Below, in pieces: positions 1-64,000 of a stretch of 64,000 bases of DNA (its first letter is position 1; every line of letters begins with the position of its first letter). This stretch comes from Dokdonia sinensis (GTDB lineage Bacteria > Bacteroidota > Bacteroidia > Flavobacteriales > Flavobacteriaceae). The notes under the pieces are model-generated. The model had not been told where the DNA came from. It saw only the letters and a list, made by a program, of their open reading frames with translations, and did no database searches. A program made the position numbers and the translations under genes. The stretch spans positions 1 to 64,000 of the forward strand of contig NZ_REFV01000003.1 in the NCBI RefSeq assembly GCF_003688895.1, read 5' to 3'.

Positions 1-111
1 TTAGGTAATATATCTCCTAAAGAATACATGCCCAGATTTGATGAAGAATTTAAATTCTTCATCAAATCTGACCTAAATAATAATTATTTGTCGAATTTTA
101 AGGTGTCCTAA
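1..111 (+). CDS. C-terminal end of an unidentified protein (cut by window edge)
   Basis: The frame is open from the first base and ends at TAA 109-111, giving 36 residues that begin LGNISPKEYMPRF and end LSNFKVS. Most of the gene, if real, lies outside the window. The only ATG in frame (position 28) would give a 27-residue peptide, so this is more likely the tail of a longer gene or a remnant. A perfect 38-bp palindrome (33-70) lies inside this frame and encodes FDEEFKFFIKSD. I do not recognise the family. Confidence 0.4.
   Translation, partial: LGNISPKEYMPRFDEEFKFFIKSDLNNNYLSNFKVS
33..70. repeat. 38-bp perfect palindrome
   Basis: Bases 33-51 are the exact reverse complement of 52-70 with no loop, centred on AATTTAAATT. 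As RNA or single-stranded DNA it would form a long AT-rich hairpin. It has no T-tract of a classical terminator and lies within an open frame, so its role is unclear. It is unrelated to the GC-rich GCTTTCGCGAAAGC family found elsewhere in the window. Confidence 0.85.
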
Positions 112-144
112 TTAGGGGAAGCCTACAATTAGGGGAAGCCTACA
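111..144. repeat. 17-bp tandem direct repeat (2 copies)
   Basis: ATTAGGGGAAGCCTACA occurs at 111-127 and again immediately at 128-144, identically. It starts on the last base of the stop codon of the left-edge frame and separates it from a second gene remnant. It looks like a local slip-strand or recombination scar. Confidence 0.85.
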
Positions 145-309
145 ATAATATCGGAATTGACAAATGGAATCTGTTCCTATCCCGCTGACGATATTTGGTA
201 TGACAATAAAACAATAGTCGAAGATGCTCATAAAGAACTTCTTGAATATGAAAACTCTCTAAAACCAACTGAATGGAGAATGCACAAATTTGAAGGTTGG
301 AATGAATAA
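133..309 (+). pseudogene. Gene remnant, 3' portion without a start
   Basis: An open frame without ATG runs from 133 to TAA 307-309. It has protein-like composition, for example ADDIWYDNKT, HKELLEYENS and WRMHKFEGWNE at the end. An in-frame TAG lies directly upstream at 130-132 inside the 17-bp tandem repeat. I read it as the 3' end of a decayed gene whose 5' part was lost. No family recognised. It could instead be a short gene using TTG at 157. Confidence 0.35.
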
Positions 310-617
310 AAAATAACGAAATGCTAAAAACGGTATAAAACAAATAAAAAACCACAATCAAACCTCAAAATCTTTATAAAACCTAATTTAGTTCTGTAGT
401 TCTAAAGAGCATTCGATCTATTTTAAATTTTACAAAAGACTATTCTATACGGGTAGTCTTTCTGCTTTCTTAAAACGTTAGTCATATGTTTCAGAAAAAT
501 ATAGGTTTCATTCGTACAATCTACAATCCTCCTACCCTATGCTATTTCTTTAGCATACTTTTACACATTGCAGTATAAGAGCATATCTATCACAATTTAA
601 GAAGGACACCCCAACAA
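310..617. other. Non-coding AT-rich gap
   Basis: No convincing gene on either strand. The only structure seen is a weak hairpin followed by T-rich sequence at 435-465. The NUDIX gene downstream starts at 618. Confidence 0.6.
435..465 (+). terminator. Weak hairpin, possible terminator
   Basis: AAAGACTA (435-442) pairs with TAGTCTTT (454-461) across an 11-base loop, followed by a short T/C-rich stretch. It could end transcription coming from the left-edge remnants. Confidence 0.35.
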
Positions 618-1160
618 ATGCAACATCTCAAAACCCACTACCATCCCGATATAAAAACACTAGAAAGCAAAACCATTTTTACAAGGCTTGCTACTAGAAG
701 TATCGCAATGCACGGCAGTGATATTTTATTGATGTATACAGCCCGTTACGAAGATTACAGTCTTCCTGGAGGTGGATTAGACGTAGGAGAAAATCAAATA
801 GATGGAATGATGCGAGAACTCAAAGAGGAAACCGGAGCTAAGGATATTAAGAACATCAAACCCTTTGGCATTTATGAAGAATACAGGCCTTGGTATAAAC
901 CTGATTATGATATCCAGCATATGATTTCCTATTGCTATACTTGTGATGTAAATGCAATTCTGGGGAAAGCAAACTTGGAACATTACGAAATAACTAACGG
1001 GATGAAAGCCGTATGGGTTAATATACACGAAGCTATATTGCACAATAATAAAACAATGGCTACGAGTGAGAAAAAAGGAATGTCCATAGAACGAGAAACA
1101 TTTCTATTATCCCGTATAGCCCAACATTTACAAAATAGTTCTAGAAATACGATATCTTAA
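618..1160 (+). CDS. NUDIX hydrolase
   Basis: A 180-residue NUDIX-superfamily pyrophosphohydrolase, probably acting on a nucleoside diphosphate linked to another moiety. The complete Nudix box G-x5-E-x7-REUxEExGU is visible at about residues 52-74 (GLDVGE, then RELKEETGA), so metal-binding and catalytic glutamates are intact. The N-terminal segment (residues 18-45) fits the first beta strands of the fold. No export signal, so it is likely cytoplasmic. The Imm53-type gene follows eight bases after the stop and is probably co-transcribed. The substrate cannot be told from sequence; a house-cleaning role is the family default. Confidence 0.88.
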   Translation: MQHLKTHYHPDIKTLESKTIFTRLATRSIAMHGSDILLMYTARYEDYSLPGGGLDVGENQIDGMMRELKEETGAKDIKNIKPFGIYEEYRPWYKPDYDIQHMISYCYTCDVNAILGKANLEHYEITNGMKAVWVNIHEAILHNNKTMATSEKKGMSIERETFLLSRIAQHLQNSSRNTIS

Positions 1161-1168
1161 ACGGCCTT

Positions 1169-1483
1169 ATGCAAATAGAAATTTTAGACTGGATACAGTT
1201 ATGGTTCAAAAATAATTGTGATGGGGAATGGGAGTACGGATCTGGAATCCAAATTACCACACTAGATAACCCAGGTTGGGACGTTGAGATAGATGTGTCT
1301 AATACCTCGCTTGCAACTTTTGACATTCCTTGGATTCTTAATGAGCACGGAAAGCAAGATTGGTATGGCGTAAAAATTGAAGACCAAAAATTCAACGCTT
1401 CTGGAGATGCCGGAAAACTGAAATTTCTTTTGGAACTATTTAAAGAAACTGTCGAAAAAATAGAACGCATAAAAGAATCCTAG
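1169..1483 (+). CDS. Imm53-family immunity protein (orphan)
   Basis: A 104-residue protein resembling immunity family Imm53, small cytoplasmic proteins that neutralise toxins of polymorphic or contact-dependent systems. Family-like features are the opening IEILDWIQLWF, then CDGEWEYGSGIQI, the LDNPGWDVEID stretch, a WYGVKIEDQKF segment and a C-terminal helix. The length matches the family. No toxin gene is visible within the window, so it is an orphan immunity gene or one separated from its toxin by the decayed sequence at the left edge. It starts eight bases after the NUDIX stop. The family call is from recalled sequence pattern only. Confidence 0.7.
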   Translation: MQIEILDWIQLWFKNNCDGEWEYGSGIQITTLDNPGWDVEIDVSNTSLATFDIPWILNEHGKQDWYGVKIEDQKFNASGDAGKLKFLLELFKETVEKIERIKES

Positions 1484-1899
1484 ACAAGACGTTTTGCTTT
1501 TATCTTTTCATTGTTTGAGCAACTTTTAATGGGGCTCGTTACGCTTTCGCGAAAGCGTAATACTAAACCTCCCACGATGATGGCTTATTAGTCTCATCAT
1601 TTTGACAATGAATTATATAAGGGCGGAACGATTTTTTTACATTTAAAACTTTGTGAAGCTCTCGTTTGCACATCAAGATAGTTTTGATCAAATGGGTATT
1701 GTTTAATATTTGGACTTTTATAAACACCAAGATAGACTTATAATTACCTGCCATTTTAAAGAATAAAAGGCAAGCTGAAAATCGTTATTTCTTACCTCTG
1801 CTATTTTTTTCTTAAAATTTTATTAAAGTTTTGTAACATAATGCCGATTACTTACGTATAACTAGTGTAAGAACCCAAATCTTTTCACAGCATTTTCCT
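1484..1899. other. Intergenic gap upstream of rpoD
   Basis: It contains a copy of the dispersed palindrome (1539-1560) and otherwise AT-rich sequence. A 63-codon leftward frame at 1563-1754 has no recognisable features and is not called. The rpoD promoter should lie in the last 100 bases, but I cannot place it confidently. Confidence 0.6.
1539..1560. repeat. Dispersed palindrome, 22-bp perfect copy
   Basis: The longest symmetric copy in the window: core GCTTTCGCGAAAGC at 1543-1556, extended symmetrically by four bases on each side (TTAC and GTAA). It sits in the gap between the Imm53-type gene and rpoD. Confidence 0.97.
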
Positions 1900-2763
1900 A
1901 TGAGACAGCTTAAAATTACAAAGCAGGTTACTAATCGTGAGACCGCTTCCTTAGACAAATACCTACAAGAAATTGGAAAAGTAGACCTCATTACTGCAGA
2001 TGAAGAAGTAGAGCTAGCACAACGTATCAAAGCAGGAGATCCCAGAGCATTAGAGCAACTTACAAAAGCAAATTTGCGTTTTGTGGTATCTGTTGCAAAG
2101 CAATATCAAAATCAGGGATTAACACTTCCAGATTTAATTAATGAAGGAAATTTAGGATTAATAAAAGCGGGACAACGTTTTGACGAAACTCGTGGTTTTA
2201 AATTTATTTCTTACGCTGTCTGGTGGATTAGACAATCTATTTTACAAGCTCTAGCAGAGCAATCACGCATTGTGCGTTTACCTCTCAATAAGATTGGGTC
2301 AATAAACAAAATAAATAAGACATACGCTTTTCTTGAGCAAGCACACCAACGCCCTCCTAGCGCAGAAGAAATTGCAAAAGAACTGGATATGAGCATTAAA
2401 GATGTTAAAGAATCTTTAAAAAACTCTGGACGCCACGTGAGTATGGATGCGCCGCTTGTGCAGGGAGAAGATTCTAATCTTTATGATGTCTTAAACTTAG
2501 GAGAATCACCTAATCCTGACGGTTCTCTTTTACACGAATCTCTAAAAACTGAGGTCGAAAGAGCACTAGAGACACTTACACCTCGCGAAGCAGATGTAAT
2601 TCGTTTGTATTTTGGTCTGGGAGACGAGCCAGCCTTAACGTTAGAAGAAATAGGAGAAACCTTTGACCTGACTCGCGAGCGCGTACGGCAGATTAAAGAA
2701 AAAGCCATTCGTAGGCTCAAACATACCTCTAGAAGTAAAATCCTAAAAACTTATTTGGGATAG
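1900..2763 (+). CDS. rpoD: RNA polymerase primary sigma factor RpoD
   Basis: A 287-residue sigma-70 of the short Bacteroidota primary type, lacking the long region 1.1 and non-conserved insert of proteobacterial RpoD. Region 1.2 starts near residue 17 ([17 protein letters not shown]). Regions 2.1-2.4 lie at about 50-125 with [27 protein letters not shown] and [13 protein letters not shown]. Region 3 follows at 130-200. Region 4.2 at about 225-280 contains the helix-turn-helix [19 protein letters not shown]. It directs housekeeping transcription; in this phylum it recognises TTG/TAnnTTTG promoters. It stands alone, followed by a strong terminator. Confidence 0.97.
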
Positions 2764-2867
2764 TCTTCGTATATTTACAATACGTAAGAAAGTAATTAAC
2801 GCCACAGGCGACCTAATAACAGCAACAACAGTTTATCATAACTGTTCGTTTTTTGATTGATGAATGA

Positions 2868-2896
2868 ATCCCCGGCTGATTACCGGGGATTTTTTT
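2868..2896 (+). terminator. Rho-independent terminator of rpoD
   Basis: ATCCCCGG (2868-2875) pairs with CCGGGGAT (2883-2890) across a 7-base loop and runs into a 7-base T tract. Confidence 0.88.
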
Positions 2897-2898
2897 GT
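2881..2898. repeat. 18-bp direct repeat, copy 1
   Basis: TACCGGGGATTTTTTTGT, the right half of the rpoD terminator. It recurs identically at 3011-3028, where the pairing left half is missing. Confidence 0.9.
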
Positions 2899-2932
2899 TA
2901 TTGGTTAGGTTAAAGGTTGTTTTATTGTGGTT

Positions 2933-2977
2933 GTTCTCAAAAAATTGAAACTTTTTCCTTTTCAATTTTTTGAGAAC
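2933..2977. repeat. 18-bp inverted repeat (hairpin) between the direct repeats
   Basis: Bases 2933-2950 (starting GTTCTCAAAAAATTG) are the exact reverse complement of 2960-2977, with a 9-base loop. No T-tract follows. Together with the flanking 18-bp direct repeats it resembles an inserted or duplicated non-coding cassette. Confidence 0.85.
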
Positions 2978-3010
2978 TTTCCGTTAAACAATCAAAAATC
3001 AACTACTGCC

Positions 3011-3028
3011 TACCGGGGATTTTTTTGT
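3011..3028. repeat. 18-bp direct repeat, copy 2
   Basis: Identical to 2881-2898 (TACCGGGGATTTTTTTGT). It is an orphan half terminator here because no CCCCGG arm precedes it. Confidence 0.9.
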
Positions 3029-3270
3029 GCATTTTAATCAAATTTAAATGGGGCTAATTTCAGTTGTTCTAGAGGGACTGTATTCCTTTAGTCTTTGAGG
3101 ATTCTCCCTTAAGATGGTAAGATCTACTGATTACGAATGTAGAGTTGCATATCTCAAATTGCGGCAATTCAAATACTGACCTCTTTAAATTCCTGGTAAA
3201 TCCCATATATAAATGACTGAAATTTTAAAATTTAGTCATATCCCCTACCTTTACAAAAACAAACATAAAA

Positions 3271-3918
3271 ATGTCTAAACCCATCATTGCTCCATCCATA
3301 CTAGCTGCAGACTTTGCAAACTTACAACGTGATATTGAAATGATAAATCACAGCGAGGCAGACTGGTTTCATATAGACATTATGGATGGCGTGTTTGTGC
3401 CCAATATCTCTTTTGGGATGCCTGTGCTACGCGATATTGTGAAGCACGCTACAAAGTTTATGGATGTTCACTTAATGATAGTAGATCCAGATCGCTACAT
3501 TGAGACTTTTGCATCTCTCGGAGCAAATATGCTTACCGTGCACTACGAAGCCTGCACACACCTCCATAGAACGCTACAAGCCATAAAAGCTGCTGGTATG
3601 CAAGCCGGAGTTGCTCTTAACCCGCACACAAATGTGAGCTTACTAGAGGACGTTATAAATGACATCGACTTGGTTTGTGTGATGAGTGTTAATCCAGGTT
3701 TTGGCGGGCAAAGTTTTATAGAAAACACGTGCGCAAAGGTGGAGCAACTCAAAGCCCTTATAACGCGTAAAGGAGCAAAAACATTAATTGAAATCGATGG
3801 TGGCGTTACAGATAAAAACGCAGCAAAACTTGTAAATGCTGGTGCAGATGTCCTAGTGGCGGGGAGCTATGTGTTTAAATCAGAAAATCCTGAGCAAGCT
3901 ATATTGCGTTTGAAGTAA
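3271..3918 (+). CDS. rpe: Ribulose-phosphate 3-epimerase
   Basis: A 215-residue TIM-barrel enzyme interconverting D-ribulose 5-phosphate and D-xylulose 5-phosphate in the pentose phosphate pathway. The start SKPIIAPSILAADF is typical. Metal ligands and catalytic acids are present: H34 and D36 (FHIDIMDG), H67 (DVHLMI) and D176 in IEIDGGV. The phosphate-binding loop is NPGFGGQSF at about 141-149. Length matches the family. It is monocistronic: a bidirectional terminator follows 12 bases after the stop. Confidence 0.97.
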   Translation: MSKPIIAPSILAADFANLQRDIEMINHSEADWFHIDIMDGVFVPNISFGMPVLRDIVKHATKFMDVHLMIVDPDRYIETFASLGANMLTVHYEACTHLHRTLQAIKAAGMQAGVALNPHTNVSLLEDVINDIDLVCVMSVNPGFGGQSFIENTCAKVEQLKALITRKGAKTLIEIDGGVTDKNAAKLVNAGADVLVAGSYVFKSENPEQAILRLK

Positions 3919-3930
3919 TACTTCAATAAT

Positions 3931-3976
3931 ATAAAACAGAAAAGCATCGATTTTTATCGATGCTTTTCTGTTTTAT
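3931..3976. terminator. Bidirectional terminator between rpe and the BI-1 gene
   Basis: A 21-bp perfect stem (3931-3951 with 3956-3976) around a TTTT loop, with A-rich left and T-rich right arms. It serves both converging genes. Confidence 0.92.
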
Positions 3977-3987
3977 AAAGGGAGAAG

Positions 3988-4692
3988 TTAGTCCCTAGAC
4001 AAGAATATTCTTAAAATATACCAGAACAGTAACATTAAAGATGCAAAAAGTCCCAGAGCGGCCGCAACATATTGCTCTTCGTGATATTTATGCACCATAT
4101 TAGAAGTTGTGTACAAGATAGAACCCGCCGCAAGCGCAACCATCCCTACACTAAACCATAGCCCAAGATCAAAACCGAATAAAGTTCCTGCAACAATGAG
4201 CCCCAAGGCAATTACAAAACCTATGGTAAGTCCTGCTCTTAAAAATGAAAAGTCCTTTTTAGTAAAAAGTACAACGGCAGAGAGTCCTATGAACAAAGCA
4301 ACAGTCATAACCGCAGCCTTCTGTAATATCTGTACACCGTCCACGACCGTAAAGGCCATAAACAATAAGGGTACAAAAATAAAGGCTTCGGCGATTACGT
4401 AAATGAGTAGTGCACCATAATGTACCTGCTTGTCATCAGACTTAAGCGCCATATTTTCAGCATAGTTCGTCACAAACATAAATGCTCCTAAAAGGAGTAA
4501 CCAGCTCCATCCACCTATGAGCGACAATGCGAAGCTCACAATGGCTTCCGACTGGAAAAAGAAATACTCCGCAACTATAAAAAGTAATACTGCGAGTGCT
4601 ACGTGGGAATAGGTTTTCTTGAAAAAAGCTACACGTTTTTCATCAGACAAGGTTGCAACTGTGGCTATTTGAGGTTGTTCTATTTGTTCCAT
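3988..4692 (-). CDS. Bax inhibitor-1/YccA family membrane protein
   Basis: A 234-residue integral membrane protein of the BI-1/YccA/YbhL family. About seven hydrophobic segments can be seen after a polar N-terminus of some 20 residues (for example VALAVLLFIVAEYFFF and WLLLLGAFMFVTNYAENMAL). The family includes an E. coli FtsH modulator (YccA) and pH-sensitive calcium leak channels; which applies here cannot be told. It is the last gene of a leftward group that includes the MtfA-like peptidase 78 bases upstream, and it ends at the terminator shared with rpe. Confidence 0.88.
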   Translation of the reverse strand: MEQIEQPQIATVATLSDEKRVAFFKKTYSHVALAVLLFIVAEYFFFQSEAIVSFALSLIGGWSWLLLLGAFMFVTNYAENMALKSDDKQVHYGALLIYVIAEAFIFVPLLFMAFTVVDGVQILQKAAVMTVALFIGLSAVVLFTKKDFSFLRAGLTIGFVIALGLIVAGTLFGFDLGLWFSVGMVALAAGSILYTTSNMVHKYHEEQYVAAALGLFASLMLLFWYILRIFLSRD

Positions 4693-4770
4693 CTTGATTA
4701 ATTAGTAAGGCGTAAATGTAGCAAGAAGTTTCTTGCAAAAAACAATAAATAATTTGATTCAGATTTTATT

Positions 4771-5604
4771 TCAGTATCCCGCAAGGTCATAATTGAGCAT
4801 TCTCCTCATCCGTTCATAGAGAATTGGAAAATGAGTTTTAAAATCGTTGGGCGATTCAAAAAAGTATTCTGCAAGAACGGCCATAAACTCATATTGATTT
4901 GTGAAGGCATACGCTCTAAAGTATTTAACCTCATCTAGTTTATCTTTAAGATCTTGGTCTGTTAGTCGGACTAAAATCTTCTGAAACTGTCTTTCAAAAC
5001 GGATAGCATCTACATCCTCACTGCGCACCGCATCCAGTTGCAACGCGTGCATAAATTCGTGTATTCCCAAATTGAGATTATCATCTGTAATGCGGTACCC
5101 TTTTTCAAAATCTTCCCAAGACAAAACTAGCGTACGCTGGCTTGGATTAAATTCACCTTTATGGTACTCATCGTTTATGGCACTATAGAACGCTGCAGGA
5201 TACAACAATATATTTTCGACTAGGGCGTACAAATAGTGTTTCCTTCCGAAGGTGAGCATACAGCCTACGGCAGCAATGAGGAGTTTCATTTCTTCTGTTA
5301 CAATAAGTCCGTCTCTTCCTATAAATTTTTTAGAGCCTACAAATGTTACAACACGATGCTCATAGCGCCGTCTTTCTTGAGAAGATAGCTTGTTGTAGAA
5401 TTCAAAATTAGATTGTAGGTATTTTCTTTGCTTTCGCGAAAGCGAACGAAATACCCATAAATCGCGATATAGTAACCTGTGCGTCTTATTTGCGTACCAA
5501 GTCTCATATAGTCGAAACAATACATAAAACACCCAAAGGACCACTAAAGCAAGCCCATAGGGTGCCAGCCAAGCATATTCTTGGGTATGTCCTTGTGATG
5601 TCAT
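4771..5604 (-). CDS. MtfA-like zinc-dependent peptidase
   Basis: A 277-residue M90/MtfA-type protein. The zinc-binding motif HEFMH lies at about residues 182-186 and distal glutamates follow in LAEYFFESPNDF. Unlike E. coli MtfA it has an N-terminal membrane anchor at about residues 12-31. E. coli MtfA cleaves peptide substrates and binds the glucose regulator Mlc; the role in Bacteroidota is unknown. A perfect copy of the dispersed palindrome (5430-5443) lies in the coding sequence and supplies residues LSRK 55-58, outside the catalytic core. Confidence 0.82.
   Translation of the reverse strand: MTSQGHTQEYAWLAPYGLALVVLWVFYVLFRLYETWYANKTHRLLYRDLWVFRSLSRKQRKYLQSNFEFYNKLSSQERRRYEHRVVTFVGSKKFIGRDGLIVTEEMKLLIAAVGCMLTFGRKHYLYALVENILLYPAAFYSAINDEYHKGEFNPSQRTLVLSWEDFEKGYRITDDNLNLGIHEFMHALQLDAVRSEDVDAIRFERQFQKILVRLTDQDLKDKLDEVKYFRAYAFTNQYEFMAVLAEYFFESPNDFKTHFPILYERMRRMLNYDLAGY
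5430..5443. repeat. Dispersed palindrome, exact core copy inside a gene
   Basis: GCTTTCGCGAAAGC within the MtfA-like gene, read as LSRK. The flanks are not symmetric beyond the core. Confidence 0.95.
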
Positions 5605-5672
5605 AATTGCTCAACGTGCGAATTTGGGGTTCTATTACTCGATGGAGATTATTCTGGCTTCAATCACCAGCA

Positions 5673-6209
5673 TTATCTCTTACTAGCAGATTCTCCTTTA
5701 AAACTCTGACTACTATTCTTAAACAAGATATTAAAAGTGGTGAGACTTCCATAAATCCTAGTAATATATTGTTGTAAATCTATCTTATCCTGATCGTCAA
5801 GTGTCTTACTCGCATTTATCTTTTGTTCCATAACACGTATCCTATCTCGTACCATTACGATCTTATGAAAAAACGTATCAATGGGAACCTCTTTGCTACT
5901 AAGGTTACTATCGCCAGGGCTGAGCGTCATTGTGCCTCCCTTCCACTTATCTGCAATGGGCACAATTTCAGAAATGTCGCTATATCGTTTAAGGAGACTA
6001 CGCAAGGTTTTTTCTACCTCATAAAAGCTTACCGTGTCCACCTCATCCTCTACAGCCTCTATAATTTCAATGTCATCATCTAGGGGTATGGTCTCGATAC
6101 CCTTATCCATAAATGTTACCCAGTACATAGTTGGGTTTACATTAGTCACCACTCCAGAACCGTGTTCTGGGTGTATTATTCTTGATCCTATTCCTAATAT
6201 TGACTTCAT
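5673..6209 (-). CDS. Conserved hypothetical protein with N-terminal KOW/SH3-like segment
   Basis: A 178-residue cytoplasmic protein I cannot name. The first 45 residues (GIGSRIIHPEHGSGVVTNV, then YWVTFMDKGIETI) look like the small beta-barrel seen in CarD/UvrD-tail/KOW-type domains. The remainder is helical and charged. The start codon overlaps the stop of the upstream O-antigen-ligase/TPR gene by one base (TAATG), which indicates translational coupling. Function unknown. Confidence 0.7.
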   Translation of the reverse strand: MKSILGIGSRIIHPEHGSGVVTNVNPTMYWVTFMDKGIETIPLDDDIEIIEAVEDEVDTVSFYEVEKTLRSLLKRYSDISEIVPIADKWKGGTMTLSPGDSNLSSKEVPIDTFFHKIVMVRDRIRVMEQKINASKTLDDQDKIDLQQYITRIYGSLTTFNILFKNSSQSFKGESASKR

Positions 6210-8608
6210 TATTCTAATTTACTTTTTGGTAGTTTCTGAGCAAGTCCGTAGCCTTTCTTTTTACTCACTCTATAATCTCTTTTTGACTTCTCCGTCTCAC
6301 CCAATCTCTCATAGGCCTGCCCTCTATTATATTCTGGACGACCATCATCCCAAGCATTTGCATCTATAACTTTAGTAAGATGTTGTACGGCTTCCTCATA
6401 TTGATTCATTTTTATCTCAATAATCCCTAGGTTGAGCAGCGTAGGATTATTGGATGGTGTTACAGCAAGAATTTTTAAGAACTCCTCTTTTGCCGCTGCA
6501 TAATCTTTCTCCTTAATAAATGCAAAACCATTTTTATACCACGCTCTAATATCCCCTTCGTTCTTACGGCTGGTAAATTTCTCTCTAAAAGTAATGAGGC
6601 TGCTATCGTTAGGGTTAGCCTTTATGGCCTCATCTACTACGGCGGTAGCACGATCTGGATCTTTATAAAACTCAAATATTCGTGTTGCTTTTGCCTTCCA
6701 TTGGCGTACATCATTAGGAAAACGTTCTAGTCTTGCATCATAGGTCTTAAAGTAATTTACGGTATCTCCCTTCTCCCGATATGCGTTTAAGAGAATAACA
6801 TAATTATTCTTAATTGCCGGATACTTTTCAAATCCTTGTTTAGAGTAATAGATGGCACTATCTAAGTCTTTCTCACGTTGTCCATAAATAATAGCCTTGA
6901 GCATCTTGGACTCATAGTGATGAGGAGCAAGTTTGATGGATTTATCTAAGTGATTTAGGGCCAATTTATCATTACCCTCACTCATAGCATACATGGCCAC
7001 CACATGTTCGTTTGGTCTTCCTACGCCAGCGATTTCAAAAAAACCGTCCAGCCTATTCTTTGCCTGATCATACGTATAGGTATAGTCTGCAGTCATTAAG
7101 TTTTTCCCCATGGTATCTGCTAGAACGTAGTTTTGATGTACGTAAGATTGATATTTTGCAAATGATATTACTGCTGCTAGGGCTCCCACAATTCCCAAAC
7201 CTAAAACTACTGGGACAAGAGGCAAACTTCTCTGCGCGCGCTCCTCTTTATCTACTCCAACTGCATCTGCCGCTCCTTTAAAGGCAACTATGACTGCTGC
7301 AATAATTGCAAACAGACCCTGGATGGGCGTACGTTCCATGGGAAAGTTGATGGTTGCATCTAACCCATAGGCCATAAGGGCAAAAATGAGTACGAGATAC
7401 ATCCAGCGATTTTCGGAGTCTTGATGCTTAAAAAATAGTAAGAGTATACTTCCTGCTAAAATCACAAACATAAGGAGGTAAGGAAGGAAACCTAATATTC
7501 CCGTCTCTGCAAGCACTTGTAAAAAATCACTATGCACACGTAAGGGATAAAGGAATCTGTCTACGTCTGATCTACCAAAATATAAATCCTTGCTCGTAAG
7601 TTTCCAGTTTCCCAGTCCTACACCCATAACTGGATTTGCCTTAAAATCATTTATAGCCATCTCAAAGTAAGTAAAACGTCCTGAGTCTACTCCACCCGTA
7701 CTAGACTGAGCTGGTTCTCTTATAATAGCAACGCCATTCTCGTCACCAGAAGCAGTTGTAAGAATATTTTTATAACTATTTGCTTGGGTTTTATCCAGTC
7801 GGTTGGTATTTGTAACCAGAAGGAAACCTGCAATGAGTATTCCCATAATAGGTAGAAGAGGATACTTAAGCTTTCGCGAAAGCGTACCCGTACGTATCCC
7901 ATCTATAAAGAGATAAAGAATTAATAAGGAAAATGTAATGGTCGTACTGAGCATCGCCGAACGTGCACCAACATAAAACAGGGCCGTAAAACCTACAAAC
8001 AATGTTGCGATGGACATATACCTCCAACGTTCAGTATGTTTTAAAACACCCCAAATTATAAACGGTAAAGTAATCGCAAGGAATGCCGCCGTCACGTTAC
8101 GGTTACCGAAAAGCATTTCAGTTTCCTTGAGTAAAGGCACAGTACGTTGTACATCCCAGTTGTCGATAAAGTGATACACAATTTGTATCCCTATAAGAAA
8201 AACTACAACATGAACAACTTTTACAAGAAACTGAAAAAGGCGCTGGGGAGCCAGTTGGAATGTGAGATAGAGATTGAACACCCCAATCAAAGTAATACCT
8301 ACCCGGGCGATATCCTTAACCCCTTCAGAAAAATTTATCGTATTAAAAATAGATGCCAAAGCAACGATAAAAAAAAGAGCGTACGCGCCAAAAAACCAAA
8401 AAGCAACTCTAGAAAAATTTTGAACCGTCAAAAGTTTACGATTACTAAAAATTAAGACGAGCCCTAATAAATTTACCAACCCAAAATAGAACCATTGCGA
8501 GCCTATAGGATCTACAGATTCAAATCTTGGAATAAAACAAATCACACAGTATAGTGCGACTAATACCTTGAATCCCAACAAGTTTATGGTAGTGTCTGTA
8601 TTTTTCAA
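6209..8608 (-). CDS. O-antigen ligase-domain membrane protein with C-terminal TPR repeats
   Basis: A 799-residue protein. Residues 1 to about 485 hold a dozen hydrophobic segments and the Wzy/O-antigen-ligase features: YVGARSAMLSTTITF, then NPVMGVGLGNWK, and HSDFLQVLAETGILGFLPYLL near residues 320-385. From about 520 onward the protein is soluble and helical with TPR-like units (for example NNPTLLNLGIIEIKMNQYEEAVQHL). Family members polymerise or ligate surface glycans. The C-terminal TPR domain would mediate protein contact. The substrate is unknown and no glycan cluster adjoins it. A palindrome copy lies in the gene at 7870-7883 and encodes LSRK. Confidence 0.85.
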   Translation of the reverse strand: MKNTDTTINLLGFKVLVALYCVICFIPRFESVDPIGSQWFYFGLVNLLGLVLIFSNRKLLTVQNFSRVAFWFFGAYALFFIVALASIFNTINFSEGVKDIARVGITLIGVFNLYLTFQLAPQRLFQFLVKVVHVVVFLIGIQIVYHFIDNWDVQRTVPLLKETEMLFGNRNVTAAFLAITLPFIIWGVLKHTERWRYMSIATLFVGFTALFYVGARSAMLSTTITFSLLILYLFIDGIRTGTLSRKLKYPLLPIMGILIAGFLLVTNTNRLDKTQANSYKNILTTASGDENGVAIIREPAQSSTGGVDSGRFTYFEMAINDFKANPVMGVGLGNWKLTSKDLYFGRSDVDRFLYPLRVHSDFLQVLAETGILGFLPYLLMFVILAGSILLLFFKHQDSENRWMYLVLIFALMAYGLDATINFPMERTPIQGLFAIIAAVIVAFKGAADAVGVDKEERAQRSLPLVPVVLGLGIVGALAAVISFAKYQSYVHQNYVLADTMGKNLMTADYTYTYDQAKNRLDGFFEIAGVGRPNEHVVAMYAMSEGNDKLALNHLDKSIKLAPHHYESKMLKAIIYGQREKDLDSAIYYSKQGFEKYPAIKNNYVILLNAYREKGDTVNYFKTYDARLERFPNDVRQWKAKATRIFEFYKDPDRATAVVDEAIKANPNDSSLITFREKFTSRKNEGDIRAWYKNGFAFIKEKDYAAAKEEFLKILAVTPSNNPTLLNLGIIEIKMNQYEEAVQHLTKVIDANAWDDGRPEYNRGQAYERLGETEKSKRDYRVSKKKGYGLAQKLPKSKLE
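7870..7883. repeat. Dispersed palindrome, exact core copy inside a gene
   Basis: GCTTTCGCGAAAGC within the O-antigen-ligase/TPR gene, read in frame as LSRK in a loop between hydrophobic segments (GTLSRKLKYP). Confidence 0.95.
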
Positions 8609-8777
8609 TTGTTAATTTTTTTTGACTTAGGCCTTCATTAGCCATTACGAAGTTAAGAAAACCTTAAAACTCGGAGTGTTAAGATTTAATTGGGAACATG
8701 TTAACGTCTTCAAGGAAACCGCAAGAGCCTTTGTTACGTAAGTTGAGCAGAAGAACTAAAATCTTAAAAAACGAATT

Positions 8778-9476
8778 ATGAAAAAATCAAGCTTATTATT
8801 AGCGGTTGGAGGAATGTTAGCCATAGGGGCAGCATTAATCGCAGCCGATCACTTAGATGCTCCCGCAGTAGGAGGAACAACTGCAGACATTACTGATGTT
8901 TTTGCTTTTGAAGGCGCAAACCCAGACAATACCGTATTTGTAGCAAATGTCCAAGGATTACTGGCTCCAGGGTCGGATGCAACTTTTGATGAAAATGTAC
9001 TTATTGAAATAAACATTGATAATACTGGTGACTTAGTTGAGGATCTTGTAATCCAAGCAATCCCAAGAAACGGTCAGATGTATTTCTTCGGACCAGTAGC
9101 ACCAGGGACAACAGGATTATCAGGAGAAATTGTATCTAATGCAATTACTCAAGGACAAGTTGAAATTACTACTGGCAATAGTGCTCCTATCGTAGCTTCT
9201 ACTAACGGGGTTTCTTATTTTGCTGGACCGAGAGAAGATCCGTTTTATTTTGACTTCAACACGTTTAACGGTGTAGTTGGTAACTCAGATGACATGACTG
9301 GACCTAACGGTGGTTTTAAAACGGCTGCGAATGCAGAAAATCCGTTTGCAGGAACTAATGTCTTATCTATAGTTGTAGAAGTACCTAATTCACTACTAGG
9401 CGGAACTTTTGATCACCCTGCAGGAACAGGAGTACAAGTATTTAATACTTGGACAACTGCAAATAGAAAACAATAA
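8778..9476 (+). CDS. DUF4331-family exported protein
   Basis: A 232-residue protein with an N-terminal signal peptide (residues 1-22), followed by the DUF4331 hallmark ADHLDAPAVGGTTADITDVFAF. The rest is beta-rich and acidic, with no cysteines in the mature part. DUF4331 has no established function. In Bacteroidota such proteins are often found near ECF sigma/anti-sigma pairs, as here. It is followed 29 bases later by a lipoprotein that looks like a second DUF4331 member, suggesting an operon. Confidence 0.8.
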   Translation: MKKSSLLLAVGGMLAIGAALIAADHLDAPAVGGTTADITDVFAFEGANPDNTVFVANVQGLLAPGSDATFDENVLIEINIDNTGDLVEDLVIQAIPRNGQMYFFGPVAPGTTGLSGEIVSNAITQGQVEITTGNSAPIVASTNGVSYFAGPREDPFYFDFNTFNGVVGNSDDMTGPNGGFKTAANAENPFAGTNVLSIVVEVPNSLLGGTFDHPAGTGVQVFNTWTTANRKQ

Positions 9477-9505
9477 ATAATATCAAATTTTAAAATCTTA
9501 CAATT

Positions 9506-10159
9506 ATGAAAATGACATATATAAAATATTTTTTCTCTGCAGTACTTGCTGTTTCTTTACTAGCAAGTTGTGGTGATGACGATGATAACGGAACCATAAT
9601 CAACCCTACAGACGATGATGGAGGAATGACTACTGATGATGATGGTGGTGTAGCCGTAGATTTTTCAGGAACATTTGTTCAAGAAGATCAAATGGGTCGT
9701 GCAGCTATAAATACAGTACTTAGTGGTACAGATATGAATAAAAATAACTTTAATGTTACTATTCCATCTGAGATGACTGCAATTTACCAACCTATCTTTT
9801 TACAAAGAGCAGTTGATTTACACGCTGCTTTTGAAGTAGAATATGAAGAAAATATTCTAGGCTTAGACGCCACTACTCTCACAACAATTCTCGCAACAGA
9901 TGTATTGCAAGTAGCACCTGATGGACCAACAACGTATTTCAGTGGAGATGCCGTCCTTACAGGGCGTAACCTGACCGACGATGTTGTAGATGTATCATTA
10001 ATTCTTCTTTTTGGAGGGGCAAACGGAGATCGTTTTAATGGTCAAGATTTAGATAATGATGGTACTCCTGACTTACCCATTTTAGTAACTGATAACGTAA
10101 GCGGTGCAGGAGTAACACCTGGAGCCTCATTTCCTTACTTAGAAGCACCTGTGCAATAA
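9506..10159 (+). CDS. DUF4331-like lipoprotein
   Basis: A 217-residue lipoprotein: a hydrophobic leader ends in the lipobox LLASCGDDDD, followed by a low-complexity acidic linker (poly-D/G/T, residues about 24-48) typical of surface lipoproteins in this phylum. The folded part (DFSGTFVQEDQMGRAAINTVL to the end) resembles the C-terminal region of DUF4331 proteins, including the motif for intact DUF4331 proteins in which the product lacks chloride or disulfide features. It lies 29 bases after the first DUF4331 gene. Molecular function unknown. Confidence 0.65.
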   Translation: MKMTYIKYFFSAVLAVSLLASCGDDDDNGTIINPTDDDGGMTTDDDGGVAVDFSGTFVQEDQMGRAAINTVLSGTDMNKNNFNVTIPSEMTAIYQPIFLQRAVDLHAAFEVEYEENILGLDATTLTTILATDVLQVAPDGPTTYFSGDAVLTGRNLTDDVVDVSLILLFGGANGDRFNGQDLDNDGTPDLPILVTDNVSGAGVTPGASFPYLEAPVQ

Positions 10160-10182
10160 CTCTTGCCAGGACTTAAAAGATC

Positions 10183-10218
10183 AAAGCGCCTTCCTTTTTT
10201 TTATAAGGTGGGCGTTTT
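10183..10218 (+). terminator. Imperfect hairpin with T run after the DUF4331 genes
   Basis: AAAGCGCC-TTCCTT and AAGGTGGGCGTTT pair imperfectly around a T-rich loop and are followed by TTTTCTTA. It is probably a partial terminator between the DUF4331 pair and the TPR lipoprotein. Confidence 0.5.
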
Positions 10219-10248
10219 CTTATTTATAATTTATTAAAACAAGACAAA

Positions 10249-11526
10249 ATGAAATTATATATAACTTTTCTAACCGCTCTAGTTCTATTTTCTTGTTCTG
10301 AAAATAAGATAACAGATACACAAGATTATGATAAGTATCTGGCAACAAATAAAAATGAGGATATAGAAAAAACCCAAAAAGAACTAGAATTCTGGAACTC
10401 CCGAATAAAAGATGATAGTTTGCAATTAATTTCTCTAGCTAAGAGTGGAGGGATTTACAATACCTTGTTTGACAAGACAAAGGACATTAACCAACTCAAG
10501 AATGCAGAAAAGGTACTTAAGAAAAGTGCAACCATAGCCGCCATAAAAAAGGAATCATACCTACTCTCCCTAGCACAAAACTATATCTCGCAACATCGTT
10601 TTCAAGACGCAAACAAGGTTATTGCAGAAGCAAGAGCCATAAGCCCAAATAAAAAGGAAGTCTCTTACCTAAGTTTTGATATTGCGATGGAATTAGGAAA
10701 ATATGATCACGCACAAGCGTATTTAAAAAGCATAGAGAACGTAAGCGACTTTGGTTACCTCATCCGCTTGGCCAAATGGATGGACTACAAAGGCGAGCTA
10801 GACAAAACCATTCATAATATGGAAGAAGCAAAGCGCATTGCAGATGCTAGTAATAATCCCTCTCTTAAAACTTGGACGTATACAAACTTGGCAGATTATT
10901 ACGGACACGACGGTCGCATTAAGGATTCTTACATACACTATGTAAAATCACTAGAGTTAGATCCCAACAATGCTTACGCAAAAAAAGGAATTGCTTGGAT
11001 TACTTACTCCTATGAAAATAATCCGGAAGAAGCATTACGTATCCTTAATAGCATTCCTAAAGAAAACTATAGCCCTGATTACTACTTACTCAAGGCAGAA
11101 ATTGCAGATTCTCAAGATAATCAAGAATTGAAGAACAAAAATCTTGAAATGTACTGGCAATCTGTAAATAAGGCTGAATATGGCGGTATGTACGACGCTT
11201 ACAATGCTATTTATCTAGCTGAGGAAAAGGGGGATTTTAAAGAAGCTATAGTTCTAGCTCAGGACGATGTGAATGAAAGACCTACACCAGAAACTTACAG
11301 TACCCTAGCTTACATCTACAATCTCAATGGAGAACCTGAAAAAGCACTTAAGATTATAAAAGATCACGTAGAGAATAAAACCTATGAACCAGTCGCTCAT
11401 CTGTATATGGCTCAGGTGTATAAACGTAATGGACTCCAAGACAAAGTGATGCCCATTAAAAAAGAGCTTTTGGAAGCCAGTTATGAACTTGGCCCAGTCA
11501 CAATGCGAAGTGTAAAAGCGCTTTAA
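10249..11526 (+). CDS. TPR-repeat lipoprotein
   Basis: A 425-residue lipoprotein. A short leader ends at LVLFSCSENK, so Cys16 is the likely lipidated residue. The mature part is a chain of helical TPR units from about residue 45 to the end (for example TWTYTNLADYYGHDGRIKDSY and TYSTLAYIYNLNGEPEKAL). It is probably a periplasmic or outer-membrane scaffold. It follows the two DUF4331-type genes on the same strand and may act with them; that is inferred only from position. Confidence 0.75.
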   Translation: MKLYITFLTALVLFSCSENKITDTQDYDKYLATNKNEDIEKTQKELEFWNSRIKDDSLQLISLAKSGGIYNTLFDKTKDINQLKNAEKVLKKSATIAAIKKESYLLSLAQNYISQHRFQDANKVIAEARAISPNKKEVSYLSFDIAMELGKYDHAQAYLKSIENVSDFGYLIRLAKWMDYKGELDKTIHNMEEAKRIADASNNPSLKTWTYTNLADYYGHDGRIKDSYIHYVKSLELDPNNAYAKKGIAWITYSYENNPEEALRILNSIPKENYSPDYYLLKAEIADSQDNQELKNKNLEMYWQSVNKAEYGGMYDAYNAIYLAEEKGDFKEAIVLAQDDVNERPTPETYSTLAYIYNLNGEPEKALKIIKDHVENKTYEPVAHLYMAQVYKRNGLQDKVMPIKKELLEASYELGPVTMRSVKAL

Positions 11527-11704
11527 TTGCTACTAGCGTAATACATTGTTAAAATTATGCTGTTTACAAAACCCTATAACACTGAACTTCGTAAGTATTA
11601 CTGAAGCAAATAACGATCAACTTATACACGGCATTAGGGGTAATGTTTATGATTGGTTTACTGAGTTAAATTAAAGTGTGGATTTTGATTTTTTGTTTTG
11701 TTAT

Positions 11705-11748
11705 GCGATCTATTTCAGTTGGTTACTTGAATAGATCGCTTTTTTTTG
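11705..11748 (+). terminator. Terminator of the DUF4331/TPR unit
   Basis: GCGATCTATT (11705-11714) pairs exactly with AATAGATCGC (11730-11739) across a 15-base loop, followed by a T-tract. Confidence 0.85.
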
Positions 11749-11925
11749 ACTAAAAGTCAATGGACTCAGATTTTTTTTGAACTAATGAGTTATAGACTAC
11801 TGCAATCCAAGTACCTTTTCCTATTCCCTAGCAAACTCCCAAAATATAAGTATTACCTTAAACAAGAACATACACAAACTAATTAGATGAGGCTGTAGGA
11901 ACATAAACTGGAGAAACAAATACAT

Positions 11926-11960
11926 AAAAAAGGATGTAGGCGTTGTGGCTACATCCTTTT
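11926..11960 (-). terminator. Terminator of the sigma/anti-sigma operon
   Basis: AAAAGGATGTAG (11928-11939) pairs with CTACATCCTTTT (11949-11960) around a 9-base loop. The leftward transcript ends in a U-run from the A-tract at 11926-11931. Confidence 0.85.
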
Positions 11961-11985
11961 CATTTTATGCTATATGATTCTTAGA

Positions 11986-12780
11986 TTATGAAGATACTAC
12001 CCCAAGTGTATAGAGTTGATCCATTGTAGGACCTGCGCTTCCACCTGCCGGCTCTAAAGTTATCCCAAAAGCTTCAGAAGCATTAGGATTATCTAGTTCA
12101 ATAATCTGAAGCCCTTCTGCATTATATGTGTCTAGAACTCCCATACTTGTTGGGGTGAGTGGTTCTAGAGTAAGTGACCAGACTTGGTACACCTTTCCAG
12201 CAGGTGGTTCTGGTAGACCGCTTACATCTATATAGGCTTTATTAGAAGCTTTGTCCCAGAAAACAGATGCATAAGCTTGCGGAGCGACAGCTTGACCAGC
12301 AAGTGGTACTTTTATCACATCCTTATGCCGTATTGCATTTAGAACTTCTTTAGTCGCAGCTAGATTTTCTTCGGCGACTTGGGTTTTACCTTCTTGTAGT
12401 ATTTGTTCTCTTTCTAGATCAGATATTTGAGTTTCTAGCTTAGAGACTTCTCTGGACTGAAACAATAATCCGACCAGCAACAATGCTGCGGCTGCGTAGC
12501 CTATATAAGCAATGATAGGGGTACGCTTTCGCGAAAGCGGAATTACCTTTTCATCATCACCAGTAAACTCTAGTTTTGATTTAATCTTAGTCAGCATTTT
12601 CTCCGGACTATACGGCGCAGCAGCCATCGATAACTGTTGTAATGCTTTTTCTATTTCTTCTACTTCTTGTGCAACTTCGGGGTATTGTTGCAAAGCTTTA
12701 TAAACTTCGACGTTTTCTTGGTGAGTTAAAACACCGTATACGTAAAGCTCAAGAATTCCAGAATCTATGTATTCTTTCAT
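11986..12780 (-). CDS. Anti-sigma factor, RskA C-terminal type
   Basis: A 264-residue membrane anti-sigma factor. A cytoplasmic N-terminal part with an anti-sigma zinc-finger-like helical region lacking cysteines (YIDSGILELYVYGVLTHQENVEVY) precedes one transmembrane helix at about residues 87-107. A coiled-coil linker (115-160) then leads to an extracytoplasmic RskA-type domain (VFWDKASNKAYIDVSGLPEPPAGKVYQVW). It would hold the ECF sigma factor encoded 10 bases upstream at the membrane until a signal releases it. A palindrome copy (12525-12538) encodes LSRK 82-85 just before the membrane helix. Confidence 0.88.
   Translation of the reverse strand: MKEYIDSGILELYVYGVLTHQENVEVYKALQQYPEVAQEVEEIEKALQQLSMAAAPYSPEKMLTKIKSKLEFTGDDEKVIPLSRKRTPIIAYIGYAAAALLLVGLLFQSREVSKLETQISDLEREQILQEGKTQVAEENLAATKEVLNAIRHKDVIKVPLAGQAVAPQAYASVFWDKASNKAYIDVSGLPEPPAGKVYQVWSLTLEPLTPTSMGVLDTYNAEGLQIIELDNPNASEAFGITLEPAGGSAGPTMDQLYTLGVVSS
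12525..12538. repeat. Dispersed palindrome, exact core copy inside a gene
   Basis: Symmetric to 16 bp (12524-12539). Read as LSRK at the cytoplasmic edge of the anti-sigma transmembrane helix. Confidence 0.95.
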
Positions 12781-12790
12781 ATCCTAGTTA

Positions 12791-13321
12791 TTAAACGGTG
12801 AGTGATTCTCGTAATTTGTTTATACAAATTCGGTTTCTGGTCTTGATGGTTCCTAATGGAATTTCAAGCTTTTCCGAAGCCTCTTTCTGCGTAAATCCTT
12901 TAAAAAATAAAAGATCTATTACTTTCTTACAGATTGGTTCCAATAGGTCAATGTATTTCTTAATTCCAATGGCATCTATCTGGGCAGAAAAATTGCTTTT
13001 ATCCTCGAGAATATCTACGAAGTAATCTGCGGTTTGGTTCTTTTTTTGATTCTTAAAACTCTTAGACCTTGTTTTGTCTATCGCTGCATTGCGAGCGATA
13101 TTAAGAACCCATGTAAAGAAACGGCCTTTTTTGGGGGAATAAGTAGGCGCCTTATCCCATACTTTACAAAATACATCTTGCAAGACTTCTTCTGAGAGTA
13201 CCTCGTCGTGTAGCACACTATTTATTATCCCAAAGGTTGCTTCGGAGTACATCTCATAGATACGCTCAAAGGCCTTTTCATTTTTAGATTGCAGTTGTGC
13301 GATCAATTCGTCAGGTTGCAT
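12791..13321 (-). CDS. ECF RNA polymerase sigma factor
   Basis: A 176-residue sigma-70 family ECF factor. Region 2 spans about residues 10-80 (AFERIYEMYSEATFGII, then LQDVFCKVWDKAPTYSPKKGRFFTWVLNIARNAAIDKTR). Region 4 spans about 120-170 with the helix-turn-helix TQKEASEKLEIPLGTIKTR. It is co-transcribed with its anti-sigma factor. Likely targets include its own operon and perhaps the adjacent DUF4331 genes, which is inference from proximity. Confidence 0.92.
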   Translation of the reverse strand: MQPDELIAQLQSKNEKAFERIYEMYSEATFGIINSVLHDEVLSEEVLQDVFCKVWDKAPTYSPKKGRFFTWVLNIARNAAIDKTRSKSFKNQKKNQTADYFVDILEDKSNFSAQIDAIGIKKYIDLLEPICKKVIDLLFFKGFTQKEASEKLEIPLGTIKTRNRICINKLRESLTV

Positions 13322-13545
13322 AGGGAATTTTTAAATTATGTTATAAATGTAAGCGTTTTCAAGAAACTACTCACACTTTATGCGGGATTACACGTTGGTA
13401 CCTTAAAAAGGTTAATTTCTCTATGAATACTGTTACAATGAGTTTCGATACTGTTCATCGGGATCATTTAAGGTTTCTATTTTTGGCATATTGACTACCA
13501 ACCGTAACCAATGCAAAAGATGATTTTTGCACTAAGTAGTTTATT

Positions 13546-14166
13546 ATGTTGAAAGAAAAAGGTTTGAGAATTATTATTCTCCCAAAATCAAATAAAACAC
13601 ATGTTCCAGAGAGTCTGTACGAACTAGAGTTACATCCAGAAGGGGACGATGCAATTCTAAAAATTGAATTATCAAAAAATGGTCACGACAGCTATACGGG
13701 AACTTCATCTGAGACTGCAAAGCATAAAATATTTTCCATCCCAACTAGAAAGCTTTTAGAAACACTTAATGGAGATGCTCATTATCAAAAAATGAGAACC
13801 GCTTTTAGCAATCGTGAGATGAAGCTCTTTGAGGAGGCTGTAAAAATTATAGATGAGGAAATCGCGTCCCTACCTACCATAGAGGTATTATCTAGACGTG
13901 TAGGATTTAATCAGAACAAACTACAGCACGCTTTCCAGCTTGCGCACAACATCTCCGTAAATGAATATGTAAAGCGTAAGCGCCTCGAACTGGCGGTGCA
14001 CTATCTTGAAAATTCCAGCCACAATATGTCTGAAATAACTGAGCTTATAGGGCTAACTAGCAGGAGTTATTTTGCAAAAACGTTTCAAGAATACTATAAT
14101 ATTAAGCCATCTGCTTACCGGAAGCTTAAAAAACAGGATGCATTGCTCACCCAATCCATCAAATAG
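13546..14166 (+). CDS. AraC-family transcriptional regulator
   Basis: A 206-residue regulator with a C-terminal AraC/XylS double helix-turn-helix domain at about residues 105-195 (IEVLSRRVGFNQNKLQHAFQ, then ITELIGLTSRSYFAKTFQEYYNIKPSAYRK). The N-terminal 100 residues match no sensor domain I recognise. It is divergent from the ECF sigma gene across a 224-base gap, so the two may share a control region. Ligand and targets unknown. Confidence 0.88.
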   Translation: MLKEKGLRIIILPKSNKTHVPESLYELELHPEGDDAILKIELSKNGHDSYTGTSSETAKHKIFSIPTRKLLETLNGDAHYQKMRTAFSNREMKLFEEAVKIIDEEIASLPTIEVLSRRVGFNQNKLQHAFQLAHNISVNEYVKRKRLELAVHYLENSSHNMSEITELIGLTSRSYFAKTFQEYYNIKPSAYRKLKKQDALLTQSIK

Positions 14167-14252
14167 TCTCGTAAAGCTTCATAGTGACTTTATAATATGA
14201 ATATGTCTTCCACGATTTTTGCTTCTTAGGGACTTACAAATGTGTTGTGGGT

Positions 14253-14272
14253 TACGCTTTCGCGAAAGCGTA
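14253..14272. repeat. Dispersed palindrome, 20-bp copy
   Basis: TACGCTTTCGCGAAAGCGTA in the gap between the AraC-type gene and the DUF4252 lipoprotein, both rightward. Confidence 0.97.
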
Positions 14273-14423
14273 CTTATACTTCTTAAAAGATGTCATAAGA
14301 AAGTGTATTTGACTTTGCTTGATTAAATCTGTATACCGAATCCATACCTGAATGAGAGGTTTAAAGGCAGAATGAAAAATCTAGTCTTCTATTTGACTAT
14401 ATTTAACTGTAAAACCAATTCAA

Positions 14424-14930
14424 ATGACTAAAAGTATATTTTTCTTGTTAAGTCTAGTGTTATTAACTTCCTGTGGGAGTCAGAATGCCATAGACTCATT
14501 CTATAATGCTCATAAAAATGACGATCAGGTTCAAGCAATCCGAGTACCACGATTTATGCTCACGCTATTGAGTAGTATTTCCCCAGAGGTACAATCACTC
14601 ATAGGTAATACTAAAGACCTGCGATATATGCAGTTTCCCAGCACCACTATGGAGAGAACAAAAGCTTTAAACAATGAAATGGCGACAATGACCGGAAATT
14701 CGTTCATCGAAGTGTATCGCAATAACGACAATGCTAAGCGCAATGTAGTATCTATAAGAGAAAAAGGAAATACTGTAAAAGAAATTTTAATTTATAATAA
14801 CGACGCCTCTAAAGGCTCATTCCTTTACTTTAAAGGCAACTTTGATCCTGTAAGAGTGAGAGAAATGGTAAAAAACAAGGATTTTGAAAAACTGGATGAT
14901 GTCATAATAAATCAGTTCAATATTCAGTAA
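14424..14930 (+). CDS. DUF4252-like lipoprotein
   Basis: A 168-residue lipoprotein with leader and lipobox LLTSCGSQ (Cys17). The mature part resembles DUF4252 (DSFYNAHKNDDQVQAIRVP, a segment on residue contacts ending KDLRYMQFP, and a C-terminal KGNFDPVRVREMVKN). The family has no known function; members often sit beside ECF sigma genes in this phylum, consistent with the pair encoded 1.1 kb away. An imperfect terminator and tRNA-Arg follow. Confidence 0.75.
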   Translation: MTKSIFFLLSLVLLTSCGSQNAIDSFYNAHKNDDQVQAIRVPRFMLTLLSSISPEVQSLIGNTKDLRYMQFPSTTMERTKALNNEMATMTGNSFIEVYRNNDNAKRNVVSIREKGNTVKEILIYNNDASKGSFLYFKGNFDPVRVREMVKNKDFEKLDDVIINQFNIQ

Positions 14931-15001
14931 TTCTTAGAAACTCTATCTTGTCTAGTCCTAAATAACCGATACAGATTATTAAAGGATTAAAATTAATATT
15001 T

Positions 15002-15030
15002 AAGAGACTGCCTTTTAAGACAGCCTCTTT
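15002..15030 (+). terminator. Imperfect terminator hairpin after the DUF4252 gene
   Basis: AAGAGACTGCC and GACAGCCTCTT pair with mismatches around a short loop, followed by TTTTGTTG. It may also act leftward after the tRNA. Confidence 0.55.
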
Positions 15031-15035
15031 TGTTG

Positions 15036-15109
15036 TGACCTCGAAGGGATTCGAACCCCCAACCGTCAGAGCCGAAATCTGATATTCTATCCAGTTGAAC
15101 TACGAGGCC
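15036..15109 (-). tRNA. tRNA-Arg (anticodon TCG)
   Basis: 74 bases on the minus strand folding into a full cloverleaf. The acceptor stem is GGCCTCG/CGAGGTC with one G-T pair. The anticodon loop TTTCGGC is closed by TCAGA/TCTGA, giving anticodon TCG for CGN arginine codons. The T-loop GGTTCGAATCC is canonical. The discriminator base is A, and CCA is not encoded. Confidence 0.95.
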
Positions 15110-15145
15110 ATTGTTCCGATCCTAAGCAGCGGAATCTTTTAAATA

Positions 15146-15595
15146 TTATGCGAGTTTAGCTTTAACGACCTTAGCAACCGTACCGCCGTCTGCCTTTCCA
15201 GCGACTTTTCCGTTTACCATTCCCATTACTTTCCCCATATCCTTCATTCCCTGAGCGCCTGTTTGAGAAATTACTTCATTCACCACGGCTTCAATTTCGG
15301 CCTCGCTCATTTGAGCGGGGAGAAATTGAGCAATTACTTCGACCTGAGCGAGCTCAGGTTCGGCAAGATCCTCCCTTCCTTGCTCGGTAAATATGGCCGC
15401 ACTATCTTTTCTTTGTTTAACAAGCTTCTGGAGTAATTTAAGCTCTTGCTCTTCTGTCAATTCTTCTTTTGCACCACTCTCTGTTTGCGCCATTAAAATG
15501 GCCGATTTTATGGCACGTAAAGAGGTAAGTGCGTTTTGGTCTTTTGACTTCATCGCAGCTTTCATTTGCGTCATTACTTCAGTTGATAAACTCAT
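15146..15595 (-). CDS. GatB/YqeY domain-containing protein
   Basis: A 149-residue stand-alone YqeY protein. It is helical throughout, with the family features MKSKDQNALTSLRAIKSAI and, near the end, GMVNGKVAGKADGG followed by a short helix. The fold equals the tRNA-binding tail of GatB, the subunit B of Asp/Glu-tRNA amidotransferase. The role of the stand-alone form is not established. It lies downstream of ftsZ on the same strand, separated by 136 bases that include a palindrome copy. Confidence 0.92.
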   Translation of the reverse strand: MSLSTEVMTQMKAAMKSKDQNALTSLRAIKSAILMAQTESGAKEELTEEQELKLLQKLVKQRKDSAAIFTEQGREDLAEPELAQVEVIAQFLPAQMSEAEIEAVVNEVISQTGAQGMKDMGKVMGMVNGKVAGKADGGTVAKVVKAKLA

Positions 15596-15608
15596 AACTA
15601 TTGTTATT

Positions 15609-15628
15609 TACGCTTTCGCGAAAGCGTA
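15609..15628. repeat. Dispersed palindrome, 20-bp copy
   Basis: TACGCTTTCGCGAAAGCGTA, 13 bases upstream of the YqeY-like start, in the gap after ftsZ. Confidence 0.97.
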
Positions 15629-15731
15629 CCAAATACACTTTCTCCAAACGAGCACGAAGATAAAAAAAGAAACCCAAAAGTTAGGGGGATAACGATCGGG
15701 TTTCAATAAATAAAACTTAAGTGTAGCTGTT

Positions 15732-17768
15732 CTAATCTACATTGTCGTGCAAGAAAGAATTATTACTTCTTAACTGAATTTCGTCATTATCATCTGTAGA
15801 GAGTGTGGTTCTAGACAAGCTTCCATCCTTCCTTGGTGCATCTTCCAGGTTTATACCCATCCGTTTATAGGCAGGCTGCTTTTCTATCTCCTCAATACGC
15901 GCTTGATTGTGATGAAACTTATAATTAAATTCCTTCATCTTGCGTTTGCGCTCTGCCGCTCTATCTACGAGCAGTTTAGAAATAGGGCTATTCATTGGGT
16001 CTATCTCTTCCTTATCTACTTCTTCATCAGTCACGGGAGCAACAGTTTTAGTCTCGAAGACAAGGGTTTCTTCTTTTATAGCTTCATCTTTTCTAGGTTT
16101 AGCGGCCTGCATGGAGTTTTCAAGTTCCATATAATCCTCAAGACTATAACGCTTCTCTCCATCCTCCTCGTTTACAGTAACTGGGATAATTTCGATAGGC
16201 TCATTTACCTCGATAGCGGCGGTTTCTTCGTCTAATGAATACCGTACAGGCGCTTCCTCTTTATACTCTTCTACAGCAGTATCAGTAGGAGGCAGCATAT
16301 CGAACTCGAGCATTCCTTGATTTTTAGGTTGCTCTTTAGGCTTTTCCTCCTCTTGTCTGACTGTGGTATCTATAATTTCAAAATCGGCTTCATTATTTAC
16401 CAACACTTCATCGTAAACGACATTTATATTTCGTAAAATATCAGTTGTAGGAATGATGTCCATTTTTAATTGTTCTGGCACTTGAGGAATATGAGCTTTT
16501 TCGGCTTTCGCAAAAGCGGACTTTACCTCATCATTATTTTTTATCTCCTCGGGACGTGGTTCTATATGCTGCTTAGGGTTTGTAGCTTTTTCAAAAACGT
16601 TTACAGCCTCATCGAGATCTAAGGTGTGCACTATCTTTTCTGGTGCCACAGGTTGTTGTGGTGTGATAGGTGCTGCAGGAGGGATTTCCTCTTTTGCCTC
16701 TGGCATTAGATTGTGCTCTGCACGTTGCTCTTCCTCCAGCGTGTGAATTATTTTTTTAGTCTCTACGTTTACAATCTCGTTTTGTTGTTCTGCGTTAAAT
16801 CCCGTTGCAATGATTGTTACAGAAACAGCATCTCCTAAAGATTCATCTTCGCCCACACCCATAATGATATTTGCGCTATGTCCTGCTTCACCTTGAATAT
16901 GGTCATTTATTTCTCCTATCTCATCTATCGTTATTTCATCACCTCCAGAAACGATAAGTAACAATACATTTTTTGCACCGTGTATTTTGTTGTCGTTAAG
17001 CAGCGGAGAATCCAGCGCCTTTGAAATTGCCATATGTGCACGATCTGTACCACTTGCAGTAGCACTTCCCATTATGGCAGTTCCTGAATTACTCAAAACA
17101 GTTTTTGCATCTCTAAGGTCAATATTTTGTGTGTAGTGGTGTGTTATCACCTCTGCAATACCTCTTGAGGCCGTAGCAAGAACCTCATCTGCCTTACTAA
17201 AACCGGCTTTAAAGCCTAGGTTTCCGTAGACCTCACGCAGTTTATTGTTATTGATAACTATGAGGGAGTCTACCTGAGCACGTAATTTATCAACTCCTTT
17301 TTGAGCTTGCTCATTACGCATTTTCCCCTCAAACTGAAACGGAATGGTAACGATCCCTACGACAAGGACGTCCATCTCACGAGCCATTTTTGCAATTACG
17401 GGAGCTGCTCCCGTTCCCGTACCACCGCCCATTCCTGCAGTGATAAAGATCATTTTCGTATTGGTATCCAGCATCTTCTTAATATCCATCTCACTCTCGA
17501 TGGCTGCCTTCTCCCCTACTTCTGGATTTGCTCCTGCGCCAAGACCCTCTGTAAGTCCAACCCCAAGCTGGATCTTATTAGGTACCGTGCTATTTTCCAG
17601 CGCCTGTGCATCTGTGTTGCAGATAACAAAATCTACTCCCTTAATGCCCTGCTGGAACATATGATTAATTGCGTTGCTACCGCCTCCACCTACGCCTATC
17701 ACTTTTATGACATTGCTCTGGTGTTTTGGTAGATCAAATGTGATGTTATCAAATTGTGTCGTACTCAT
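15732..17768 (-). CDS. ftsZ: Cell division protein FtsZ (long C-terminal tail)
   Basis: A 678-residue tubulin-like GTPase forming the division ring. The GTPase core is residues 1 to about 325, with GVGGGGSNAINHM, the NTDAQAL loop and the tubulin signature GGGTGTGAAPVIA. A 350-residue tail follows, rich in E, P and K and probably disordered, about 300 residues longer than in E. coli FtsZ. It ends in NNSFLHDNVD, the form of C-terminal tip I know from flavobacterial FtsZ. A degenerate palindrome (16504-16517) in the tail encodes AFAKA. It is the last dcw gene in transcription order, after ftsA. Confidence 0.97.
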   Translation of the reverse strand: MSTTQFDNITFDLPKHQSNVIKVIGVGGGGSNAINHMFQQGIKGVDFVICNTDAQALENSTVPNKIQLGVGLTEGLGAGANPEVGEKAAIESEMDIKKMLDTNTKMIFITAGMGGGTGTGAAPVIAKMAREMDVLVVGIVTIPFQFEGKMRNEQAQKGVDKLRAQVDSLIVINNNKLREVYGNLGFKAGFSKADEVLATASRGIAEVITHHYTQNIDLRDAKTVLSNSGTAIMGSATASGTDRAHMAISKALDSPLLNDNKIHGAKNVLLLIVSGGDEITIDEIGEINDHIQGEAGHSANIIMGVGEDESLGDAVSVTIIATGFNAEQQNEIVNVETKKIIHTLEEEQRAEHNLMPEAKEEIPPAAPITPQQPVAPEKIVHTLDLDEAVNVFEKATNPKQHIEPRPEEIKNNDEVKSAFAKAEKAHIPQVPEQLKMDIIPTTDILRNINVVYDEVLVNNEADFEIIDTTVRQEEEKPKEQPKNQGMLEFDMLPPTDTAVEEYKEEAPVRYSLDEETAAIEVNEPIEIIPVTVNEEDGEKRYSLEDYMELENSMQAAKPRKDEAIKEETLVFETKTVAPVTDEEVDKEEIDPMNSPISKLLVDRAAERKRKMKEFNYKFHHNQARIEEIEKQPAYKRMGINLEDAPRKDGSLSRTTLSTDDNDEIQLRSNNSFLHDNVD
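16504..16517. repeat. Degenerate palindrome copy in the ftsZ tail
   Basis: GCTTTCGCAAAAGC, one mismatch from the core. The gene reads it as AFAKA, and the difference (TTT for TTC) is synonymous for phenylalanine. Confidence 0.75.
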
Positions 17769-17796
17769 ATTGATTTGTTTTTGCCCCTTAACTAGA

Positions 17797-17814
17797 TTTC
17801 CGCGAAGGCGGAAA
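17797..17814. repeat. Short GC hairpin between ftsA and ftsZ
   Basis: TTTCCGC and GCGGAAA flank a GAAG loop. It may be a diverged relative of the dispersed palindrome, whose exact copy lies 71 bases away in the same gap. Confidence 0.5.
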
Positions 17815-17884
17815 CCTCATTCATTGATTAACTGCTTAATTTTATTCTTGTAACAATAGAAATCATTCCTATCATTGCTATATC

Positions 17885-17898
17885 GCTTTCGCGAAAGC
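17885..17898. repeat. Dispersed palindrome, exact copy between ftsA and ftsZ
   Basis: Core GCTTTCGCGAAAGC, symmetric to 16 bp (17884-17899), inside the 158-base ftsA-ftsZ gap of an otherwise tightly packed operon. Confidence 0.96.
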
Positions 17899-17926
17899 GG
17901 AACCCAAATTCCACTTTTCCTAACCT

Positions 17927-19267
17927 CTATTCTGCATTATCCAGAAAGTCCTTAAACTTGTCTGCCCATTTATCAAAAATGCTCCTTTTAGGCGCTTGAG
18001 GTTTTTTTGTTGTCACTTCCTTTTCTTCTGCTATATCCTCTTTAATACTTTCTGTAAACTCATCTTCTTCTTCGGCAATTTCTTGTGCTTCTTCGCTATT
18101 ATAAAAACCGTGCTCTAGGCTGTTCATCACAAGTCCCACAGCCGTAGCATATAATGGGCTTGTAGTCTCTGCATCGCTATCTCCAGCCAGATGCTCATTA
18201 GGATAACCTATACGGGTATCCATACCCGTGATGTACTCTACGAGTTGTTTCAAATGTTTTAATTGGCTTCCTCCGCCCGTTAAAACAATTCCCGCGATAA
18301 GCTTCTTTTTTTGCTCTTCGTGACCGTAATTCTTAATCTCTAGATAGACCTGCTCAATAATCTCTACAACTCGCGCGTGGATGATTTTTGAAAGGTTTTT
18401 AAGCGTAATTTCCTTAGGCTCACGACCGCGAAGTCCAGGAATAGAGACAATCTCATTGTCCTTGTTTTCTCCTGGCCACGCAGAGCCAAATTTTATTTTA
18501 AGCAATTCCGCCTGTTTCTCGATAATAGAGCAACCTTCCTTGATGTCTTCGGTAATGATGTTTCCGCCAAAGGGGATAACAGCCGTATGCCTAATAATTC
18601 CATCTTTAAAAATGGCAAGGTCTGTCGTTCCTCCTCCTATGTCTATTAACGCTACCCCAGCTTCTTTTTCTTCTTGACTCAGCACTGCATTTGCAGATGC
18701 TAGAGGTTCCAGTGTGATTCTATCTAGTTGCAATCCAGCACTTTTTACGCATCTTCCTATGTTTCGGATAGAGGCTACTTGACCTACAACTACGTGAAAG
18801 TTTGCCTCTACACGACCACCATACATCCCGATAGGTTCTTTTATCTCACTCTGCCCATCCACTTTGTATTCCTGCGGAAGCACGTGTATGATTTCCTCCC
18901 CAGGTAGCATAACCAGTTTATGCACCTGATTACACAATGTCTCAATATCCTTGTTGTCTATGACCACTTCTGAGTCATCTCGAGTAATATAATCGCTATG
19001 TTGTAGGGAACGGATGTGTTGTCCCGCAATACCCACGACAACATCATTAATTTTAATTCCGGAAACATCTTCTGCCTCCTGTACCGCTTGTTGTACGGAC
19101 TGTATGGTCTGGGTGATGTTATTTACCACACCGCGATGCACCCCAAGACTTTTGGACTTCCCGATACCGAGAATCTCCACCTTGTTGTACTCGTTGTACC
19201 GCCCTATCATCGCCACAATCTTTGTGGTCCCTATGTCCAGTCCTACTGCGATATTACCTTGTTCCAT
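17927..19267 (-). CDS. ftsA: Cell division protein FtsA
   Basis: A 446-residue actin-fold ATPase that tethers FtsZ to the membrane. It opens with AVGLDIGTTKIVAMIG (phosphate 1). The SHS2-like 1C region lies at about 80-160, the phosphate-2 motif is LIDIGGGTTDLAIF and the adenosine motif is IVLTGGGSQLKHL. An acidic linker (about 380-425) leads to a C-terminal amphipathic helix (SIFDKWADKFKDFL) expected to bind the membrane. It follows ftsQ, with an 80-base gap carrying a composite repeat. Confidence 0.97.
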   Translation of the reverse strand: MEQGNIAVGLDIGTTKIVAMIGRYNEYNKVEILGIGKSKSLGVHRGVVNNITQTIQSVQQAVQEAEDVSGIKINDVVVGIAGQHIRSLQHSDYITRDDSEVVIDNKDIETLCNQVHKLVMLPGEEIIHVLPQEYKVDGQSEIKEPIGMYGGRVEANFHVVVGQVASIRNIGRCVKSAGLQLDRITLEPLASANAVLSQEEKEAGVALIDIGGGTTDLAIFKDGIIRHTAVIPFGGNIITEDIKEGCSIIEKQAELLKIKFGSAWPGENKDNEIVSIPGLRGREPKEITLKNLSKIIHARVVEIIEQVYLEIKNYGHEEQKKKLIAGIVLTGGGSQLKHLKQLVEYITGMDTRIGYPNEHLAGDSDAETTSPLYATAVGLVMNSLEHGFYNSEEAQEIAEEEDEFTESIKEDIAEEKEVTTKKPQAPKRSIFDKWADKFKDFLDNAE

Positions 19268-19290
19268 ACTTTTATTATTTTGAGTTTTTC

Positions 19291-19335
19291 CGCTACTTCG
19301 ACTGCGCTCAGTACAAGTTTCGCGAAAGCGTACTC
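19291..19335. repeat. 45-bp composite repeat, copy 1 (ftsQ-ftsA gap)
   Basis: CGCTACTTCGACT followed by a GCGCTCAG segment and a half-conserved palindrome (TTTCGCGAAAGCGTACTC). It matches 25389-25433 at 42 of 45 positions. The left arm of the palindrome core is degraded (AGTTTCGCGAAAGC). Confidence 0.9.
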
Positions 19336-19347
19336 AGTCCCCAATTC

Positions 19348-20064
19348 TTATTTCTTTGTACACACCACTTGATTGCGATATTTAAGAGTGATCGTGCTGT
19401 ATTTATCTAAACTTTTATCCTTTTGCGCTTTTTGGTAAAAAGCTTTGTAATTGCTAAACTTACTTTCCAGCTCCTCCACCTTCCCCAGAATAATCTCATA
19501 GCCTAACTTTCTCGCCTCGAGAACATACTCGCCATTTATCTTTCTTTCTATCCCGATGATATGCTTTGTTAGGAAGTCATCATTTCGCATAAAATCTGCT
19601 AGTTTATGCACCTCTGCAATATTCTTTTTTGACGCTCCCGTCACCAGTGGCACGTGTGCCGAAAAATTACTGGACAACGGCATCTCCTCCCCGCTCTCAT
19701 CTATATAAAAAGAAGTAGCACCATTGAGGCGTGCAATAGGCTTGCGTTGCTCGATGGTTACTCCTAGTTTTCCGCCCATTGTTACATAAACATCTGCGTT
19801 TTTGACAATTGGGTGCGCTCTCACGCGCTTTTCCATATCACTCAAAGCTAAATTTTCTTTAGCCGTGCCCGTAACCTTACCGTTACTTACTATCAACAAT
19901 TTATTAACGGTTTCTCGCGTAACAAACGGGGTACTCTCATCGGTAAAAGTCACGGCAATATCCTCAACGGTGCGCGCCTCGTTACGCTTTACCGAAAAGC
20001 CGAACAAAAACACCGCCAACCCCAGTAAAACCAACAGTTTTATGTAACACCAATTAACTCGCAC
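19348..20064 (-). CDS. ftsQ: Cell division protein FtsQ/DivIB
   Basis: A 238-residue bitopic division protein. A short cytoplasmic part precedes one membrane helix (residues about 8-25). A POTRA-like domain follows (about 30-105, with AVTFTDESTPFVTRETVNKLL), then the beta domain to the C-terminus. Sequence conservation in this family is low; position between murC and ftsA decides the call. Its start overlaps the end of murC by 11 bases. Confidence 0.88.
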   Translation of the reverse strand: MRVNWCYIKLLVLLGLAVFLFGFSVKRNEARTVEDIAVTFTDESTPFVTRETVNKLLIVSNGKVTGTAKENLALSDMEKRVRAHPIVKNADVYVTMGGKLGVTIEQRKPIARLNGATSFYIDESGEEMPLSSNFSAHVPLVTGASKKNIAEVHKLADFMRNDDFLTKHIIGIERKINGEYVLEARKLGYEIILGKVEELESKFSNYKAFYQKAQKDKSLDKYSTITLKYRNQVVCTKK

Positions 20065-21406
20065 GCTTTAATGCTTTTGTTATTTTTATTATTTCTACAC
20101 CTATATCTCCCGCGCCCATCATCACAATTATCTTCTGAGATGCATCCTTCACGCAATCTGCAAGTTGTGATTTTTGAATTTTACGCTTTCGCGAAAGCGT
20201 CATTTGACTCATTAATGCGTCGCTATCTATCCCGTCAATAGGTTCTTCTCTTGCCGGGTAAATATCCAGCAAAATAACGGCATCAAACCGTGAAAGCTCC
20301 CGCGCAAATTCTCCCATAAAATCCCGCGTCCGGCTAAATAAATGTGGCTGGAAAATGGCCAGAACTTCTTCCTCTGGATACATCTCCCGCACACTCTGAT
20401 GTACCGCCGAAATCTCCGTAGGATGATGTGCATAATCGTCTATGAGCACAAGATCGTCAGTCTTTATTCTATATGTAAATCGGCGATTTACGCCAGAGTA
20501 ACTTAATAAAGCTTTGGGGAGCAACGTGGTTGGGGAGCCATATTTCATTGCCATTCCCAAAGCTGTTATTGCATTAAAAATATTATGCCTCCCAGGAAGA
20601 TTAAATACTAAATCTTTAATCGTTCCCTCGGGATGCTTGAGGTCAAAAACATACTGACCTTCGATTATTTTAATATTTTGAGCACTATAATCTGCATCGT
20701 CTTCTATACCCACCGTATTTCCCTCCAGCGGAAGGCCATTTTTTACAAATCGCATAGACGGCACCACCAATGATCCAAAATCGGTAAACGTTTGTACCAG
20801 ATCTGCCTCGTTCTCATAAATATCCAGATGGTCTGCATCCATTGATGTGATGCACAGGATATTAGGTTTCAGTTGTAAAAACGAGCGGTCGAACTCATCT
20901 GCTTCCACCACAATGACCTCATTTCCTTTTTGGATGAGATTTCCGTCGTAATTGTTTGTTATCCCGCCCACAAATGCCGTAACTGGAGCTCCAGTATCAG
21001 CAAGGAGATGACCGAGAATACTTGATGTCGTTGTCTTCCCGTGAGTCCCTGCAACCGCTAGTGAGTACGTTTGATTTGTAATCATTCCCAACACTTCGGC
21101 GCGTTTTTTTATGTGGTATCCGCTTTCGCGAAAGTGGACCAACTCACCCATCGTTTTAGGAACAGCAGGCGTGTAAACAATCAATGTATTTTCAATATCA
21201 CTAAAACGACCATCTACCGCCGAACCCTTGTCCTCAAAATGAACCGAAACACCAGCCTCCTGGAGCTTTTCGGTAACATCACTAGGTGTTTTATCATACC
21301 CCGCAACCACTTTACCCTCATTGTGAAAGTAAAATGCCAGCGCACTCATCCCTATCCCACCGATACCGATAAAGTAAATGTTCTGTATGTCGCTTAAAGG
21401 TTTCAA
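20054..21406 (-). CDS. murC: UDP-N-acetylmuramate--L-alanine ligase
   Basis: A 450-residue Mur ligase that adds L-alanine to UDP-MurNAc with ATP in the cytoplasm. The N-terminal Rossmann motif is FIGIGGIGMSALA, the P-loop AGTHGKTTTSSIL at about 115-127, and the C-terminal domain carries DDYAHHPTEI. Two palindrome-family copies lie in the gene: an exact one at 20185-20198 read as LSRKR, and one with a single mismatch at 21122-21135 read as FRES. Both occur at places where the family is variable. A 7-bp tandem repeat lies directly upstream of the start. Confidence 0.97.
   Translation of the reverse strand: MKPLSDIQNIYFIGIGGIGMSALAFYFHNEGKVVAGYDKTPSDVTEKLQEAGVSVHFEDKGSAVDGRFSDIENTLIVYTPAVPKTMGELVHFRESGYHIKKRAEVLGMITNQTYSLAVAGTHGKTTTSSILGHLLADTGAPVTAFVGGITNNYDGNLIQKGNEVIVVEADEFDRSFLQLKPNILCITSMDADHLDIYENEADLVQTFTDFGSLVVPSMRFVKNGLPLEGNTVGIEDDADYSAQNIKIIEGQYVFDLKHPEGTIKDLVFNLPGRHNIFNAITALGMAMKYGSPTTLLPKALLSYSGVNRRFTYRIKTDDLVLIDDYAHHPTEISAVHQSVREMYPEEEVLAIFQPHLFSRTRDFMGEFARELSRFDAVILLDIYPAREEPIDGIDSDALMSQMTLSRKRKIQKSQLADCVKDASQKIIVMMGAGDIGVEIIKITKALKRAS
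20185..20198. repeat. Dispersed palindrome, exact core copy in murC
   Basis: GCTTTCGCGAAAGC, symmetric to 18 bp (ACGC...GCGT, 20183-20200). Read as LSRK in the murC C-terminal domain. Confidence 0.96.
21122..21135. repeat. Degenerate palindrome copy in murC
   Basis: GCTTTCGCGAAAGT, one mismatch at the last base. It is read as FRES, a different frame from the exact copy in the same gene. Confidence 0.8.
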
Positions 21407-21407
21407 G

Positions 21408-21463
21408 GTTTAGTGTTTAGTGTTTAGTGTTTAGTGTTTAGTGTTTAGTGTTTAGTGTTTAGT
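21408..21463. repeat. Heptanucleotide tandem repeat (GTTTAGT x8)
   Basis: Eight uninterrupted copies of a 7-bp unit directly upstream of the murC start (21406) in the murG-murC gap. The copy number could vary by slippage. A C/T-rich strand-biased tract follows up to the murG stop. Confidence 0.95.
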
Positions 21464-21562
21464 GAAAATATAATTCTCAATTACAAATCTTTAAAATTCA
21501 ATTATTCTGCATCTATCTTCCAACCTCATTCTCCCTTCTTCCAACTCCCAACTTCCTTCTTC

Positions 21563-22666
21563 CTACTTCCCGCTCCCAACTCCCAGCAACTTCTCCACCT
21601 CATCCACAATGTCATTAGTGGCGTTAGGTAAAGCGAGTAACTTCATATTTGCTCCTAATTCTTCTCTTCTCGTCTCGTTAGTCATCAGTATTTCGAGAGC
21701 ACTTTCGAACTTTTTATTCAGTTCACTTTCTTTTATCAAAATGGCTCCGTCTTCTTTTTCGATGGCCTTTGCATTTTTTGTTTGATGGTCTTCTGCGACG
21801 TTTGGGCTTGGGATAAAAATGGTCGCTTTCCCGACGATGCACAGTTCGCTTACGGAGCTTGCGCCTGCTCTGGAAATGATGACATCTGCAGAAGCATACG
21901 CTAAATCCATTTGATCTATGTAAGCCATCACACGAACATCATCGCTTTCTAAATCTTTATAGCGCTCGTAATACAACTTTCCCGTTTGCCAAAGCACTTG
22001 AACGCCCAGCTTCTTAAATAGTGGCAACTGCTCACTTATCAAAATATTAATCGCTTTTGCACCTAAACTTCCGCCAATGACGAGAACAACTTTTGAGTTG
22101 GGTGACAATTCATATTTCGCGAAAGCGTCATTACGTTTCCCCTCAATTTCCAATACATCAGAACGTACGGGGTTTCCCGTTTTTATAATCTTACTTTCTG
22201 GAAAATACCTTCCCATATCGTCATACGCCACGCATATCTTCTGAACGGATTTTGCTAGGAGTTTATTAGTAATCCCCGCATAGCTATTCTGCTCCTGAAT
22301 AAGTGCTGGTATTTTCTTGCCAACTGCTTTTTTCAGTAACGGTCCGCTTGCGAAACCTCCCGTACCAATTACGACGTCTGGCTTAAATTGTTTCAAAATT
22401 TTTCCCGACTTCCTCAGACTACTCAGTAATCGGAACGGAAATTTTAAATTTTCTACACTCAAGGAACGTTGAATTCCTGTGATATTGAGCCCCTCAATGG
22501 CAAAACCTGCTTGAGGTACTTTTTCCATTTCCATACGGTTTTGCGCACCCACAAAGAGAAATTCCGTGTCAGGATGACGGCGCTGAATTTCCTTTGCAAT
22601 CGCAATCGCGGGATAGATGTGACCACCTGTTCCTCCTCCAGATAATATGACTTTATAGGGCTTCAC
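21563..22666 (-). CDS. murG: UDP-GlcNAc--lipid I N-acetylglucosamine transferase
   Basis: A 367-residue GT28 glycosyltransferase that turns lipid I into lipid II at the inner membrane. Glycine loops are present: [18 protein letters not shown] at the N-terminus and [12 protein letters not shown] mid-protein. The donor site is seen in [37 protein letters not shown] degraded palindrome (22113-22126) encodes AFAKY. Its start overlaps the ftsW end by 14 bases. Confidence 0.97.
22113..22126. repeat. Degenerate palindrome copy in murG
   Basis: TATTTCGCGAAAGC, two mismatches confined to one arm. Read as AFAK. Confidence 0.65.
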
Positions 22667-23861
22667 TAAGTATGTCTAATGGGTTTTGTTCTGTTTCTTC
22701 TTTGGCTTTGGTCACTTGTCGCTTTGCGCTCACGCTTAAGACAATTCCTATCGCAAGACAAGTCATCCAGATCGAGGTTCCTCCACTACTTACAAGTGGT
22801 AATGTCTGTCCTGTAACTGGAAATAACTCTACTGCAACAGCCATATTTATCAATGCCTGAAAAACGATGGGCAATCCTACACCGATGACGATAAGTTTTG
22901 CAAAAACTGTTTCTGCCTTATGCGCTACTACAGTTATTCGGAAAAGTAGGAGCATATAACACAGCATTAAAAATCCTGCGCCTACCAGTCCAAACTCTTC
23001 GACGATGATGGCATATATAAAATCTGATGATGATTGGGGTAAAAAATTCTTTTGCACGCTCTTGCCAGGCCCTTGACCGAATATTCCTCCGGAGGCTATG
23101 GCAATTTTAGCTTTTTCTATTTGATAGTCGGCATCCGCATTTGTCTCATCGTTTGCAAAGTTTTCCACTCGGCTTATCCAGGTATCTACTCTATTTGGGA
23201 ACATTCCTGGGAATGCCTTAGCCAGTAGCACAAAGAACATTAAGGCGACAATTCCAGTCGCGATGATAATTCCTAAGTACTTTAAAGGGTATCCGCCTAA
23301 AAAAACTAATGCAATAACCATTGTAAATATGATGGCCGTTGTGGAGAAGTTTGCAGGTAAAATGAGCGCAAGCACCAGCGCCACGGGCGCCCAAAGTGGC
23401 AATAGCGTTTCCTTAAAAGTAACTTCTGTATCCTTGATTTTAGCCAGATATCTTGCCACATAAACCATCAAAACAACCCCTGCAAAAGTGGAAGTCTGGA
23501 ACCCTATTCCCACAAAAGGAATTTTGATCCATCTACTCGCATTTGCTCCGCCCACCGTCGTTCCCTGAGCGAGTGTCACCACAAGTAACAGAATCACAAG
23601 AGGGACGAAAATGACCGAGAGTCCTTTAAAATAGTGATATGGTATCTTATGAACGCCATACAACATCGCGAAGCCTAAAACGAGGTGCATCCCGTGCTTT
23701 ATGAGAAAACGGATAGTGTTACCATCGCCTCGTATGTAAGCGAGATTACTAGCCGCACTGTACACCGGTAAAAATGAGAACAACGCAAGCAAGGCTACAA
23801 TAGCCCAGATGGCTTTATCTCCTTGTAATCCTGACAATATGTTTTTAAAACTATTACTCAT
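22653..23861 (-). CDS. ftsW: Peptidoglycan glycosyltransferase FtsW
   Basis: A 402-residue SEDS polytopic membrane protein, the lipid II polymerase of the divisome, partner of FtsI. About ten hydrophobic segments are visible. SEDS landmarks include [24 protein letters not shown] (near residue 105), the loop [36 protein letters not shown] and the C-terminal [19 protein letters not shown]. Position between murD and murG supports FtsW rather than RodA. Confidence 0.95.
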
Positions 23862-23942
23862 TGCACTTTCCGCTTTGGCGGGTTGTTTACTTCTTTTAAA
23901 TTGTTATTCAAACAGCTATGTTTTCTGTATTTATTGAGTTCC

Positions 23943-23956
23943 GCTTTCGCGAAAGC
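23943..23956. repeat. Dispersed palindrome, exact core copy (murD-ftsW gap)
   Basis: Flanks TTCC and ATAAAAA are shared with the copy at 49272, so similarity extends asymmetrically beyond the core. Confidence 0.95.
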
Positions 23957-24038
23957 ATAAAAACCACTCTGATTAAGCCAACACCCAATCTTAAGTTGGG
24001 GGACAAATTGGGCGCTGGCTCCTCAAATCAGAATTAAT

Positions 24039-25373
24039 CTATAGGTCACGTACGGCCGCCTTAAACTGGCGCCCGCGGTCTTCATAATTTTCAAATAAAT
24101 CAAAGCTCGCACAAGCCGGAGACAGCAACACATTATCTCCACGCTCTGCAACCTTGTAGGCTATTTTTATCGCTTCGGTCATCGATGGGGTTTCCACAAT
24201 AACATCTACCATGTTCCCAAAATGACTCATCAACTTTGCATTATCCACACCTAGACAAATAATAGCCTTTACCTTTTCATTTACCAGCGCATATAAATCA
24301 CGATAATCATTGCCCTTATCCACACCACCCACGATCCAGACCGTAGGTGCACTCATACTATCGAGCGCATAAAAAGTAGCGTTCACATTAGTCGCCTTAC
24401 TATCGTTAATGTACTGTACATTGTTAATCTTTAGTACCTGTTCTAGACGATGTTCCACACCCTGAAAACCTTCCAGACTCTCACGTATTGTGGCCTTCCG
24501 AATTTTAAGCAAGTTTGAAACCGTAGAAGCGGCCATTGCATTTTTTGTGTTGTGTTGTCCTTTTAAGGCTAGGTTATCTGTGGTCATTGTAAATGTGTTG
24601 TTATCTATTTGTACTACTAGGTTGTTGTCTTTTATGAAAGCACCGTTTTCAAATTCTCGATGGAGTGAAAAAGGCAATAATTTTGATTTTACGGGATGTT
24701 TTTTAAGCCAATCCGTAATCACAGGGTCATCTGCATCATAAATGAGATAATCTGTTTCTTTTTGGTTCATCGCAATGCGAAACTTAGATGCGATATAGTT
24801 TTCAAATTTGTAATCATATCGGTCCAAATGATCTGGCGTTATATTCGTTATGACAGCGATATGCGGTGCAAAATCCACCACTCCATCCAGCTGAAAACTG
24901 CTTATCTCCAGCACATAAGTCTCGATATCCTGCGTCGCCACCATCTTTGCATAGCTGTCACCTATATTTCCTGCAATGCCAGGTTGCAATCCAGCCTGCT
25001 CGAGAATATATCCAGTAAGCATCGTCGTTGTGGTTTTCCCATTGCTTCCCGTAATCGCCACAATTGTTGCATCTGTATATCGCGATGCAAATTCGATTTC
25101 TGAGATTACTGGAACCCCTTTCTCGACTAATGCTTTTACAATAGGCGCTTTATCAGGAATTCCCGGACTTTTCATCACGAGGTCTGCATTGAGAATTAAG
25201 GCGTCTGTGTGACCACCTTGTTCCCACTCCAATTCATAATTTGAAAGAACGTCCTTATACGTTTCGTTTATTTTTCCGAAGTCTGAAACAAAGACTTCGT
25301 ATCCTTTTTGTTTTGCTAGAATCGCCGTTCCTACGCCACTTTCTCCTCCTCCAAGTATTGCAATTCTTTTCAT
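24039..25373 (-). CDS. murD: UDP-N-acetylmuramoylalanine--D-glutamate ligase
   Basis: A 444-residue Mur ligase adding D-glutamate. The N-terminal nucleotide-binding fold opens with RIAILGGGESGVGTAILA. The ATP loop is ITGSNGKTTTTMLTGY at about 106-121, with NITPDHLDRY and the C-terminal VGGVDKGNDY and LSPACASFDLFENYEDRG also typical. Cytoplasmic. Followed by a 177-base gap with a palindrome before ftsW. Confidence 0.97.
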   Translation of the reverse strand: MKRIAILGGGESGVGTAILAKQKGYEVFVSDFGKINETYKDVLSNYELEWEQGGHTDALILNADLVMKSPGIPDKAPIVKALVEKGVPVISEIEFASRYTDATIVAITGSNGKTTTTMLTGYILEQAGLQPGIAGNIGDSYAKMVATQDIETYVLEISSFQLDGVVDFAPHIAVITNITPDHLDRYDYKFENYIASKFRIAMNQKETDYLIYDADDPVITDWLKKHPVKSKLLPFSLHREFENGAFIKDNNLVVQIDNNTFTMTTDNLALKGQHNTKNAMAASTVSNLLKIRKATIRESLEGFQGVEHRLEQVLKINNVQYINDSKATNVNATFYALDSMSAPTVWIVGGVDKGNDYRDLYALVNEKVKAIICLGVDNAKLMSHFGNMVDVIVETPSMTEAIKIAYKVAERGDNVLLSPACASFDLFENYEDRGRQFKAAVRDL

Positions 25374-25388
25374 CTACTTTCTCTTTTA

Positions 25389-25433
25389 CGCTACTTCGAC
25401 TACGCTCAGCACAGGTTTCGCGAAAGCGTACTC
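25389..25433. repeat. 45-bp composite repeat, copy 2 (mraY-murD gap)
   Basis: Near-identical to 19291-19335 (three differences). It joins a CTTCGACT-ACGCTCAG segment to a palindrome with one mismatch in the core (GGTTTCGCGAAAGC). It fills almost all of the 59-base gap between mraY and murD. Confidence 0.9.
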
Positions 25434-26671
25434 TAACGAATCTTGAGCGTTATAATCGACAGTACTGCGAGTAAAATCCCAACAATCCAAAACCGTGTGA
25501 CTATCTTACTCTCGTGTATTCCCTTTTTCTGATAATGATGATGTAACGGCGACATCAAAAAGATGCGACGCCCTTCTCCAAATTTTTTCTTTGTATACTT
25601 GAAATATCCCACCTGCATTACGACCGAAAGGTTTTCCATCAAGAAAATCCCACAAAGAATCGGGATGAGCCATTCTTTACGAGTAGCAATGGCGAGTACC
25701 GCGATAATCCCACCTATGGTAAGACTGCCCGTATCTCCCATAAATACCTGAGCAGGATAGGCATTGTACCACAAAAACCCAATGAGTGCTCCCACAAAGG
25801 CTGCAATGAAGATGAGCATCTCACCAGTTCCCGGGATATACATCACATTGAGGTAATCACTAAAAACAATGTTACCGGACACGAAGGCGAAAATCCCAAG
25901 CGTTAGAACTACAATTGCACTCGTCCCCGCAGCGAGTCCGTCGATACCATCCGTTAGGTTTGCCCCGTTTGAGACAGCCGTGATAATGAAAATCACAATA
26001 GGGATAAAGATGACCCAAGCGTAGTCTTTCCAGTCTTCATTAATAGCCGTTACAATAGTTTCATAATCAAGCTCATTGTTCTTCACAAAAGGAATGGTGG
26101 TTTTGAGGCTCTTTACTTCCTCTGTAAACTTCTGGTCACGCTTTGTCTCCGTGATTTCAAGCTTCTCTGTTCCCACTTCATTTTTAATTTCCTGACGGAC
26201 GGTAATATCACTATGAAAGAACATTGTAGCTCCGACGATAATCCCAAGGCCCACTTGTCCGATGACTTTATATTTACCAGCAAGACCTTCCTTGTTCTTT
26301 TCCATCTTCTTCTTGTAATCATCTAAAAAACCGATAATTCCCATCCAGACCGTGGTAATGATGAGCAAGACAATGTAAATGTTATCAAGATTTGCAAAAA
26401 GAATCACAGGAATAAGCGTCGCCGCAATGATGATAAGACCTCCCATTGTAGGCGTCCCAGCTTTTTCGGCTTGACCCTCTAGGCCCAGGTCACGTATTTG
26501 CTCACCCATTTGTTTACGGCGCAAGAACTTTATAATGCGTTCCCCGTAAATTGTTGATATACCAAGCGATAACAATACGGCAAGTGCCGCTCTAAACGTA
26601 CTGAACTGAAACAATCCCGCACCCGGCAAGTTGTAAGCCTCATCTAGAAATTTAAAAAGGTGATACAGCAT
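25433..26671 (-). CDS. mraY: Phospho-N-acetylmuramoyl-pentapeptide-transferase
   Basis: A 412-residue polytopic membrane enzyme that makes lipid I from UDP-MurNAc-pentapeptide and undecaprenyl phosphate. Signature stretches are [11 protein letters not shown], the aspartate pair [20 protein letters not shown] and [13 protein letters not shown]. An insertion of about 50 polar residues (roughly 150-205) between membrane segments makes it longer than the 360 residues of E. coli MraY; such an insert is usual in Bacteroidota as far as I know. Start and murE stop overlap by one base (TAATG). Confidence 0.97.
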
Positions 26672-28134
26672 TACTTATTCAGTTGTTTGAGGGTTTCTTT
26701 TACTATTTTATAATCGTCAAAATCAAAGCGCTCCCCTTTTATCTCTTGATAGGTCTCGTGTCCTTTTCCAGCAATGAGAATGATATCACCAGCATTTGCA
26801 AGTTGGCAAGCGGTTTTAATGGCTTGCTTTCTATCTGTAATACTGAGCACCTTTTTTACATTGATGGGCTCTACACCTTTTTCGATTTCGGCGATAATGG
26901 TTTCTGGATTTTCTGATCTTGGATTGTCACTTGTGATGATTGCTTTAGTGCTCAATGCGCTAGCGATATGACCCATCTTAGGACGTTTTGTGGTGTCGCG
27001 GTCGCCTCCAGCACCCACTACCGTTATGAGTTCCTCGTTTTTTGTTCGGATGTCATTTATGGTCTCAAGTACATTTTTAAGGGCATCTGGCGTATGTGCA
27101 TAATCTACAATTGCCGTGATATTACCCTCAGAAATCAGATATTGGAAGCGACCAGACACACTTTCCAGTTCACTTAAAAGCTGTAATGCTTCAATTTGTG
27201 TAAGTCCTAAAATTTCTGCAGTTGCATAAATTGCGAGCAGGTTGTATGCATTAAAAGTCCCAATGAGCTTCACCCAGACTTCCTGATCCTGAATCTTAAG
27301 CAAGAGCCCGGAAAGTTGATTTTCCAGAATCTGCGCGCGGTAGTCTGCATAGGACTTTAATGCGTAAGTAAGTTTTCTAGCTTTAGTGTTTTGTAACATC
27401 ACCAAGCCGTTTTTATCATCTATGTTTACGAGCGCAAAAGCGTCCTTAGGCAACTCATCAAAGAATTTTTTCTTTACGTCGCGATACTCCGCAAAGGTGT
27501 CGTGGTAATCCAGATGGTCGTGTGAAAGATTTGTAAAAATCCCGCCTTCAAATCGCAATCCTTCCGAACGCTTTTGATGTATGCCGTGACTGCTTACTTC
27601 CATAAAACAGTACTCAACACCAGCCTCAGACATCTCAGCGAGATATTTATTTATGGTTAGGCCATCTGGAGTGGTATGCGTCGCTTTGTATTCTGTTTTG
27701 TCCACTAGAATTTTTACGGTCGAGAGTAAACCTGTTTTGTATCCCGCTTTATTAAAAAGTTGATATAGCAAACTGGCAATCGTCGTTTTTCCGTTAGTAC
27801 CCGTAATTCCTATCAGCTTTAAATTCTCCGAAGGGTTTCCGTAAAAATTGGCTGCGATAGTCGCCAGCGCACTTGAGCTGTCGGCTACTTTCACGTAAGT
27901 GACACCATTTACAATTTGCTCAGGCAACTCCTCGCACACGATGGCAATTGCACCTTGCTCGACCGCCTTAAGAATGTAATCGTGCCCGTCACTTTGAGTG
28001 CCACGTATCGCCACAAACACATCATTAAGCCCCACTTTACGCGAGTCAAAATGCACGTCAGTTATTGCCACGGCAGTATTTCCGACTACGGCCTCCAGCG
28101 TTACCTTATACAATATGTCTTTAAGCAATATCAC
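26671..28134 (-). CDS. murE: UDP-MurNAc-L-alanyl-D-glutamate--meso-diaminopimelate ligase
   Basis: A 487-residue Mur ligase adding the third stem-peptide residue. The ATP loop is [14 protein letters not shown] at about 107-120. The DNPRSENP motif near residue 405 is the one associated with meso-diaminopimelate specificity, so an A1-gamma type peptidoglycan is predicted. The start overlaps the ftsI stop by four bases. murF does not follow, unlike in E. coli; the next gene is mraY. Confidence 0.96.
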
Positions 28135-30122
28135 GACAGTTCGAGGCTTATGGTTTGATTCTTTTCTAGTTTTATACCCGGTTTAATGGACTGATTTTTC
28201 ACTTTTCCGCTTCCGCGAAATTTTACTTTGAGACCTAGATTCTCTAAAAGCGCCACGGCATCCATTCCAGACATTCCTTTAACATTAGGAATAGTCTTGT
28301 GTCCCTTATTCACATTTGTGTAGTACTTCTCAAAATCCCCCTCAATCGCCGAAGGATTTGCTCTAGGCAACACTACCTCATCAATTACCGGCGTGTCTGA
28401 ATAGATTTTTTGAGCTATTTCTTTGAAAACTGGAGCTGCAACGATATTTCCGTAGTATCCAATAGACTTCTTAGGTTTGTGCACGACCACGATACAAGAG
28501 TACCTCGGATTATCTGCTGGAAAGTATCCCGCAAAAGAAGAGATATACCTCCCTGGCTCTATCCAATACTCTATCTGGCAGGTTCCTGTTTTCCCGGCCA
28601 TCGAAAACTCGGGGCTGTATATATTTTTAGCAGTACCGCGCTCCACGGTTTTTTTCATCATTTCCTTTACAACATCTATCGTTTCCTGAGATGCAATTCG
28701 TGGATTGATTACTTCCTTTTCAAACGTCTCTACCGTTTGATCCCACTCTTTTACTTCTTTGATAAAGCGTGGCTTTACCATCTCTCCATCATTTGCAATG
28801 GCATTATAAAAGGTGAGTGTCTGTAGCGGGGTAAGTTGCACTCCATACCCAAAGGCCATCCACGGCAAGGTCGTCCCGTACCAATCGTCATCACCGGGAT
28901 ACGGAAATTTTGGCTTTCCTTCGCCTATGATTTCAATGCCTAATTGATCGTTGAGGCCCATATTAAACAATCGTTTTACAAATCGCTTTGGGTTGTCTTT
29001 GTAGTTTTCGTTTATCATTTTCGCGAAAGCGGTATTACTACTCAGCTCAAAAGCCTTTGCAGCACTTATCTTTCCGTAACCGCCCCATTTAGAATCGAGC
29101 ACGGTGCGATCATAAAATTTTACGCGTCCGTTTTCAGTATCGAACACGGTGCTGGAATCAATCACCTTGTCCTCGAGGGCAGCGACCATAGACATCAACT
29201 TAAAAGTCGAACCTGGCTCGTGCGACTCACCTACTGCGTAGTTGAGGCGCTCATAATACTTGCCTTCTGGTGTGCGACCTAAATTTGAAATGGCTTTGAT
29301 CTCACCTGTCTCTGTCTCCATAACAACCACGCTACCGTGGTCTGCCTCAAATTTCTCGAGACTTTGGAGTAGGGCGTTATGAGCCACATCTTGAATATTC
29401 ACATCGATGGTAGAAATGACATCGTAGCCATCTCTAGGCTCCACCACGTTGCCCACACCAAGGGGTTTCCACTCACCTTTAGATATTTTTTGCTTGAGGC
29501 GACGCCCTTCTTTACCTCTTAAGTAATGTCCATAGGCTCCCTCAAGTCCAACTCGTGTGAAATAGCCACTATCGTCCTTGCGCTCATAACCCACGGTACG
29601 CTCTGCCATTTTTTCAAGTGGGTGCTCACGCTCCGTGTGTTGCTCGATAATGATACCGCCTTTGTATTTTCCTTTATTAAAAAGAGGAAGCGCACGGATC
29701 TTCATATAATCACCGTAGCCCAGCTTTCTAGCAATAAAGAGATATCTGTTTTTTGTAGAGCGGGCTTTTCGTAATCGGTTTTCGTAGTAAGAGGCAGGTT
29801 TACCCAATACTTCCGATAGTCCTTTTGAAAGTCCCACAATATTCTCGCTAAAATGTTCTTTAGAAGGAGACATCGCATCCCAGCGGATGTCATATTTAAT
29901 TTGTGATGTAGCAAGTAAACTACCGTCCTCTGCATAGAGATTCCCGCGAGTAGCTGGAATGGTGACCATCTTTTCAGTACTCGTGACCGCCATCTCGCGA
30001 TATTTGTCACCTTGAAAAACTTGGATGTTTACCAATTTAATCGTGACGGCAAGTGCAAAGATGAACATACATCCAGACACAAAATACAAACGGTTCAATA
30101 TGTTCTTTTCGGTGGTTGCCAC
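28131..30122 (-). CDS. ftsI: Penicillin-binding protein FtsI/SpoVD-type with PASTA domain
   Basis: A 663-residue class B transpeptidase for septal peptidoglycan. One N-terminal membrane helix (about 14-34) precedes a pedestal domain. In the transpeptidase domain the triad STFK (GSTFKLMSMV), SSN (SSNTAFAK) and KTG (AGKTGTCQ) is complete. A C-terminal PASTA domain (about 600-663, TIPNVKGMSGMDAVALLENLG) is a feature of SpoVD and many Bacteroidota FtsI. The SSN region carries a degraded palindrome (29017-29030, AFAK), and a weaker one is at 28209-28222. Confidence 0.96.
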   Translation of the reverse strand: MATTEKNILNRLYFVSGCMFIFALAVTIKLVNIQVFQGDKYREMAVTSTEKMVTIPATRGNLYAEDGSLLATSQIKYDIRWDAMSPSKEHFSENIVGLSKGLSEVLGKPASYYENRLRKARSTKNRYLFIARKLGYGDYMKIRALPLFNKGKYKGGIIIEQHTEREHPLEKMAERTVGYERKDDSGYFTRVGLEGAYGHYLRGKEGRRLKQKISKGEWKPLGVGNVVEPRDGYDVISTIDVNIQDVAHNALLQSLEKFEADHGSVVVMETETGEIKAISNLGRTPEGKYYERLNYAVGESHEPGSTFKLMSMVAALEDKVIDSSTVFDTENGRVKFYDRTVLDSKWGGYGKISAAKAFELSSNTAFAKMINENYKDNPKRFVKRLFNMGLNDQLGIEIIGEGKPKFPYPGDDDWYGTTLPWMAFGYGVQLTPLQTLTFYNAIANDGEMVKPRFIKEVKEWDQTVETFEKEVINPRIASQETIDVVKEMMKKTVERGTAKNIYSPEFSMAGKTGTCQIEYWIEPGRYISSFAGYFPADNPRYSCIVVVHKPKKSIGYYGNIVAAPVFKEIAQKIYSDTPVIDEVVLPRANPSAIEGDFEKYYTNVNKGHKTIPNVKGMSGMDAVALLENLGLKVKFRGSGKVKNQSIKPGIKLEKNQTISLELS
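28209..28222. repeat. Weak palindrome-like match in the ftsI PASTA region
   Basis: GCTTCCGCGAAATT, three mismatches from the core. The gene reads KFRGSG here. It may be an eroded copy or chance. Confidence 0.35.
29017..29030. repeat. Degenerate palindrome copy in ftsI
   Basis: ATTTTCGCGAAAGC, two mismatches in one arm. It is read as AFAK immediately after the catalytic SSN motif. Confidence 0.6.
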
Positions 30123-30124
30123 GA

Positions 30125-30445
30125 TTATTCTTTACTGCTTTTTACTTTTATTTTTTTCGGTGGCACGTTAGATGGTTTTACACCTCGTGCCTCGAGTGCT
30201 TTTGCCACACTACTATTTGTTTTCAGTTTCCAAAGCGCCAGTCTCGCATCTACCGCCTCACTTCTCAACTCCTCCACGTGCTCTTTTAGCCTTGTTATCT
30301 CGTGCACTTTCTCATCGGCCCTGTGTGAACTTGCAATCATAACCAGTGCGAGAACAGAAAGGAAAATGATCATACGCCAGTTTTTAAAAGCATCCTCGTC
30401 TACAAGAAATTTTCCTTTGAGTATGTTGTTGATGTTCTTTTTCAT
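30125..30445 (-). CDS. ftsL: FtsL-like cell division protein
   Basis: A 106-residue small bitopic protein. One hydrophobic helix at about residues 25-42 (MIIFLSVLALVMIAS) is followed by a heptad-rich coiled coil (VHEITRLKEHVEELRSEAVDARL), the architecture of FtsL/FtsL-like divisome linkers. Sequence similarity to model FtsL is weak; the call depends on its place between rsmH and ftsI and on topology. It ends two bases before ftsI starts. Confidence 0.8.
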   Translation of the reverse strand: MKKNINNILKGKFLVDEDAFKNWRMIIFLSVLALVMIASSHRADEKVHEITRLKEHVEELRSEAVDARLALWKLKTNSSVAKALEARGVKPSNVPPKKIKVKSSKE

Positions 30446-30497
30446 TTTTCACCTCACCTAACCTCTCCTCAAGGAGAGGCAATTTAATTCTGAGCCC

Positions 30498-31394
30498 TTA
30501 TATTTTTTCAGCTATGCGCAACTTTGCGCTTCTTGCTCTGTTGTTTATTTTAATTTCTGCATTACTTGGCACGACGAGCTTTCCTACTTTTTTAAAGGGC
30601 ACCTCAAAGTTTCCGAACATATCTCTTTCTGGCTCCCCTTCGAACATTCCGTTGCGGATGTACCTTTTTACTAAGCGGTCCTCTAAAGAGTGATAGCTTA
30701 TGAGGCTTATCCTCCCTCCCGTTTCAAGCAATTGCTCTGTCTGCAGCAGAAACTCTTTTAACACCTCAATCTCTTGATTTACCTCGATGCGGATTGCCTG
30801 ATAAATCTGCGCTAGGATTTTGTGCTCTCTATGCTTGGGTAAAAATGGCGCGAGCACTTTTTTGAGTTGCTCGCTTGTTTTAATTTTTGCAATACTGCGT
30901 TCTTGTACGATTGTTGACGCTAACTTAGGCGCATTACGCAATTCTCCATATTGCCAGAAAACCTGTCGCAACTCCTCCTCACCATAATCATTTATCACAT
31001 TGTAAGCAGAAAGTTTGTCCTTCTGATTCATACGCATGTCAAGATCACTCTCAAAGCGTGTAGAAAATCCGCGTTCGGCCACATCAAACTGATGCGAACT
31101 CACCCCAAAATCCCCTAGGATTCCATCCACTTTTTTCAATCCGTGAAAACGCAGAAAGCGTTTTATAAATCTGAAATTTTCGGGAATCAACGTAAACCTA
31201 TCGTCGTCCAGTATGTTTTGCAGAGCGTCTGGGTCTTGGTCAAAGGCGTAAAGCTTTCCGTTATCACCCAGTCTATTTAATATTTCTTTGGAATGTCCAC
31301 CTCCGCCAAAGGTCACATCCACATAAACACCATCTGGTTTTATCGCCAGACCGTCTACGGTCTCGTGCAACAGTACGGGGTTATGATAATCCAT
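30498..31394 (-). CDS. rsmH: 16S rRNA (cytosine(1402)-N(4))-methyltransferase
   Basis: A 298-residue SAM-dependent methyltransferase (formerly MraW) acting on C1402 of 16S rRNA. Family features: the start YHNPVLLHETVDGL, the SAM loop VDVTFGGGGHSKEIL, DGILGDFGVSSHQFD, and SYHSLEDRLVKRYI near the C-terminus. It overlaps the mraZ end by 14 bases. Confidence 0.97.
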   Translation of the reverse strand: MDYHNPVLLHETVDGLAIKPDGVYVDVTFGGGGHSKEILNRLGDNGKLYAFDQDPDALQNILDDDRFTLIPENFRFIKRFLRFHGLKKVDGILGDFGVSSHQFDVAERGFSTRFESDLDMRMNQKDKLSAYNVINDYGEEELRQVFWQYGELRNAPKLASTIVQERSIAKIKTSEQLKKVLAPFLPKHREHKILAQIYQAIRIEVNQEIEVLKEFLLQTEQLLETGGRISLISYHSLEDRLVKRYIRNGMFEGEPERDMFGNFEVPFKKVGKLVVPSNAEIKINNRARSAKLRIAEKI

Positions 31395-31851
31395 CTGGTA
31401 TATCGCTATCTCCCATTACTTCTTCGGCGAGGTCTGCAAAGTCGACCGTCGCTTCATCTATGGCTTTTTCGTATAAATCCTTATCCCAAATCTCCAGAAT
31501 GTTAAATGCAGCGTTCACTACAATAGACTTGTCGAGACTTGCAAAAGCCCCCAAATCCTTAGAGACCAGAATCCTTCCCGTACTATCCACCTCAACGGGC
31601 TTTACACCGGCATTAAAACGGCGAATGAATTCGTCATTCTTTTTATTAAAGCGGTTGAGCATATTCACTTTTGCACTCAGTGTATTCCACTCTGCAATCG
31701 GGTAAAGCTCTAGACATTTTTGGAACACAGCACGCTTAAGCACAAAGCCATCCTGAAGTATGGGTGCCAGTTGCTTTTTAAACGCTTGAGGCAACATGAG
31801 TCTGCCCTTAGCGTCTATTTTGCATTCATAAGTTCCTATTAAATTGAGCAC
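31381..31851 (-). CDS. mraZ: Transcriptional regulator MraZ
   Basis: A 156-residue double AbrB-type (SpoVT-like) DNA-binding regulator that controls the dcw operon. Two copies of the family half-domain are seen: NLIGTYECKIDAKGRLMLPQAFKK and the second around VEVDSTGRILVSKDLGAFA. I chose GTG at 31851 as start because the conserved family N-terminus begins there. An upstream ATG at 31905 would add 18 atypical residues and run into the operator. Five ACCAC boxes upstream (31901-31956) are its likely binding sites. Confidence 0.94.
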   Translation of the reverse strand: MLNLIGTYECKIDAKGRLMLPQAFKKQLAPILQDGFVLKRAVFQKCLELYPIAEWNTLSAKVNMLNRFNKKNDEFIRRFNAGVKPVEVDSTGRILVSKDLGAFASLDKSIVVNAAFNILEIWDKDLYEKAIDEATVDFADLAEEVMGDSDIPDGLS

Positions 31852-31881
31852 TCGAATTGGTTTGGTTACACTGTTTAAACT

Positions 31882-31889
31882 CAAATATA
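31882..31889 (-). promoter_or_regulatory. Probable -7 element of the dcw promoter
   Basis: TATATTTG on the minus strand, matching the Bacteroidota TAnnTTTG consensus, 31 bases upstream of the mraZ GTG. No clear TTG lies at -33; the MraZ boxes occupy that region instead, as expected for repression. Confidence 0.5.
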
Positions 31890-31900
31890 ACGCAAATATT

Positions 31901-31956
31901 ACCACTTTTTACCACTTTCTACCACTTTGTTGATAAGTTGCACCACCTTCCACCAC
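31901..31956 (-). promoter_or_regulatory. MraZ operator boxes
   Basis: On the minus strand GTGGT occurs five times. The plus-strand ACCAC positions are 31901, 31911 and 31921 (exact 10-base spacing), then 31942 and 31952 (again 10). Direct GTGG-type repeats at helical spacing upstream of mraZ are the known operator architecture for MraZ autoregulation of dcw operons. Confidence 0.85.
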
Positions 31957-32024
31957 TTGTTAACAATGCGATGGCTTTTTTGTCATTTCAAAAATGTGGA
32001 GGTAAAAGTTAGATTATGAGTGGT

Positions 32025-32044
32025 TACGCTTTCGCGAAAGCGTA
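32025..32044. repeat. Dispersed palindrome, 20-bp copy in a divergent promoter region
   Basis: TACGCTTTCGCGAAAGCGTA between the mraZ operator and the hydrolase promoter. A transcription terminator would make little sense in this divergent position. Confidence 0.97.
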
Positions 32045-32155
32045 CTAAAAACCATTCTTATTACCATAAACAATTCTAAATAAGGCATTAAGAACATAGC
32101 CCTGTCCTGACGTTAAGCATTTATAAAAAAAACGACCAATGAAAACCGAAATACC

Positions 32156-32163
32156 TATATTTG
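32156..32163 (+). promoter_or_regulatory. Probable -7 element of the hydrolase gene
   Basis: TATATTTG, a full match to TAnnTTTG, 26 bases upstream of the ATG. No TTG at the expected -33 distance. Confidence 0.45.
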
Positions 32164-32188
32164 CTTTAACCGACGGCTAACCAACTTT

Positions 32189-32953
32189 ATGGAACACAAA
32201 CTAATTACGGAAGGAAAATTTACGTATCTCGAAGAGGGCGAAGGCACCCCAATCATTATCCTGCACGGGCTTATGGGTGGATTGAGCAACTTTGATGCGG
32301 TTACTACTTTCTTTTCGGAAAATGGTTATAAAGTTGTAATCCCTGAGCTTCCCGTATATACGATGCCACTTATTAAAACAGGGGTTAAATCGTTTGCAAA
32401 ATTTCTTAATGAGTTTATTAAGATGAAAGGCTACAAAGAGGTTATTCTCTTAGGAAACTCGATGGGCGGACACGTAGGACTGTATCATACCAAGATGGCT
32501 CCAGACCGTATTAAAGGTCTTGTTATTACTGGTAGTTCTGGTCTTTATGAAAGTGCGATGGGAGAAAGCTACCCTAAGCGCGGTGACTACGAATACATCA
32601 AGAAAAAAGCTGAAGGTGTATTTTACGATCCAAAAATTGCCACCAAAGAGATTGTGGACGAGGTATACGACACCGTAAATGACCGAAACAAATTACTCAA
32701 AACACTTGCTATCGCAAAAAGTGCAATTCGCCACAACATGGCGCAGGATCTTCCTGAAATGCACACGCCTACCTGCATCATTTGGGGAAAGCAAGACGGT
32801 GTAACACCACCAGAAGTTGCCGAGGATTTTAACAAACTCCTTCCCGACTCTGACCTTTTCTGGATAGATGAATGTGGACACGCAGCGATGATGGAGAAGC
32901 CCCACGAGTTCAATGAGATTTTGTTGGGGTGGTTAAAGAAGCGTGGGTTTTAG
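32189..32953 (+). CDS. Alpha/beta-fold hydrolase
   Basis: A 254-residue cytoplasmic serine hydrolase. Oxyanion region: ILHGLMGGLSNFD. The nucleophile elbow is GNSMGGH at about residues 91-97, the acid is in IIWGKQDGVTP and the catalytic histidine in DECGHAAMMEKP, so the triad is complete. Substrate unknown; the family includes esterases and acyl hydrolases. It precedes engB on the same strand with a 72-base gap containing a separate promoter element. Confidence 0.88.
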   Translation: MEHKLITEGKFTYLEEGEGTPIIILHGLMGGLSNFDAVTTFFSENGYKVVIPELPVYTMPLIKTGVKSFAKFLNEFIKMKGYKEVILLGNSMGGHVGLYHTKMAPDRIKGLVITGSSGLYESAMGESYPKRGDYEYIKKKAEGVFYDPKIATKEIVDEVYDTVNDRNKLLKTLAIAKSAIRHNMAQDLPEMHTPTCIIWGKQDGVTPPEVAEDFNKLLPDSDLFWIDECGHAAMMEKPHEFNEILLGWLKKRGF

Positions 32954-33013
32954 AGATTGTAGAAGATACTTTTTTCTTTTCAGCACTAATCTATTACTCA
33001 AAGGTGAATTCCC

Positions 33014-33021
33014 TACTTTTG
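33014..33021 (+). promoter_or_regulatory. Possible -7 element placing the start of engB mRNA at its ATG
   Basis: TACTTTTG fits TAnnTTTG and ends only four bases before the ATG at 33026. If used, the transcript would be leaderless or nearly so. No TTG at -33. Confidence 0.35.
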
Positions 33022-33025
33022 CAGT

Positions 33026-33634
33026 ATGAAAATCAAATCTGCCCAGTTTATTGTCAGTAACTCTGAAGTTAAGAAATGCCCGCGCACGCGATTGCCAGAA
33101 TATGCATTCATAGGTCGCTCTAATGTGGGTAAATCCTCGCTCATTAATATGCTAACCAATCGTAAGGGACTTGCTAAAACTTCTGGACGGCCAGGAAAAA
33201 CACAGCTTATAAATCATTTTTTGATTAATGAGAACTGGCACCTTGTAGATTTACCTGGATATGGCTATGCTCGCGTTTCCAAAAAGGAGAAGAAAACCTT
33301 CCAGCGCTTTATTACCGATTATTTCGAGCAGCGAGAACAAATGATTTCTGCATTTGTGTTGGTAGACTGCCGTCACGAGCCCCAAAAAATCGATATGGAG
33401 TTTATGGAGTATTTAGGGGAAAAAGAGATTCCATTTTCCATCATTTTTACCAAAGCAGACAAGGAGAAACCCAAATCCTTAGAGCGTAAAATTGAGCATT
33501 ACAAAAAAATTATGCTTGAAGGTGTGTGGTGGGAATTTCCTAATTACTTTGTGAGTAGTGCAACGAATGGTGAGGGACAGGAAGAGATTCTCAATTATAT
33601 TGAGGATATTAATGGGAATTTAAAATTAGGTTAG
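33026..33634 (+). CDS. engB: Ribosome biogenesis GTPase EngB/YsxC
   Basis: A 202-residue TRAFAC-class GTPase needed for 50S subunit assembly. G1 is GRSNVGKSS at about residues 30-38, G3 DLPGYG at 75-80 and G4 TKADK at about 151-155. Length and order are typical. Its stop overlaps the stop of the convergent small gene (33631-33634). Confidence 0.96.
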
Positions 33635-34002
33635 TCCCAATCTAATTTTAGCACATTATTTACTTCGTCAATTAAAGCCTCTAAGTTTTGAATCTCCTTA
33701 AAACGCTCTGTAGCAATTGCTATTTCTAGTTCGCCATTCCTTTCGGCTAGAACGATGGGGAAATCGTATTTGGGAAGCCACTTTGATTTATAAGCTTTAA
33801 GGAACTCATCTTTATGCAAGAATATGAGAGGGCTTTTTATGCTTTCGCGAAAGCGTACCCATTCCTCTTTTTCTCTGAATGCGCCAAAGGTAAGACTACA
33901 CAAATCGCACTCATACGTTTGAGGACTCAAAATTTTATGAGTTGCATCCAGCAAAGCATTGAGGTTGCCAGAGTTTGCGTTGTATACAAAAATAAGCTTC
34001 AT
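33631..34002 (-). CDS. Small conserved hypothetical protein
   Basis: A 123-residue cytoplasmic protein opening with [19 protein letters not shown], containing [13 protein letters not shown] (a C-x2-C pair), a middle basic segment and the acidic C-terminus. I do not recognise a function. A palindrome copy (33841-33854) encodes FRES within it. It converges on engB with overlapping stop codons and no terminator between them. Confidence 0.7.
33841..33854. repeat. Dispersed palindrome, exact core copy inside a small gene
   Basis: GCTTTCGCGAAAGC read as FRES (RFRES), a different frame from the LSRK copies. Confidence 0.95.
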
Positions 34003-34043
34003 GACGTAAAGATAGTCTGTAAGATCGAGACATCATTACATAA

Positions 34044-34072
34044 AAAAGGACGCCCATTACGAACGCCCTTTT
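34044..34072 (-). terminator. Terminator of the large T9SS protein gene
   Basis: AAAAGG-A-CG pairs with CG-C-CCTTTT around the loop; the leftward transcript ends in a U-run. It lies 30 bases after the gene's stop. Confidence 0.6.
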
Positions 34073-34101
34073 CACAACTAAATCAACTCAATCACTAAAC
34101 A

Positions 34102-37100
34102 CTATCTTTTAATAAGACGACGCACAATACGTGAGTTATTATTATTGTCTGTAATTTCAACCATATATACACCCGTAGTCAACGTACTGATGTCTATAGA
34201 TTGTGCATTAGTCACTTGTTTAATCACTAGTACTTGTTTTCCTAAGATGTCATACATTGTTACATCAACTTGAGTGGTTGACCCTGCAAAGTCAATCGCA
34301 AAGAAGTTAGTTGCTGGATTAGGGTACATTGTGATACTATTATCTAATGTTTCTTCACCCACACTAAGATTCTCGTCCACAATAAGATTGAAAGAACAGT
34401 CTGTAGCATTTCCGGCCGCGTCTGTCACAGTAATCACAACTTCTGTTTCTGAACCTTGAGTAAGCACAGTACCCGCTTCTATATTTTGAGTAAAAGTGAT
34501 CCCTAGTTCATCAGAACAGTTATCGTTAAAATCGATGATTGTACTGTAATCTGGTACAATAAATTCTCCGTTATCATCACCACCTTCAATCTGATCGTCT
34601 ATACATTCGATTGTAGGGAATGTAGTATCAGTAACTGTCACCGTAAACGATACTGTAATACTGTTACCATTAACATCTGCCAGTTCATAAACAACCTCTG
34701 TTGCTCCTACTGGGAACAAGCTTCCGCTAGGCAATCCTTCTATAAGAGTAACCGTTACTGGCTGTCCAGAATTATCAGTACCTGTGATGTCATCGTATAC
34801 AACATTTGCTCCACACTCATCTGCATTAGAACCTGTACCTACAAAAATATCTACCGGAGGATTGTCCACCACAGGTGGCTCTCCATCTACTATTCTGTTT
34901 ACTGTAACTGCATTGTCAGAGATATCTGAACAGTCAAGATCATCCAGTGATGATAATGGCTCGCCTATCTGGTCAAGACCATTGTTAGGCACTCCTCTAT
35001 AAGACCATCCCCAGATTTCACATACTCCTACACCAGCACCATCTAAATCTATTACTGTTGAGTTCACAACATTTAAGATCAATCCTGTAGCAGCATCTGT
35101 GATCACATATCTGTATGAAAGATTCTCTGCTCCTGGATTTTCGTGTGATACAACAATAGGGTTAGGAATTCCGTCACCTACCTGAATGGTTACTGTAACA
35201 TCATCATTTACTACTGTCGTAGGCTCTCCTTGAGCATCTGTTGCAGCAACATCAAGTGCTACTGTTCCACCATCGGCCACCTCACGGATTACCGTGATCG
35301 CATTGTCAGAAATATCTGAACAGTCAAGATCATCCAGTGATGACAAAGGCTCACCTATCTGGTCAAGACCATTGTTAGGCACCCCTCTATAAGACCATCC
35401 CCAGATCTCGCAAGTACCAGCACCGGCACCGTCAAGACTGATCGTGTCGCTAGCTACTACGTTAAGGATAAGACCTGTCGCAGCATCCGTGATCACATAT
35501 CTATAAGATAAGTTCTCTGCCCCCGGGTTCTCGTGGGTTACCACAAGTGGGTCTGCATTTCCGTCCACACAGATCACAGCCTCAAGACCGTCTGCGCTTA
35601 CTGTTGTCGTTCCGGTAGATGAGGCAGCAACATCAAGTGCTACTGTTCCACCATCTGCAACCTCACGGATTACCGTGATCGCATTGTCAGAGATATCTGA
35701 ACAGTCAAGATCATCCAGTGATGATAAAGGCTCACCTATCTGGTCAAGACCATTGTTAGGAACACCTCTATAAGACCATCCCCAGATCTCGCAAGTACCA
35801 GCACCGGCACCATCAAGACTGATCGTGTCGCTAGCTACTACGTTAAGGATAAGTCCTGTTGCAGCATCTGTGATCACATATCTGTACGATAGGTTCTCTG
35901 CTCCAGGGTTCTCGTGTGTTACCACAAGTGGGTCTGCATTTCCGTCCACACAGATCACAGCCTCAAGACCGTCTGCGCTTACTGTTGTTGTTCCTGTAGA
36001 TGAGGCAGCAACATCAAGTGCTACTGTTCCACCATCTGCCACCTCACGGATTACCGTGATCGCATTGTCAGAGATATCTGAACAGTCAAGATCATCCAGT
36101 GATGATAATGGCTGTCCGATCTGGTCAAGACCATTGTTAGGCACTCCTCTGTAAGACCATCCCCATATCTCGCAAGTACCAGCACCGGCACCGTCAAGAC
36201 TGATCGTGTCGCTAGCTACTACGTTAAGGATAAGTCCTGTTGCAGCATCTGTGATGACATATCTATACGATAGGTTCTCAGCGCTTGGATTCTCGTGGGT
36301 TACCACAAGTGGGTCTGCATTTCCGTCCACACAGATCACAGCCTCAAGACCGTCTGCGCTTACTGTTGTTGTCCCTGTAGATGAGGCAGCAACGTCTAGC
36401 GCTACTGTTCCGCCATCTGCCTCTTCACGGATAACATCTAACGGATTAGATAAATCAAAACAACCTTCTAAATCGCTAAGATTGCCTCCAACTTCTTTTC
36501 CTAAAAGACCGTCTTCATATCTTATGTACCATATCTGACAAGTTCCTGTTCCTGCCCCATTGAGATCAAATGGACCTGCAGCCGGTAATGCTAAAATTTC
36601 ATTCGTTGCAAGATCAGTAATAATCCATCCAGCGTTTGCTCCTATGCTATCTTCTGGATTTACCATTGTTACTCCGATAGGATCTGCTACTGTATCCACA
36701 CAAATAACAGCGCTTAATCCATCTTCGGATACTGTTGTCGTATTATTAAGATTATCTGTCGAAAAAACGATCTCACTAGATAATGCTGCGCATTCTAATG
36801 TTAAGTTCACTGTTTGAACAACAGATGAAGCACTCACACTACCATCAGAAGCTAGAACTCTTTGATAATATGTCACTGTGTCGTCCATCGCTACACCTTC
36901 GGCGATAAGCGCATCTCTTACTGCATTGTTATTGTCAAATTGTAGCGCTGTTCCAACTTTTTGATTAACCACGATGTTCTCGAAAGCACTATCAACAGCT
37001 AGTTGATAGCTATATACTACTAGATTTCCGTTAGGATCTGTAGTTGCATCGTAAGTAACTGTGTATGGATTTTCATCATCCGTACCTATTGAAATATCAG

Positions 37101-39249
37101 CGTTATCTGCTGGGCTCGTAATAGCAAAACCGCTTACAGGGAAATTATTTTCACTGTTAAGGATTTGCCCTCTTAACTCTCCACTTGCAAATTGTGTAGA
37201 GTGAATGTTGAGATAAATTTCATCATTAAGAAGGAAATCACGCTGTGCTTGTGTAATTTCAAAGGCATTAGTGTTTGCTGTGTATACACCTCCCTTAAGA
37301 TCTGCATCTGTAGTAGCGTTGATAAGGATTTGAATTCCTCCATTGCCTGTTGCATCACTTAGGTGCAGATGTGACCCTCCTGCAATATTTGCATCAAAAT
37401 CACCTATTAGATTATTAAATGCACCAGTAACTACAAGGTTAAGACCAGAAAGTTCTAGTTGAACATTTCCGTTTCCAGTTGTTATGATAGGTTGCACTTC
37501 GTTTTGACCAGAAAGTGCTGTACCTAGATATGTTTGAACAAGAGGTTGTAACTGTCCTCTTATTTCGCCTGGAGCGAAATCAAGACTATGTACATTTACG
37601 TATAAATTTCTATCAAAAAGAGCATCTACCTGAGCATTTGTGAGCGTAAAAGTATTCTCACTTGCACGTATTACTGCATTTCTATTATCTGTTGCTACGT
37701 CTGGAGTAATAATAAATTCAATTCCTCCATTACGACCTGCGGCCGCTAGGTGTACGTGAATTCCTCCAGCAAGTGCTGTATTCAAGTCTGCAGATAGATC
37801 ATTAAATGAACCACTTACAGAAATGTTTCCTTGACCATCGTTAGAAAGGAAAATACGTCCATTTGCAGCAGTGTCAGTCACAATTACTTCTTGCGCTCCT
37901 GTAAGTCTTGCTCCAAATACTGAAGAAGATAAAGGTACAATCTGTCCTCTCAGTTCTCCTCCAGGGTTGTTTACAGAATGTATATTGATGTAAAGACCTT
38001 GATCTGCAATTTTCGTAAGTTGGTCTGCACTTAGAGTAAATACATTATTTGCTGCCTCAAAAACCGCCCCTTGATTATCATCGTCATAAGTAGGATTAAG
38101 AGGGAAAATTACTGGACCATTGCGTCCCGCAAAATTATCGTGTATATGTGCCCCGTTTGCTAGGTCCACACGAATCTCACTTGACAAACCATCAAAAGAG
38201 CCAGAAACCGTAAGCTGATCACCTTCAAGCTCAAAAAGCATATTTCCTTCGGCAATAGTGTTTACTGCAGGAAATTCATTACTTCCTAATAAGGTAGTTT
38301 GGTAAACTGTATCTGCATCGATAAGAAGCTGTCCTCTTAACTCACCTCCTGGGAAAGCTGTGGTATGAATGTTTACATATAATTCTCTAGCGTTTATTGC
38401 AGCTACTTGATCATCTGTAAGTGTAAATGTATTATTTGCTGCTTCATACGTTCCAGAACGTAAATCTGGAGAAACAGTCGTATTTAAAAGAAACTCGATC
38501 CCTCCATTACGTCCAGCAATAGCTCTGTGCACGTGTGCGCCACCTGCTATATTTGCATCAAAGTCGCCTGAAAGATTTTGAAATGAACCAGTAATAACAA
38601 GCTCATTGCCGCTTAAAGTAGCAGTAATCGAACCGCTAGCATTTGTGAGCGCTGCTGGGTTTTCTTGAATTCCACTTAATTGTGCGGTAAAAATGACATC
38701 CTCAGCAACAGCCTGATTTTCAGCTCCTATTGTAGGTGTTCCTACTGAAAAATCGTCTGGAGTGCTCAGCGCATTTGTGCTACCATTAAAAGCTAGGGAA
38801 TTTCCTGCTGTTATGGCTGGTGCTACTAAGGCAGCATCATTCCATAATCCAGCACTTACGGCAACTCCTGCTCTTGTTGTACTTGAGGGTGCCCCCCATT
38901 GTACAAAATCTACAATAGCATTGGTGCTACTGAAAGACGCTGAGCTATAAAGTGCCACCTCATCTGCTACTCCATCAATTATATTAAAATTGTCTATTAC
39001 TAAGATTTCTCCAGGTTGTAAATTTGCTACATTTCCTGATGCAATATTTAAATCACCTACACGATTGTAAATAGGCCTCTCGCACAACCAATAGTTTGTA
39101 AGATCAACTGAGTTTGTTCCATTGTTTTTGAGCTCTACCGTTCCTCCCGGGAGCACTTCATTAATTACTACCTGAGCATCTACCGCTAGCGAGCAGAGTA
39201 GAAGACAGAGCAGTAACCCAAAATTGAGTACTTTACTTTTCATTTTCAT
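34102..39249 (-). CDS. Large T9SS-exported repeat protein (lamin-tail, four CHRD domains, tandem repeats, HYR)
   Basis: A 1715-residue secreted protein. Order: signal peptide (1-25); lamin-tail domain (about 27-175, VVINEVLPGGTVELKNNG); four CHRD domains of about 130 residues (roughly 183-700), each with an INIHS- or VNIHT-like strand then PGGELRGQ; a fibronectin-like region (705-820); five units of about 127 residues (roughly 825-1460), three nearly identical; HYR-like domains (about 1470-1620) with cysteines; and a type A T9SS sorting domain (about 1630-1715, SITMYPNPATNFF to IVRRLIKR). It is probably a surface adhesin or matrix protein. The tandem units can expand or contract by recombination. 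CHRD domains bind partners in eukaryotic chordin; their bacterial role is unknown. Confidence 0.88.
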   Translation of the reverse strand: MKMKSKVLNFGLLLCLLLCSLAVDAQVVINEVLPGGTVELKNNGTNSVDLTNYWLCERPIYNRVGDLNIASGNVANLQPGEILVIDNFNIIDGVADEVALYSSASFSSTNAIVDFVQWGAPSSTTRAGVAVSAGLWNDAALVAPAITAGNSLAFNGSTNALSTPDDFSVGTPTIGAENQAVAEDVIFTAQLSGIQENPAALTNASGSITATLSGNELVITGSFQNLSGDFDANIAGGAHVHRAIAGRNGGIEFLLNTTVSPDLRSGTYEAANNTFTLTDDQVAAINARELYVNIHTTAFPGGELRGQLLIDADTVYQTTLLGSNEFPAVNTIAEGNMLFELEGDQLTVSGSFDGLSSEIRVDLANGAHIHDNFAGRNGPVIFPLNPTYDDDNQGAVFEAANNVFTLSADQLTKIADQGLYINIHSVNNPGGELRGQIVPLSSSVFGARLTGAQEVIVTDTAANGRIFLSNDGQGNISVSGSFNDLSADLNTALAGGIHVHLAAAGRNGGIEFIITPDVATDNRNAVIRASENTFTLTNAQVDALFDRNLYVNVHSLDFAPGEIRGQLQPLVQTYLGTALSGQNEVQPIITTGNGNVQLELSGLNLVVTGAFNNLIGDFDANIAGGSHLHLSDATGNGGIQILINATTDADLKGGVYTANTNAFEITQAQRDFLLNDEIYLNIHSTQFASGELRGQILNSENNFPVSGFAITSPADNADISIGTDDENPYTVTYDATTDPNGNLVVYSYQLAVDSAFENIVVNQKVGTALQFDNNNAVRDALIAEGVAMDDTVTYYQRVLASDGSVSASSVVQTVNLTLECAALSSEIVFSTDNLNNTTTVSEDGLSAVICVDTVADPIGVTMVNPEDSIGANAGWIITDLATNEILALPAAGPFDLNGAGTGTCQIWYIRYEDGLLGKEVGGNLSDLEGCFDLSNPLDVIREEADGGTVALDVAASSTGTTTVSADGLEAVICVDGNADPLVVTHENPSAENLSYRYVITDAATGLILNVVASDTISLDGAGAGTCEIWGWSYRGVPNNGLDQIGQPLSSLDDLDCSDISDNAITVIREVADGGTVALDVAASSTGTTTVSADGLEAVICVDGNADPLVVTHENPGAENLSYRYVITDAATGLILNVVASDTISLDGAGAGTCEIWGWSYRGVPNNGLDQIGEPLSSLDDLDCSDISDNAITVIREVADGGTVALDVAASSTGTTTVSADGLEAVICVDGNADPLVVTHENPGAENLSYRYVITDAATGLILNVVASDTISLDGAGAGTCEIWGWSYRGVPNNGLDQIGEPLSSLDDLDCSDISDNAITVIREVADGGTVALDVAATDAQGEPTTVVNDDVTVTIQVGDGIPNPIVVSHENPGAENLSYRYVITDAATGLILNVVNSTVIDLDGAGVGVCEIWGWSYRGVPNNGLDQIGEPLSSLDDLDCSDISDNAVTVNRIVDGEPPVVDNPPVDIFVGTGSNADECGANVVYDDITGTDNSGQPVTVTLIEGLPSGSLFPVGATEVVYELADVNGNSITVSFTVTVTDTTFPTIECIDDQIEGGDDNGEFIVPDYSTIIDFNDNCSDELGITFTQNIEAGTVLTQGSETEVVITVTDAAGNATDCSFNLIVDENLSVGEETLDNSITMYPNPATNFFAIDFAGSTTQVDVTMYDILGKQVLVIKQVTNAQSIDISTLTTGVYMVEITDNNNNSRIVRRLIKR
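34905..36760. repeat. 381-bp tandem repeats within the T9SS protein gene
   Basis: The same marker sequence (CTCAAGACCGTCTGCGCTTA) recurs at 35581, 35962 and 36343, exactly 381 bases apart (127 codons). Three units are almost identical at nucleotide level, including synonymous sites. A more diverged unit flanks them on each side. Such homogeneity points to recent duplication or gene conversion. Confidence 0.92.
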
Positions 39250-39330
39250 CTTTTTTAAAATTTATTATTTACAGTTATTATGGACCCACCCCGTCTCTTT
39301 TTCACAAAGACAGGACGAGTCCTTTTATTC

Positions 39331-40332
39331 TTATTCCCAGAAGTTTGCTCCCACGTCCTGAGCATCTCCAGTATATGTATAGTTGTTAGATTGAGGCACA
39401 AAACTTCCAGCATTATCCCATCTCCCTGCAGTTACAGCTTGACCAGATCTTGCCTGATTAGCCGCTCCCCACTGGACATAATCCAGAAGTATTTCTGGAT
39501 CTGATGAGCCAAAGGTGTTTGTAGCAAACACACTAAGTCCATCAGCCACAGGATCCATATCGTAGTTTAATGTGAGCGTCTCATTTGTAGATAATTCTGT
39601 GTCACCGCTAGTAATATTCCCTATACGAGCGTAAGTACCAGGCCCTAGACATAACCAGTAATTACCGACCTCAACAGTAGACCCACCTAGATTGGTTAAT
39701 GTTAAAGTGTCATTGTTTGCATTTACATTAAGAATACGTAGCACTCCTTCAGAATCACTTTGAACTTCCTCACCTGTCCAGAAGGAAGAACCTACGTTAG
39801 ATGCTTCTCCTTCAAAAGTGAATACATTTACACCAGGGGCAATATTGTTCTCATCATCCCATCTTCCAGCTGTAACAGCCTGACCTACTCTTGCTTGGTT
39901 ACCGCTTCCCCATTGCACGTAATCTAGTAATACAGAGGGGTCAGAGCTCCCAAAATCGTTAGATGCAAAAACTGATAGTCCGTCTTCACTCTCATTTACA
40001 TCATAGGTAAATGTGATAGATTCACTAGGCTCAAGTACGGTATCTCCATTTACTAATCCAGAAACCATTGCATAAGTTCCAGGCCCTAAACACATAAAGT
40101 AACTTCCTGTATCCAGAGTACCATCTCCTAGGTTTGCTAGGGTTACTTGATCATTTATAGCATCTACTTCTATAATACGAAGTAAGCCAGTTCCATTTCC
40201 AGAAACATCTGTGTCTGTTTCTGTATTTGTTTCTTCTTCCGGAATGTTTGTTTCCGAATTAATTTCTGTGTCATCTGTACTACAGCTCATTGTCATTGCA
40301 ATAGCTATAAGTGGTAAAAAAATCTTTTTCAT
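39331..40332 (-). CDS. Lipoprotein with two lamin-tail domains
   Basis: A 333-residue lipoprotein if started at ATG 40332: the leader MKKIFLPLIAIAMTMSC ends in a lipobox. An upstream in-frame ATG at 40404 would add 24 residues without signal character. After an acidic T/E-rich linker come two lamin-tail-type repeats of about 150 residues, starting LLRIIEVDAINDQVTLANLG and VLRILNVNANNDTLTLTNLG, each ending with a DYVQWG, AVTAGRWD and FW motif. They resemble the lamin-tail domain of the large T9SS protein 82 bases downstream, so the pair probably works together at the cell surface. The second repeat ends at the C-terminus. Partner and ligand unknown. Confidence 0.78.
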   Translation of the reverse strand: MKKIFLPLIAIAMTMSCSTDDTEINSETNIPEEETNTETDTDVSGNGTGLLRIIEVDAINDQVTLANLGDGTLDTGSYFMCLGPGTYAMVSGLVNGDTVLEPSESITFTYDVNESEDGLSVFASNDFGSSDPSVLLDYVQWGSGNQARVGQAVTAGRWDDENNIAPGVNVFTFEGEASNVGSSFWTGEEVQSDSEGVLRILNVNANNDTLTLTNLGGSTVEVGNYWLCLGPGTYARIGNITSGDTELSTNETLTLNYDMDPVADGLSVFATNTFGSSDPEILLDYVQWGAANQARSGQAVTAGRWDNAGSFVPQSNNYTYTGDAQDVGANFWE

Positions 40333-40576
40333 TTTTATAAATTTTAATTGCGTTATTACTGTTTGTTGAGTGCAAATAAACCACCGATACTTACCTAATT
40401 TCAACTAAAATGGGGTGAACGGGAAAACAAAGCCTTAAAACGGAAAGCCTCTAATCCTTTTTATAGTAAGGGATTACAGCGTTTCGCTTTTGAAGTACAG
40501 TAAAAACAGGTTGAGATCGCCCTAGTCTAGACCTTGCGCTAGATTGAAGCGAGAATTGTAGGATTAATAGGTATAC

Positions 40577-40590
40577 GCTTTCGCGAAAGC
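40577..40590. repeat. Dispersed palindrome, exact core copy
   Basis: Left flank TATAC, right flank GGAAA: the two common flank types of the family are combined asymmetrically around the core. Confidence 0.95.
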
Positions 40591-40863
40591 GGAAACCCAG
40601 ACCTATAGACAAGGTGGAATAAATACGCTCTAGAGAGGAAAATGGAAATCTATTTTAGAGCCAATAAATATCATCCTAGCGTTTTAAGCCGAAAGAGCGC
40701 ATATTCTTTTATAAAACTTGTAATGAGGAGGAATTCTCTCGTGGACAAATACCTTAAACGAGGATCATTTTCGGAGAGGATACCGGCTTTAATTGAGAAA
40801 AGGATTTTATAATTTCTATAGAGAATGGTGTTTTACGAACTAACGTCTTTAGCTTTAGCTTTA

Positions 40864-40877
40864 GCTTTTGCAAAAGC
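40864..40877. repeat. Palindrome variant with compensated substitutions
   Basis: GCTTTTGCAAAAGC differs from the core at positions 6 and 9, which are symmetric partners, so perfect dyad symmetry is kept. It is preceded by TTTAGC repeats. Confidence 0.6.
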
Positions 40878-40913
40878 ACAATACAATTAGTATTAAAACC
40901 ACTGGACACAAAA

Positions 40914-40938
40914 AAACCTCAGCAAGATGCTAAGGTTT
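40914..40938 (-). terminator. Terminator of the DUF5777 operon
   Basis: AAACCT-C-AGC pairs with GCT-A-AGGTTT around a 5-base loop; the leftward transcript runs into Us from the A-tract at 40910-40916. Confidence 0.75.
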
Positions 40939-40967
40939 GAATCATATAAGTAAATAAGAACACCTAA

Positions 40968-41849
40968 CTATAGCTGTAAGAAATAAGTGGCGTTAAATCC
41001 AAAAAAGAAGTTCCCATCCTTAAAGTTGAAGTTTCTTCTAGTTTGCGTGATAAATGTGTCCTCTGTAAAGATAGGATTGTTAGTCATTGTAAATTGAAGT
41101 AGTAAATATCTCACATCCCAGTTTACGCCTAGCGCAAAAGAACCAAAGGTCTCAATACTCTCCAGCGGATTTGCCACATAATAGTACTCAGACACGAGAC
41201 TGACGTGATTCCCTAATTTATATCGACCACCAAAGCCTACAGCAAAATGATTGTGATCATCCAGCGAGTTGCTCGATGAGCTTCTGTGCACGAAGGTAGG
41301 TGCAACTTGCAAAGAAAAATCTGTATTTATTTTTCTTGCGATGAGCAATTGACTGGTAAATGCGGTTCTATTAAAAAACTCACTCCGATCCTCTACCCCT
41401 GTAAGCTGTCGTGAACGATAGGTTGCTGTTTGCAATCCTGTGATTCCCACGGGGCTGCCGTCTCCCCCGGCTCCTTGTTGCAAAAATCGATATTTTACGT
41501 ATCCATCTGCAATTCCATTAGGTGGACCATAGCCTACGCCAGCGGTGAATCGGTCAGAAAATGCGTAATCTACTCCAAAACGTGCGCACATTCTATCTGC
41601 AAAAAAATTATTGTTGCTCTCTTCTGCCGTATTCCAGTAGCGACTCATAAATGTAACTTCGAGAGCACCTTTTTTTCTTGTTTCTATAGAATGCCCTATG
41701 GAAAGCCGATTGCCTTTAAACGTAGACATCACATATTCTGGTGTATCCACAGGTTCACTCTCTAATATAGACCAGAGATCTTGACCCATCATTTCAGATT
41801 GCAAGTAACTTAATACTAGTAGGGATGTTAAAAATAGTTTACTTCTCAT
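40968..41849 (-). CDS. DUF5777-like outer-membrane beta-barrel protein
   Basis: A 293-residue protein with a signal peptide (about 1-22, ending MGQDL) and alternating-residue beta strands throughout. It ends in an aromatic-rich strand (GFNATYFLQL), as outer-membrane barrels do. Family resemblance is to DUF5777 (YVMSTFKGNRLSIGHSIET, then FGVDYAFSDRFTAGVGYGP). Function unknown; it shares an 11-base overlap with the YceI gene upstream, and the two are probably co-expressed. Confidence 0.75.
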   Translation of the reverse strand: MRSKLFLTSLLVLSYLQSEMMGQDLWSILESEPVDTPEYVMSTFKGNRLSIGHSIETRKKGALEVTFMSRYWNTAEESNNNFFADRMCARFGVDYAFSDRFTAGVGYGPPNGIADGYVKYRFLQQGAGGDGSPVGITGLQTATYRSRQLTGVEDRSEFFNRTAFTSQLLIARKINTDFSLQVAPTFVHRSSSSNSLDDHNHFAVGFGGRYKLGNHVSLVSEYYYVANPLESIETFGSFALGVNWDVRYLLLQFTMTNNPIFTEDTFITQTRRNFNFKDGNFFFGFNATYFLQL

Positions 41850-42384
41850 AAGGCTTGTATTCGAGGTTAAACTTTACTTGAATAGCATTTGCGATGTTAG
41901 GCGATAATAGGGCGGGTATTTTAATATTGTAATCTTTAACTAAAACCTCGATATCTCCTTCTAAAGAAAATGTATCCCCTAGATTATTAATATTAACCTT
42001 GAAGTCTACGGGTTTTGTTACGCCACGTAGGGTAAAATCACCTTTAATAATGCGAGTTTGAATACCTAAGGTGGAAGGATCAAAATCAATTATATTTCCC
42101 TGAAAAGTGGCTTTGGGGAACAGGTCCGACTCCATATAGCTCTCATTAAAATGCTCTTCCATAAGAGACTTTTCAAACTTAAAAGCCTTTATAAGAATAC
42201 TTACAATGATTTCCCCAGTATTTGTGTCCACCACACTCTGGACTTGATCGTTCTGGGCTTTGATATTTTCTACAGAGGTGTAGGAAAAAAAAGTCATCTG
42301 TCCCTGCCTGGCGAAATATTGCTCCCCATTTTGCCCGAAGCATACTGAAGATATTAAAAGAAAAAAGAGTAGTATTCTTTCCAT
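41839..42384 (-). CDS. YceI-family periplasmic protein
   Basis: A 181-residue exported lipocalin-like protein. The signal peptide spans about 1-17 (ends CFGQ). YceI features are FFSYTSVENIKAQN, FKFEKSLMEEHFNESYMESDLFPKATFQG and the TLRGVTKPVDFKV strand. Family members bind isoprenoid quinone-like lipids. Gene order OB-fold, YceI, DUF5777 recurs in Bacteroidota to my knowledge, suggesting a common periplasmic or respiratory-lipid function. Confidence 0.86.
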   Translation of the reverse strand: MERILLFFLLISSVCFGQNGEQYFARQGQMTFFSYTSVENIKAQNDQVQSVVDTNTGEIIVSILIKAFKFEKSLMEEHFNESYMESDLFPKATFQGNIIDFDPSTLGIQTRIIKGDFTLRGVTKPVDFKVNINNLGDTFSLEGDIEVLVKDYNIKIPALLSPNIANAIQVKFNLEYKPYEK

Positions 42385-42393
42385 ATATGATAA

Positions 42394-42819
42394 TTAAACG
42401 AGGATACAGTTAAGTAAAATTGCGTCTAGAAGAAGGCCTTTTAAAATTCCCTTAATGACTACTTCTTCTCCCACAGCCAAAGTTACAATGTCATTATTTT
42501 GATCTCTTTGCATCTCGCATAAAATATGTCGCTCCCTATTATCTCCGTCTAGTATAATAGAGTATACTCCATCACGCACAGTAATCTCCTTGATTACCCC
42601 TTTTACTTCTATAGCCTTCTCGATGTAGGGACTATATTCAACATCATTTTTTGCCTGAAGCTGTGTAAATAGTTCGTGAGTCGTAAGACTTGCCTGTGTT
42701 CTTACAGTCCTTATATCTGTTTTATCTTTAAAAATATATGAACCCAGCAATATAAAGCCCGCAAATAGCAAAATTGCGACACTTAGGGCCATTGGATTTT
42801 TGTAATGTTTATTTTTCAT
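42394..42819 (-). CDS. OB-fold (tRNA_anti-like) membrane-anchored protein
   Basis: A 141-residue protein with one N-terminal membrane helix (about 10-29), then a polar linker and an OB-fold of the tRNA_anti-like type (AIEVKGVIKEITVRDGVYSIIL, then LAVGEEVVIKGILKGLLLDAILLNCIL). It is probably exposed to the periplasm. It starts the leftward operon with YceI and DUF5777. Ligand unknown. Confidence 0.75.
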   Translation of the reverse strand: MKNKHYKNPMALSVAILLFAGFILLGSYIFKDKTDIRTVRTQASLTTHELFTQLQAKNDVEYSPYIEKAIEVKGVIKEITVRDGVYSIILDGDNRERHILCEMQRDQNNDIVTLAVGEEVVIKGILKGLLLDAILLNCILV

Positions 42820-43022
42820 TTGAAAAAAGTTTAGCCTCTGCGCGGTGGCGTTTGCTTTTCCTTCTTAAGTCAAAAGTACTGTAAACCCAGCACTAACGAC
42901 TACTAATGAGAGCGTAAGATTGCTCAAAAGGAAATACAGGCTTTAAAACGGAATAGAAAATTTTAAAAATTAATGGATACCCCTTAGTATGAATTACTTT
43001 TACATTGATATTTATTAGGACA

Positions 43023-44150
43023 ATGAAAAATTACCGTATCTACAGCTACATTACTTTAGGTTTTGCCTTATTCTTTTTTGTAATCTCACTATTCTCGACC
43101 CCATATTTTGTGCGGCACACTATAAAGTCTTCTTTAGAAAATGACATTGCTGCCGGAAAACAAGAAGCATCTCAAATGGCGTTGTTATCTGGTGAGTTGC
43201 TCAATAAAAATGTGGATAAACAATTTGTAATCGAAAGTATTCAAAAAGCAATTGCAAATACAAATAACGAAAATGTGTTTTTGTCTGTCATAGATTGGTC
43301 AGGAAAAGTGGTATCCTATCCAGACGTAACAAATATAGGAATTAGTACCAGTGACTCCTCTAATGAAGTTGCTACTATGGAATCTCTCATCACCCCAGAT
43401 GAACTATATGAGATCATTACATCAAAACTCCTAGAGGGAAATCAAAATATAGGCTCAAACATAATCTACATTAAATCTATTCCCAATTCTGACCTGATCG
43501 TTGCTACTCATATAAACGAGAAGAAAATACAGGAAAAAATAGATAGAACAAGAAATCAATTTAATATTGCTTTTTTAATCCTAGGTCTCCTCACGCTTTT
43601 ATTCACTCTAAGTATCATACGCTATTTAAGCAGTTTTTATGAAAAGCTTTTAGACCAGAAAACTATAAAGATAGAAGACAGTGTGCTCAGTTTATCTAAG
43701 CTCAATAGCTCGCTGGATGCATACCAAAAAAATTTACTGGAATTAAAAAAATCTCAGGTACAACTTCCTGAAGAACAAACACAGGAAACACCCGTTCAAA
43801 ATATCGAAAAATCCAAACAACGCTTACTTACCTACGTACGTAATGAGCTTGTTTCTATACCCACAGAAGACATCGCTTACATATATGTGGATAACACCAT
43901 TACTTATGTCATCAGAAAAGATGGAAAACGCTCAACTACAAATGACAGTCTAGATCAAATATTCTCTAGTCTAGATGAACAATTATTTTTTAGAGCAAAT
44001 CGGCAAATAATTGTAGCGATACACGCCATTGAGACGATTACAAAATTTGGCAATAGTGCATTAAAAATTCAAACAGATCCTGAGTCAGAAGTAGAGATTG
44101 TAATCGGTAAGAACAAAGCCGCTTCTTTTAAACAATGGCTGGATCTTTAA
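43023..44150 (+). CDS. Membrane-bound LytTR-family transcriptional regulator
   Basis: A 375-residue one-component regulator. I chose ATG 43023 (MKNYRIYSY) because it directly precedes the first membrane helix (about 7-27). A periplasmic sensor-like domain (about 30-175, dCache-like pattern with VIDWSGKVVSYPD) is followed by a second helix (about 180-200) and a coiled coil. The C-terminal LytTR DNA-binding domain spans about 265-375 (RLLTYVRNELVSIPTEDIAYIYVD, then FFRANRQIIVAIHAI). No phosphoacceptor domain is present, so the signal is likely passed across the membrane directly. It is divergent from the OB-fold/YceI/DUF5777 operon and may control it. Confidence 0.85.
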   Translation: MKNYRIYSYITLGFALFFFVISLFSTPYFVRHTIKSSLENDIAAGKQEASQMALLSGELLNKNVDKQFVIESIQKAIANTNNENVFLSVIDWSGKVVSYPDVTNIGISTSDSSNEVATMESLITPDELYEIITSKLLEGNQNIGSNIIYIKSIPNSDLIVATHINEKKIQEKIDRTRNQFNIAFLILGLLTLLFTLSIIRYLSSFYEKLLDQKTIKIEDSVLSLSKLNSSLDAYQKNLLELKKSQVQLPEEQTQETPVQNIEKSKQRLLTYVRNELVSIPTEDIAYIYVDNTITYVIRKDGKRSTTNDSLDQIFSSLDEQLFFRANRQIIVAIHAIETITKFGNSALKIQTDPESEVEIVIGKNKAASFKQWLDL

Positions 44151-44167
44151 GCTGACACTAATTAGTG

Positions 44168-44187
44168 TACGCTTTCGCGAAAGCGTA
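44168..44187. repeat. Dispersed palindrome, 20-bp copy between convergent genes
   Basis: TACGCTTTCGCGAAAGCGTA fills half of the 40-base gap between the stops of the LytTR gene and gldC. No other terminator is visible there, so here it could serve as one, although there is no T-tract. Confidence 0.97.
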
Positions 44188-44190
44188 ATC

Positions 44191-44529
44191 TTACTTCTTA
44201 GTAAGGTTAAGGTGCTCTGCAAAGTACTCACAAAAATCCTTCATCGTGTCGGCCATTTTATCATCTCCCGTTGCCTTGCGAAAGGTACTAGTCATCCCCA
44301 CAAGCGTCTGGTGAAAGAATTTTTGCATTTCGTCTACAGGCATTTCTTTAGTCCACAGGTCTATGCTCACAGTCTCCTGTTGCTCGCTATCCCATAAAGA
44401 CAGTAGCATCGCCTTTGCCTCTTCATTTGCAGCACCACCATCACGGGCGGTCCACTCCATCTTTTCTGGAACGCGGTTTTCATCTAGAGAAACAGTTATT
44501 TTAATATCAGATTTATGAACAATTGCCAT
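44191..44529 (-). CDS. gldC: Gliding motility protein GldC
   Basis: A 112-residue soluble protein. The start at ATG 44529 (MAIVHKSDIKITVSLDE) matches the family. An upstream in-frame ATG at 44613 would overlap gldB by 80 bases and add unrelated residues. Features are VPEKMEWTARDGG and EEAKAMLLSLWD. Known from Flavobacterium johnsoniae as an accessory gliding gene next to gldB. It is four bases downstream of gldB. Confidence 0.92.
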   Translation of the reverse strand: MAIVHKSDIKITVSLDENRVPEKMEWTARDGGAANEEAKAMLLSLWDSEQQETVSIDLWTKEMPVDEMQKFFHQTLVGMTSTFRKATGDDKMADTMKDFCEYFAEHLNLTKK

Positions 44530-44533
44530 ATTG

Positions 44534-45496
44534 CTAGGACTTTTTAGGTTTATATTTTGCGCTTGCAAAGATAGTAGCTGCATCTTGAACGAGCATCGTT
44601 TTAAGCGGGACATCGCTATTTTCCATATAGGATTTTACGATTTCGTACCCTATATAGCGACCTATGCGACCAGGAGTCTCATTATCAAAAGCAAGGTAGA
44701 ATTTAGAAAACGGCGCAGGATCTAGAAAACGCGTTCCCAGCTTGCGGTCTGTGGCATATAAAAGTTCCTTAGACACAAAATATTCCCACACATTCTTTTC
44801 ATTTTCTTGAGAAAAAACATATTCATCTTGGGTAAACCCCAAAACTTCATATTCCGTTTTGAGCGACAAGAGTTGCTTTGCAAAATACACGAGCTTTCCT
44901 TCATATATCATTTGTGACAGGAAGGTATTCCCCTGTGGAAGCGCTGTATGCTCTCTTGCAAAAGCATAGGCCACATCGATGTCGATTTGATTAGGCTCAA
45001 AGTACCGCGATTGAAACTTAGCGATATTACCATAAAAATAATGGTCAGCGCCTAAGTATGTGTCTAGAGCGACAATTAACAAACTATCTGCAAGCACCAC
45101 TTTATTGCGATAATCTACCTCAGAAATTATGGTAATAACCTTTGGGTCTGGCTGCTTCGGGTAATAATATTTTATGTGCTTAAATACATTCTCTAGGGCA
45201 ACTTTCTCTTCGTCAAAATCTGGAAAAGCTTTTGCTACTTCGCGATTGAGTTCTTGCTGTAAGGTATCTTGAAATTTATTTGCCCAATAGGCGTCGTCAT
45301 ATTGCTTGGCAAATAGATAGGGAAACTCTTTTTTTAACTTTGGAAGTTCAGCCATAGATGATTTTGCAAATGTCTTGTCAAATCTCACCACCTCAACTTC
45401 TACGGGGATTTCACTCACCGCATCCGGTATTTTTGCATCATCTGAGCAGCTTATTATTGCTGCCAAAATGAGTAGCATCACCATCATTTTCTTCAT
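44534..45496 (-). CDS. gldB: Gliding motility lipoprotein GldB
   Basis: A 320-residue lipoprotein with leader MKKMMVMLLILAAIISC and Cys17 lipidation site. Mature features: VEVEVVRFDKTFAK, EFPYLFAKQYDDAYW, a VDIDVAYAFAREHTALPQG region and PGRIGRYIGYEIVKSYM near the C-terminus. In Flavobacterium johnsoniae gldB mutants cannot glide. Its presence supports T9SS-linked gliding or secretion in this organism. It is divergent from nadE. Confidence 0.93.
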   Translation of the reverse strand: MKKMMVMLLILAAIISCSDDAKIPDAVSEIPVEVEVVRFDKTFAKSSMAELPKLKKEFPYLFAKQYDDAYWANKFQDTLQQELNREVAKAFPDFDEEKVALENVFKHIKYYYPKQPDPKVITIISEVDYRNKVVLADSLLIVALDTYLGADHYFYGNIAKFQSRYFEPNQIDIDVAYAFAREHTALPQGNTFLSQMIYEGKLVYFAKQLLSLKTEYEVLGFTQDEYVFSQENEKNVWEYFVSKELLYATDRKLGTRFLDPAPFSKFYLAFDNETPGRIGRYIGYEIVKSYMENSDVPLKTMLVQDAATIFASAKYKPKKS

Positions 45497-45554
45497 AGAG
45501 TTTGTATCTTTAAGGTTGTAAACGATAAACTTGGATAAATCTTATGAGGAGTCC

Positions 45555-45568
45555 GCTTTCGCGAAAGC
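45555..45568. repeat. Dispersed palindrome, exact core copy in the gldB-nadE divergent gap
   Basis: Flanks TCC on the left and GTAGC on the right; symmetric to 16 bp (45554-45569). Confidence 0.95.
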
Positions 45569-45628
45569 GTAGCACTCCCAAAGCAACTCCAAAAATACCA
45601 TTTTTTAAAACTTTAAAATTTCTTCCAG

Positions 45629-46420
45629 ATGCAGACCGAAAAAGTGATAGACCATATAGTAAACTGGCTAAAAGAATACGCCACCAAAGCAGGAATGAAC
45701 GGTTTTGTAATTGGGATAAGTGGTGGAATAGACAGCGCACTCACCTCAACGCTGTGTGCAAAAACTGGTCTACGCCTTTTATGCGTTGAGATGCCTATAC
45801 ATCAAGACGAGCGCCAGGTTGCAAGAGGCCGTGAGCACATTGCTCAACTCAAAAAACGCTTTGCAAACGTTACAAATGTTGAAGTAAATCTCACACAAAC
45901 CTTTGAAGATTTAAAAGTAGCGCTACCTGCAGTAGAAGAGAGCGAGCAACTCAATCTCAGTCTCGCAAATACCAGAGCGAGATTACGTATGAGTACCCTG
46001 TATTATTTTGCTGGGCTTCACAAATACCTTGTGGCGGGAACTGGAAATAAGGTAGAAGATTTTGGCGTAGGATTTTACACTAAATATGGTGACGGCGGTG
46101 TAGATCTAAGTCCCATCGCAGACCTTATGAAATCCGAAGTGTTTAAACTCGCAGCGGCACTTGATGTTCCTGCTAGTATTCTTAAGGCAAAACCCACAGA
46201 CGGGCTTTGGGGAGATGACCGTACAGACGAAGACCAGATAGGTGCAACTTATGACCAGCTGGAATGGGCAATGACACAAGATGATTTAGGTAAAACTGCA
46301 GCCGACTTTGAAGGGGAAATGAAACGTGTATTTGCACTTTACAAAAAACTAAATAATGCAAACCAACACAAAATGAACCCAATTCCAGTATGTGAAATAC
46401 CCGTTCATCTAAAGAATTAA
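45629..46420 (+). CDS. nadE: NH3-dependent NAD(+) synthetase
   Basis: A 263-residue amidotransferase-free NAD synthase converting deamido-NAD to NAD with ammonia and ATP. The PP-loop SGGIDS is at residues 31-36, with LSLANTRARLRMSTLYYFA, GTGNKVEDFGVGFYTKYGDGGVDL and KAKPTDGLWGD following. No nitrilase-type glutaminase domain, so it is the short form. Confidence 0.95.
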   Translation: MQTEKVIDHIVNWLKEYATKAGMNGFVIGISGGIDSALTSTLCAKTGLRLLCVEMPIHQDERQVARGREHIAQLKKRFANVTNVEVNLTQTFEDLKVALPAVEESEQLNLSLANTRARLRMSTLYYFAGLHKYLVAGTGNKVEDFGVGFYTKYGDGGVDLSPIADLMKSEVFKLAAALDVPASILKAKPTDGLWGDDRTDEDQIGATYDQLEWAMTQDDLGKTAADFEGEMKRVFALYKKLNNANQHKMNPIPVCEIPVHLKN

Positions 46421-46527
46421 CACTTTTATCGATTAACAACTCATTTATGGGTAGTGAGAAGCATTTCTTTGTACTTTGCGTTTATATTTAAAATCCCCCG
46501 ATTTTAACTGTAAAATTACCCAACCAA

Positions 46528-47166
46528 ATGGATAAAGTTTTAATCGCTGATCATCATCCGATCACGCGCAAGGGGGTTACCTCAATTCTCCGTGCAGAAG
46601 AAAAATATGACGTCATAGGATATATAAGTGACGGTAATGATTTGCTTGGTTTTCTAACAAAAAATGAAGTAGACATTCTAATTTTAGAAATTGATATCCC
46701 AAATCTCAATAGCATCACAGCTATTAAAGCGATAAAAAGGGAGTTCCCACACATCAAAATATTTATTTTAAGTTGCCACCCTGAAGAGATGTATGCTCTA
46801 AGTGCAATAAAATATGGTGCTGCCGGATATGTTTCGAAAACGGCATCACTACAAAAAATACTAGATGCTGTAAATCAAATACAAAGGGGAGGTATATATC
46901 TTAATGAAGACTTGAGCCGTCGTCTTGTAGACCAAGGAAGCACTACTCAAGGACTTGCATACAAATACAAACGCCTATCTAGCAGAGAGATAGAAGTACT
47001 AAATCTTCTTTCAAATGGTAGACGAAACAAGGAAATAGCTTCTGAGCTGGATATTAATGAGAAGACGGTAAGCACCTATAAGATGCGTTTGCTTAAAAAA
47101 CTAGATGCCCAGAATGTTGCAGAACTTATCAAGCACGCTCGGCTATTACAAAGCGCGAGTATCTAA
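46528..47166 (+). CDS. NarL/LuxR-type response regulator with atypical receiver
   Basis: A 212-residue regulator: receiver domain (1-120), then LuxR-type helix-turn-helix at about 145-205 (LSSREIEVLNLLSNGRRNKEIASELDINEKTVSTYK). The acidic pocket reads ADHHP, with His9 where the second aspartate is normal. The phosphoacceptor position (LILEIDIPN) is Glu54 instead of Asp. Ser and Lys of the switch (LSCHPEE, VSKTAS) are kept. It is probably not phosphorylated in the usual way and may be constitutively active or controlled otherwise. No histidine kinase adjoins it. It converges on dnaG with overlapping stops. Confidence 0.88.
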   Translation: MDKVLIADHHPITRKGVTSILRAEEKYDVIGYISDGNDLLGFLTKNEVDILILEIDIPNLNSITAIKAIKREFPHIKIFILSCHPEEMYALSAIKYGAAGYVSKTASLQKILDAVNQIQRGGIYLNEDLSRRLVDQGSTTQGLAYKYKRLSSREIEVLNLLSNGRRNKEIASELDINEKTVSTYKMRLLKKLDAQNVAELIKHARLLQSASI

Positions 47167-49139
47167 TTAAGTTTAGCCGAAAAAACTCTGCCCAACTTCT
47201 CATTGAGCAAGGTGTTGAGACTCAAATAATCCTTGATATCGCTTAAAATATCACTGTTGTTATTCTCATTAGAAATGGTACCAGAGAGTTCTTGAATTTT
47301 TTGACTTATAAGATAACCACGCAAGCTCAAGATAGTCTCAGAAACAAACTGCGCGATACTCTTGTCCTTAGTTTTTACAAAAACATCGCGGTCTTGCCAT
47401 CTATGTAACGTATATTTTTCCTCGCCAAAGATGATACTGGATATCTCTGAGGACTCTTCTGGAGATAGCTCGTTTATAAAACTATCTACTTTAAATTCCG
47501 GATTAGTACTAAGCTTCTCAACAATTTTTGCGTACAAAGATTTAAAGAGGTCATTTGTAAACTCTACTTCGTCCTCTTGTAAATCGAGGTATATTTTCTC
47601 AAATACTTTTGCCTTATGCACAACCGGTTCTAACTCTAGACCACCATCTTCATTTTCTTTTAACACCAAGTCTTCAAAATCTTCTTCTTCCTGCCCGTAA
47701 AGTAGCAACGCCTCTATGAGTTTGCGCTCTAGTTCGAACAATACGTTTACTTTTTCTGCGGGAGCAACAGTTTCATCTTGAATTATAGAAAAGGGTTTAG
47801 GAGCGTCTTTTTTCTGCTGTTTTGAAGCTTCCTTTTGATTTTTATTTGAAATTTGGGCCAGCGTGTTGTACAATACAGACTCAGAAATATCCATAATGCG
47901 TGAGCATTCTTGCACGTAAATCTCTCGCTTTATGGTGTCTGGTATTTTTGAGATACTCTCCACCATATCCCGAACAATCTCCGCCCTTTTTATAGGATCT
48001 CCTTTGGACTGCTCTACAAGAAGCTGTGCTTTGTACTGGATAAAATCCTTTGCATTCTCATTAAAGAAATTGAGTATCTCTTCTTGGGTATGCTTTCGCG
48101 AAAAGCTATCTGGATCCTCTCCATCAGGAAAGGCACATACCTTTACATTCATTCCCTGCTCCAGAATTAGATCTATACCGCGTATGGCCGCTCTTTGTCC
48201 CGCCGCATCTCCGTCAAAGAGTACGGTAATATTTTTTGTCAGTCTATTAATAAGTCTAATCTGGTCTGACGTAAGTGCCGTTCCTGAAGAGGAAACTACG
48301 TTCTCTATTCCAGACTGGTGCATCTGGATGACATCTGTATATCCTTCGACGAGGTAGCAGTTATCCTCTTTGGCTATGGATTGCTTTGCATAGTAAATCC
48401 CATAGAGCACTTTACTTTTGTGGTAAATATCGCTTTCTGGAGAGTTCAGATATTTTGCTGCCTTTTTACTGCTGTCTAAGATACGTCCACCAAAACCAAG
48501 CACGCGACCACTCATAGAATGTATAGGGAACATCACCCGCCCCTTAAATCGGTCAAACTGCTTTTCCTCTTTTACAATACTGAGCCCCGTTTTTTCTAAA
48601 AAGTCAAGTTTATACCCCTTGCGCAATGCTTCACTTGTAAATGCATCCCATTGATCAGGATTGTATCCCAATTGAAATTTCTTTATCGTCTCATCTGTAA
48701 AACCCCGTTCTTTAAAATAGCTAAGCCCGATGGCTTTTCCCTGCTCAGTATTGAGCATTGTCTCGTGAAAGTAATCTCTGGCATATTCGCTCACGACATA
48801 CAGACTCTCACGCTCCGTCGCTGCAATCTTTTGCTCATCGGTTTGCTCAGTCTCCTCTACTTCAATATTATATTTTTTGGCCAAATATTTTATAGCCTCC
48901 GGATAACTAAAATGCTCGTGTTCCATTATAAATGAAACCGCTGTACCTCCTTTTCCACTTGAAAAATCTTTCCAGATCTGTTTTACAGGAGACACCATAA
49001 AACTGGGTGAGCGCTCGTCTGAAAATGGAGAAAGCCCCTTAAAATTAGACCCTGATTTTTTTAGATTTACAAAATCACCTATGACCTCCTCTACACGAGC
49101 AGTTTCAAAAACTTTGTCTATGGTCGATTTGCTTATCAC
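47163..49139 (-). CDS. dnaG: DNA primase DnaG without zinc ligands
   Basis: A 658-residue primase that makes RNA primers for replication. The N-terminal domain is recognisable (GLSPFSDERSPSF, then WKDFSSGKGG), but the usual Cys/His zinc ligands are Ser, Ser, Asp and Ser/Lys. To my knowledge this is general in Flavobacteriia. The TOPRIM core has LVEGYTDVIQMHQ (metal-binding Glu) and VLFDGDAAGQRA. A C-terminal helicase-binding region follows. A degraded palindrome (48092-48106) encodes FSRKH. The TAG stop overlaps the stop of the response regulator. Confidence 0.95.
   Translation of the reverse strand: MISKSTIDKVFETARVEEVIGDFVNLKKSGSNFKGLSPFSDERSPSFMVSPVKQIWKDFSSGKGGTAVSFIMEHEHFSYPEAIKYLAKKYNIEVEETEQTDEQKIAATERESLYVVSEYARDYFHETMLNTEQGKAIGLSYFKERGFTDETIKKFQLGYNPDQWDAFTSEALRKGYKLDFLEKTGLSIVKEEKQFDRFKGRVMFPIHSMSGRVLGFGGRILDSSKKAAKYLNSPESDIYHKSKVLYGIYYAKQSIAKEDNCYLVEGYTDVIQMHQSGIENVVSSSGTALTSDQIRLINRLTKNITVLFDGDAAGQRAAIRGIDLILEQGMNVKVCAFPDGEDPDSFSRKHTQEEILNFFNENAKDFIQYKAQLLVEQSKGDPIKRAEIVRDMVESISKIPDTIKREIYVQECSRIMDISESVLYNTLAQISNKNQKEASKQQKKDAPKPFSIIQDETVAPAEKVNVLFELERKLIEALLLYGQEEEDFEDLVLKENEDGGLELEPVVHKAKVFEKIYLDLQEDEVEFTNDLFKSLYAKIVEKLSTNPEFKVDSFINELSPEESSEISSIIFGEEKYTLHRWQDRDVFVKTKDKSIAQFVSETILSLRGYLISQKIQELSGTISNENNNSDILSDIKDYLSLNTLLNEKLGRVFSAKLN
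48092..48106. repeat. Palindrome copy with one extra A in dnaG
   Basis: GCTTTCGCGAAAAGC: the core with a one-base insertion in the right arm. Read as SFSRKH. Confidence 0.7.
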
Positions 49140-49153
49140 GATTTACGCTTAGT

Positions 49154-49195
49154 CTTTTGGCTTTTGGCTTTTGGCTTTTGGATTTTGGATTTTGG
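49154..49195. repeat. Heptanucleotide tandem repeat upstream of dnaG
   Basis: Four copies of CTTTTGG (49154-49181) followed by two of ATTTTGG (49182-49195), 15 bases upstream of the dnaG start. Unit length equals that of the repeat upstream of murC, but the sequence differs. Confidence 0.93.
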
Positions 49196-49271
49196 CAATT
49201 TGACACAAAAGTGAGTCAACTACAAATATATCATACTAATATGTATTGGTTCGTACCAAAATACGAATTCC

Positions 49272-49285
49272 GCTTTCGCGAAAGC
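49272..49285. repeat. Dispersed palindrome, exact core copy
   Basis: In the gap between dnaG and the beta-barrel gene upstream. The flanks ATTCC and ATAAAAAA match those of the copy at 23943 almost exactly. Confidence 0.95.
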
Positions 49286-49338
49286 ATAAAAAACACCTCC
49301 ACAAAAACGGAATCACAGCTTAAAACAAACAATGTCTT

Positions 49339-50418
49339 TTAGTTCAAGAAAAATCGCAAGCCTAATGAGAGGTTATGTTGCTCAATGGGATTGTCTTTAA
49401 AGGTTGGGCTTAAATCATACTTTGCATAAAGCGCCGTTCCCCGAAGGCCGATATAGGCACTCAGTCCATAAACAAAGTCGTTTGTATTAAAATCTCCTCT
49501 TGTTTTTTGCTTGACCTGATCTCCATCCACATCAAACTCTAATTTCTGAACGTTTGAGAGATTGATCCCTGCATAACCTCCAAGGCCGAAAACTGGTCTA
49601 TTGTGATAATGATGTGCTTCTCTTCCTTCACCGTAGACACGTTTCTTTTTTCCACCAAATTCAAAATGCAATGGCAACACCAAGTTCGTTTGTCTAAACT
49701 TTGCCGCGTTCTCTAATTTTTCAGGGAAATCAACTGTTATGGTTTCGTCACCATTTTCGGCAAAAGCTAGGTTGTCCTTTAATCGCAACTTGTTGAATTG
49801 CAATTCTACTCCATAACGCACACGCCAAAAGTTAGTTTCCCGAGAAAGCGCCGTAGTCCAATCCCATCCTAAACCAATATATCCTCCAGAAAGGCTAAAG
49901 TCTTCGCCCAGACCTTCTCCATCTACTACCGCCGTATTTACTCCGAAGGTTACAATGGGATTATTTTCTGTTCTGGAGTATTTTCTTTCTCTTTTGCCTA
50001 CTTTTCCATCGTTAACGGTGACGCCATAAACTCTTTTTCCCTCTCCGTCTTCATCTCCCAAGCCTATCATGACTTGTGTCCCAAAATCATTACTGATTCT
50101 CCCGTTGCGCCCCACTAGAGCGATCTGATTATCAATTATAGAGGTTTCATTTTCGATATTGAGCGCGGCACTTTCGGCCGCCTCTTTTTTTAGGGCCTCG
50201 GCTTCGGAGGCGGTTATGATGTCCTTAGCAAGTTGAGCATTGATGTAAGCCACTCGGTTTTTTAATGTTTCCTTTTCATTCTCGATGACCCGTTCTCGCT
50301 TATCCTTAAGGTATTCTATCTGATACTGTTTTTCTTGTTGCTCGTCATCTTGCGCCATTCCATTTTGGGCAAAGAAAGCTACTGTCGCCACTAGGGCAAT
50401 TTTAATAATGGTGTTCAT
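49339..50418 (-). CDS. Exported protein with coiled coil and probable outer-membrane barrel
   Basis: A 359-residue protein. A signal peptide (1-22, ends GMAQD) is followed by a charged coiled coil (about 25-95, EKQYQIEYLKDKRERVIENEKE). A beta-rich C-terminal part (about 110-359) then ends in LGLRFFLN, as outer-membrane barrels do. I do not recognise a family. It is the last gene after an ECF sigma factor and its putative anti-sigma factor, an arrangement in which the third gene is a likely target or signal source. Confidence 0.68.
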   Translation of the reverse strand: MNTIIKIALVATVAFFAQNGMAQDDEQQEKQYQIEYLKDKRERVIENEKETLKNRVAYINAQLAKDIITASEAEALKKEAAESAALNIENETSIIDNQIALVGRNGRISNDFGTQVMIGLGDEDGEGKRVYGVTVNDGKVGKRERKYSRTENNPIVTFGVNTAVVDGEGLGEDFSLSGGYIGLGWDWTTALSRETNFWRVRYGVELQFNKLRLKDNLAFAENGDETITVDFPEKLENAAKFRQTNLVLPLHFEFGGKKKRVYGEGREAHHYHNRPVFGLGGYAGINLSNVQKLEFDVDGDQVKQKTRGDFNTNDFVYGLSAYIGLRGTALYAKYDLSPTFKDNPIEQHNLSLGLRFFLN

Positions 50419-50466
50419 AGTGTTTGATTTTTGTGCGCCTGTTAATGACGCTTATTGATGAAAATT

Positions 50467-51279
50467 TTAATTATTTCTATCTGCTACGGCATCTCTGGCG
50501 GTGTAAAACCCTTCCTTAAGTATACCGAAGACTTTGTCTTTAAATGTTTCTGGGTCTATGTCTGCCTCTACATCCAGCAATAGGGCATTTGCATCTACCT
50601 TATTAGATTGCTGGTCAAAAACACTAGCACTTATTATTTCCCGCCGGGCTTGTTTTAATAAGGCATCAACCTCTGTGTCTGTCACAGCATTAACATCTAC
50701 TTGTGTCATAATTTCCTTAATTTTCTTATCAATGCTATTTTTCAGTATGGGACTTTCCTGCGTAGGCTTATCTATACTATTTTCCACAATGACTGTTCCT
50801 CCGTTCGTTTTTTCATCGGTGAGTACAGGGTTACTTATTTGTTTAAATGATTTCGATTTGTTTACTACGATAGCTGATTCCGCTTCTCTTTTTTGAGATT
50901 TATTTAATGGCTCAGAGATATCTTCCTTTGATTCATTAGACGATTGCATTACTTCGTTCGTTTGAACAACCTCAACATTTTTAGAATCATTAATTATCTG
51001 TGGCGCTACTATTTCCTCAGACTTGGTGCTCTCCTCTTGAGGTGCCTCTACAAAATTTGAATCGTTAGGAGACACATCGTTGCTCAATACAAATAAGGTT
51101 ATAAGTGCCCCTCCTACAAAACTTGCGGCGATTGCAGACCAAAGTACGATTGTACCTTTCTTTTTCCCTTTCTCGTTATCAAGCTTGCTCGATATGCGGT
51201 CCCACGCAGCGCCCGTGGGAGCGATGCGACGCTCTTCCAAGCGTTCTTTCATATTATCTTCTAGCTTTATCGGTGCCAT
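50467..51279 (-). CDS. Putative anti-sigma factor (single-pass membrane protein)
   Basis: A 270-residue protein with a short cytoplasmic part (about 1-40, MKERLEERRIAPTGAAWDRISSKLD), one membrane helix (about 43-67) and a long charged, probably disordered periplasmic region. The N-terminal segment resembles the sigma-binding part of Bacteroidota anti-sigma proteins encoded next to ECF sigma genes. It overlaps the sigma gene by 26 bases, and ATG 51255 (MKERLEER) is an alternative start that would almost abolish the overlap. Confidence 0.65.
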   Translation of the reverse strand: MAPIKLEDNMKERLEERRIAPTGAAWDRISSKLDNEKGKKKGTIVLWSAIAASFVGGALITLFVLSNDVSPNDSNFVEAPQEESTKSEEIVAPQIINDSKNVEVVQTNEVMQSSNESKEDISEPLNKSQKREAESAIVVNKSKSFKQISNPVLTDEKTNGGTVIVENSIDKPTQESPILKNSIDKKIKEIMTQVDVNAVTDTEVDALLKQARREIISASVFDQQSNKVDANALLLDVEADIDPETFKDKVFGILKEGFYTARDAVADRNN

Positions 51280-51826
51280 AGCTATAGTTATTAAGTTCTT
51301 TTAATCTTATCTGTAATTGCTTGCGCGCTTTAAAAAGTTGACTTTTTGAAGTGCTTTCTGAAATACCTAGTTCCTTTGCAATTTCCTGATGCTTGTATCC
51401 CTCTATGGCATACATGATAAATACGACGCGGTAACCTTCGGGCAAATCATCTATCATTTCCTGCAAATGCTCTACTTCAAAACTGGATTGAATATTATTT
51501 ATAGATTCATTGCTTTCAATTGTTCCATCTTCAGAAAAGTATAATTTCTTTACTGCGCGTAGATAGGAAATACTCTCTCTTACCATAATCCTACGAATCC
51601 AACCTTCGAAACTCCCTTCGCCTTTAAAACTCGATAGATGTGTGAACACTTTTAAAAATCCGTTGCACATTGCCTCTTCAGCTTGATGGACATCTTTTAT
51701 ATAGTAGCGACACACGCTGAGCATTTTAGAAGCGTGTTGTTCGTAAAGCTCACGTTGCGCATCCCGTTGCCCTTTAATGGCTCGTTTTATAAGTTGTTTC
51801 TCACTATTGAGTTGTATGATTCTCAT
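51254..51826 (-). CDS. ECF RNA polymerase sigma factor
   Basis: A 190-residue sigma-70 family ECF factor. Region 2 spans about 15-85 (AQRELYEQHASKMLSVCRYYIKDVHQAEEAMCNGFLKVF, then GWIRRIMVRESISYLR). Region 4 spans about 120-175 (LPEGYRVVFIMYAIEGYKHQEIAKELGISESTSKSQLFKARK). First gene of a leftward operon with the putative anti-sigma factor and the barrel protein. Confidence 0.92.
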   Translation of the reverse strand: MRIIQLNSEKQLIKRAIKGQRDAQRELYEQHASKMLSVCRYYIKDVHQAEEAMCNGFLKVFTHLSSFKGEGSFEGWIRRIMVRESISYLRAVKKLYFSEDGTIESNESINNIQSSFEVEHLQEMIDDLPEGYRVVFIMYAIEGYKHQEIAKELGISESTSKSQLFKARKQLQIRLKELNNYSYGTDKARR

Positions 51827-52110
51827 ACTTGATTGATGGTTTCTATTTATATAGACGCAGGAGTTTTCTAAAAGGTTGCCTGAGGGGAAAACTTTTTTGA
51901 TTAAAATAGAAAAACGAAATTAGAAAGTAGTAATCGATAGCTTATGGCACAGCAATCAAATTTATAAACAAGAGAGTAGGATCGTTAAAACCCACCCTTC
52001 GGCTACGCTCAAGATTCGTGATGTACCGCTTACTAAATTGATTGAGCTTACTTCTATGAGTTTCTCTTATCGTCGAAATGACGACTCGCTTCGGTTTCGA
52101 TTTCCTAAAG

Positions 52111-52740
52111 TTACCCTTTGTACTTCATAGGAAGATGCACCACCTTTTTAGTCTCGAAAAAATCTTCTTTAAAAAAACTCGGCAGGTGGTAGATTTTTGC
52201 AGTAGTATATTTCTGGAGTTCTTCACTCAGGTCTCCTCCTTTAAGATATAGGATTCCGTTTTTAAGTTCGTGGTTACTTTTTTTGGCAATATGGCCTTTC
52301 ACCCAGCGCACAAATGTTTCCATTTGGGCAACTGCTCTTGAGACGATAAAATCATATTGACCTGGTACATTCTCGACGCGGTCATTTGTGGTCTTGACGT
52401 TCGTAATTCCGAGCCCGTCCACAACCTCATTAACTACTTTAATTTTTTTACCGATGCTGTCTACCAGATGAAAATCTACTTCAGGATGCAGTATCGCAAG
52501 AGGAACGCCTGGAAAACCACCTCCAGTTCCTACGTCTAGAATTTTTGACCCTGGTTTGAATCGTTGCACCTTTGCAATCCCCAAAGAATGAAGCACGTGA
52601 CGTAGATAGATCTCATCAATATCCTTTCGGCTGACGACGTTTATTTTAAGATTCCAGTCTTCGTACAAAACCCTGAGTTGCTCAAATTGAGCCTTTTGAG
52701 TCTCTGTTAAATCTGGAAAATATTTTAAGATGATATCCAT
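52111..52740 (-). CDS. rsmG: 16S rRNA (guanine(527)-N(7))-methyltransferase
   Basis: A 209-residue SAM-dependent methyltransferase (GidB). Features: QFEQLRVLYEDWNLKINVVSRKD, HVLHSLGIAK, the SAM loop ILDVGTGGGFPGVPLAI and FIVSRAVAQME. Length is normal. It is divergent from the desaturase gene. Confidence 0.95.
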   Translation of the reverse strand: MDIILKYFPDLTETQKAQFEQLRVLYEDWNLKINVVSRKDIDEIYLRHVLHSLGIAKVQRFKPGSKILDVGTGGGFPGVPLAILHPEVDFHLVDSIGKKIKVVNEVVDGLGITNVKTTNDRVENVPGQYDFIVSRAVAQMETFVRWVKGHIAKKSNHELKNGILYLKGGDLSEELQKYTTAKIYHLPSFFKEDFFETKKVVHLPMKYKG

Positions 52741-52850
52741 AGGGTCCGCTATTCTCGAGCAAAAATACTCAAATTACCGCGTTAAATTTTGCTCATAACT
52801 TCTATCGTGGAGAATATATGTTTATTTTTACTCGTTGGTAATTTATTATT

Positions 52851-52870
52851 TACGCTTTCGCGAAAGCGTA
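52851..52870. repeat. Dispersed palindrome, 20-bp copy in a divergent gap
   Basis: TACGCTTTCGCGAAAGCGTA between rsmG and the desaturase gene. Confidence 0.97.
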
Positions 52871-52936
52871 CCTATACAAAATACCACTAAGCGCAATATT
52901 TGACACAAAACTGCGCTTACCCTTAAAAAATAAAAT

Positions 52937-54034
52937 ATGGATACTACCATTAAATTCTCACGTGTAGATTCGGCTAAATTCTTCCGAACACTCAACAAAC
53001 GCGTGAATACCTACTTTAAAGAGAATGAAATAAAGCGCACAGGAAACTGGAAATTATATATAAAGGCCATTGTAATGTTCTCTATGTATCTCGTTCCTTA
53101 CTTTTTGTTTATGACGCTTGATATGCCGTGGTGGGTGCAACTCCTACTTACAATATTAATGGGTGTCGGGATGGCTGGCGTTGGTATGAATGTGATGCAC
53201 GATGGTAATCACGGGTCATTCTCTAGCAAAAAATGGGTCAACAAATTAATGGGAAGTTCCATTTACATCTTAGCTGGAAACAGGTCTAACTGGCAAGTAC
53301 AACATAATGTATTGCACCATACCTATACAAATATTCACGGCCACGATGAGGATATGGAAGCGGGACGTATACTTCGATTTTCAAAGCATAGCGAGTGGCG
53401 CAAGCACCACAAATTCCAACAATATTATTCCTTTATCTTGTATGGTTTACTCACCATAAACTGGGTAATTACGGCAGATATCACACAGATGAAACGTTAT
53501 ATCAAACGTAAATTATCTTATGGTAAATTACAGAGCCCTACAAAGCAATGGAGTACCCTCGTAATTACAAAACTTATTTATGTAGCCATCTGGCTAGTAA
53601 TACCTCTTGTGTTTTTTGATATCACTTGGTGGAAAATCCTTCTAGGCTTTTTTATTATGCATTATACAGCTGGAGTAATCTTAAGTGTTATTTTCCAACT
53701 TGCACATATGGTAGAAGATGCGCATATGCCACTTCCAGATGAAACGGGAACGATGAAAAATACGTGGGCAATACACCAGTTATTTACTACCGTTAACTTT
53801 AGTACTAAAAATAAAATTATGAACTGGTTCTCTGGCGGTCTGAATCACCAGGTAGAACACCATATTTTCCCACACATCAGTCACGTGCACTACACAAAGA
53901 TTAGTAAGATTGTAAAGGAAACTGCACAAGAGTTCAACCTACCTTACTTTGAGTACAAAACGACTCGTAAAGCGCTTGCGGCTCACTTCCGCCACTTACG
54001 TGAGATGGGAATGCAACCTGCGATATCTGCATAA
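52937..54034 (+). CDS. Membrane fatty-acid desaturase (acyl-CoA/acyl-lipid type)
   Basis: A 365-residue membrane di-iron desaturase. Three histidine boxes are present: HDGNH (88-92), HNVLHH (123-128) and HQVEHH (304-309). Four or more hydrophobic segments frame them. The HQVEHH form of the third box is typical of front-end and related desaturases, but no cytochrome b5 domain is fused. It likely adjusts membrane fluidity. Monocistronic with its own terminator. Confidence 0.92.
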   Translation: MDTTIKFSRVDSAKFFRTLNKRVNTYFKENEIKRTGNWKLYIKAIVMFSMYLVPYFLFMTLDMPWWVQLLLTILMGVGMAGVGMNVMHDGNHGSFSSKKWVNKLMGSSIYILAGNRSNWQVQHNVLHHTYTNIHGHDEDMEAGRILRFSKHSEWRKHHKFQQYYSFILYGLLTINWVITADITQMKRYIKRKLSYGKLQSPTKQWSTLVITKLIYVAIWLVIPLVFFDITWWKILLGFFIMHYTAGVILSVIFQLAHMVEDAHMPLPDETGTMKNTWAIHQLFTTVNFSTKNKIMNWFSGGLNHQVEHHIFPHISHVHYTKISKIVKETAQEFNLPYFEYKTTRKALAAHFRHLREMGMQPAISA

Positions 54035-54061
54035 AAACAGGTGAATTTTTCAGAAAATATC

Positions 54062-54095
54062 AAGCGCCAAATCTCATAAGGATTTGGCGCTTTTT
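54062..54095 (+). terminator. Terminator of the desaturase gene
   Basis: AAGCGCCAAATC (54062-54073) pairs exactly with GATTTGGCGCTT (54081-54092) around a 7-base loop, followed by Ts. Confidence 0.92.
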
Positions 54096-54143
54096 GTTAC
54101 CTTGCATTGTAAATTTTGTATAACCAGAAAAGCATAGGCTAGA

Positions 54144-55328
54144 ATGAGTAAATTATCTACTAGAGTGACAAATATGGCAACCAGCGCGACGCTAGCAATG
54201 GCTGCAAAAGCAAGAGAATTAAGAGCCGAAGGCAAAGATATTATAGGACTCAGTCTGGGGGAACCAGATTTCAACACTCCTGATTTTATCAAAGACGCGG
54301 CCATTCAAGCTGTAAACGATAATTATAATTCTTACACTCCTGTAGATGGTTATGTAGACCTCAAGGAAGCAATAATCACAAAATTTAAACGCGATAACAA
54401 TCTAGATTACAAGCTACCGCAAATTGTAGTTTCTACTGGAGCAAAGCAATCTCTGGCAAACATTGCCTTAGTTTGTCTAGACCCTGGCGATGAAGTTATT
54501 TTACCCTGTCCTTACTGGGTAAGCTATGCAGATATCGTAAAAATCGCCGAAGGTGTTCCCGTAGAAGTAAAAACCTCTATCGAAACCGATTTTAAAATGA
54601 CCGCTTCTCAACTCGAGGCTGCCATTACGCCAAAAACAAAAATGCTTTGGTACAGTTCACCTTGTAATCCATCGGGTTCCATATACAGTAAAGAAGAATT
54701 ACGCGCCCTTGCAGATGTGCTGGCTAAACACCCTCAAATCGTTGTGGTAAGTGACGAGATTTATGAGCATATAAATTATGTAGGAGCACACGCAAGTATG
54801 GCACAGTTTCCAGATATGTACGACCGCACAGTTACGGTAAACGGCGTTTCAAAAGCCTTTGCAATGACCGGGTGGCGTGTAGGATACATAGGTGGACCAG
54901 AATATATCGCTCGCGCTTGCAACAAGATGCAGGGACAGATTACCAGCGGGACTAACTGTATCGCTCAGCGTGCAGTAATTACAGCTCTGGAGGCACCCGT
55001 GAGCAAGGTAAAGTATATGGTAGATGAGTTTAAGAATAGACGTAAACTTATTCTCGATCTATTGTCAGACATCCCAGGTTTTCAGTGTAATGAGCCAGAA
55101 GGTGCGTTTTATGTATTCCCTAATATCTCTCACTATTTCGGTAAAACACTGGGCGGCACAAAAATTGAAAATGCAACTGACTTCTCTCTCTACTTACTGG
55201 AGGCGGCAAATGTTGCCACGGTAACCGGAGTTGCTTTTGGAAATCCAGATTGTATCCGTATATCATACGCGGCGAGTGTGGATAATATTAAAGAAGCGAT
55301 GAAACGTGTGAAGGAGGCAGTATCCTAG
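54144..55328 (+). CDS. Pyridoxal-phosphate aspartate-type aminotransferase
   Basis: A 394-residue class I aminotransferase of the AspC Ib subgroup. Landmarks are LSLGEPDFNTPDFI, NSYTPVDGYVDLKEAI, SSPCNPSGSIYS, the PLP lysine in SKAFAMTGWRVGY (about residue 234) and the C-terminal arginine in CIRISYAAS. It exchanges amino groups between aspartate or related amino acids and 2-oxoglutarate. The exact substrate range (aspartate or aspartate/prephenate) cannot be told. Followed by a terminator. Confidence 0.93.
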   Translation: MSKLSTRVTNMATSATLAMAAKARELRAEGKDIIGLSLGEPDFNTPDFIKDAAIQAVNDNYNSYTPVDGYVDLKEAIITKFKRDNNLDYKLPQIVVSTGAKQSLANIALVCLDPGDEVILPCPYWVSYADIVKIAEGVPVEVKTSIETDFKMTASQLEAAITPKTKMLWYSSPCNPSGSIYSKEELRALADVLAKHPQIVVVSDEIYEHINYVGAHASMAQFPDMYDRTVTVNGVSKAFAMTGWRVGYIGGPEYIARACNKMQGQITSGTNCIAQRAVITALEAPVSKVKYMVDEFKNRRKLILDLLSDIPGFQCNEPEGAFYVFPNISHYFGKTLGGTKIENATDFSLYLLEAANVATVTGVAFGNPDCIRISYAASVDNIKEAMKRVKEAVS

Positions 55329-55362
55329 GTTTCGTTTAAGCACAGATCCAAATAATGATCTT

Positions 55363-55397
55363 AATGCCATCTCATTGTGAGGTGGCATTTCTTTTTT
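55363..55397 (+). terminator. Terminator of the aminotransferase gene
   Basis: AATGCCATCTCA pairs with TGAGGTGGCATT (one G-T pair) around a 3-base loop, followed by TCTTTTTT. Confidence 0.9.
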
Positions 55398-55442
55398 ATA
55401 GGTATCTTAGTATAGTAAACCATTGAGGGCGTGAAATAGTAC

Positions 55443-55456
55443 GCTTTCGCGAAAGC
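55443..55456. repeat. Dispersed palindrome, exact core copy
   Basis: Nine bases upstream of the ATG of the DUF885 lipoprotein gene, where a 5' untranslated region would normally be. Left flank is TAC, right flank AAAA. Confidence 0.95.
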
Positions 55457-55464
55457 AAAACCAA

Positions 55465-57249
55465 ATGAAAAAAATACTACTCGCAGGACTAGCCTTAGTA
55501 ACACTTATCGCCTGTAAAAACGAAACCAAAGAAACCGAAGAGACTCCCAAAAATGAAGTTGCCTTTAACACGCTTCTGGATGATTATTATGAGGAAGGGC
55601 TTAAGTTAAATCCACTTAATGCGACGATGACGGGTGACAATCGCTACAATGACCAGTTTCCAGATGTCCTTTCTGCCGAATATAAACAAGAGTTGAAGGC
55701 GTATTATAATAAATACAAAGATGCGCTTGTAACTTACGATGATGAAAATCTGAGTGAAACGGAGCAGATGAGCAAGGAAGTCCTCTTGTGGGATATTAAT
55801 GTAAATCTGGAGGGAATGGAATATAAAAAAGACCTGATGCCCATAGACCAGATGTGGTCGCCACATTTAATGTTCGGTCAGCTGGCAAGTGGTGCAAGTG
55901 CACAACCATTTAAAACAACAGAGGATTACCGCAACTGGCAACTGCGAGTAGATGATTACCTCGTATGGCTCAATAGTGCTGAGGCTAACATGCGCAAGGG
56001 CATAGAAGAAGGTTATGTCCTTCCTAAGTCACTTATCAAAAAGGTAGTGCCACAAATGGATGCAATGGCACAACCAGATGTGGAAAATCACCTCTTCTAT
56101 ACCCCTGTCACAAATTTCCCAGAAGGAATGACTGAGGAAGACAAAAATATCATCCGTACAGATTACAAGAAGATGATTGAGGGGAAGGTAATTCCTGCGT
56201 ATGCAAAAATGCGCGACTTTCTCGCAGGAGAATATATGGATGCTGGGCGCGATAGTTCTGGATATTCAGAGTTATCAGATGGTTCTGAATATTATAAATA
56301 TGCCATAAAATATTATACGACCACGAATATGACGGCAGATGAGATTCATAATCTTGGCCTGAGCGAGGTTGCCCGCATACGCACCGAAATGGAAAAGGTA
56401 AAAGCGCAAGTTGGCTTTAAAGGGACACTTCAAGAGTTTTTTAACGACGTGCGTTCAAACAAAAAATTGATGCCTTATGATACTCCTGAAGAAATCATTG
56501 CCAACTTTAAAGAGATGCTTGAGACCATCAAGCCACAAGTGAATCAGCTATTTAGTGTACAGCCTAAAACGGCTTTTGAGGTGCGTCGCACAGAAGCTTT
56601 TAGAGAAAAAAGTGCCAGTGCAGAGTACAATCCAGGATCGCTTGACGGCACGCGCCCTGGTATATTTTATGTCCCCATTCCAGATGCTGCTACCTACAAT
56701 GTTTATTCTGATGAATCATTATTTCTACATGAGGCCATTCCGGGGCATCACTTTCAGATTTCTTTAACTCAAGAAAGTGAGGTGTTACCACAGTTTAGGA
56801 AAACACTTTGGTACAGTGCTTATGGCGAGGGCTGGGCTTTATATTCAGAATCGCTTGGAAAAGAACTTGGGCTTTATACAGACCCGTATCAATATTTCGG
56901 AACACTGGGAGCGGAAATGCATCGCGCCGTGCGTCTCGTTGTTGACACCGGAATCCACACCAAAGGCTGGTCTCGTGAGAAAGCCATCGCATACTGCCTA
57001 GAAAACGAAGCCGAAAGTGAGGCCAGTATCATCTCAGAAATTGAACGCTATATGGCTATGCCAGGACAGGCGCTTTCCTACAAGATCGGTCAACTTAAAA
57101 TACGTGAGTTGCGTGATCGTGCTTCAGCGGCGTTAGGAAACAAATTTGACATCCGCGAATATCACAAGCAAGTTTTGGAAACGGGATGTATCCCGCTGGC
57201 GGTGCTTGAAGAGAAGATTGATGAATGGATTAAAGAAAACAAGATATAA
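55465..57249 (+). CDS. DUF885-family lipoprotein, probable metallopeptidase
   Basis: A 594-residue lipoprotein with leader and lipobox TLIACKNE (Cys17). The C-terminal half has the DUF885 zinc-type motif HEAIPGHHFQ at about residues 420-429, followed by YGEGWALYSESLGKELGLY, the usual partner segment. DUF885 members behave as putative zinc peptidases; direct activity is not established for most. The N-terminal 100 residues carry LDDYYEEGLKLNPLNATMTGD, typical of the family. The serine protease gene follows 16 bases later on the same strand. Confidence 0.9.
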   Translation: MKKILLAGLALVTLIACKNETKETEETPKNEVAFNTLLDDYYEEGLKLNPLNATMTGDNRYNDQFPDVLSAEYKQELKAYYNKYKDALVTYDDENLSETEQMSKEVLLWDINVNLEGMEYKKDLMPIDQMWSPHLMFGQLASGASAQPFKTTEDYRNWQLRVDDYLVWLNSAEANMRKGIEEGYVLPKSLIKKVVPQMDAMAQPDVENHLFYTPVTNFPEGMTEEDKNIIRTDYKKMIEGKVIPAYAKMRDFLAGEYMDAGRDSSGYSELSDGSEYYKYAIKYYTTTNMTADEIHNLGLSEVARIRTEMEKVKAQVGFKGTLQEFFNDVRSNKKLMPYDTPEEIIANFKEMLETIKPQVNQLFSVQPKTAFEVRRTEAFREKSASAEYNPGSLDGTRPGIFYVPIPDAATYNVYSDESLFLHEAIPGHHFQISLTQESEVLPQFRKTLWYSAYGEGWALYSESLGKELGLYTDPYQYFGTLGAEMHRAVRLVVDTGIHTKGWSREKAIAYCLENEAESEASIISEIERYMAMPGQALSYKIGQLKIRELRDRASAALGNKFDIREYHKQVLETGCIPLAVLEEKIDEWIKENKI

Positions 57250-57265
57250 ATCCCAATTTATTATA

Positions 57266-58876
57266 ATGAAATATTTATTTCCCATACTTTTTATACTTCC
57301 TAGTTTAATATTTGCTCAGGAAGGCGATTATGCAGCTGACAGGCTTATATTAAAATTTAAAGAAAAATATTCCTCTTCAGAAATCAAAAGTTTGATTCAG
57401 GCTGAGGAATTTCAGCTTCTCAATGACTTGTTTGACGTTCAGTCCTTGAGAAATATAGGAAGCCATAAAACAAATGACACCTATGTTCTTTCTTTTGCTC
57501 TAGGTAATTATGAAATTAATGAAATAGCATCATTCTATAAAGGCTTAGATTACATAAAATTTGTAGAGAATGATTTTACTATGACTGGCGCTGGACGAAG
57601 AGTATCAGATCCCAATGACCCGCTATTTGAGAGCAGACAATGGTCTATGAATAACGAAGGCACCTTCTCGCTCTCTCCTGCAACGCAAGATGCTGATATT
57701 GACATGTTAGAGGCTTGGGAAATTACAACTGGAGATCCGGATTTAATAATAGGTGTCATAGATTCTGGCCTCCGTTTAAATCATCCTGAATTCGAAAATC
57801 GAATCTGGATTAATAATGCTGAGACTGAGGATGGTTTAGATTCTGACAATAATGGATATGTGGATGACATTTATGGATGGGATTTTGTAAATGAAGATTC
57901 CGACCCTACGGATGATCACGGTCACGGTACTAATGTTACAAGCATATTAGGAATGACAGGAAATAACGACATCGGTTATGCTGGGGTGAACTGGAACTCA
58001 AAAATAATGACTATCAAGGCACTAGACAGCAATAATTCAGGCTTCTATTCTTCAATGATTGAAGCAATTTATTATGCCGTAGACAATGGATGTGATGTTA
58101 TAAATATGTCTATAGGAGGAAACTCTTCCTCAACCGCATTAGAGGCGGCCATAAATTATTGTTACTCTCAAGATGTGCCCATTGTAATTTCTACTGGAAA
58201 CCAAGATGGTGTTATTCAGTATCCCGCACAATATGAAAACTCAATCGCTGTAGGCTCTACAAATCCTGATGACTCTCGTTCCTCTCCTTTTTTTTGGAGT
58301 TCCACAAGTGGCAGTAACTATGGACCAGCTTTAGACTATGTAGCCCCAGGAAATTATATATATGGAGCAAAGTATGATTCTGATACTAATTACAACACCT
58401 ACTGGGGAGGCACGTCACAAGGCGCTCCTCATGTTGCGGGAGTAATTTCCTTGTTAAAATCGTTAGACCCTAATCTCACGGTAGACGAAATCAATAATAT
58501 TCTGATAGCAACCTCTCAAGATGAAGTGGGTCCAGCAAATGAGGACACCCCTGGATTCGACAACTTTTTTGGTCACGGTCGCATAAATGCCCATGACGCT
58601 TTACAAAATGCCAGTCTCTCCATTGTTGAAAATAATTTAGCTACTTTTCCCGTTTACCCCAATCCTATTGCCTCAACTGGAGTTTTAAGAATTGGCACTT
58701 CAGAAAAACTAGATTTGAAAATCATCAACAGTTCAGGGCAGCAGGTGTTAGAAAGAATACAATATCAAGACAGTAACAATGGCCTCAAGATACCGAGATT
58801 AATTAGTGGTCTTTACATACTACAAATCACAAACGGAAATGGCAATAGTCATTTTAAGAAGCTTATTGTTAAATGA
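57266..58876 (+). CDS. Subtilisin-like (S8) serine protease exported by T9SS
   Basis: A 536-residue protease. I place the start at ATG 57266 because a signal peptide (MKYLFPILFILPSLIFA) begins there; an upstream in-frame ATG at 57146 lies inside the previous gene. An inhibitor-like propeptide region (about 18-105) precedes the S8 domain with Asp166 (GVIDSGLRLNHP), His218 (DDHGHGT) and Ser384 (GGTSQGAPHVAG). A type A sorting domain (about 458-536, VENNLATFPVYPNP to FKKLIVK) directs it through type IX secretion. The serine is followed by QG rather than the common MA. Confidence 0.93.
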   Translation: MKYLFPILFILPSLIFAQEGDYAADRLILKFKEKYSSSEIKSLIQAEEFQLLNDLFDVQSLRNIGSHKTNDTYVLSFALGNYEINEIASFYKGLDYIKFVENDFTMTGAGRRVSDPNDPLFESRQWSMNNEGTFSLSPATQDADIDMLEAWEITTGDPDLIIGVIDSGLRLNHPEFENRIWINNAETEDGLDSDNNGYVDDIYGWDFVNEDSDPTDDHGHGTNVTSILGMTGNNDIGYAGVNWNSKIMTIKALDSNNSGFYSSMIEAIYYAVDNGCDVINMSIGGNSSSTALEAAINYCYSQDVPIVISTGNQDGVIQYPAQYENSIAVGSTNPDDSRSSPFFWSSTSGSNYGPALDYVAPGNYIYGAKYDSDTNYNTYWGGTSQGAPHVAGVISLLKSLDPNLTVDEINNILIATSQDEVGPANEDTPGFDNFFGHGRINAHDALQNASLSIVENNLATFPVYPNPIASTGVLRIGTSEKLDLKIINSSGQQVLERIQYQDSNNGLKIPRLISGLYILQITNGNGNSHFKKLIVK

Positions 58877-58900
58877 AAAAATAGCACCTCCATACTTGAT

Positions 58901-59461
58901 TTATTTGTTTATAATCCGCTTAGTGACAGACGTATTACTTGCGAGATTATATATTGTAAAAAAGTAAATTCCTCCTTCTAGACCTTCTAGGCTTAAACTT
59001 ACTTTAGTTCTCGCCATAAAGGTATTTTGTTTAATCAACACCCCACGTATATCATAAATTTTATACCCTGATAATGGAACTTGACTTTGTACACATAGGA
59101 AATCATCTGTTGATTTAGGTTATAACTTAAACGTTGCATTACATTTTTCCTCTATGGACAATAATGGCTAAAAATTCCCACCTTTAGGACCTAAAAGATA
59201 GGCATCAAAAGATTCACCATTCTCAAATGCATCAGGATCCTCAACACCTGTTAACAGCATAATTACTGCTTGACCTGAATAATCTGGAAACCCCGGAGCT
59301 TCCAATTCCAAAGTCGTATAGTACTCAAATGCCGAAAGGACATTCCCACCGATACCATTAAAGTCTGCAGCATTGTGAATGAATTGGATCTCGGCATTTT
59401 GAGCTTTTAGACACGATATCCAATAAACTAATATGACCGTAGTGATTAAAATTTTCCTCAT
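58901..59461 (-). pseudogene. Broken T9SS-exported DUF4397-like protein
   Basis: One reading frame from ATG 59461 to TAA 58901-58903 is interrupted by two in-frame stops: TAG at 59168-59170 and TAA at 59120-59122. Before them are a signal peptide (MRKILITTVILVYWISCLKAQ) and a DUF4397-like start (AEIQFIHNAADFNG) that is shorter than the family. After them lies a recognisable sorting domain (PLSGYKIYDIRGVLIKQ to TKRIINK). The second stop replaces the tyrosine expected in the YPNP motif (L-stop-PKSTDD). This is a decayed gene, not a frame artefact, since both parts share the frame. Confidence 0.8.
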
Positions 59462-59494
59462 AATAAGTACCTTAGATAATTAAAGACACTTATT

Positions 59495-60658
59495 TTGAAA
59501 AAGAAAATCCTACTCCTAGGCTCAGGAGAACTCGGTAAAGAATTTGTAATTGCCGCACAGCGCATAGGCCAGACCGTAATTGCGGTAGACAGTTATGAAA
59601 ACGCACCAGCAATGCAAGTTGCACACGGTTATGAAGTCATTAATATGCTAGACGGCGATGCGCTGGATGCTATTGTTGCCAAACACAAACCAGACTACAT
59701 CGTTCCCGAAATCGAAGCCATACGCACAGAACGTTTTTACGAGTATGAAAAGCAAGGATATACAATAGTACCCAGTGCCAAGGCTGCAAATTACACTATG
59801 AACCGAAAGGCCATACGAGACCTCGCTGCAAAAGATTTAGGACTAAAAACGGCGAAATATGAATATGCCACTTCCGCGAAAGCGTTAAAAGAAGCTGTAA
59901 AATATGTCGGAATGCCATGCGTCGTGAAACCCTTAATGTCCTCTAGCGGAAAAGGACAATCTACCATAAAAACCGAAGCCGATATCCAAAAGGCCTGGGA
60001 ATATTCCCAAGAAGGCTCCAGAGGCGATGTCGCCGAAGTTATAGTAGAGGCCTTTGTAAACTTTAATTATGAAATCACCTTACTCACAGTAACGCAGCGC
60101 GATGGCAAAACACTCTTTTGCCCACCCATAGGACACCGCCAGGAACGTGGTGATTATCAGGAAAGTTGGCAACCCGCCACAATGGAAGACATACATCTCA
60201 AAACTGCCCAGGATATGGCCGCGCAGGTCACAGAAGCTTTGGGAGGCGCAGGACTCTGGGGTGTAGAATTCTTTATAGCAGATGATGGCGTTTACTTCTC
60301 TGAGCTCTCTCCCCGACCACACGATACTGGAATGGTAACTTTAGGAAATACACAAAACTTTAATGAGTTTGAATTACACCTGAGAGCAGTTTTAGGATTG
60401 CCTATTCCCGAGATTACACAAGAGCGTATTGGAGCCAGTGCGGTTATTCTGGCAAGCGCTCATAGTGACAATCCTCGTTTTGAAGGAATTGAAACGGTCG
60501 CTATTGCTCCAAAGTCAGACTTTAGGTTATTTGGAAAACCGAGTTCTCGACCATATCGCAGGATGGGTGTTGTGGTTGCCTATGATGACTTAGGTGGAGA
60601 TATAGAAACTGTGACGAAACGAGCTAAAGAATTGGCGGGAAAGGTGCGGGTGTATTAA
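59495..60658 (+). CDS. purT: Formate-dependent phosphoribosylglycinamide formyltransferase PurT
   Basis: A 387-residue ATP-grasp enzyme that formylates GAR with formate and ATP in purine synthesis. The start codon appears to be TTG (59495), as the family N-terminus [20 protein letters not shown] begins there. Further features: [56 protein letters not shown] degraded palindrome (59870-59883) encodes SAKAL. Tetrahydrofolate is not needed, unlike for PurN. Confidence 0.95.
59870..59883. repeat. Degenerate palindrome copy in purT
   Basis: ACTTCCGCGAAAGC, two mismatches in the left arm. Read as TSAKA. Confidence 0.55.
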
Positions 60659-60757
60659 CAAACGTGTTAAAGAATATGGATTGTAAACCAAATTGCACGT
60701 ATTACAATCATTACATTATATCTATATTAAAATCTATTATCTAAATAGTGACTGTAA

Positions 60758-61498
60758 ATGGGAATGAACATTTTCGGATTTAAGCGCAAAAAAGAATATA
60801 CGGCAGAGGATATTTTAGAACAACTTGATAGGTGCGCAAACGATTTCACTTTTCCAATGCTTGATAATGGATATATCTATCCTGTTCACTCGAAGTTGAG
60901 CGCATACAGAGATGGTAATCGCTGGGCTTTAATTATTGAGGTTATAGGATTTAATTATCGTAGTGGCGGACACAATGGAATTAGCAACTGTTTGCACACA
61001 TACGGAAACTGTATTGACACAAAACCTGGAACTGATAACGCTAATTTTCTTTATATAACGGATAGTAGTTCAGATCATCCAACTTTCGATGACGAATACG
61101 AAGAAAGTTTAAATCCAAAATCGAAGACTATGATATTGCGAAAAAATGAAATCGCTATTAATCATAATCGGAAATTTTACATAAATAAGGGTATTGAGTT
61201 AGAAGAAGATGATAAAATTTTTATTTGGGAATTTTTGAGAGGTTTAGAACCTGAACATAATAAAGACTTTGAGGCAACTGAAAACGAGATTAGAACACGA
61301 ATCCCAAGGGACCTGCCACAAATTATGGAATTAACCGAATGGAATCATCCTGACTGCGCTGACTCTGAACTTCCTAGTAGAAATGAAACATTTCAGCAAA
61401 TAGCAAAGGTCTTGGAAACTGGAAATACAGAACTTTACAAGCCGAATGTAAAACCAAATAATCATTGGAAAAATTGGCCTGCTGGAGGAACATTGTAA
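60758..61498 (+). CDS. DUF7003-like protein, possible immunity-type function
   Basis: A 246-residue cytoplasmic protein. The opening (FGFKRKKEYTAEDILEQLDRCAND) and the middle (YIYPVHSKLSAYRDGNRWALIIEVIGFNYRSGG, then YGNC) resemble DUF7003-type proteins, which I recall from toxin-immunity neighbourhoods. Base composition is more AT-rich than that of purT and it is flanked by gene-poor sequence, hinting at acquisition. No partner toxin is visible. Family and role are uncertain. Confidence 0.5.
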   Translation: MGMNIFGFKRKKEYTAEDILEQLDRCANDFTFPMLDNGYIYPVHSKLSAYRDGNRWALIIEVIGFNYRSGGHNGISNCLHTYGNCIDTKPGTDNANFLYITDSSSDHPTFDDEYEESLNPKSKTMILRKNEIAINHNRKFYINKGIELEEDDKIFIWEFLRGLEPEHNKDFEATENEIRTRIPRDLPQIMELTEWNHPDCADSELPSRNETFQQIAKVLETGNTELYKPNVKPNNHWKNWPAGGTL

Positions 61499-61658
61499 AT
61501 TAGTAGGCGCCCTAACTTGCAATTCAGCATACAAATAAGCTGCAACATTATTTAGAAATAAATTAAGCGCAAGCAATCTAAAGCATCACTATCAGCAATA
61601 TAAAATAAAGAGTTTCATCTTTAATTTCCTTCTATAATTCGAGAAGGAAAATTTAGAA

Positions 61659-62573
61659 TCAATCCCTAATTAAAGGCAACGTACTACATCGTAACAACCC
61701 CTCCTGCTTTGCAATCTCTGCATAGGGCACTTCCTCAACAGTAATATCCTGATTGCGCAACCAAGTATTCAATCTGGTGAAATTGCGCTCAGAAATAACA
61801 ACCTCTGGAGAAATACTGAAGATGTTTGAGTTCATGTTAAACATTTCCTCTGCAGTAATTTCAAATATGTTTTCTTTTCCGTAAAATTTTACCAGCCACT
61901 CATACTCTTTCTCTTGTAGAAACCCATTTTTGTGGAGAATGGCTTTTCCTTTTCCCACGGGTTGGAAACAGCAGTCTAGATGAAGTGCGTTGCTGTATGG
62001 GTCGGTATTTGATTTCCTTAAATCAAAAGACATCACTTTCTTTCTAGGAAAAAGCTCCTGAATCATTCCTACTGCCAGCATATTAGTTCGGGCAATGATA
62101 TAGTCTGAATAATCGTCACCACGGTAGGTGCCTATAAAAATGTGGTCATCTGCTAGCATAACATCACCACCTTCAATATGTGCCTCTTCGGGCAATCTAA
62201 AAACGTGCGTCGCTGGCACTTGATTTATCACATGCTGTATCGCATCAATTTCCTCTTCTCGGTCTGGAAGAATGTTAGCCTTAAAGAACCTATTGTCAAT
62301 AACAAAACCAATGTCCCTAGTAAAAATCTGATTAAGATTCTTTATTATTTCTGGCCTAAACACCTGTACATCGTATTTATGAAAAACTGCAGCCACAGCT
62401 TCCATCTCTGGCACCATATCTTTTTCTAAGGGATATGTGCCCTCACGCAAGTGAAGTGCAGACTTAGGGTCATAAGCATCCTCCAGTTTTGGTGTAGGAC
62501 CATTACTTTTGGCAGTTCCTAGGACTACTGCTCTAAGGCGAGAGGTTTCATTCTGTACATTGAGTTTAAGCAT
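61659..62573 (-). CDS. Amidinotransferase/arginine deiminase-fold hydrolase
   Basis: A 304-residue guanidino-group modifying enzyme fold. Features consistent with an active site are the EGGDVM segment (IEGGDVMLADDHIFIG), HLDCCF with a histidine, and Cys296 in LLRCSTLPLIRD. The group includes arginine deiminases, dimethylarginine hydrolases and amidinotransferases; substrate specificity cannot be read from sequence. Monocistronic. Confidence 0.85.
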   Translation of the reverse strand: MLKLNVQNETSRLRAVVLGTAKSNGPTPKLEDAYDPKSALHLREGTYPLEKDMVPEMEAVAAVFHKYDVQVFRPEIIKNLNQIFTRDIGFVIDNRFFKANILPDREEEIDAIQHVINQVPATHVFRLPEEAHIEGGDVMLADDHIFIGTYRGDDYSDYIIARTNMLAVGMIQELFPRKKVMSFDLRKSNTDPYSNALHLDCCFQPVGKGKAILHKNGFLQEKEYEWLVKFYGKENIFEITAEEMFNMNSNIFSISPEVVISERNFTRLNTWLRNQDITVEEVPYAEIAKQEGLLRCSTLPLIRD

Positions 62574-62647
62574 AAAGCGAAGATAAAAATTCCAAACCTT
62601 AAAATATCAATTTAAAAATTGGAAAATAAATGGAATCATAAACACTG

Positions 62648-63148
62648 TTATTTTACAAGTGGCACCCAAAATTCTTCTTGAGATAATGGATCCATAGGAC
62701 CTTTATAATTCTCATCCATATATTCAAACTGAGGACGAGCGTCCAATTCATACGGAGAATGAGGCAACCAATCTGTCATCACATATTTTACTAAATCCCC
62801 AAAATCTCGCGGTAGTCCCTGATATTCAAATACAGCCCAATGTCCTTCTGGAATCTGTAAAACTTCCAATCCTTGAGGAATCTTTTTAAAACTCATTACA
62901 GCCACTCCTGCCCACTTCTCAAAAAATGTGGTGGGAAGAAATGGCTCCTTCAGGAATGAATCATCGTATATCTGGATACTATAGCTACCAGCATCTGCCC
63001 TGTGCACAATTTCCTTTTTACGAGGTCCGAATGATTGCCACAATTGTTGTGTCGTATTTTCTGCAAGAGACATTCGGCTGTGTATCCCAACGATATGGAT
63101 AGCCTCTCTTTTTATAACTTTTGGGTCTCGGAATAGTTTTGTTTTCAC
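62648..63148 (-). CDS. GyrI-like/effector-binding domain protein
   Basis: A protein of about 166 residues made of one GyrI-like (SOUL/effector-binding) domain. Features: KVIKREAIHIVGIHSRMSLAEN, LWQSFGPRKKEIVHR, then LEVLQIPEGHWAVFEYQGLPRDFGDLVKYVMTDWLP and a C-terminal PQFEYMDENYKG. No DNA-binding part is present. The start is uncertain: GTG 63148 fits the family N-terminus, while TTG 63187 would add residues LSRKRK encoded by the palindrome copy upstream. Stand-alone members bind or hydrolyse small molecules. Confidence 0.75.
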   Translation of the reverse strand: MKTKLFRDPKVIKREAIHIVGIHSRMSLAENTTQQLWQSFGPRKKEIVHRADAGSYSIQIYDDSFLKEPFLPTTFFEKWAGVAVMSFKKIPQGLEVLQIPEGHWAVFEYQGLPRDFGDLVKYVMTDWLPHSPYELDARPQFEYMDENYKGPMDPLSQEEFWVPLVK

Positions 63149-63171
63149 GAAAGTGAAGATAAAATTTTTAC

Positions 63172-63185
63172 GCTTTCGCGAAAGC
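63172..63185. repeat. Dispersed palindrome, exact core copy
   Basis: Lies between gltA and the GyrI-like gene, at or just before the start of the latter. Left flank TTTAC, right flank AAAAT, like the copy at 55443. Confidence 0.95.
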
Positions 63186-63201
63186 AAAATGGATTATAAA
63201 A

Positions 63202-63228
63202 AAAGAGCAAGCACAATGCTCGCTCTTT
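63202..63228 (-). terminator. Terminator of gltA
   Basis: AAAGAGC-AA-GC pairs with GC-TC-GCTCTTT around a short loop; the leftward transcript ends in a U-run from A-rich 63195-63204. Confidence 0.82.
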
Positions 63229-63253
63229 AATGAATAACTTTATACGTTCTGAT

Positions 63254-64000
63254 CTATCTTTTTGAAACTTCTTTGAATTCTCTAAAGTTTTCTCCGGTAT
63301 ACACTTGACGTGGACGACCTATAGGTTCTTTGTTTTCCCTCATCTCTTTCCATTGTGCTATCCATCCCGGAAGACGGCCTAAGGCAAACATTACCGTAAA
63401 CATCTCTACAGGTATGTCTAATGCTCGGTATATAATTCCAGAATAAAAATCTACATTAGGATACAACTTACGATCTACAAAATAAGAATCTTCCAGAGCT
63501 TCCTTCTCAAGACCTTTTGCGATATCAAGAACCGGGTCTTCGATTCCTAACTGATTTAAAACGTCATCTGCAGCAACTTTTATGATTTTTGCACGTGGGT
63601 CAAAATTCTTGTACACGCGGTGACCGAAGCCCATCAAACGGAAAGGATCTTCTTTATCCTTTGCCTTAGCCATATATTTTTTGGTATCGCCACCGTCTTC
63701 TTTAATACTTTCGAGCATCTCAATAACCGCCTGGTTTGCACCGCCGTGTAATGGTCCCCAAAGTGCACATATTCCAGAAGATATAGATGCAAATAGTCCC
63801 GCGTGTGATGACCCTACCATACGTACTGTACTTGTCGAACAGTTTTGCTCGTGGTCTGCGTGTAAGATGAGTAATTTATCTAAAGCGTCTATAACAGCTT
63901 TATCTACTTTGTATTCTTCATTAGGTTTTGCAAACATCATTTTGTGCAGATTCTCAACGTAGCCTAGCGAGTTATCGCCATAGTCAAGTGGCTGGCTTTT
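63254..64000 (-). CDS. gltA: Citrate synthase (C-terminal part, cut by window edge)
   Basis: The frame is open to the last base of the window and covers the C-terminal 248 residues. Citrate synthase features: catalytic histidines in GPLHGGANQ and [15 protein letters not shown], and the aspartate in NVDFYSGII. It condenses acetyl-CoA with oxaloacetate at the entry of the TCA cycle. The N-terminal part lies beyond 64000. Confidence 0.96.

Follow-up and report, generated by a model that had tools for sequence, protein, structure and literature searches.

The palindrome CTTTCGCGAAAG is a genome-wide site that is selected as DNA, and its sites come and go by in-place substitution. As a code in the DNA it is sharp, evenly spaced, and genome-wide, with a copy about once per four thousand nucleotides, and it takes precedence over codon choice in murC and other genes. 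Its occurrence both in essential genes and between genes, regardless of the peptide encoded, points to a genome-wide DNA-handling system. No description of the palindrome was found in the literature searched.

Copies in the window and site architecture

The window is a 64,000-nt stretch of the Dokdonia sinensis genome, in which 19 exact copies of CTTTCGCGAAAG were found. Matches with no more than two mismatches numbered 30; in 100 shuffles the expected number was 2.87 and the maximum 7. The 3.65-Mb Dokdonia genome contained 917 copies, genic and intergenic, and 2 copies of the reversed control; in 464 kb of the D. sinensis genome, 52 of 115 copies were called genic. The copies in the window are given below without strand. 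The sites listed in the earlier note were real, with positions that were one base off, and Pfam agreed with the gene names; the one exception was the small gene bearing the copy at 33842, which had no Pfam match.

1544-1555: exact copy, intergenic
5431-5442: exact copy read as LSRK in the MtfA-like (Peptidase_M90) gene; exact in 2/2 Dokdonia compared
7871-7882: exact copy read as LSRK in the O-antigen ligase gene; 5 mismatches in the single Dokdonia compared
12526-12537: exact copy read as LSRK in the RskA-type anti-sigma gene; exact in 2/2 Dokdonia compared
14257-14268: exact copy, intergenic by our gene calls
15613-15624: exact copy, yqeY/ftsZ gap
16505-16516: one-mismatch copy in the linker of ftsZ, read as AFAKA; exact in Dokdonia genome G001
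17886-17897: exact copy, ftsZ/ftsA gap
19317-19328: one-mismatch copy close to the ftsA/ftsQ junction, adjoining a GCTACTTCGACTNCGCTCAG repeat
20186-20197: exact copy read as LSRK, murC residues 404-407; 3/12 Dokdonia rows, ungapped
21123-21134: exact copy read as FRES, murC residues 92-95; also present in genera g191 and g11
22114-22125: one-mismatch look-alike read as AFAKY in murG; peptide with other codons in relatives
23944-23955: exact copy, intergenic (ftsW/murD)
25415-25426: one-mismatch copy adjoining a second copy of the GCTACTTCGACTNCGCTCAG repeat
29018-29029: one-mismatch look-alike read as AFAKM in ftsI; evidence mixed
32029-32040: exact copy, intergenic
33842-33853: exact copy read as FRES in the small gene 33631-34002; 2/4 Dokdonia rows, 1/1 g191 row
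40578-40589: exact copy, intergenic
44172-44183: exact copy, intergenic
45556-45567: exact copy, intergenic
48093-48104: one-mismatch look-alike read as FSRK in dnaG; evidence mixed
49273-49284: exact copy, intergenic
52855-52866: exact copy, intergenic
55444-55455: exact copy, intergenic
59871-59882: one-mismatch copy within the PurT-like ATP-grasp gene at 59495-60658
63173-63184: exact copy, intergenic by our gene calls; a two-mismatch copy lies at 63142

The full site, TACG-CTTTCGCGAAAG-CGTA with arms of about 18 bp, is larger than previously noted, and its core spans about 14-20 bp. On both strands the arms are G/T-rich 5' of the core and triplet-phased, with a period of 3 in four sets (p 0.0066, 0.008, 0.005, and 0.036); those of g191 were weak and unphased (p 0.35). 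Arm-to-arm covariation was absent at arm positions 5-16 of the intergenic copies, where the arm match was 0.339 versus 0.343 expected. The ratio of exact to one-mismatch 14-mers was 108:22, 149:7, 66:12, and 49:8 in four sets (5:1 to 21:1).

Conservation of the genic copies

All peptide readings given in the earlier note (LSRK, FRES, AFAK, and FSRK in the named genes) were rechecked and are correct, and the ftsZ deviation is indeed synonymous, with TTT in place of TTC for Phe. Among the 52 genic copies in the 464 kb, the frame giving AFAKA was used 29 times, LSRK 14 times, and FRES 9 times. In ungapped codon alignments with other Dokdonia, the 12-mer was perfect in 19 of 43 rows, had one mismatch in 4, and had at least three mismatches in 20; three of these rows were repeats, a stretch of G001 having entered twice, and the 40 that remain comprise 18 perfect, 3 one-mismatch, and 19 far-gone rows. 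The flanks of the perfect rows were merely 50-75% identical. Alignment with orthologues had been suggested as a means of distinguishing insertion from substitution, and 43 of the 45 genic comparisons were free of gaps (2 were gapped), which identifies the exact genic copies as in-place substitutions.

In an ungapped alignment, the FRES site of murC was present in 9 of 11 Dokdonia genomes, both g11 genomes, and the one g191 genome. It was absent from all four Leeuwenhoekiella and all four other outgroups, which also lack the peptide, again with no gaps. Since it is present or absent without gaps and the outgroups do not have the peptide, this site is a substitution and neither an insertion nor a by-product of protein conservation. 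The view that selection or spread acts on the DNA was thus borne out for the exact copies, by the 12-mers that stay perfect between diverged flanks and by the murC outgroups.

As a general explanation, that the palindrome is a by-product of protein conservation is scarcely credible: exact copies are read in each of the three frames and also lie between genes, and the outgroups refute it for the exact FRES copy of murC. What favors it comes from the look-alikes, where relatives keep a peptide using other codons. Two relatives keep AFAKY of MurG, both by other codons; AFAK of FtsI is present in 4 of 6 relatives, in 2 of these by other codons; and FSRK of DnaG is present in 4 of 6, in one with other codons and in three with the same DNA. 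Retention of the peptide by relatives without the motif, which the earlier note had set as evidence against selection on the DNA, was therefore found in murG, in part in ftsI and dnaG, and not in murC. The same note had called the murG and ftsI sites degraded copies; these two and the dnaG site each differ by one mismatch, and their origin from the motif is doubtful on the sequences compared, since some relatives recode the peptide.

It had also been supposed that proteins tolerate the motif where they are variable, and such placement at tolerant positions is plausible. For MurC, prediction puts FRES where a helix ends and LSRK within a loop, and frame use is unequal (29/14/9). The ftsZ site sits in a variable linker with indels.

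Distribution along the chromosome and among genomes

Spacing was even, with about 3-6 kb between sites. Gaps shorter than 1 kb were observed (expected) in 3 of 113 (24.7) cases in D. sinensis, 6 of 110 (32.0) in G001, 0 of 46 (9.9) in g11, and 0 of 44 (6.7) in g191, and none of 2000 random placements that kept the genic/intergenic split was as even as the observed one. The 62 classed intergenic copies (43 co-directional, 14 divergent, and 5 convergent) approximately followed the share of intergenic bases, and the copies are indifferent to gene orientation. A hairpin or terminator was rejected on this lack of orientation preference, with 5 of 62 convergent, and on the arms without covariation. 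Density was even around the whole chromosome of G001, which contradicts a signal bound to the origin or terminus. In three motif deserts, the 10 proteins scanned belonged to metabolic, surface, or unassigned families and not to mobile elements.

Among the genera sampled, the palindrome was abundant in, and restricted to, Dokdonia, g191, and g11. It was not abundant in Leeuwenhoekiella loci, and FtsZ-region loci of five neighbor groups had no analogous palindrome of comparable strength. An excess of GATGCATC in Leeuwenhoekiella comes at least in part from a CRISPR-like repeat. A single clade of all carriers was rejected (AU p 0.0128), the g11 branch being long. g11 and Dokdonia still have the same murC site, which may reflect ancestry, exchange, or convergence. 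Some phage contigs bear sites with host-like arms, and metal-resistance islands bear sites as well. Because island copies read in other genera retain host-like arms, the palindrome can, whatever its function, be used to trace DNA that passed through carrier hosts. The flavobacterial phages Nonlabens P12024S, Winogradskyella Peternella_1, and Cellulophaga Ingeline_1, none of which has a proven carrier host, contained 0 exact copies.

Candidate functions

We tentatively propose, by analogy, that the palindrome serves AddAB and RecA as a Chi-type recombination signal that works in both directions. An AddAB-type helicase-nuclease entering at a DNA end to the left or right would degrade inward until switched by the palindrome, and RecA would then assemble on the preserved 3' tail, which would be the G/T-rich triplet-phased arm in either direction. 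The palindromic form would allow a single site to serve both directions, and with even spacing any break would meet a site well within the AddAB run length, which is reported to be about 14-25 kb (PMC4027173). Support for a Chi-like role is drawn from the even spacing, the G/T-rich arms 5' of the core with their period of 3, the lack of orientation preference, the even chromosomal density, and the host-like arms in phage contigs. In addition, all 50 family genomes tested, 17 of which are carriers, have an AddB-like nuclease (PF12705), and RecC (PF04257) was found in 0 of 50. RecA favors TGG or TG-rich triplets, and E. coli Chi lies in TG-rich DNA (PMC3763553); like Chi, as described there, the palindrome is genome-wide, occurs about once per few kb, and lies within genes in TG-rich surroundings. 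As of 2014 the Chi of Bacteroides fragilis was described as unknown (PMC4027173), and a Chi-like palindrome would be a Chi candidate for Bacteroidota.

Several observations count against a Chi-like role. Known Chi sites are generally short, asymmetric, and oriented, whereas the present site is long and palindromic, its phased arms extend just ~18 bp, and its reader is putative; a long palindrome would better suit a protein dimer on duplex DNA. The arms of g191 are weak and unphased, and the three named phages lack exact copies. The AddAB-type enzyme occurs in carriers and non-carriers and is not distinctive of the former. Compared with the own AddB, values were 39-40% for g11, 44% for g191, and 39-47% for other genera, and a transfer of AddAB along with the motif was rejected, as the AddB of carriers has no unusual kinship. 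Divergence showed no trend with distance from sites in a low-power comparison of four pairs of close strains (8-16 kb, with one pair read both ways). The full proposal, a palindromic bidirectional Chi of Bacteroidota AddAB/RecA with RecA-phased arms, substituted into essential genes with nearly regular spacing and acquired as a self mark by phages and metal-resistance islands during their stay in carrier hosts, is offered with greater reserve still.

Nearly as likely as a Chi-like signal is a site for a dimeric DNA-binding protein that would organize the chromosome from regularly spaced positions, as a scaffold or domain marker, in which case it would represent a new chromosome-wide binding system. 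The length of the palindrome, its symmetric arms without covariation, the sharpness of the motif (the 14-mer ratios above), the even spacing, and the limitation to three sampled genera, as for a lineage-specific protein, are all consistent with such a factor. However, three-base arm phasing would be unusual for a duplex binder, no candidate for the cognate protein was found, and site density had no ori/ter or other regional bias, which the sites of ParB, Noc, MatP, and SlmA do show. A DNA uptake sequence, accumulating by molecular drive as competent cells favor site-bearing DNA, is unlikely. High density, even spacing, and spread by in-place substitution resemble DUS/USS, but uptake sequences are not known to be palindromic, phages and metal islands carry the site too, and T2SSF (the type IV pilus/T2SS platform protein) was missing from 10 of 17 carriers, including the complete D. 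sinensis genome, which led us to reject a type IV pilus uptake signal; T2SSF was present in 5 of 33 non-carriers. A pilus-free uptake system is conceivable. Competence is possible in Flavobacteriaceae, and Riemerella columbina shows a preference for its own DNA (PMC7965970), which counts in favor of an uptake sequence.

An inserted palindromic element of the REP, MITE, or Rickettsia-palindrome type is highly improbable. REP and Rickettsia palindromic elements are likewise palindromes, here too in many copies with some inside genes, but they insert, whereas bases here were replaced without change of length; the ungapped genic comparisons, including the murC sites in all covering rows, contradict insertion for the genic copies aligned. 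That an orphan DNA methyltransferase maintains the palindrome is very unlikely, although HIP1 (GCGATCGC) of cyanobacteria is also a highly iterated palindrome in and outside genes and is tied to orphan methyltransferases (PMC4390886). Unlike HIP1, the present site is longer and has arms, and TCGCGA is at chance outside the motif (found/expected 54/51 in D. sinensis and 30/38, 29/26, and 65/62 in the other sets). The three main methyltransferase families (PF02086, PF01555, and PF00145) had no match in carriers G006 and G258. A methyltransferase-driven 6-mer bias was rejected on these counts and on the patchy occurrence of the three families, with matches over 14 carriers of 8 for PF02086, 4 for PF01555 (2 below its cut-off), and 6 for PF00145.

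Extent, anatomy and spacing of the site

The palindromic 12-mer CTTTCGCGAAAG is present in 19 exact copies in the 64-kb window, where copies with up to two mismatches number 30 against 2.87 expected. The complete D. sinensis genome holds 917 copies, compared with two of the reversed pattern. A 464-kb sample, made up of the window and 400 kb of contig 1, was annotated with a simple home-made gene caller, and 52 of its 115 copies were genic, an undercount because the genes at 5431 and 33842 were trimmed or missed. The same calls gave a non-coding share of about 17% and, by hand calculation over the 464 kb, a motif density outside genes about six-fold that inside.

Alignment of the 115 copies extended the site to TACG-CTTTCGCGAAAG-CGTA with arms of about 18 bp, the left one C-poor and G/T-rich and the right one its mirror. 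The same arms were found at intergenic and genic copies of D. sinensis, at 129 copies of a second Dokdonia species (G001) and at 47 copies of g11, one of two other motif-carrying genera; those of the other genus, g191, were weaker. The A/C content of the right arm fell at every third base in D. sinensis, G001 and g11 (positions permuted; p = 0.0066 for intergenic and 0.008 for genic D. sinensis copies, 0.005 for G001, 0.036 for g11 and 0.35 for g191), with period 2 slightly above period 3 in g11. Left and right arms matched at 0.339 within intergenic copies and at 0.343 between them (arm positions 5-16), and the single low p among 21 arm-pairing tests was 0.037 (intergenic, positions 17-30). 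Since pairing the two arms within a copy gives no better match than pairing arms across copies, a hairpin is not selected beyond the core.

Exact 14-mers outnumbered those with one mismatch by 108 to 22 in D. sinensis, 149 to 7 in G001, 66 to 12 in g11 and 49 to 8 in g191, and Markov-resampled sequences yielded none. The coefficient of variation of D. sinensis gaps was 0.66, versus 1.03 in placements that kept the genic/intergenic split (0 of 2000 as low), and short gaps were deficient in all four samples. In G001, sampled in twenty 20-kb stretches distributed around the chromosome, a stretch contained between 3 and 9 copies, with a variance/mean of 0.28; contig 1 of D. sinensis was less even (0.69). 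At 63142-63184 of the window, only 31 bp separate a two-mismatch copy from an exact one, far less than the distance between any two exact copies in the D. sinensis samples. At 19292-19340 and again at 25390-25440, a GCTACTTCGACTNCGCTCAG element is followed by a one-mismatch copy (GTTTCGCGAAAGCGTAC), as though the site had been taken up by a compound intergenic repeat.

Genic copies

The earlier note had read the motif in different frames as LSRK, FRES, AFAK and FSRK; each reading was correct when re-read in the sequence, with coordinates one base off. Frame use among the genic copies was AFAKA 29, LSRK 14 and FRES 9, a surplus of AFAKA that fits tolerance at the protein level.

Codon alignments covered the cell-division gene region and, against sampled sequence from other Dokdonia, every called gene. 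As to whether the peptides are insertions or substitutions, the genic sites behaved as substitutions: they were gained or lost at constant length, with no gap in 43 of 45 comparisons. The 12-mer was perfect in 19 of the 43, had one mismatch in 4 and three or more in 20; three rows duplicate a G001 stretch (18, 3 and 19 of 40 without them), and many represent two murC sites across species, so that rows are not independent. Flanks of the perfect rows were just 50-75% identical, and hence the proposal that the motif is held as DNA stands for exact genic copies.

The term "degraded copies" is doubtful for the one-mismatch genic copies of murG, ftsI and dnaG; of the four such copies aligned, ftsZ alone is matched by the exact 12-mer at the same position in another Dokdonia (G001). 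MurG AFAKY occurs in two relatives, in other codons in both; FtsI AFAK in 4 of 6, with other codons in two and the window's DNA in two; and DnaG FSRK in 4 of 6, with other codons in one and the window's DNA in three. Judged from these sequences, such copies need not be decayed sites, and the earlier note overreaches in this respect.

With a single exception, the Dokdonia rows of MurC have FRES at this site, as do g191 and the two g11 species; Leeuwenhoekiella and other outgroups carry different residues there, at equal length. One Dokdonia murC (G017) retains FRES with one DNA mismatch; another (L036) is without the FRES site and has the LSRK site further along. Other murC sites are patchy in Dokdonia rows (LSRK 3/12, AFAKA 1/12). 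In an AlphaFold2 model (mean pLDDT 88.0), FRES (92-95) is predicted to end helix 87-94, and LSRK (404-407) to lie in a loop entering strand 407-409.

Candidate functions

Over-frequent oligomer classes include Chi, uptake sequences and HIP1, according to PMC4390886. The core ten-mer occurs as a text string in 10 papers, and to judge by titles and abstract openings the motif is the subject of none; literature searches on Dokdonia/Nonlabens palindromes and on over-represented palindromes in Flavobacteria yielded no report of it. A terminator or hairpin, insertion of an element, three main methyltransferase families as cause, type IV pilus uptake and an ori/ter-bound signal were each contradicted. 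The remaining mechanism must be widespread machinery or a lineage factor acting chromosome-wide, with a site every few kb and both directions alike, and must have a preference, on either strand, for G/T triplets lying 5' of the core.

In PMC3763553, RecA is described as gripping single strands in groups of three with a preference for TGG or TG-rich triplets, and E. coli Chi as lying amid TG-rich DNA while not itself being a preferred RecA nucleation site. An enzyme coming from either end and switched at the palindrome would preserve a 3' tail consisting of the G/T-rich arm both ways. For this reason a bidirectional Chi-like signal is ranked first, as a tentative reading of the DNA anatomy. A putative dimeric architectural protein, judged only slightly less probable, would explain the palindrome more simply but the arm phasing less well. 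With regard to the Chi-like signal, the AddB comparison revealed no carrier-specific AddAB feature, and divergence near sites showed no footprint in a low-power comparison of four strain pairs. AddB was just 51-53% identical between D. sinensis and six other Dokdonia genomes, far below FtsZ or FtsA, which suggests that it may be evolving fast in this genus.

Distribution among genomes and phages

Eighteen Dokdonia genomes, including D. sinensis, carry 383-937 copies each. Among 397 family genomes, more than 25 copies were found only in Dokdonia (2 sampled), g11 (3) and g191 (1), the other 391 having 0-21; in a 146-genome order sample, D. sinensis had 917 and all others 0-11. For the window's FtsZ, matches reached 79% among Dokdonia records and stood at 64-66% among those of Leeuwenhoekiella, and the FtsZ-region loci of Leeuwenhoekiella held zero copies in 8 of 8. 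A tree of eight concatenated proteins without MurC placed g191 as sister to Dokdonia, followed by Leeuwenhoekiella, with g11 distant on a long branch; a single clade of all motif-rich genomes was rejected on this tree (p = 0.0128). A two-protein tree placed g191, weakly supported, outside Dokdonia plus Leeuwenhoekiella. Leeuwenhoekiella loci (among L040-L050) also contain, near ftsZ, an approximately 42-copy repeat with the look of a CRISPR array that includes GATGCATC (87 occurrences in total).

The low copy counts of motif-poor genera are partly clustered in islands. In eight stretches from six such genera, the arms of the 24 copies resembled those of the host (6.9 A/C of 10, against 7.1 in the host and 5.0 at random), and seven proteins scanned, all from one stretch (G104), were metal-type efflux and transport proteins. 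The motif could be a marker of DNA that has left carrier hosts by transfer. At least 120 stretches of viral contigs matched a 15-base motif pattern. Of 80 viral loci read, 31 AT-rich ones had arms above background (6.3) and GC-rich ones (5.1) were chance-like; in three viral contigs checked against PHROGs, genes for head, terminase or tail functions were present.

In Nonlabens phage P12024S (L345-L346), TCGCGA is absent from 35.7 kb, with about 4 expected from base composition by hand calculation. The same spacing of exactly 933 bp separates two copies in each of five genomes of motif-poor genera (G118, G095, G231, G104 and G177), and in one locus (L144) both copies of the pair fall within an outer-membrane efflux gene.
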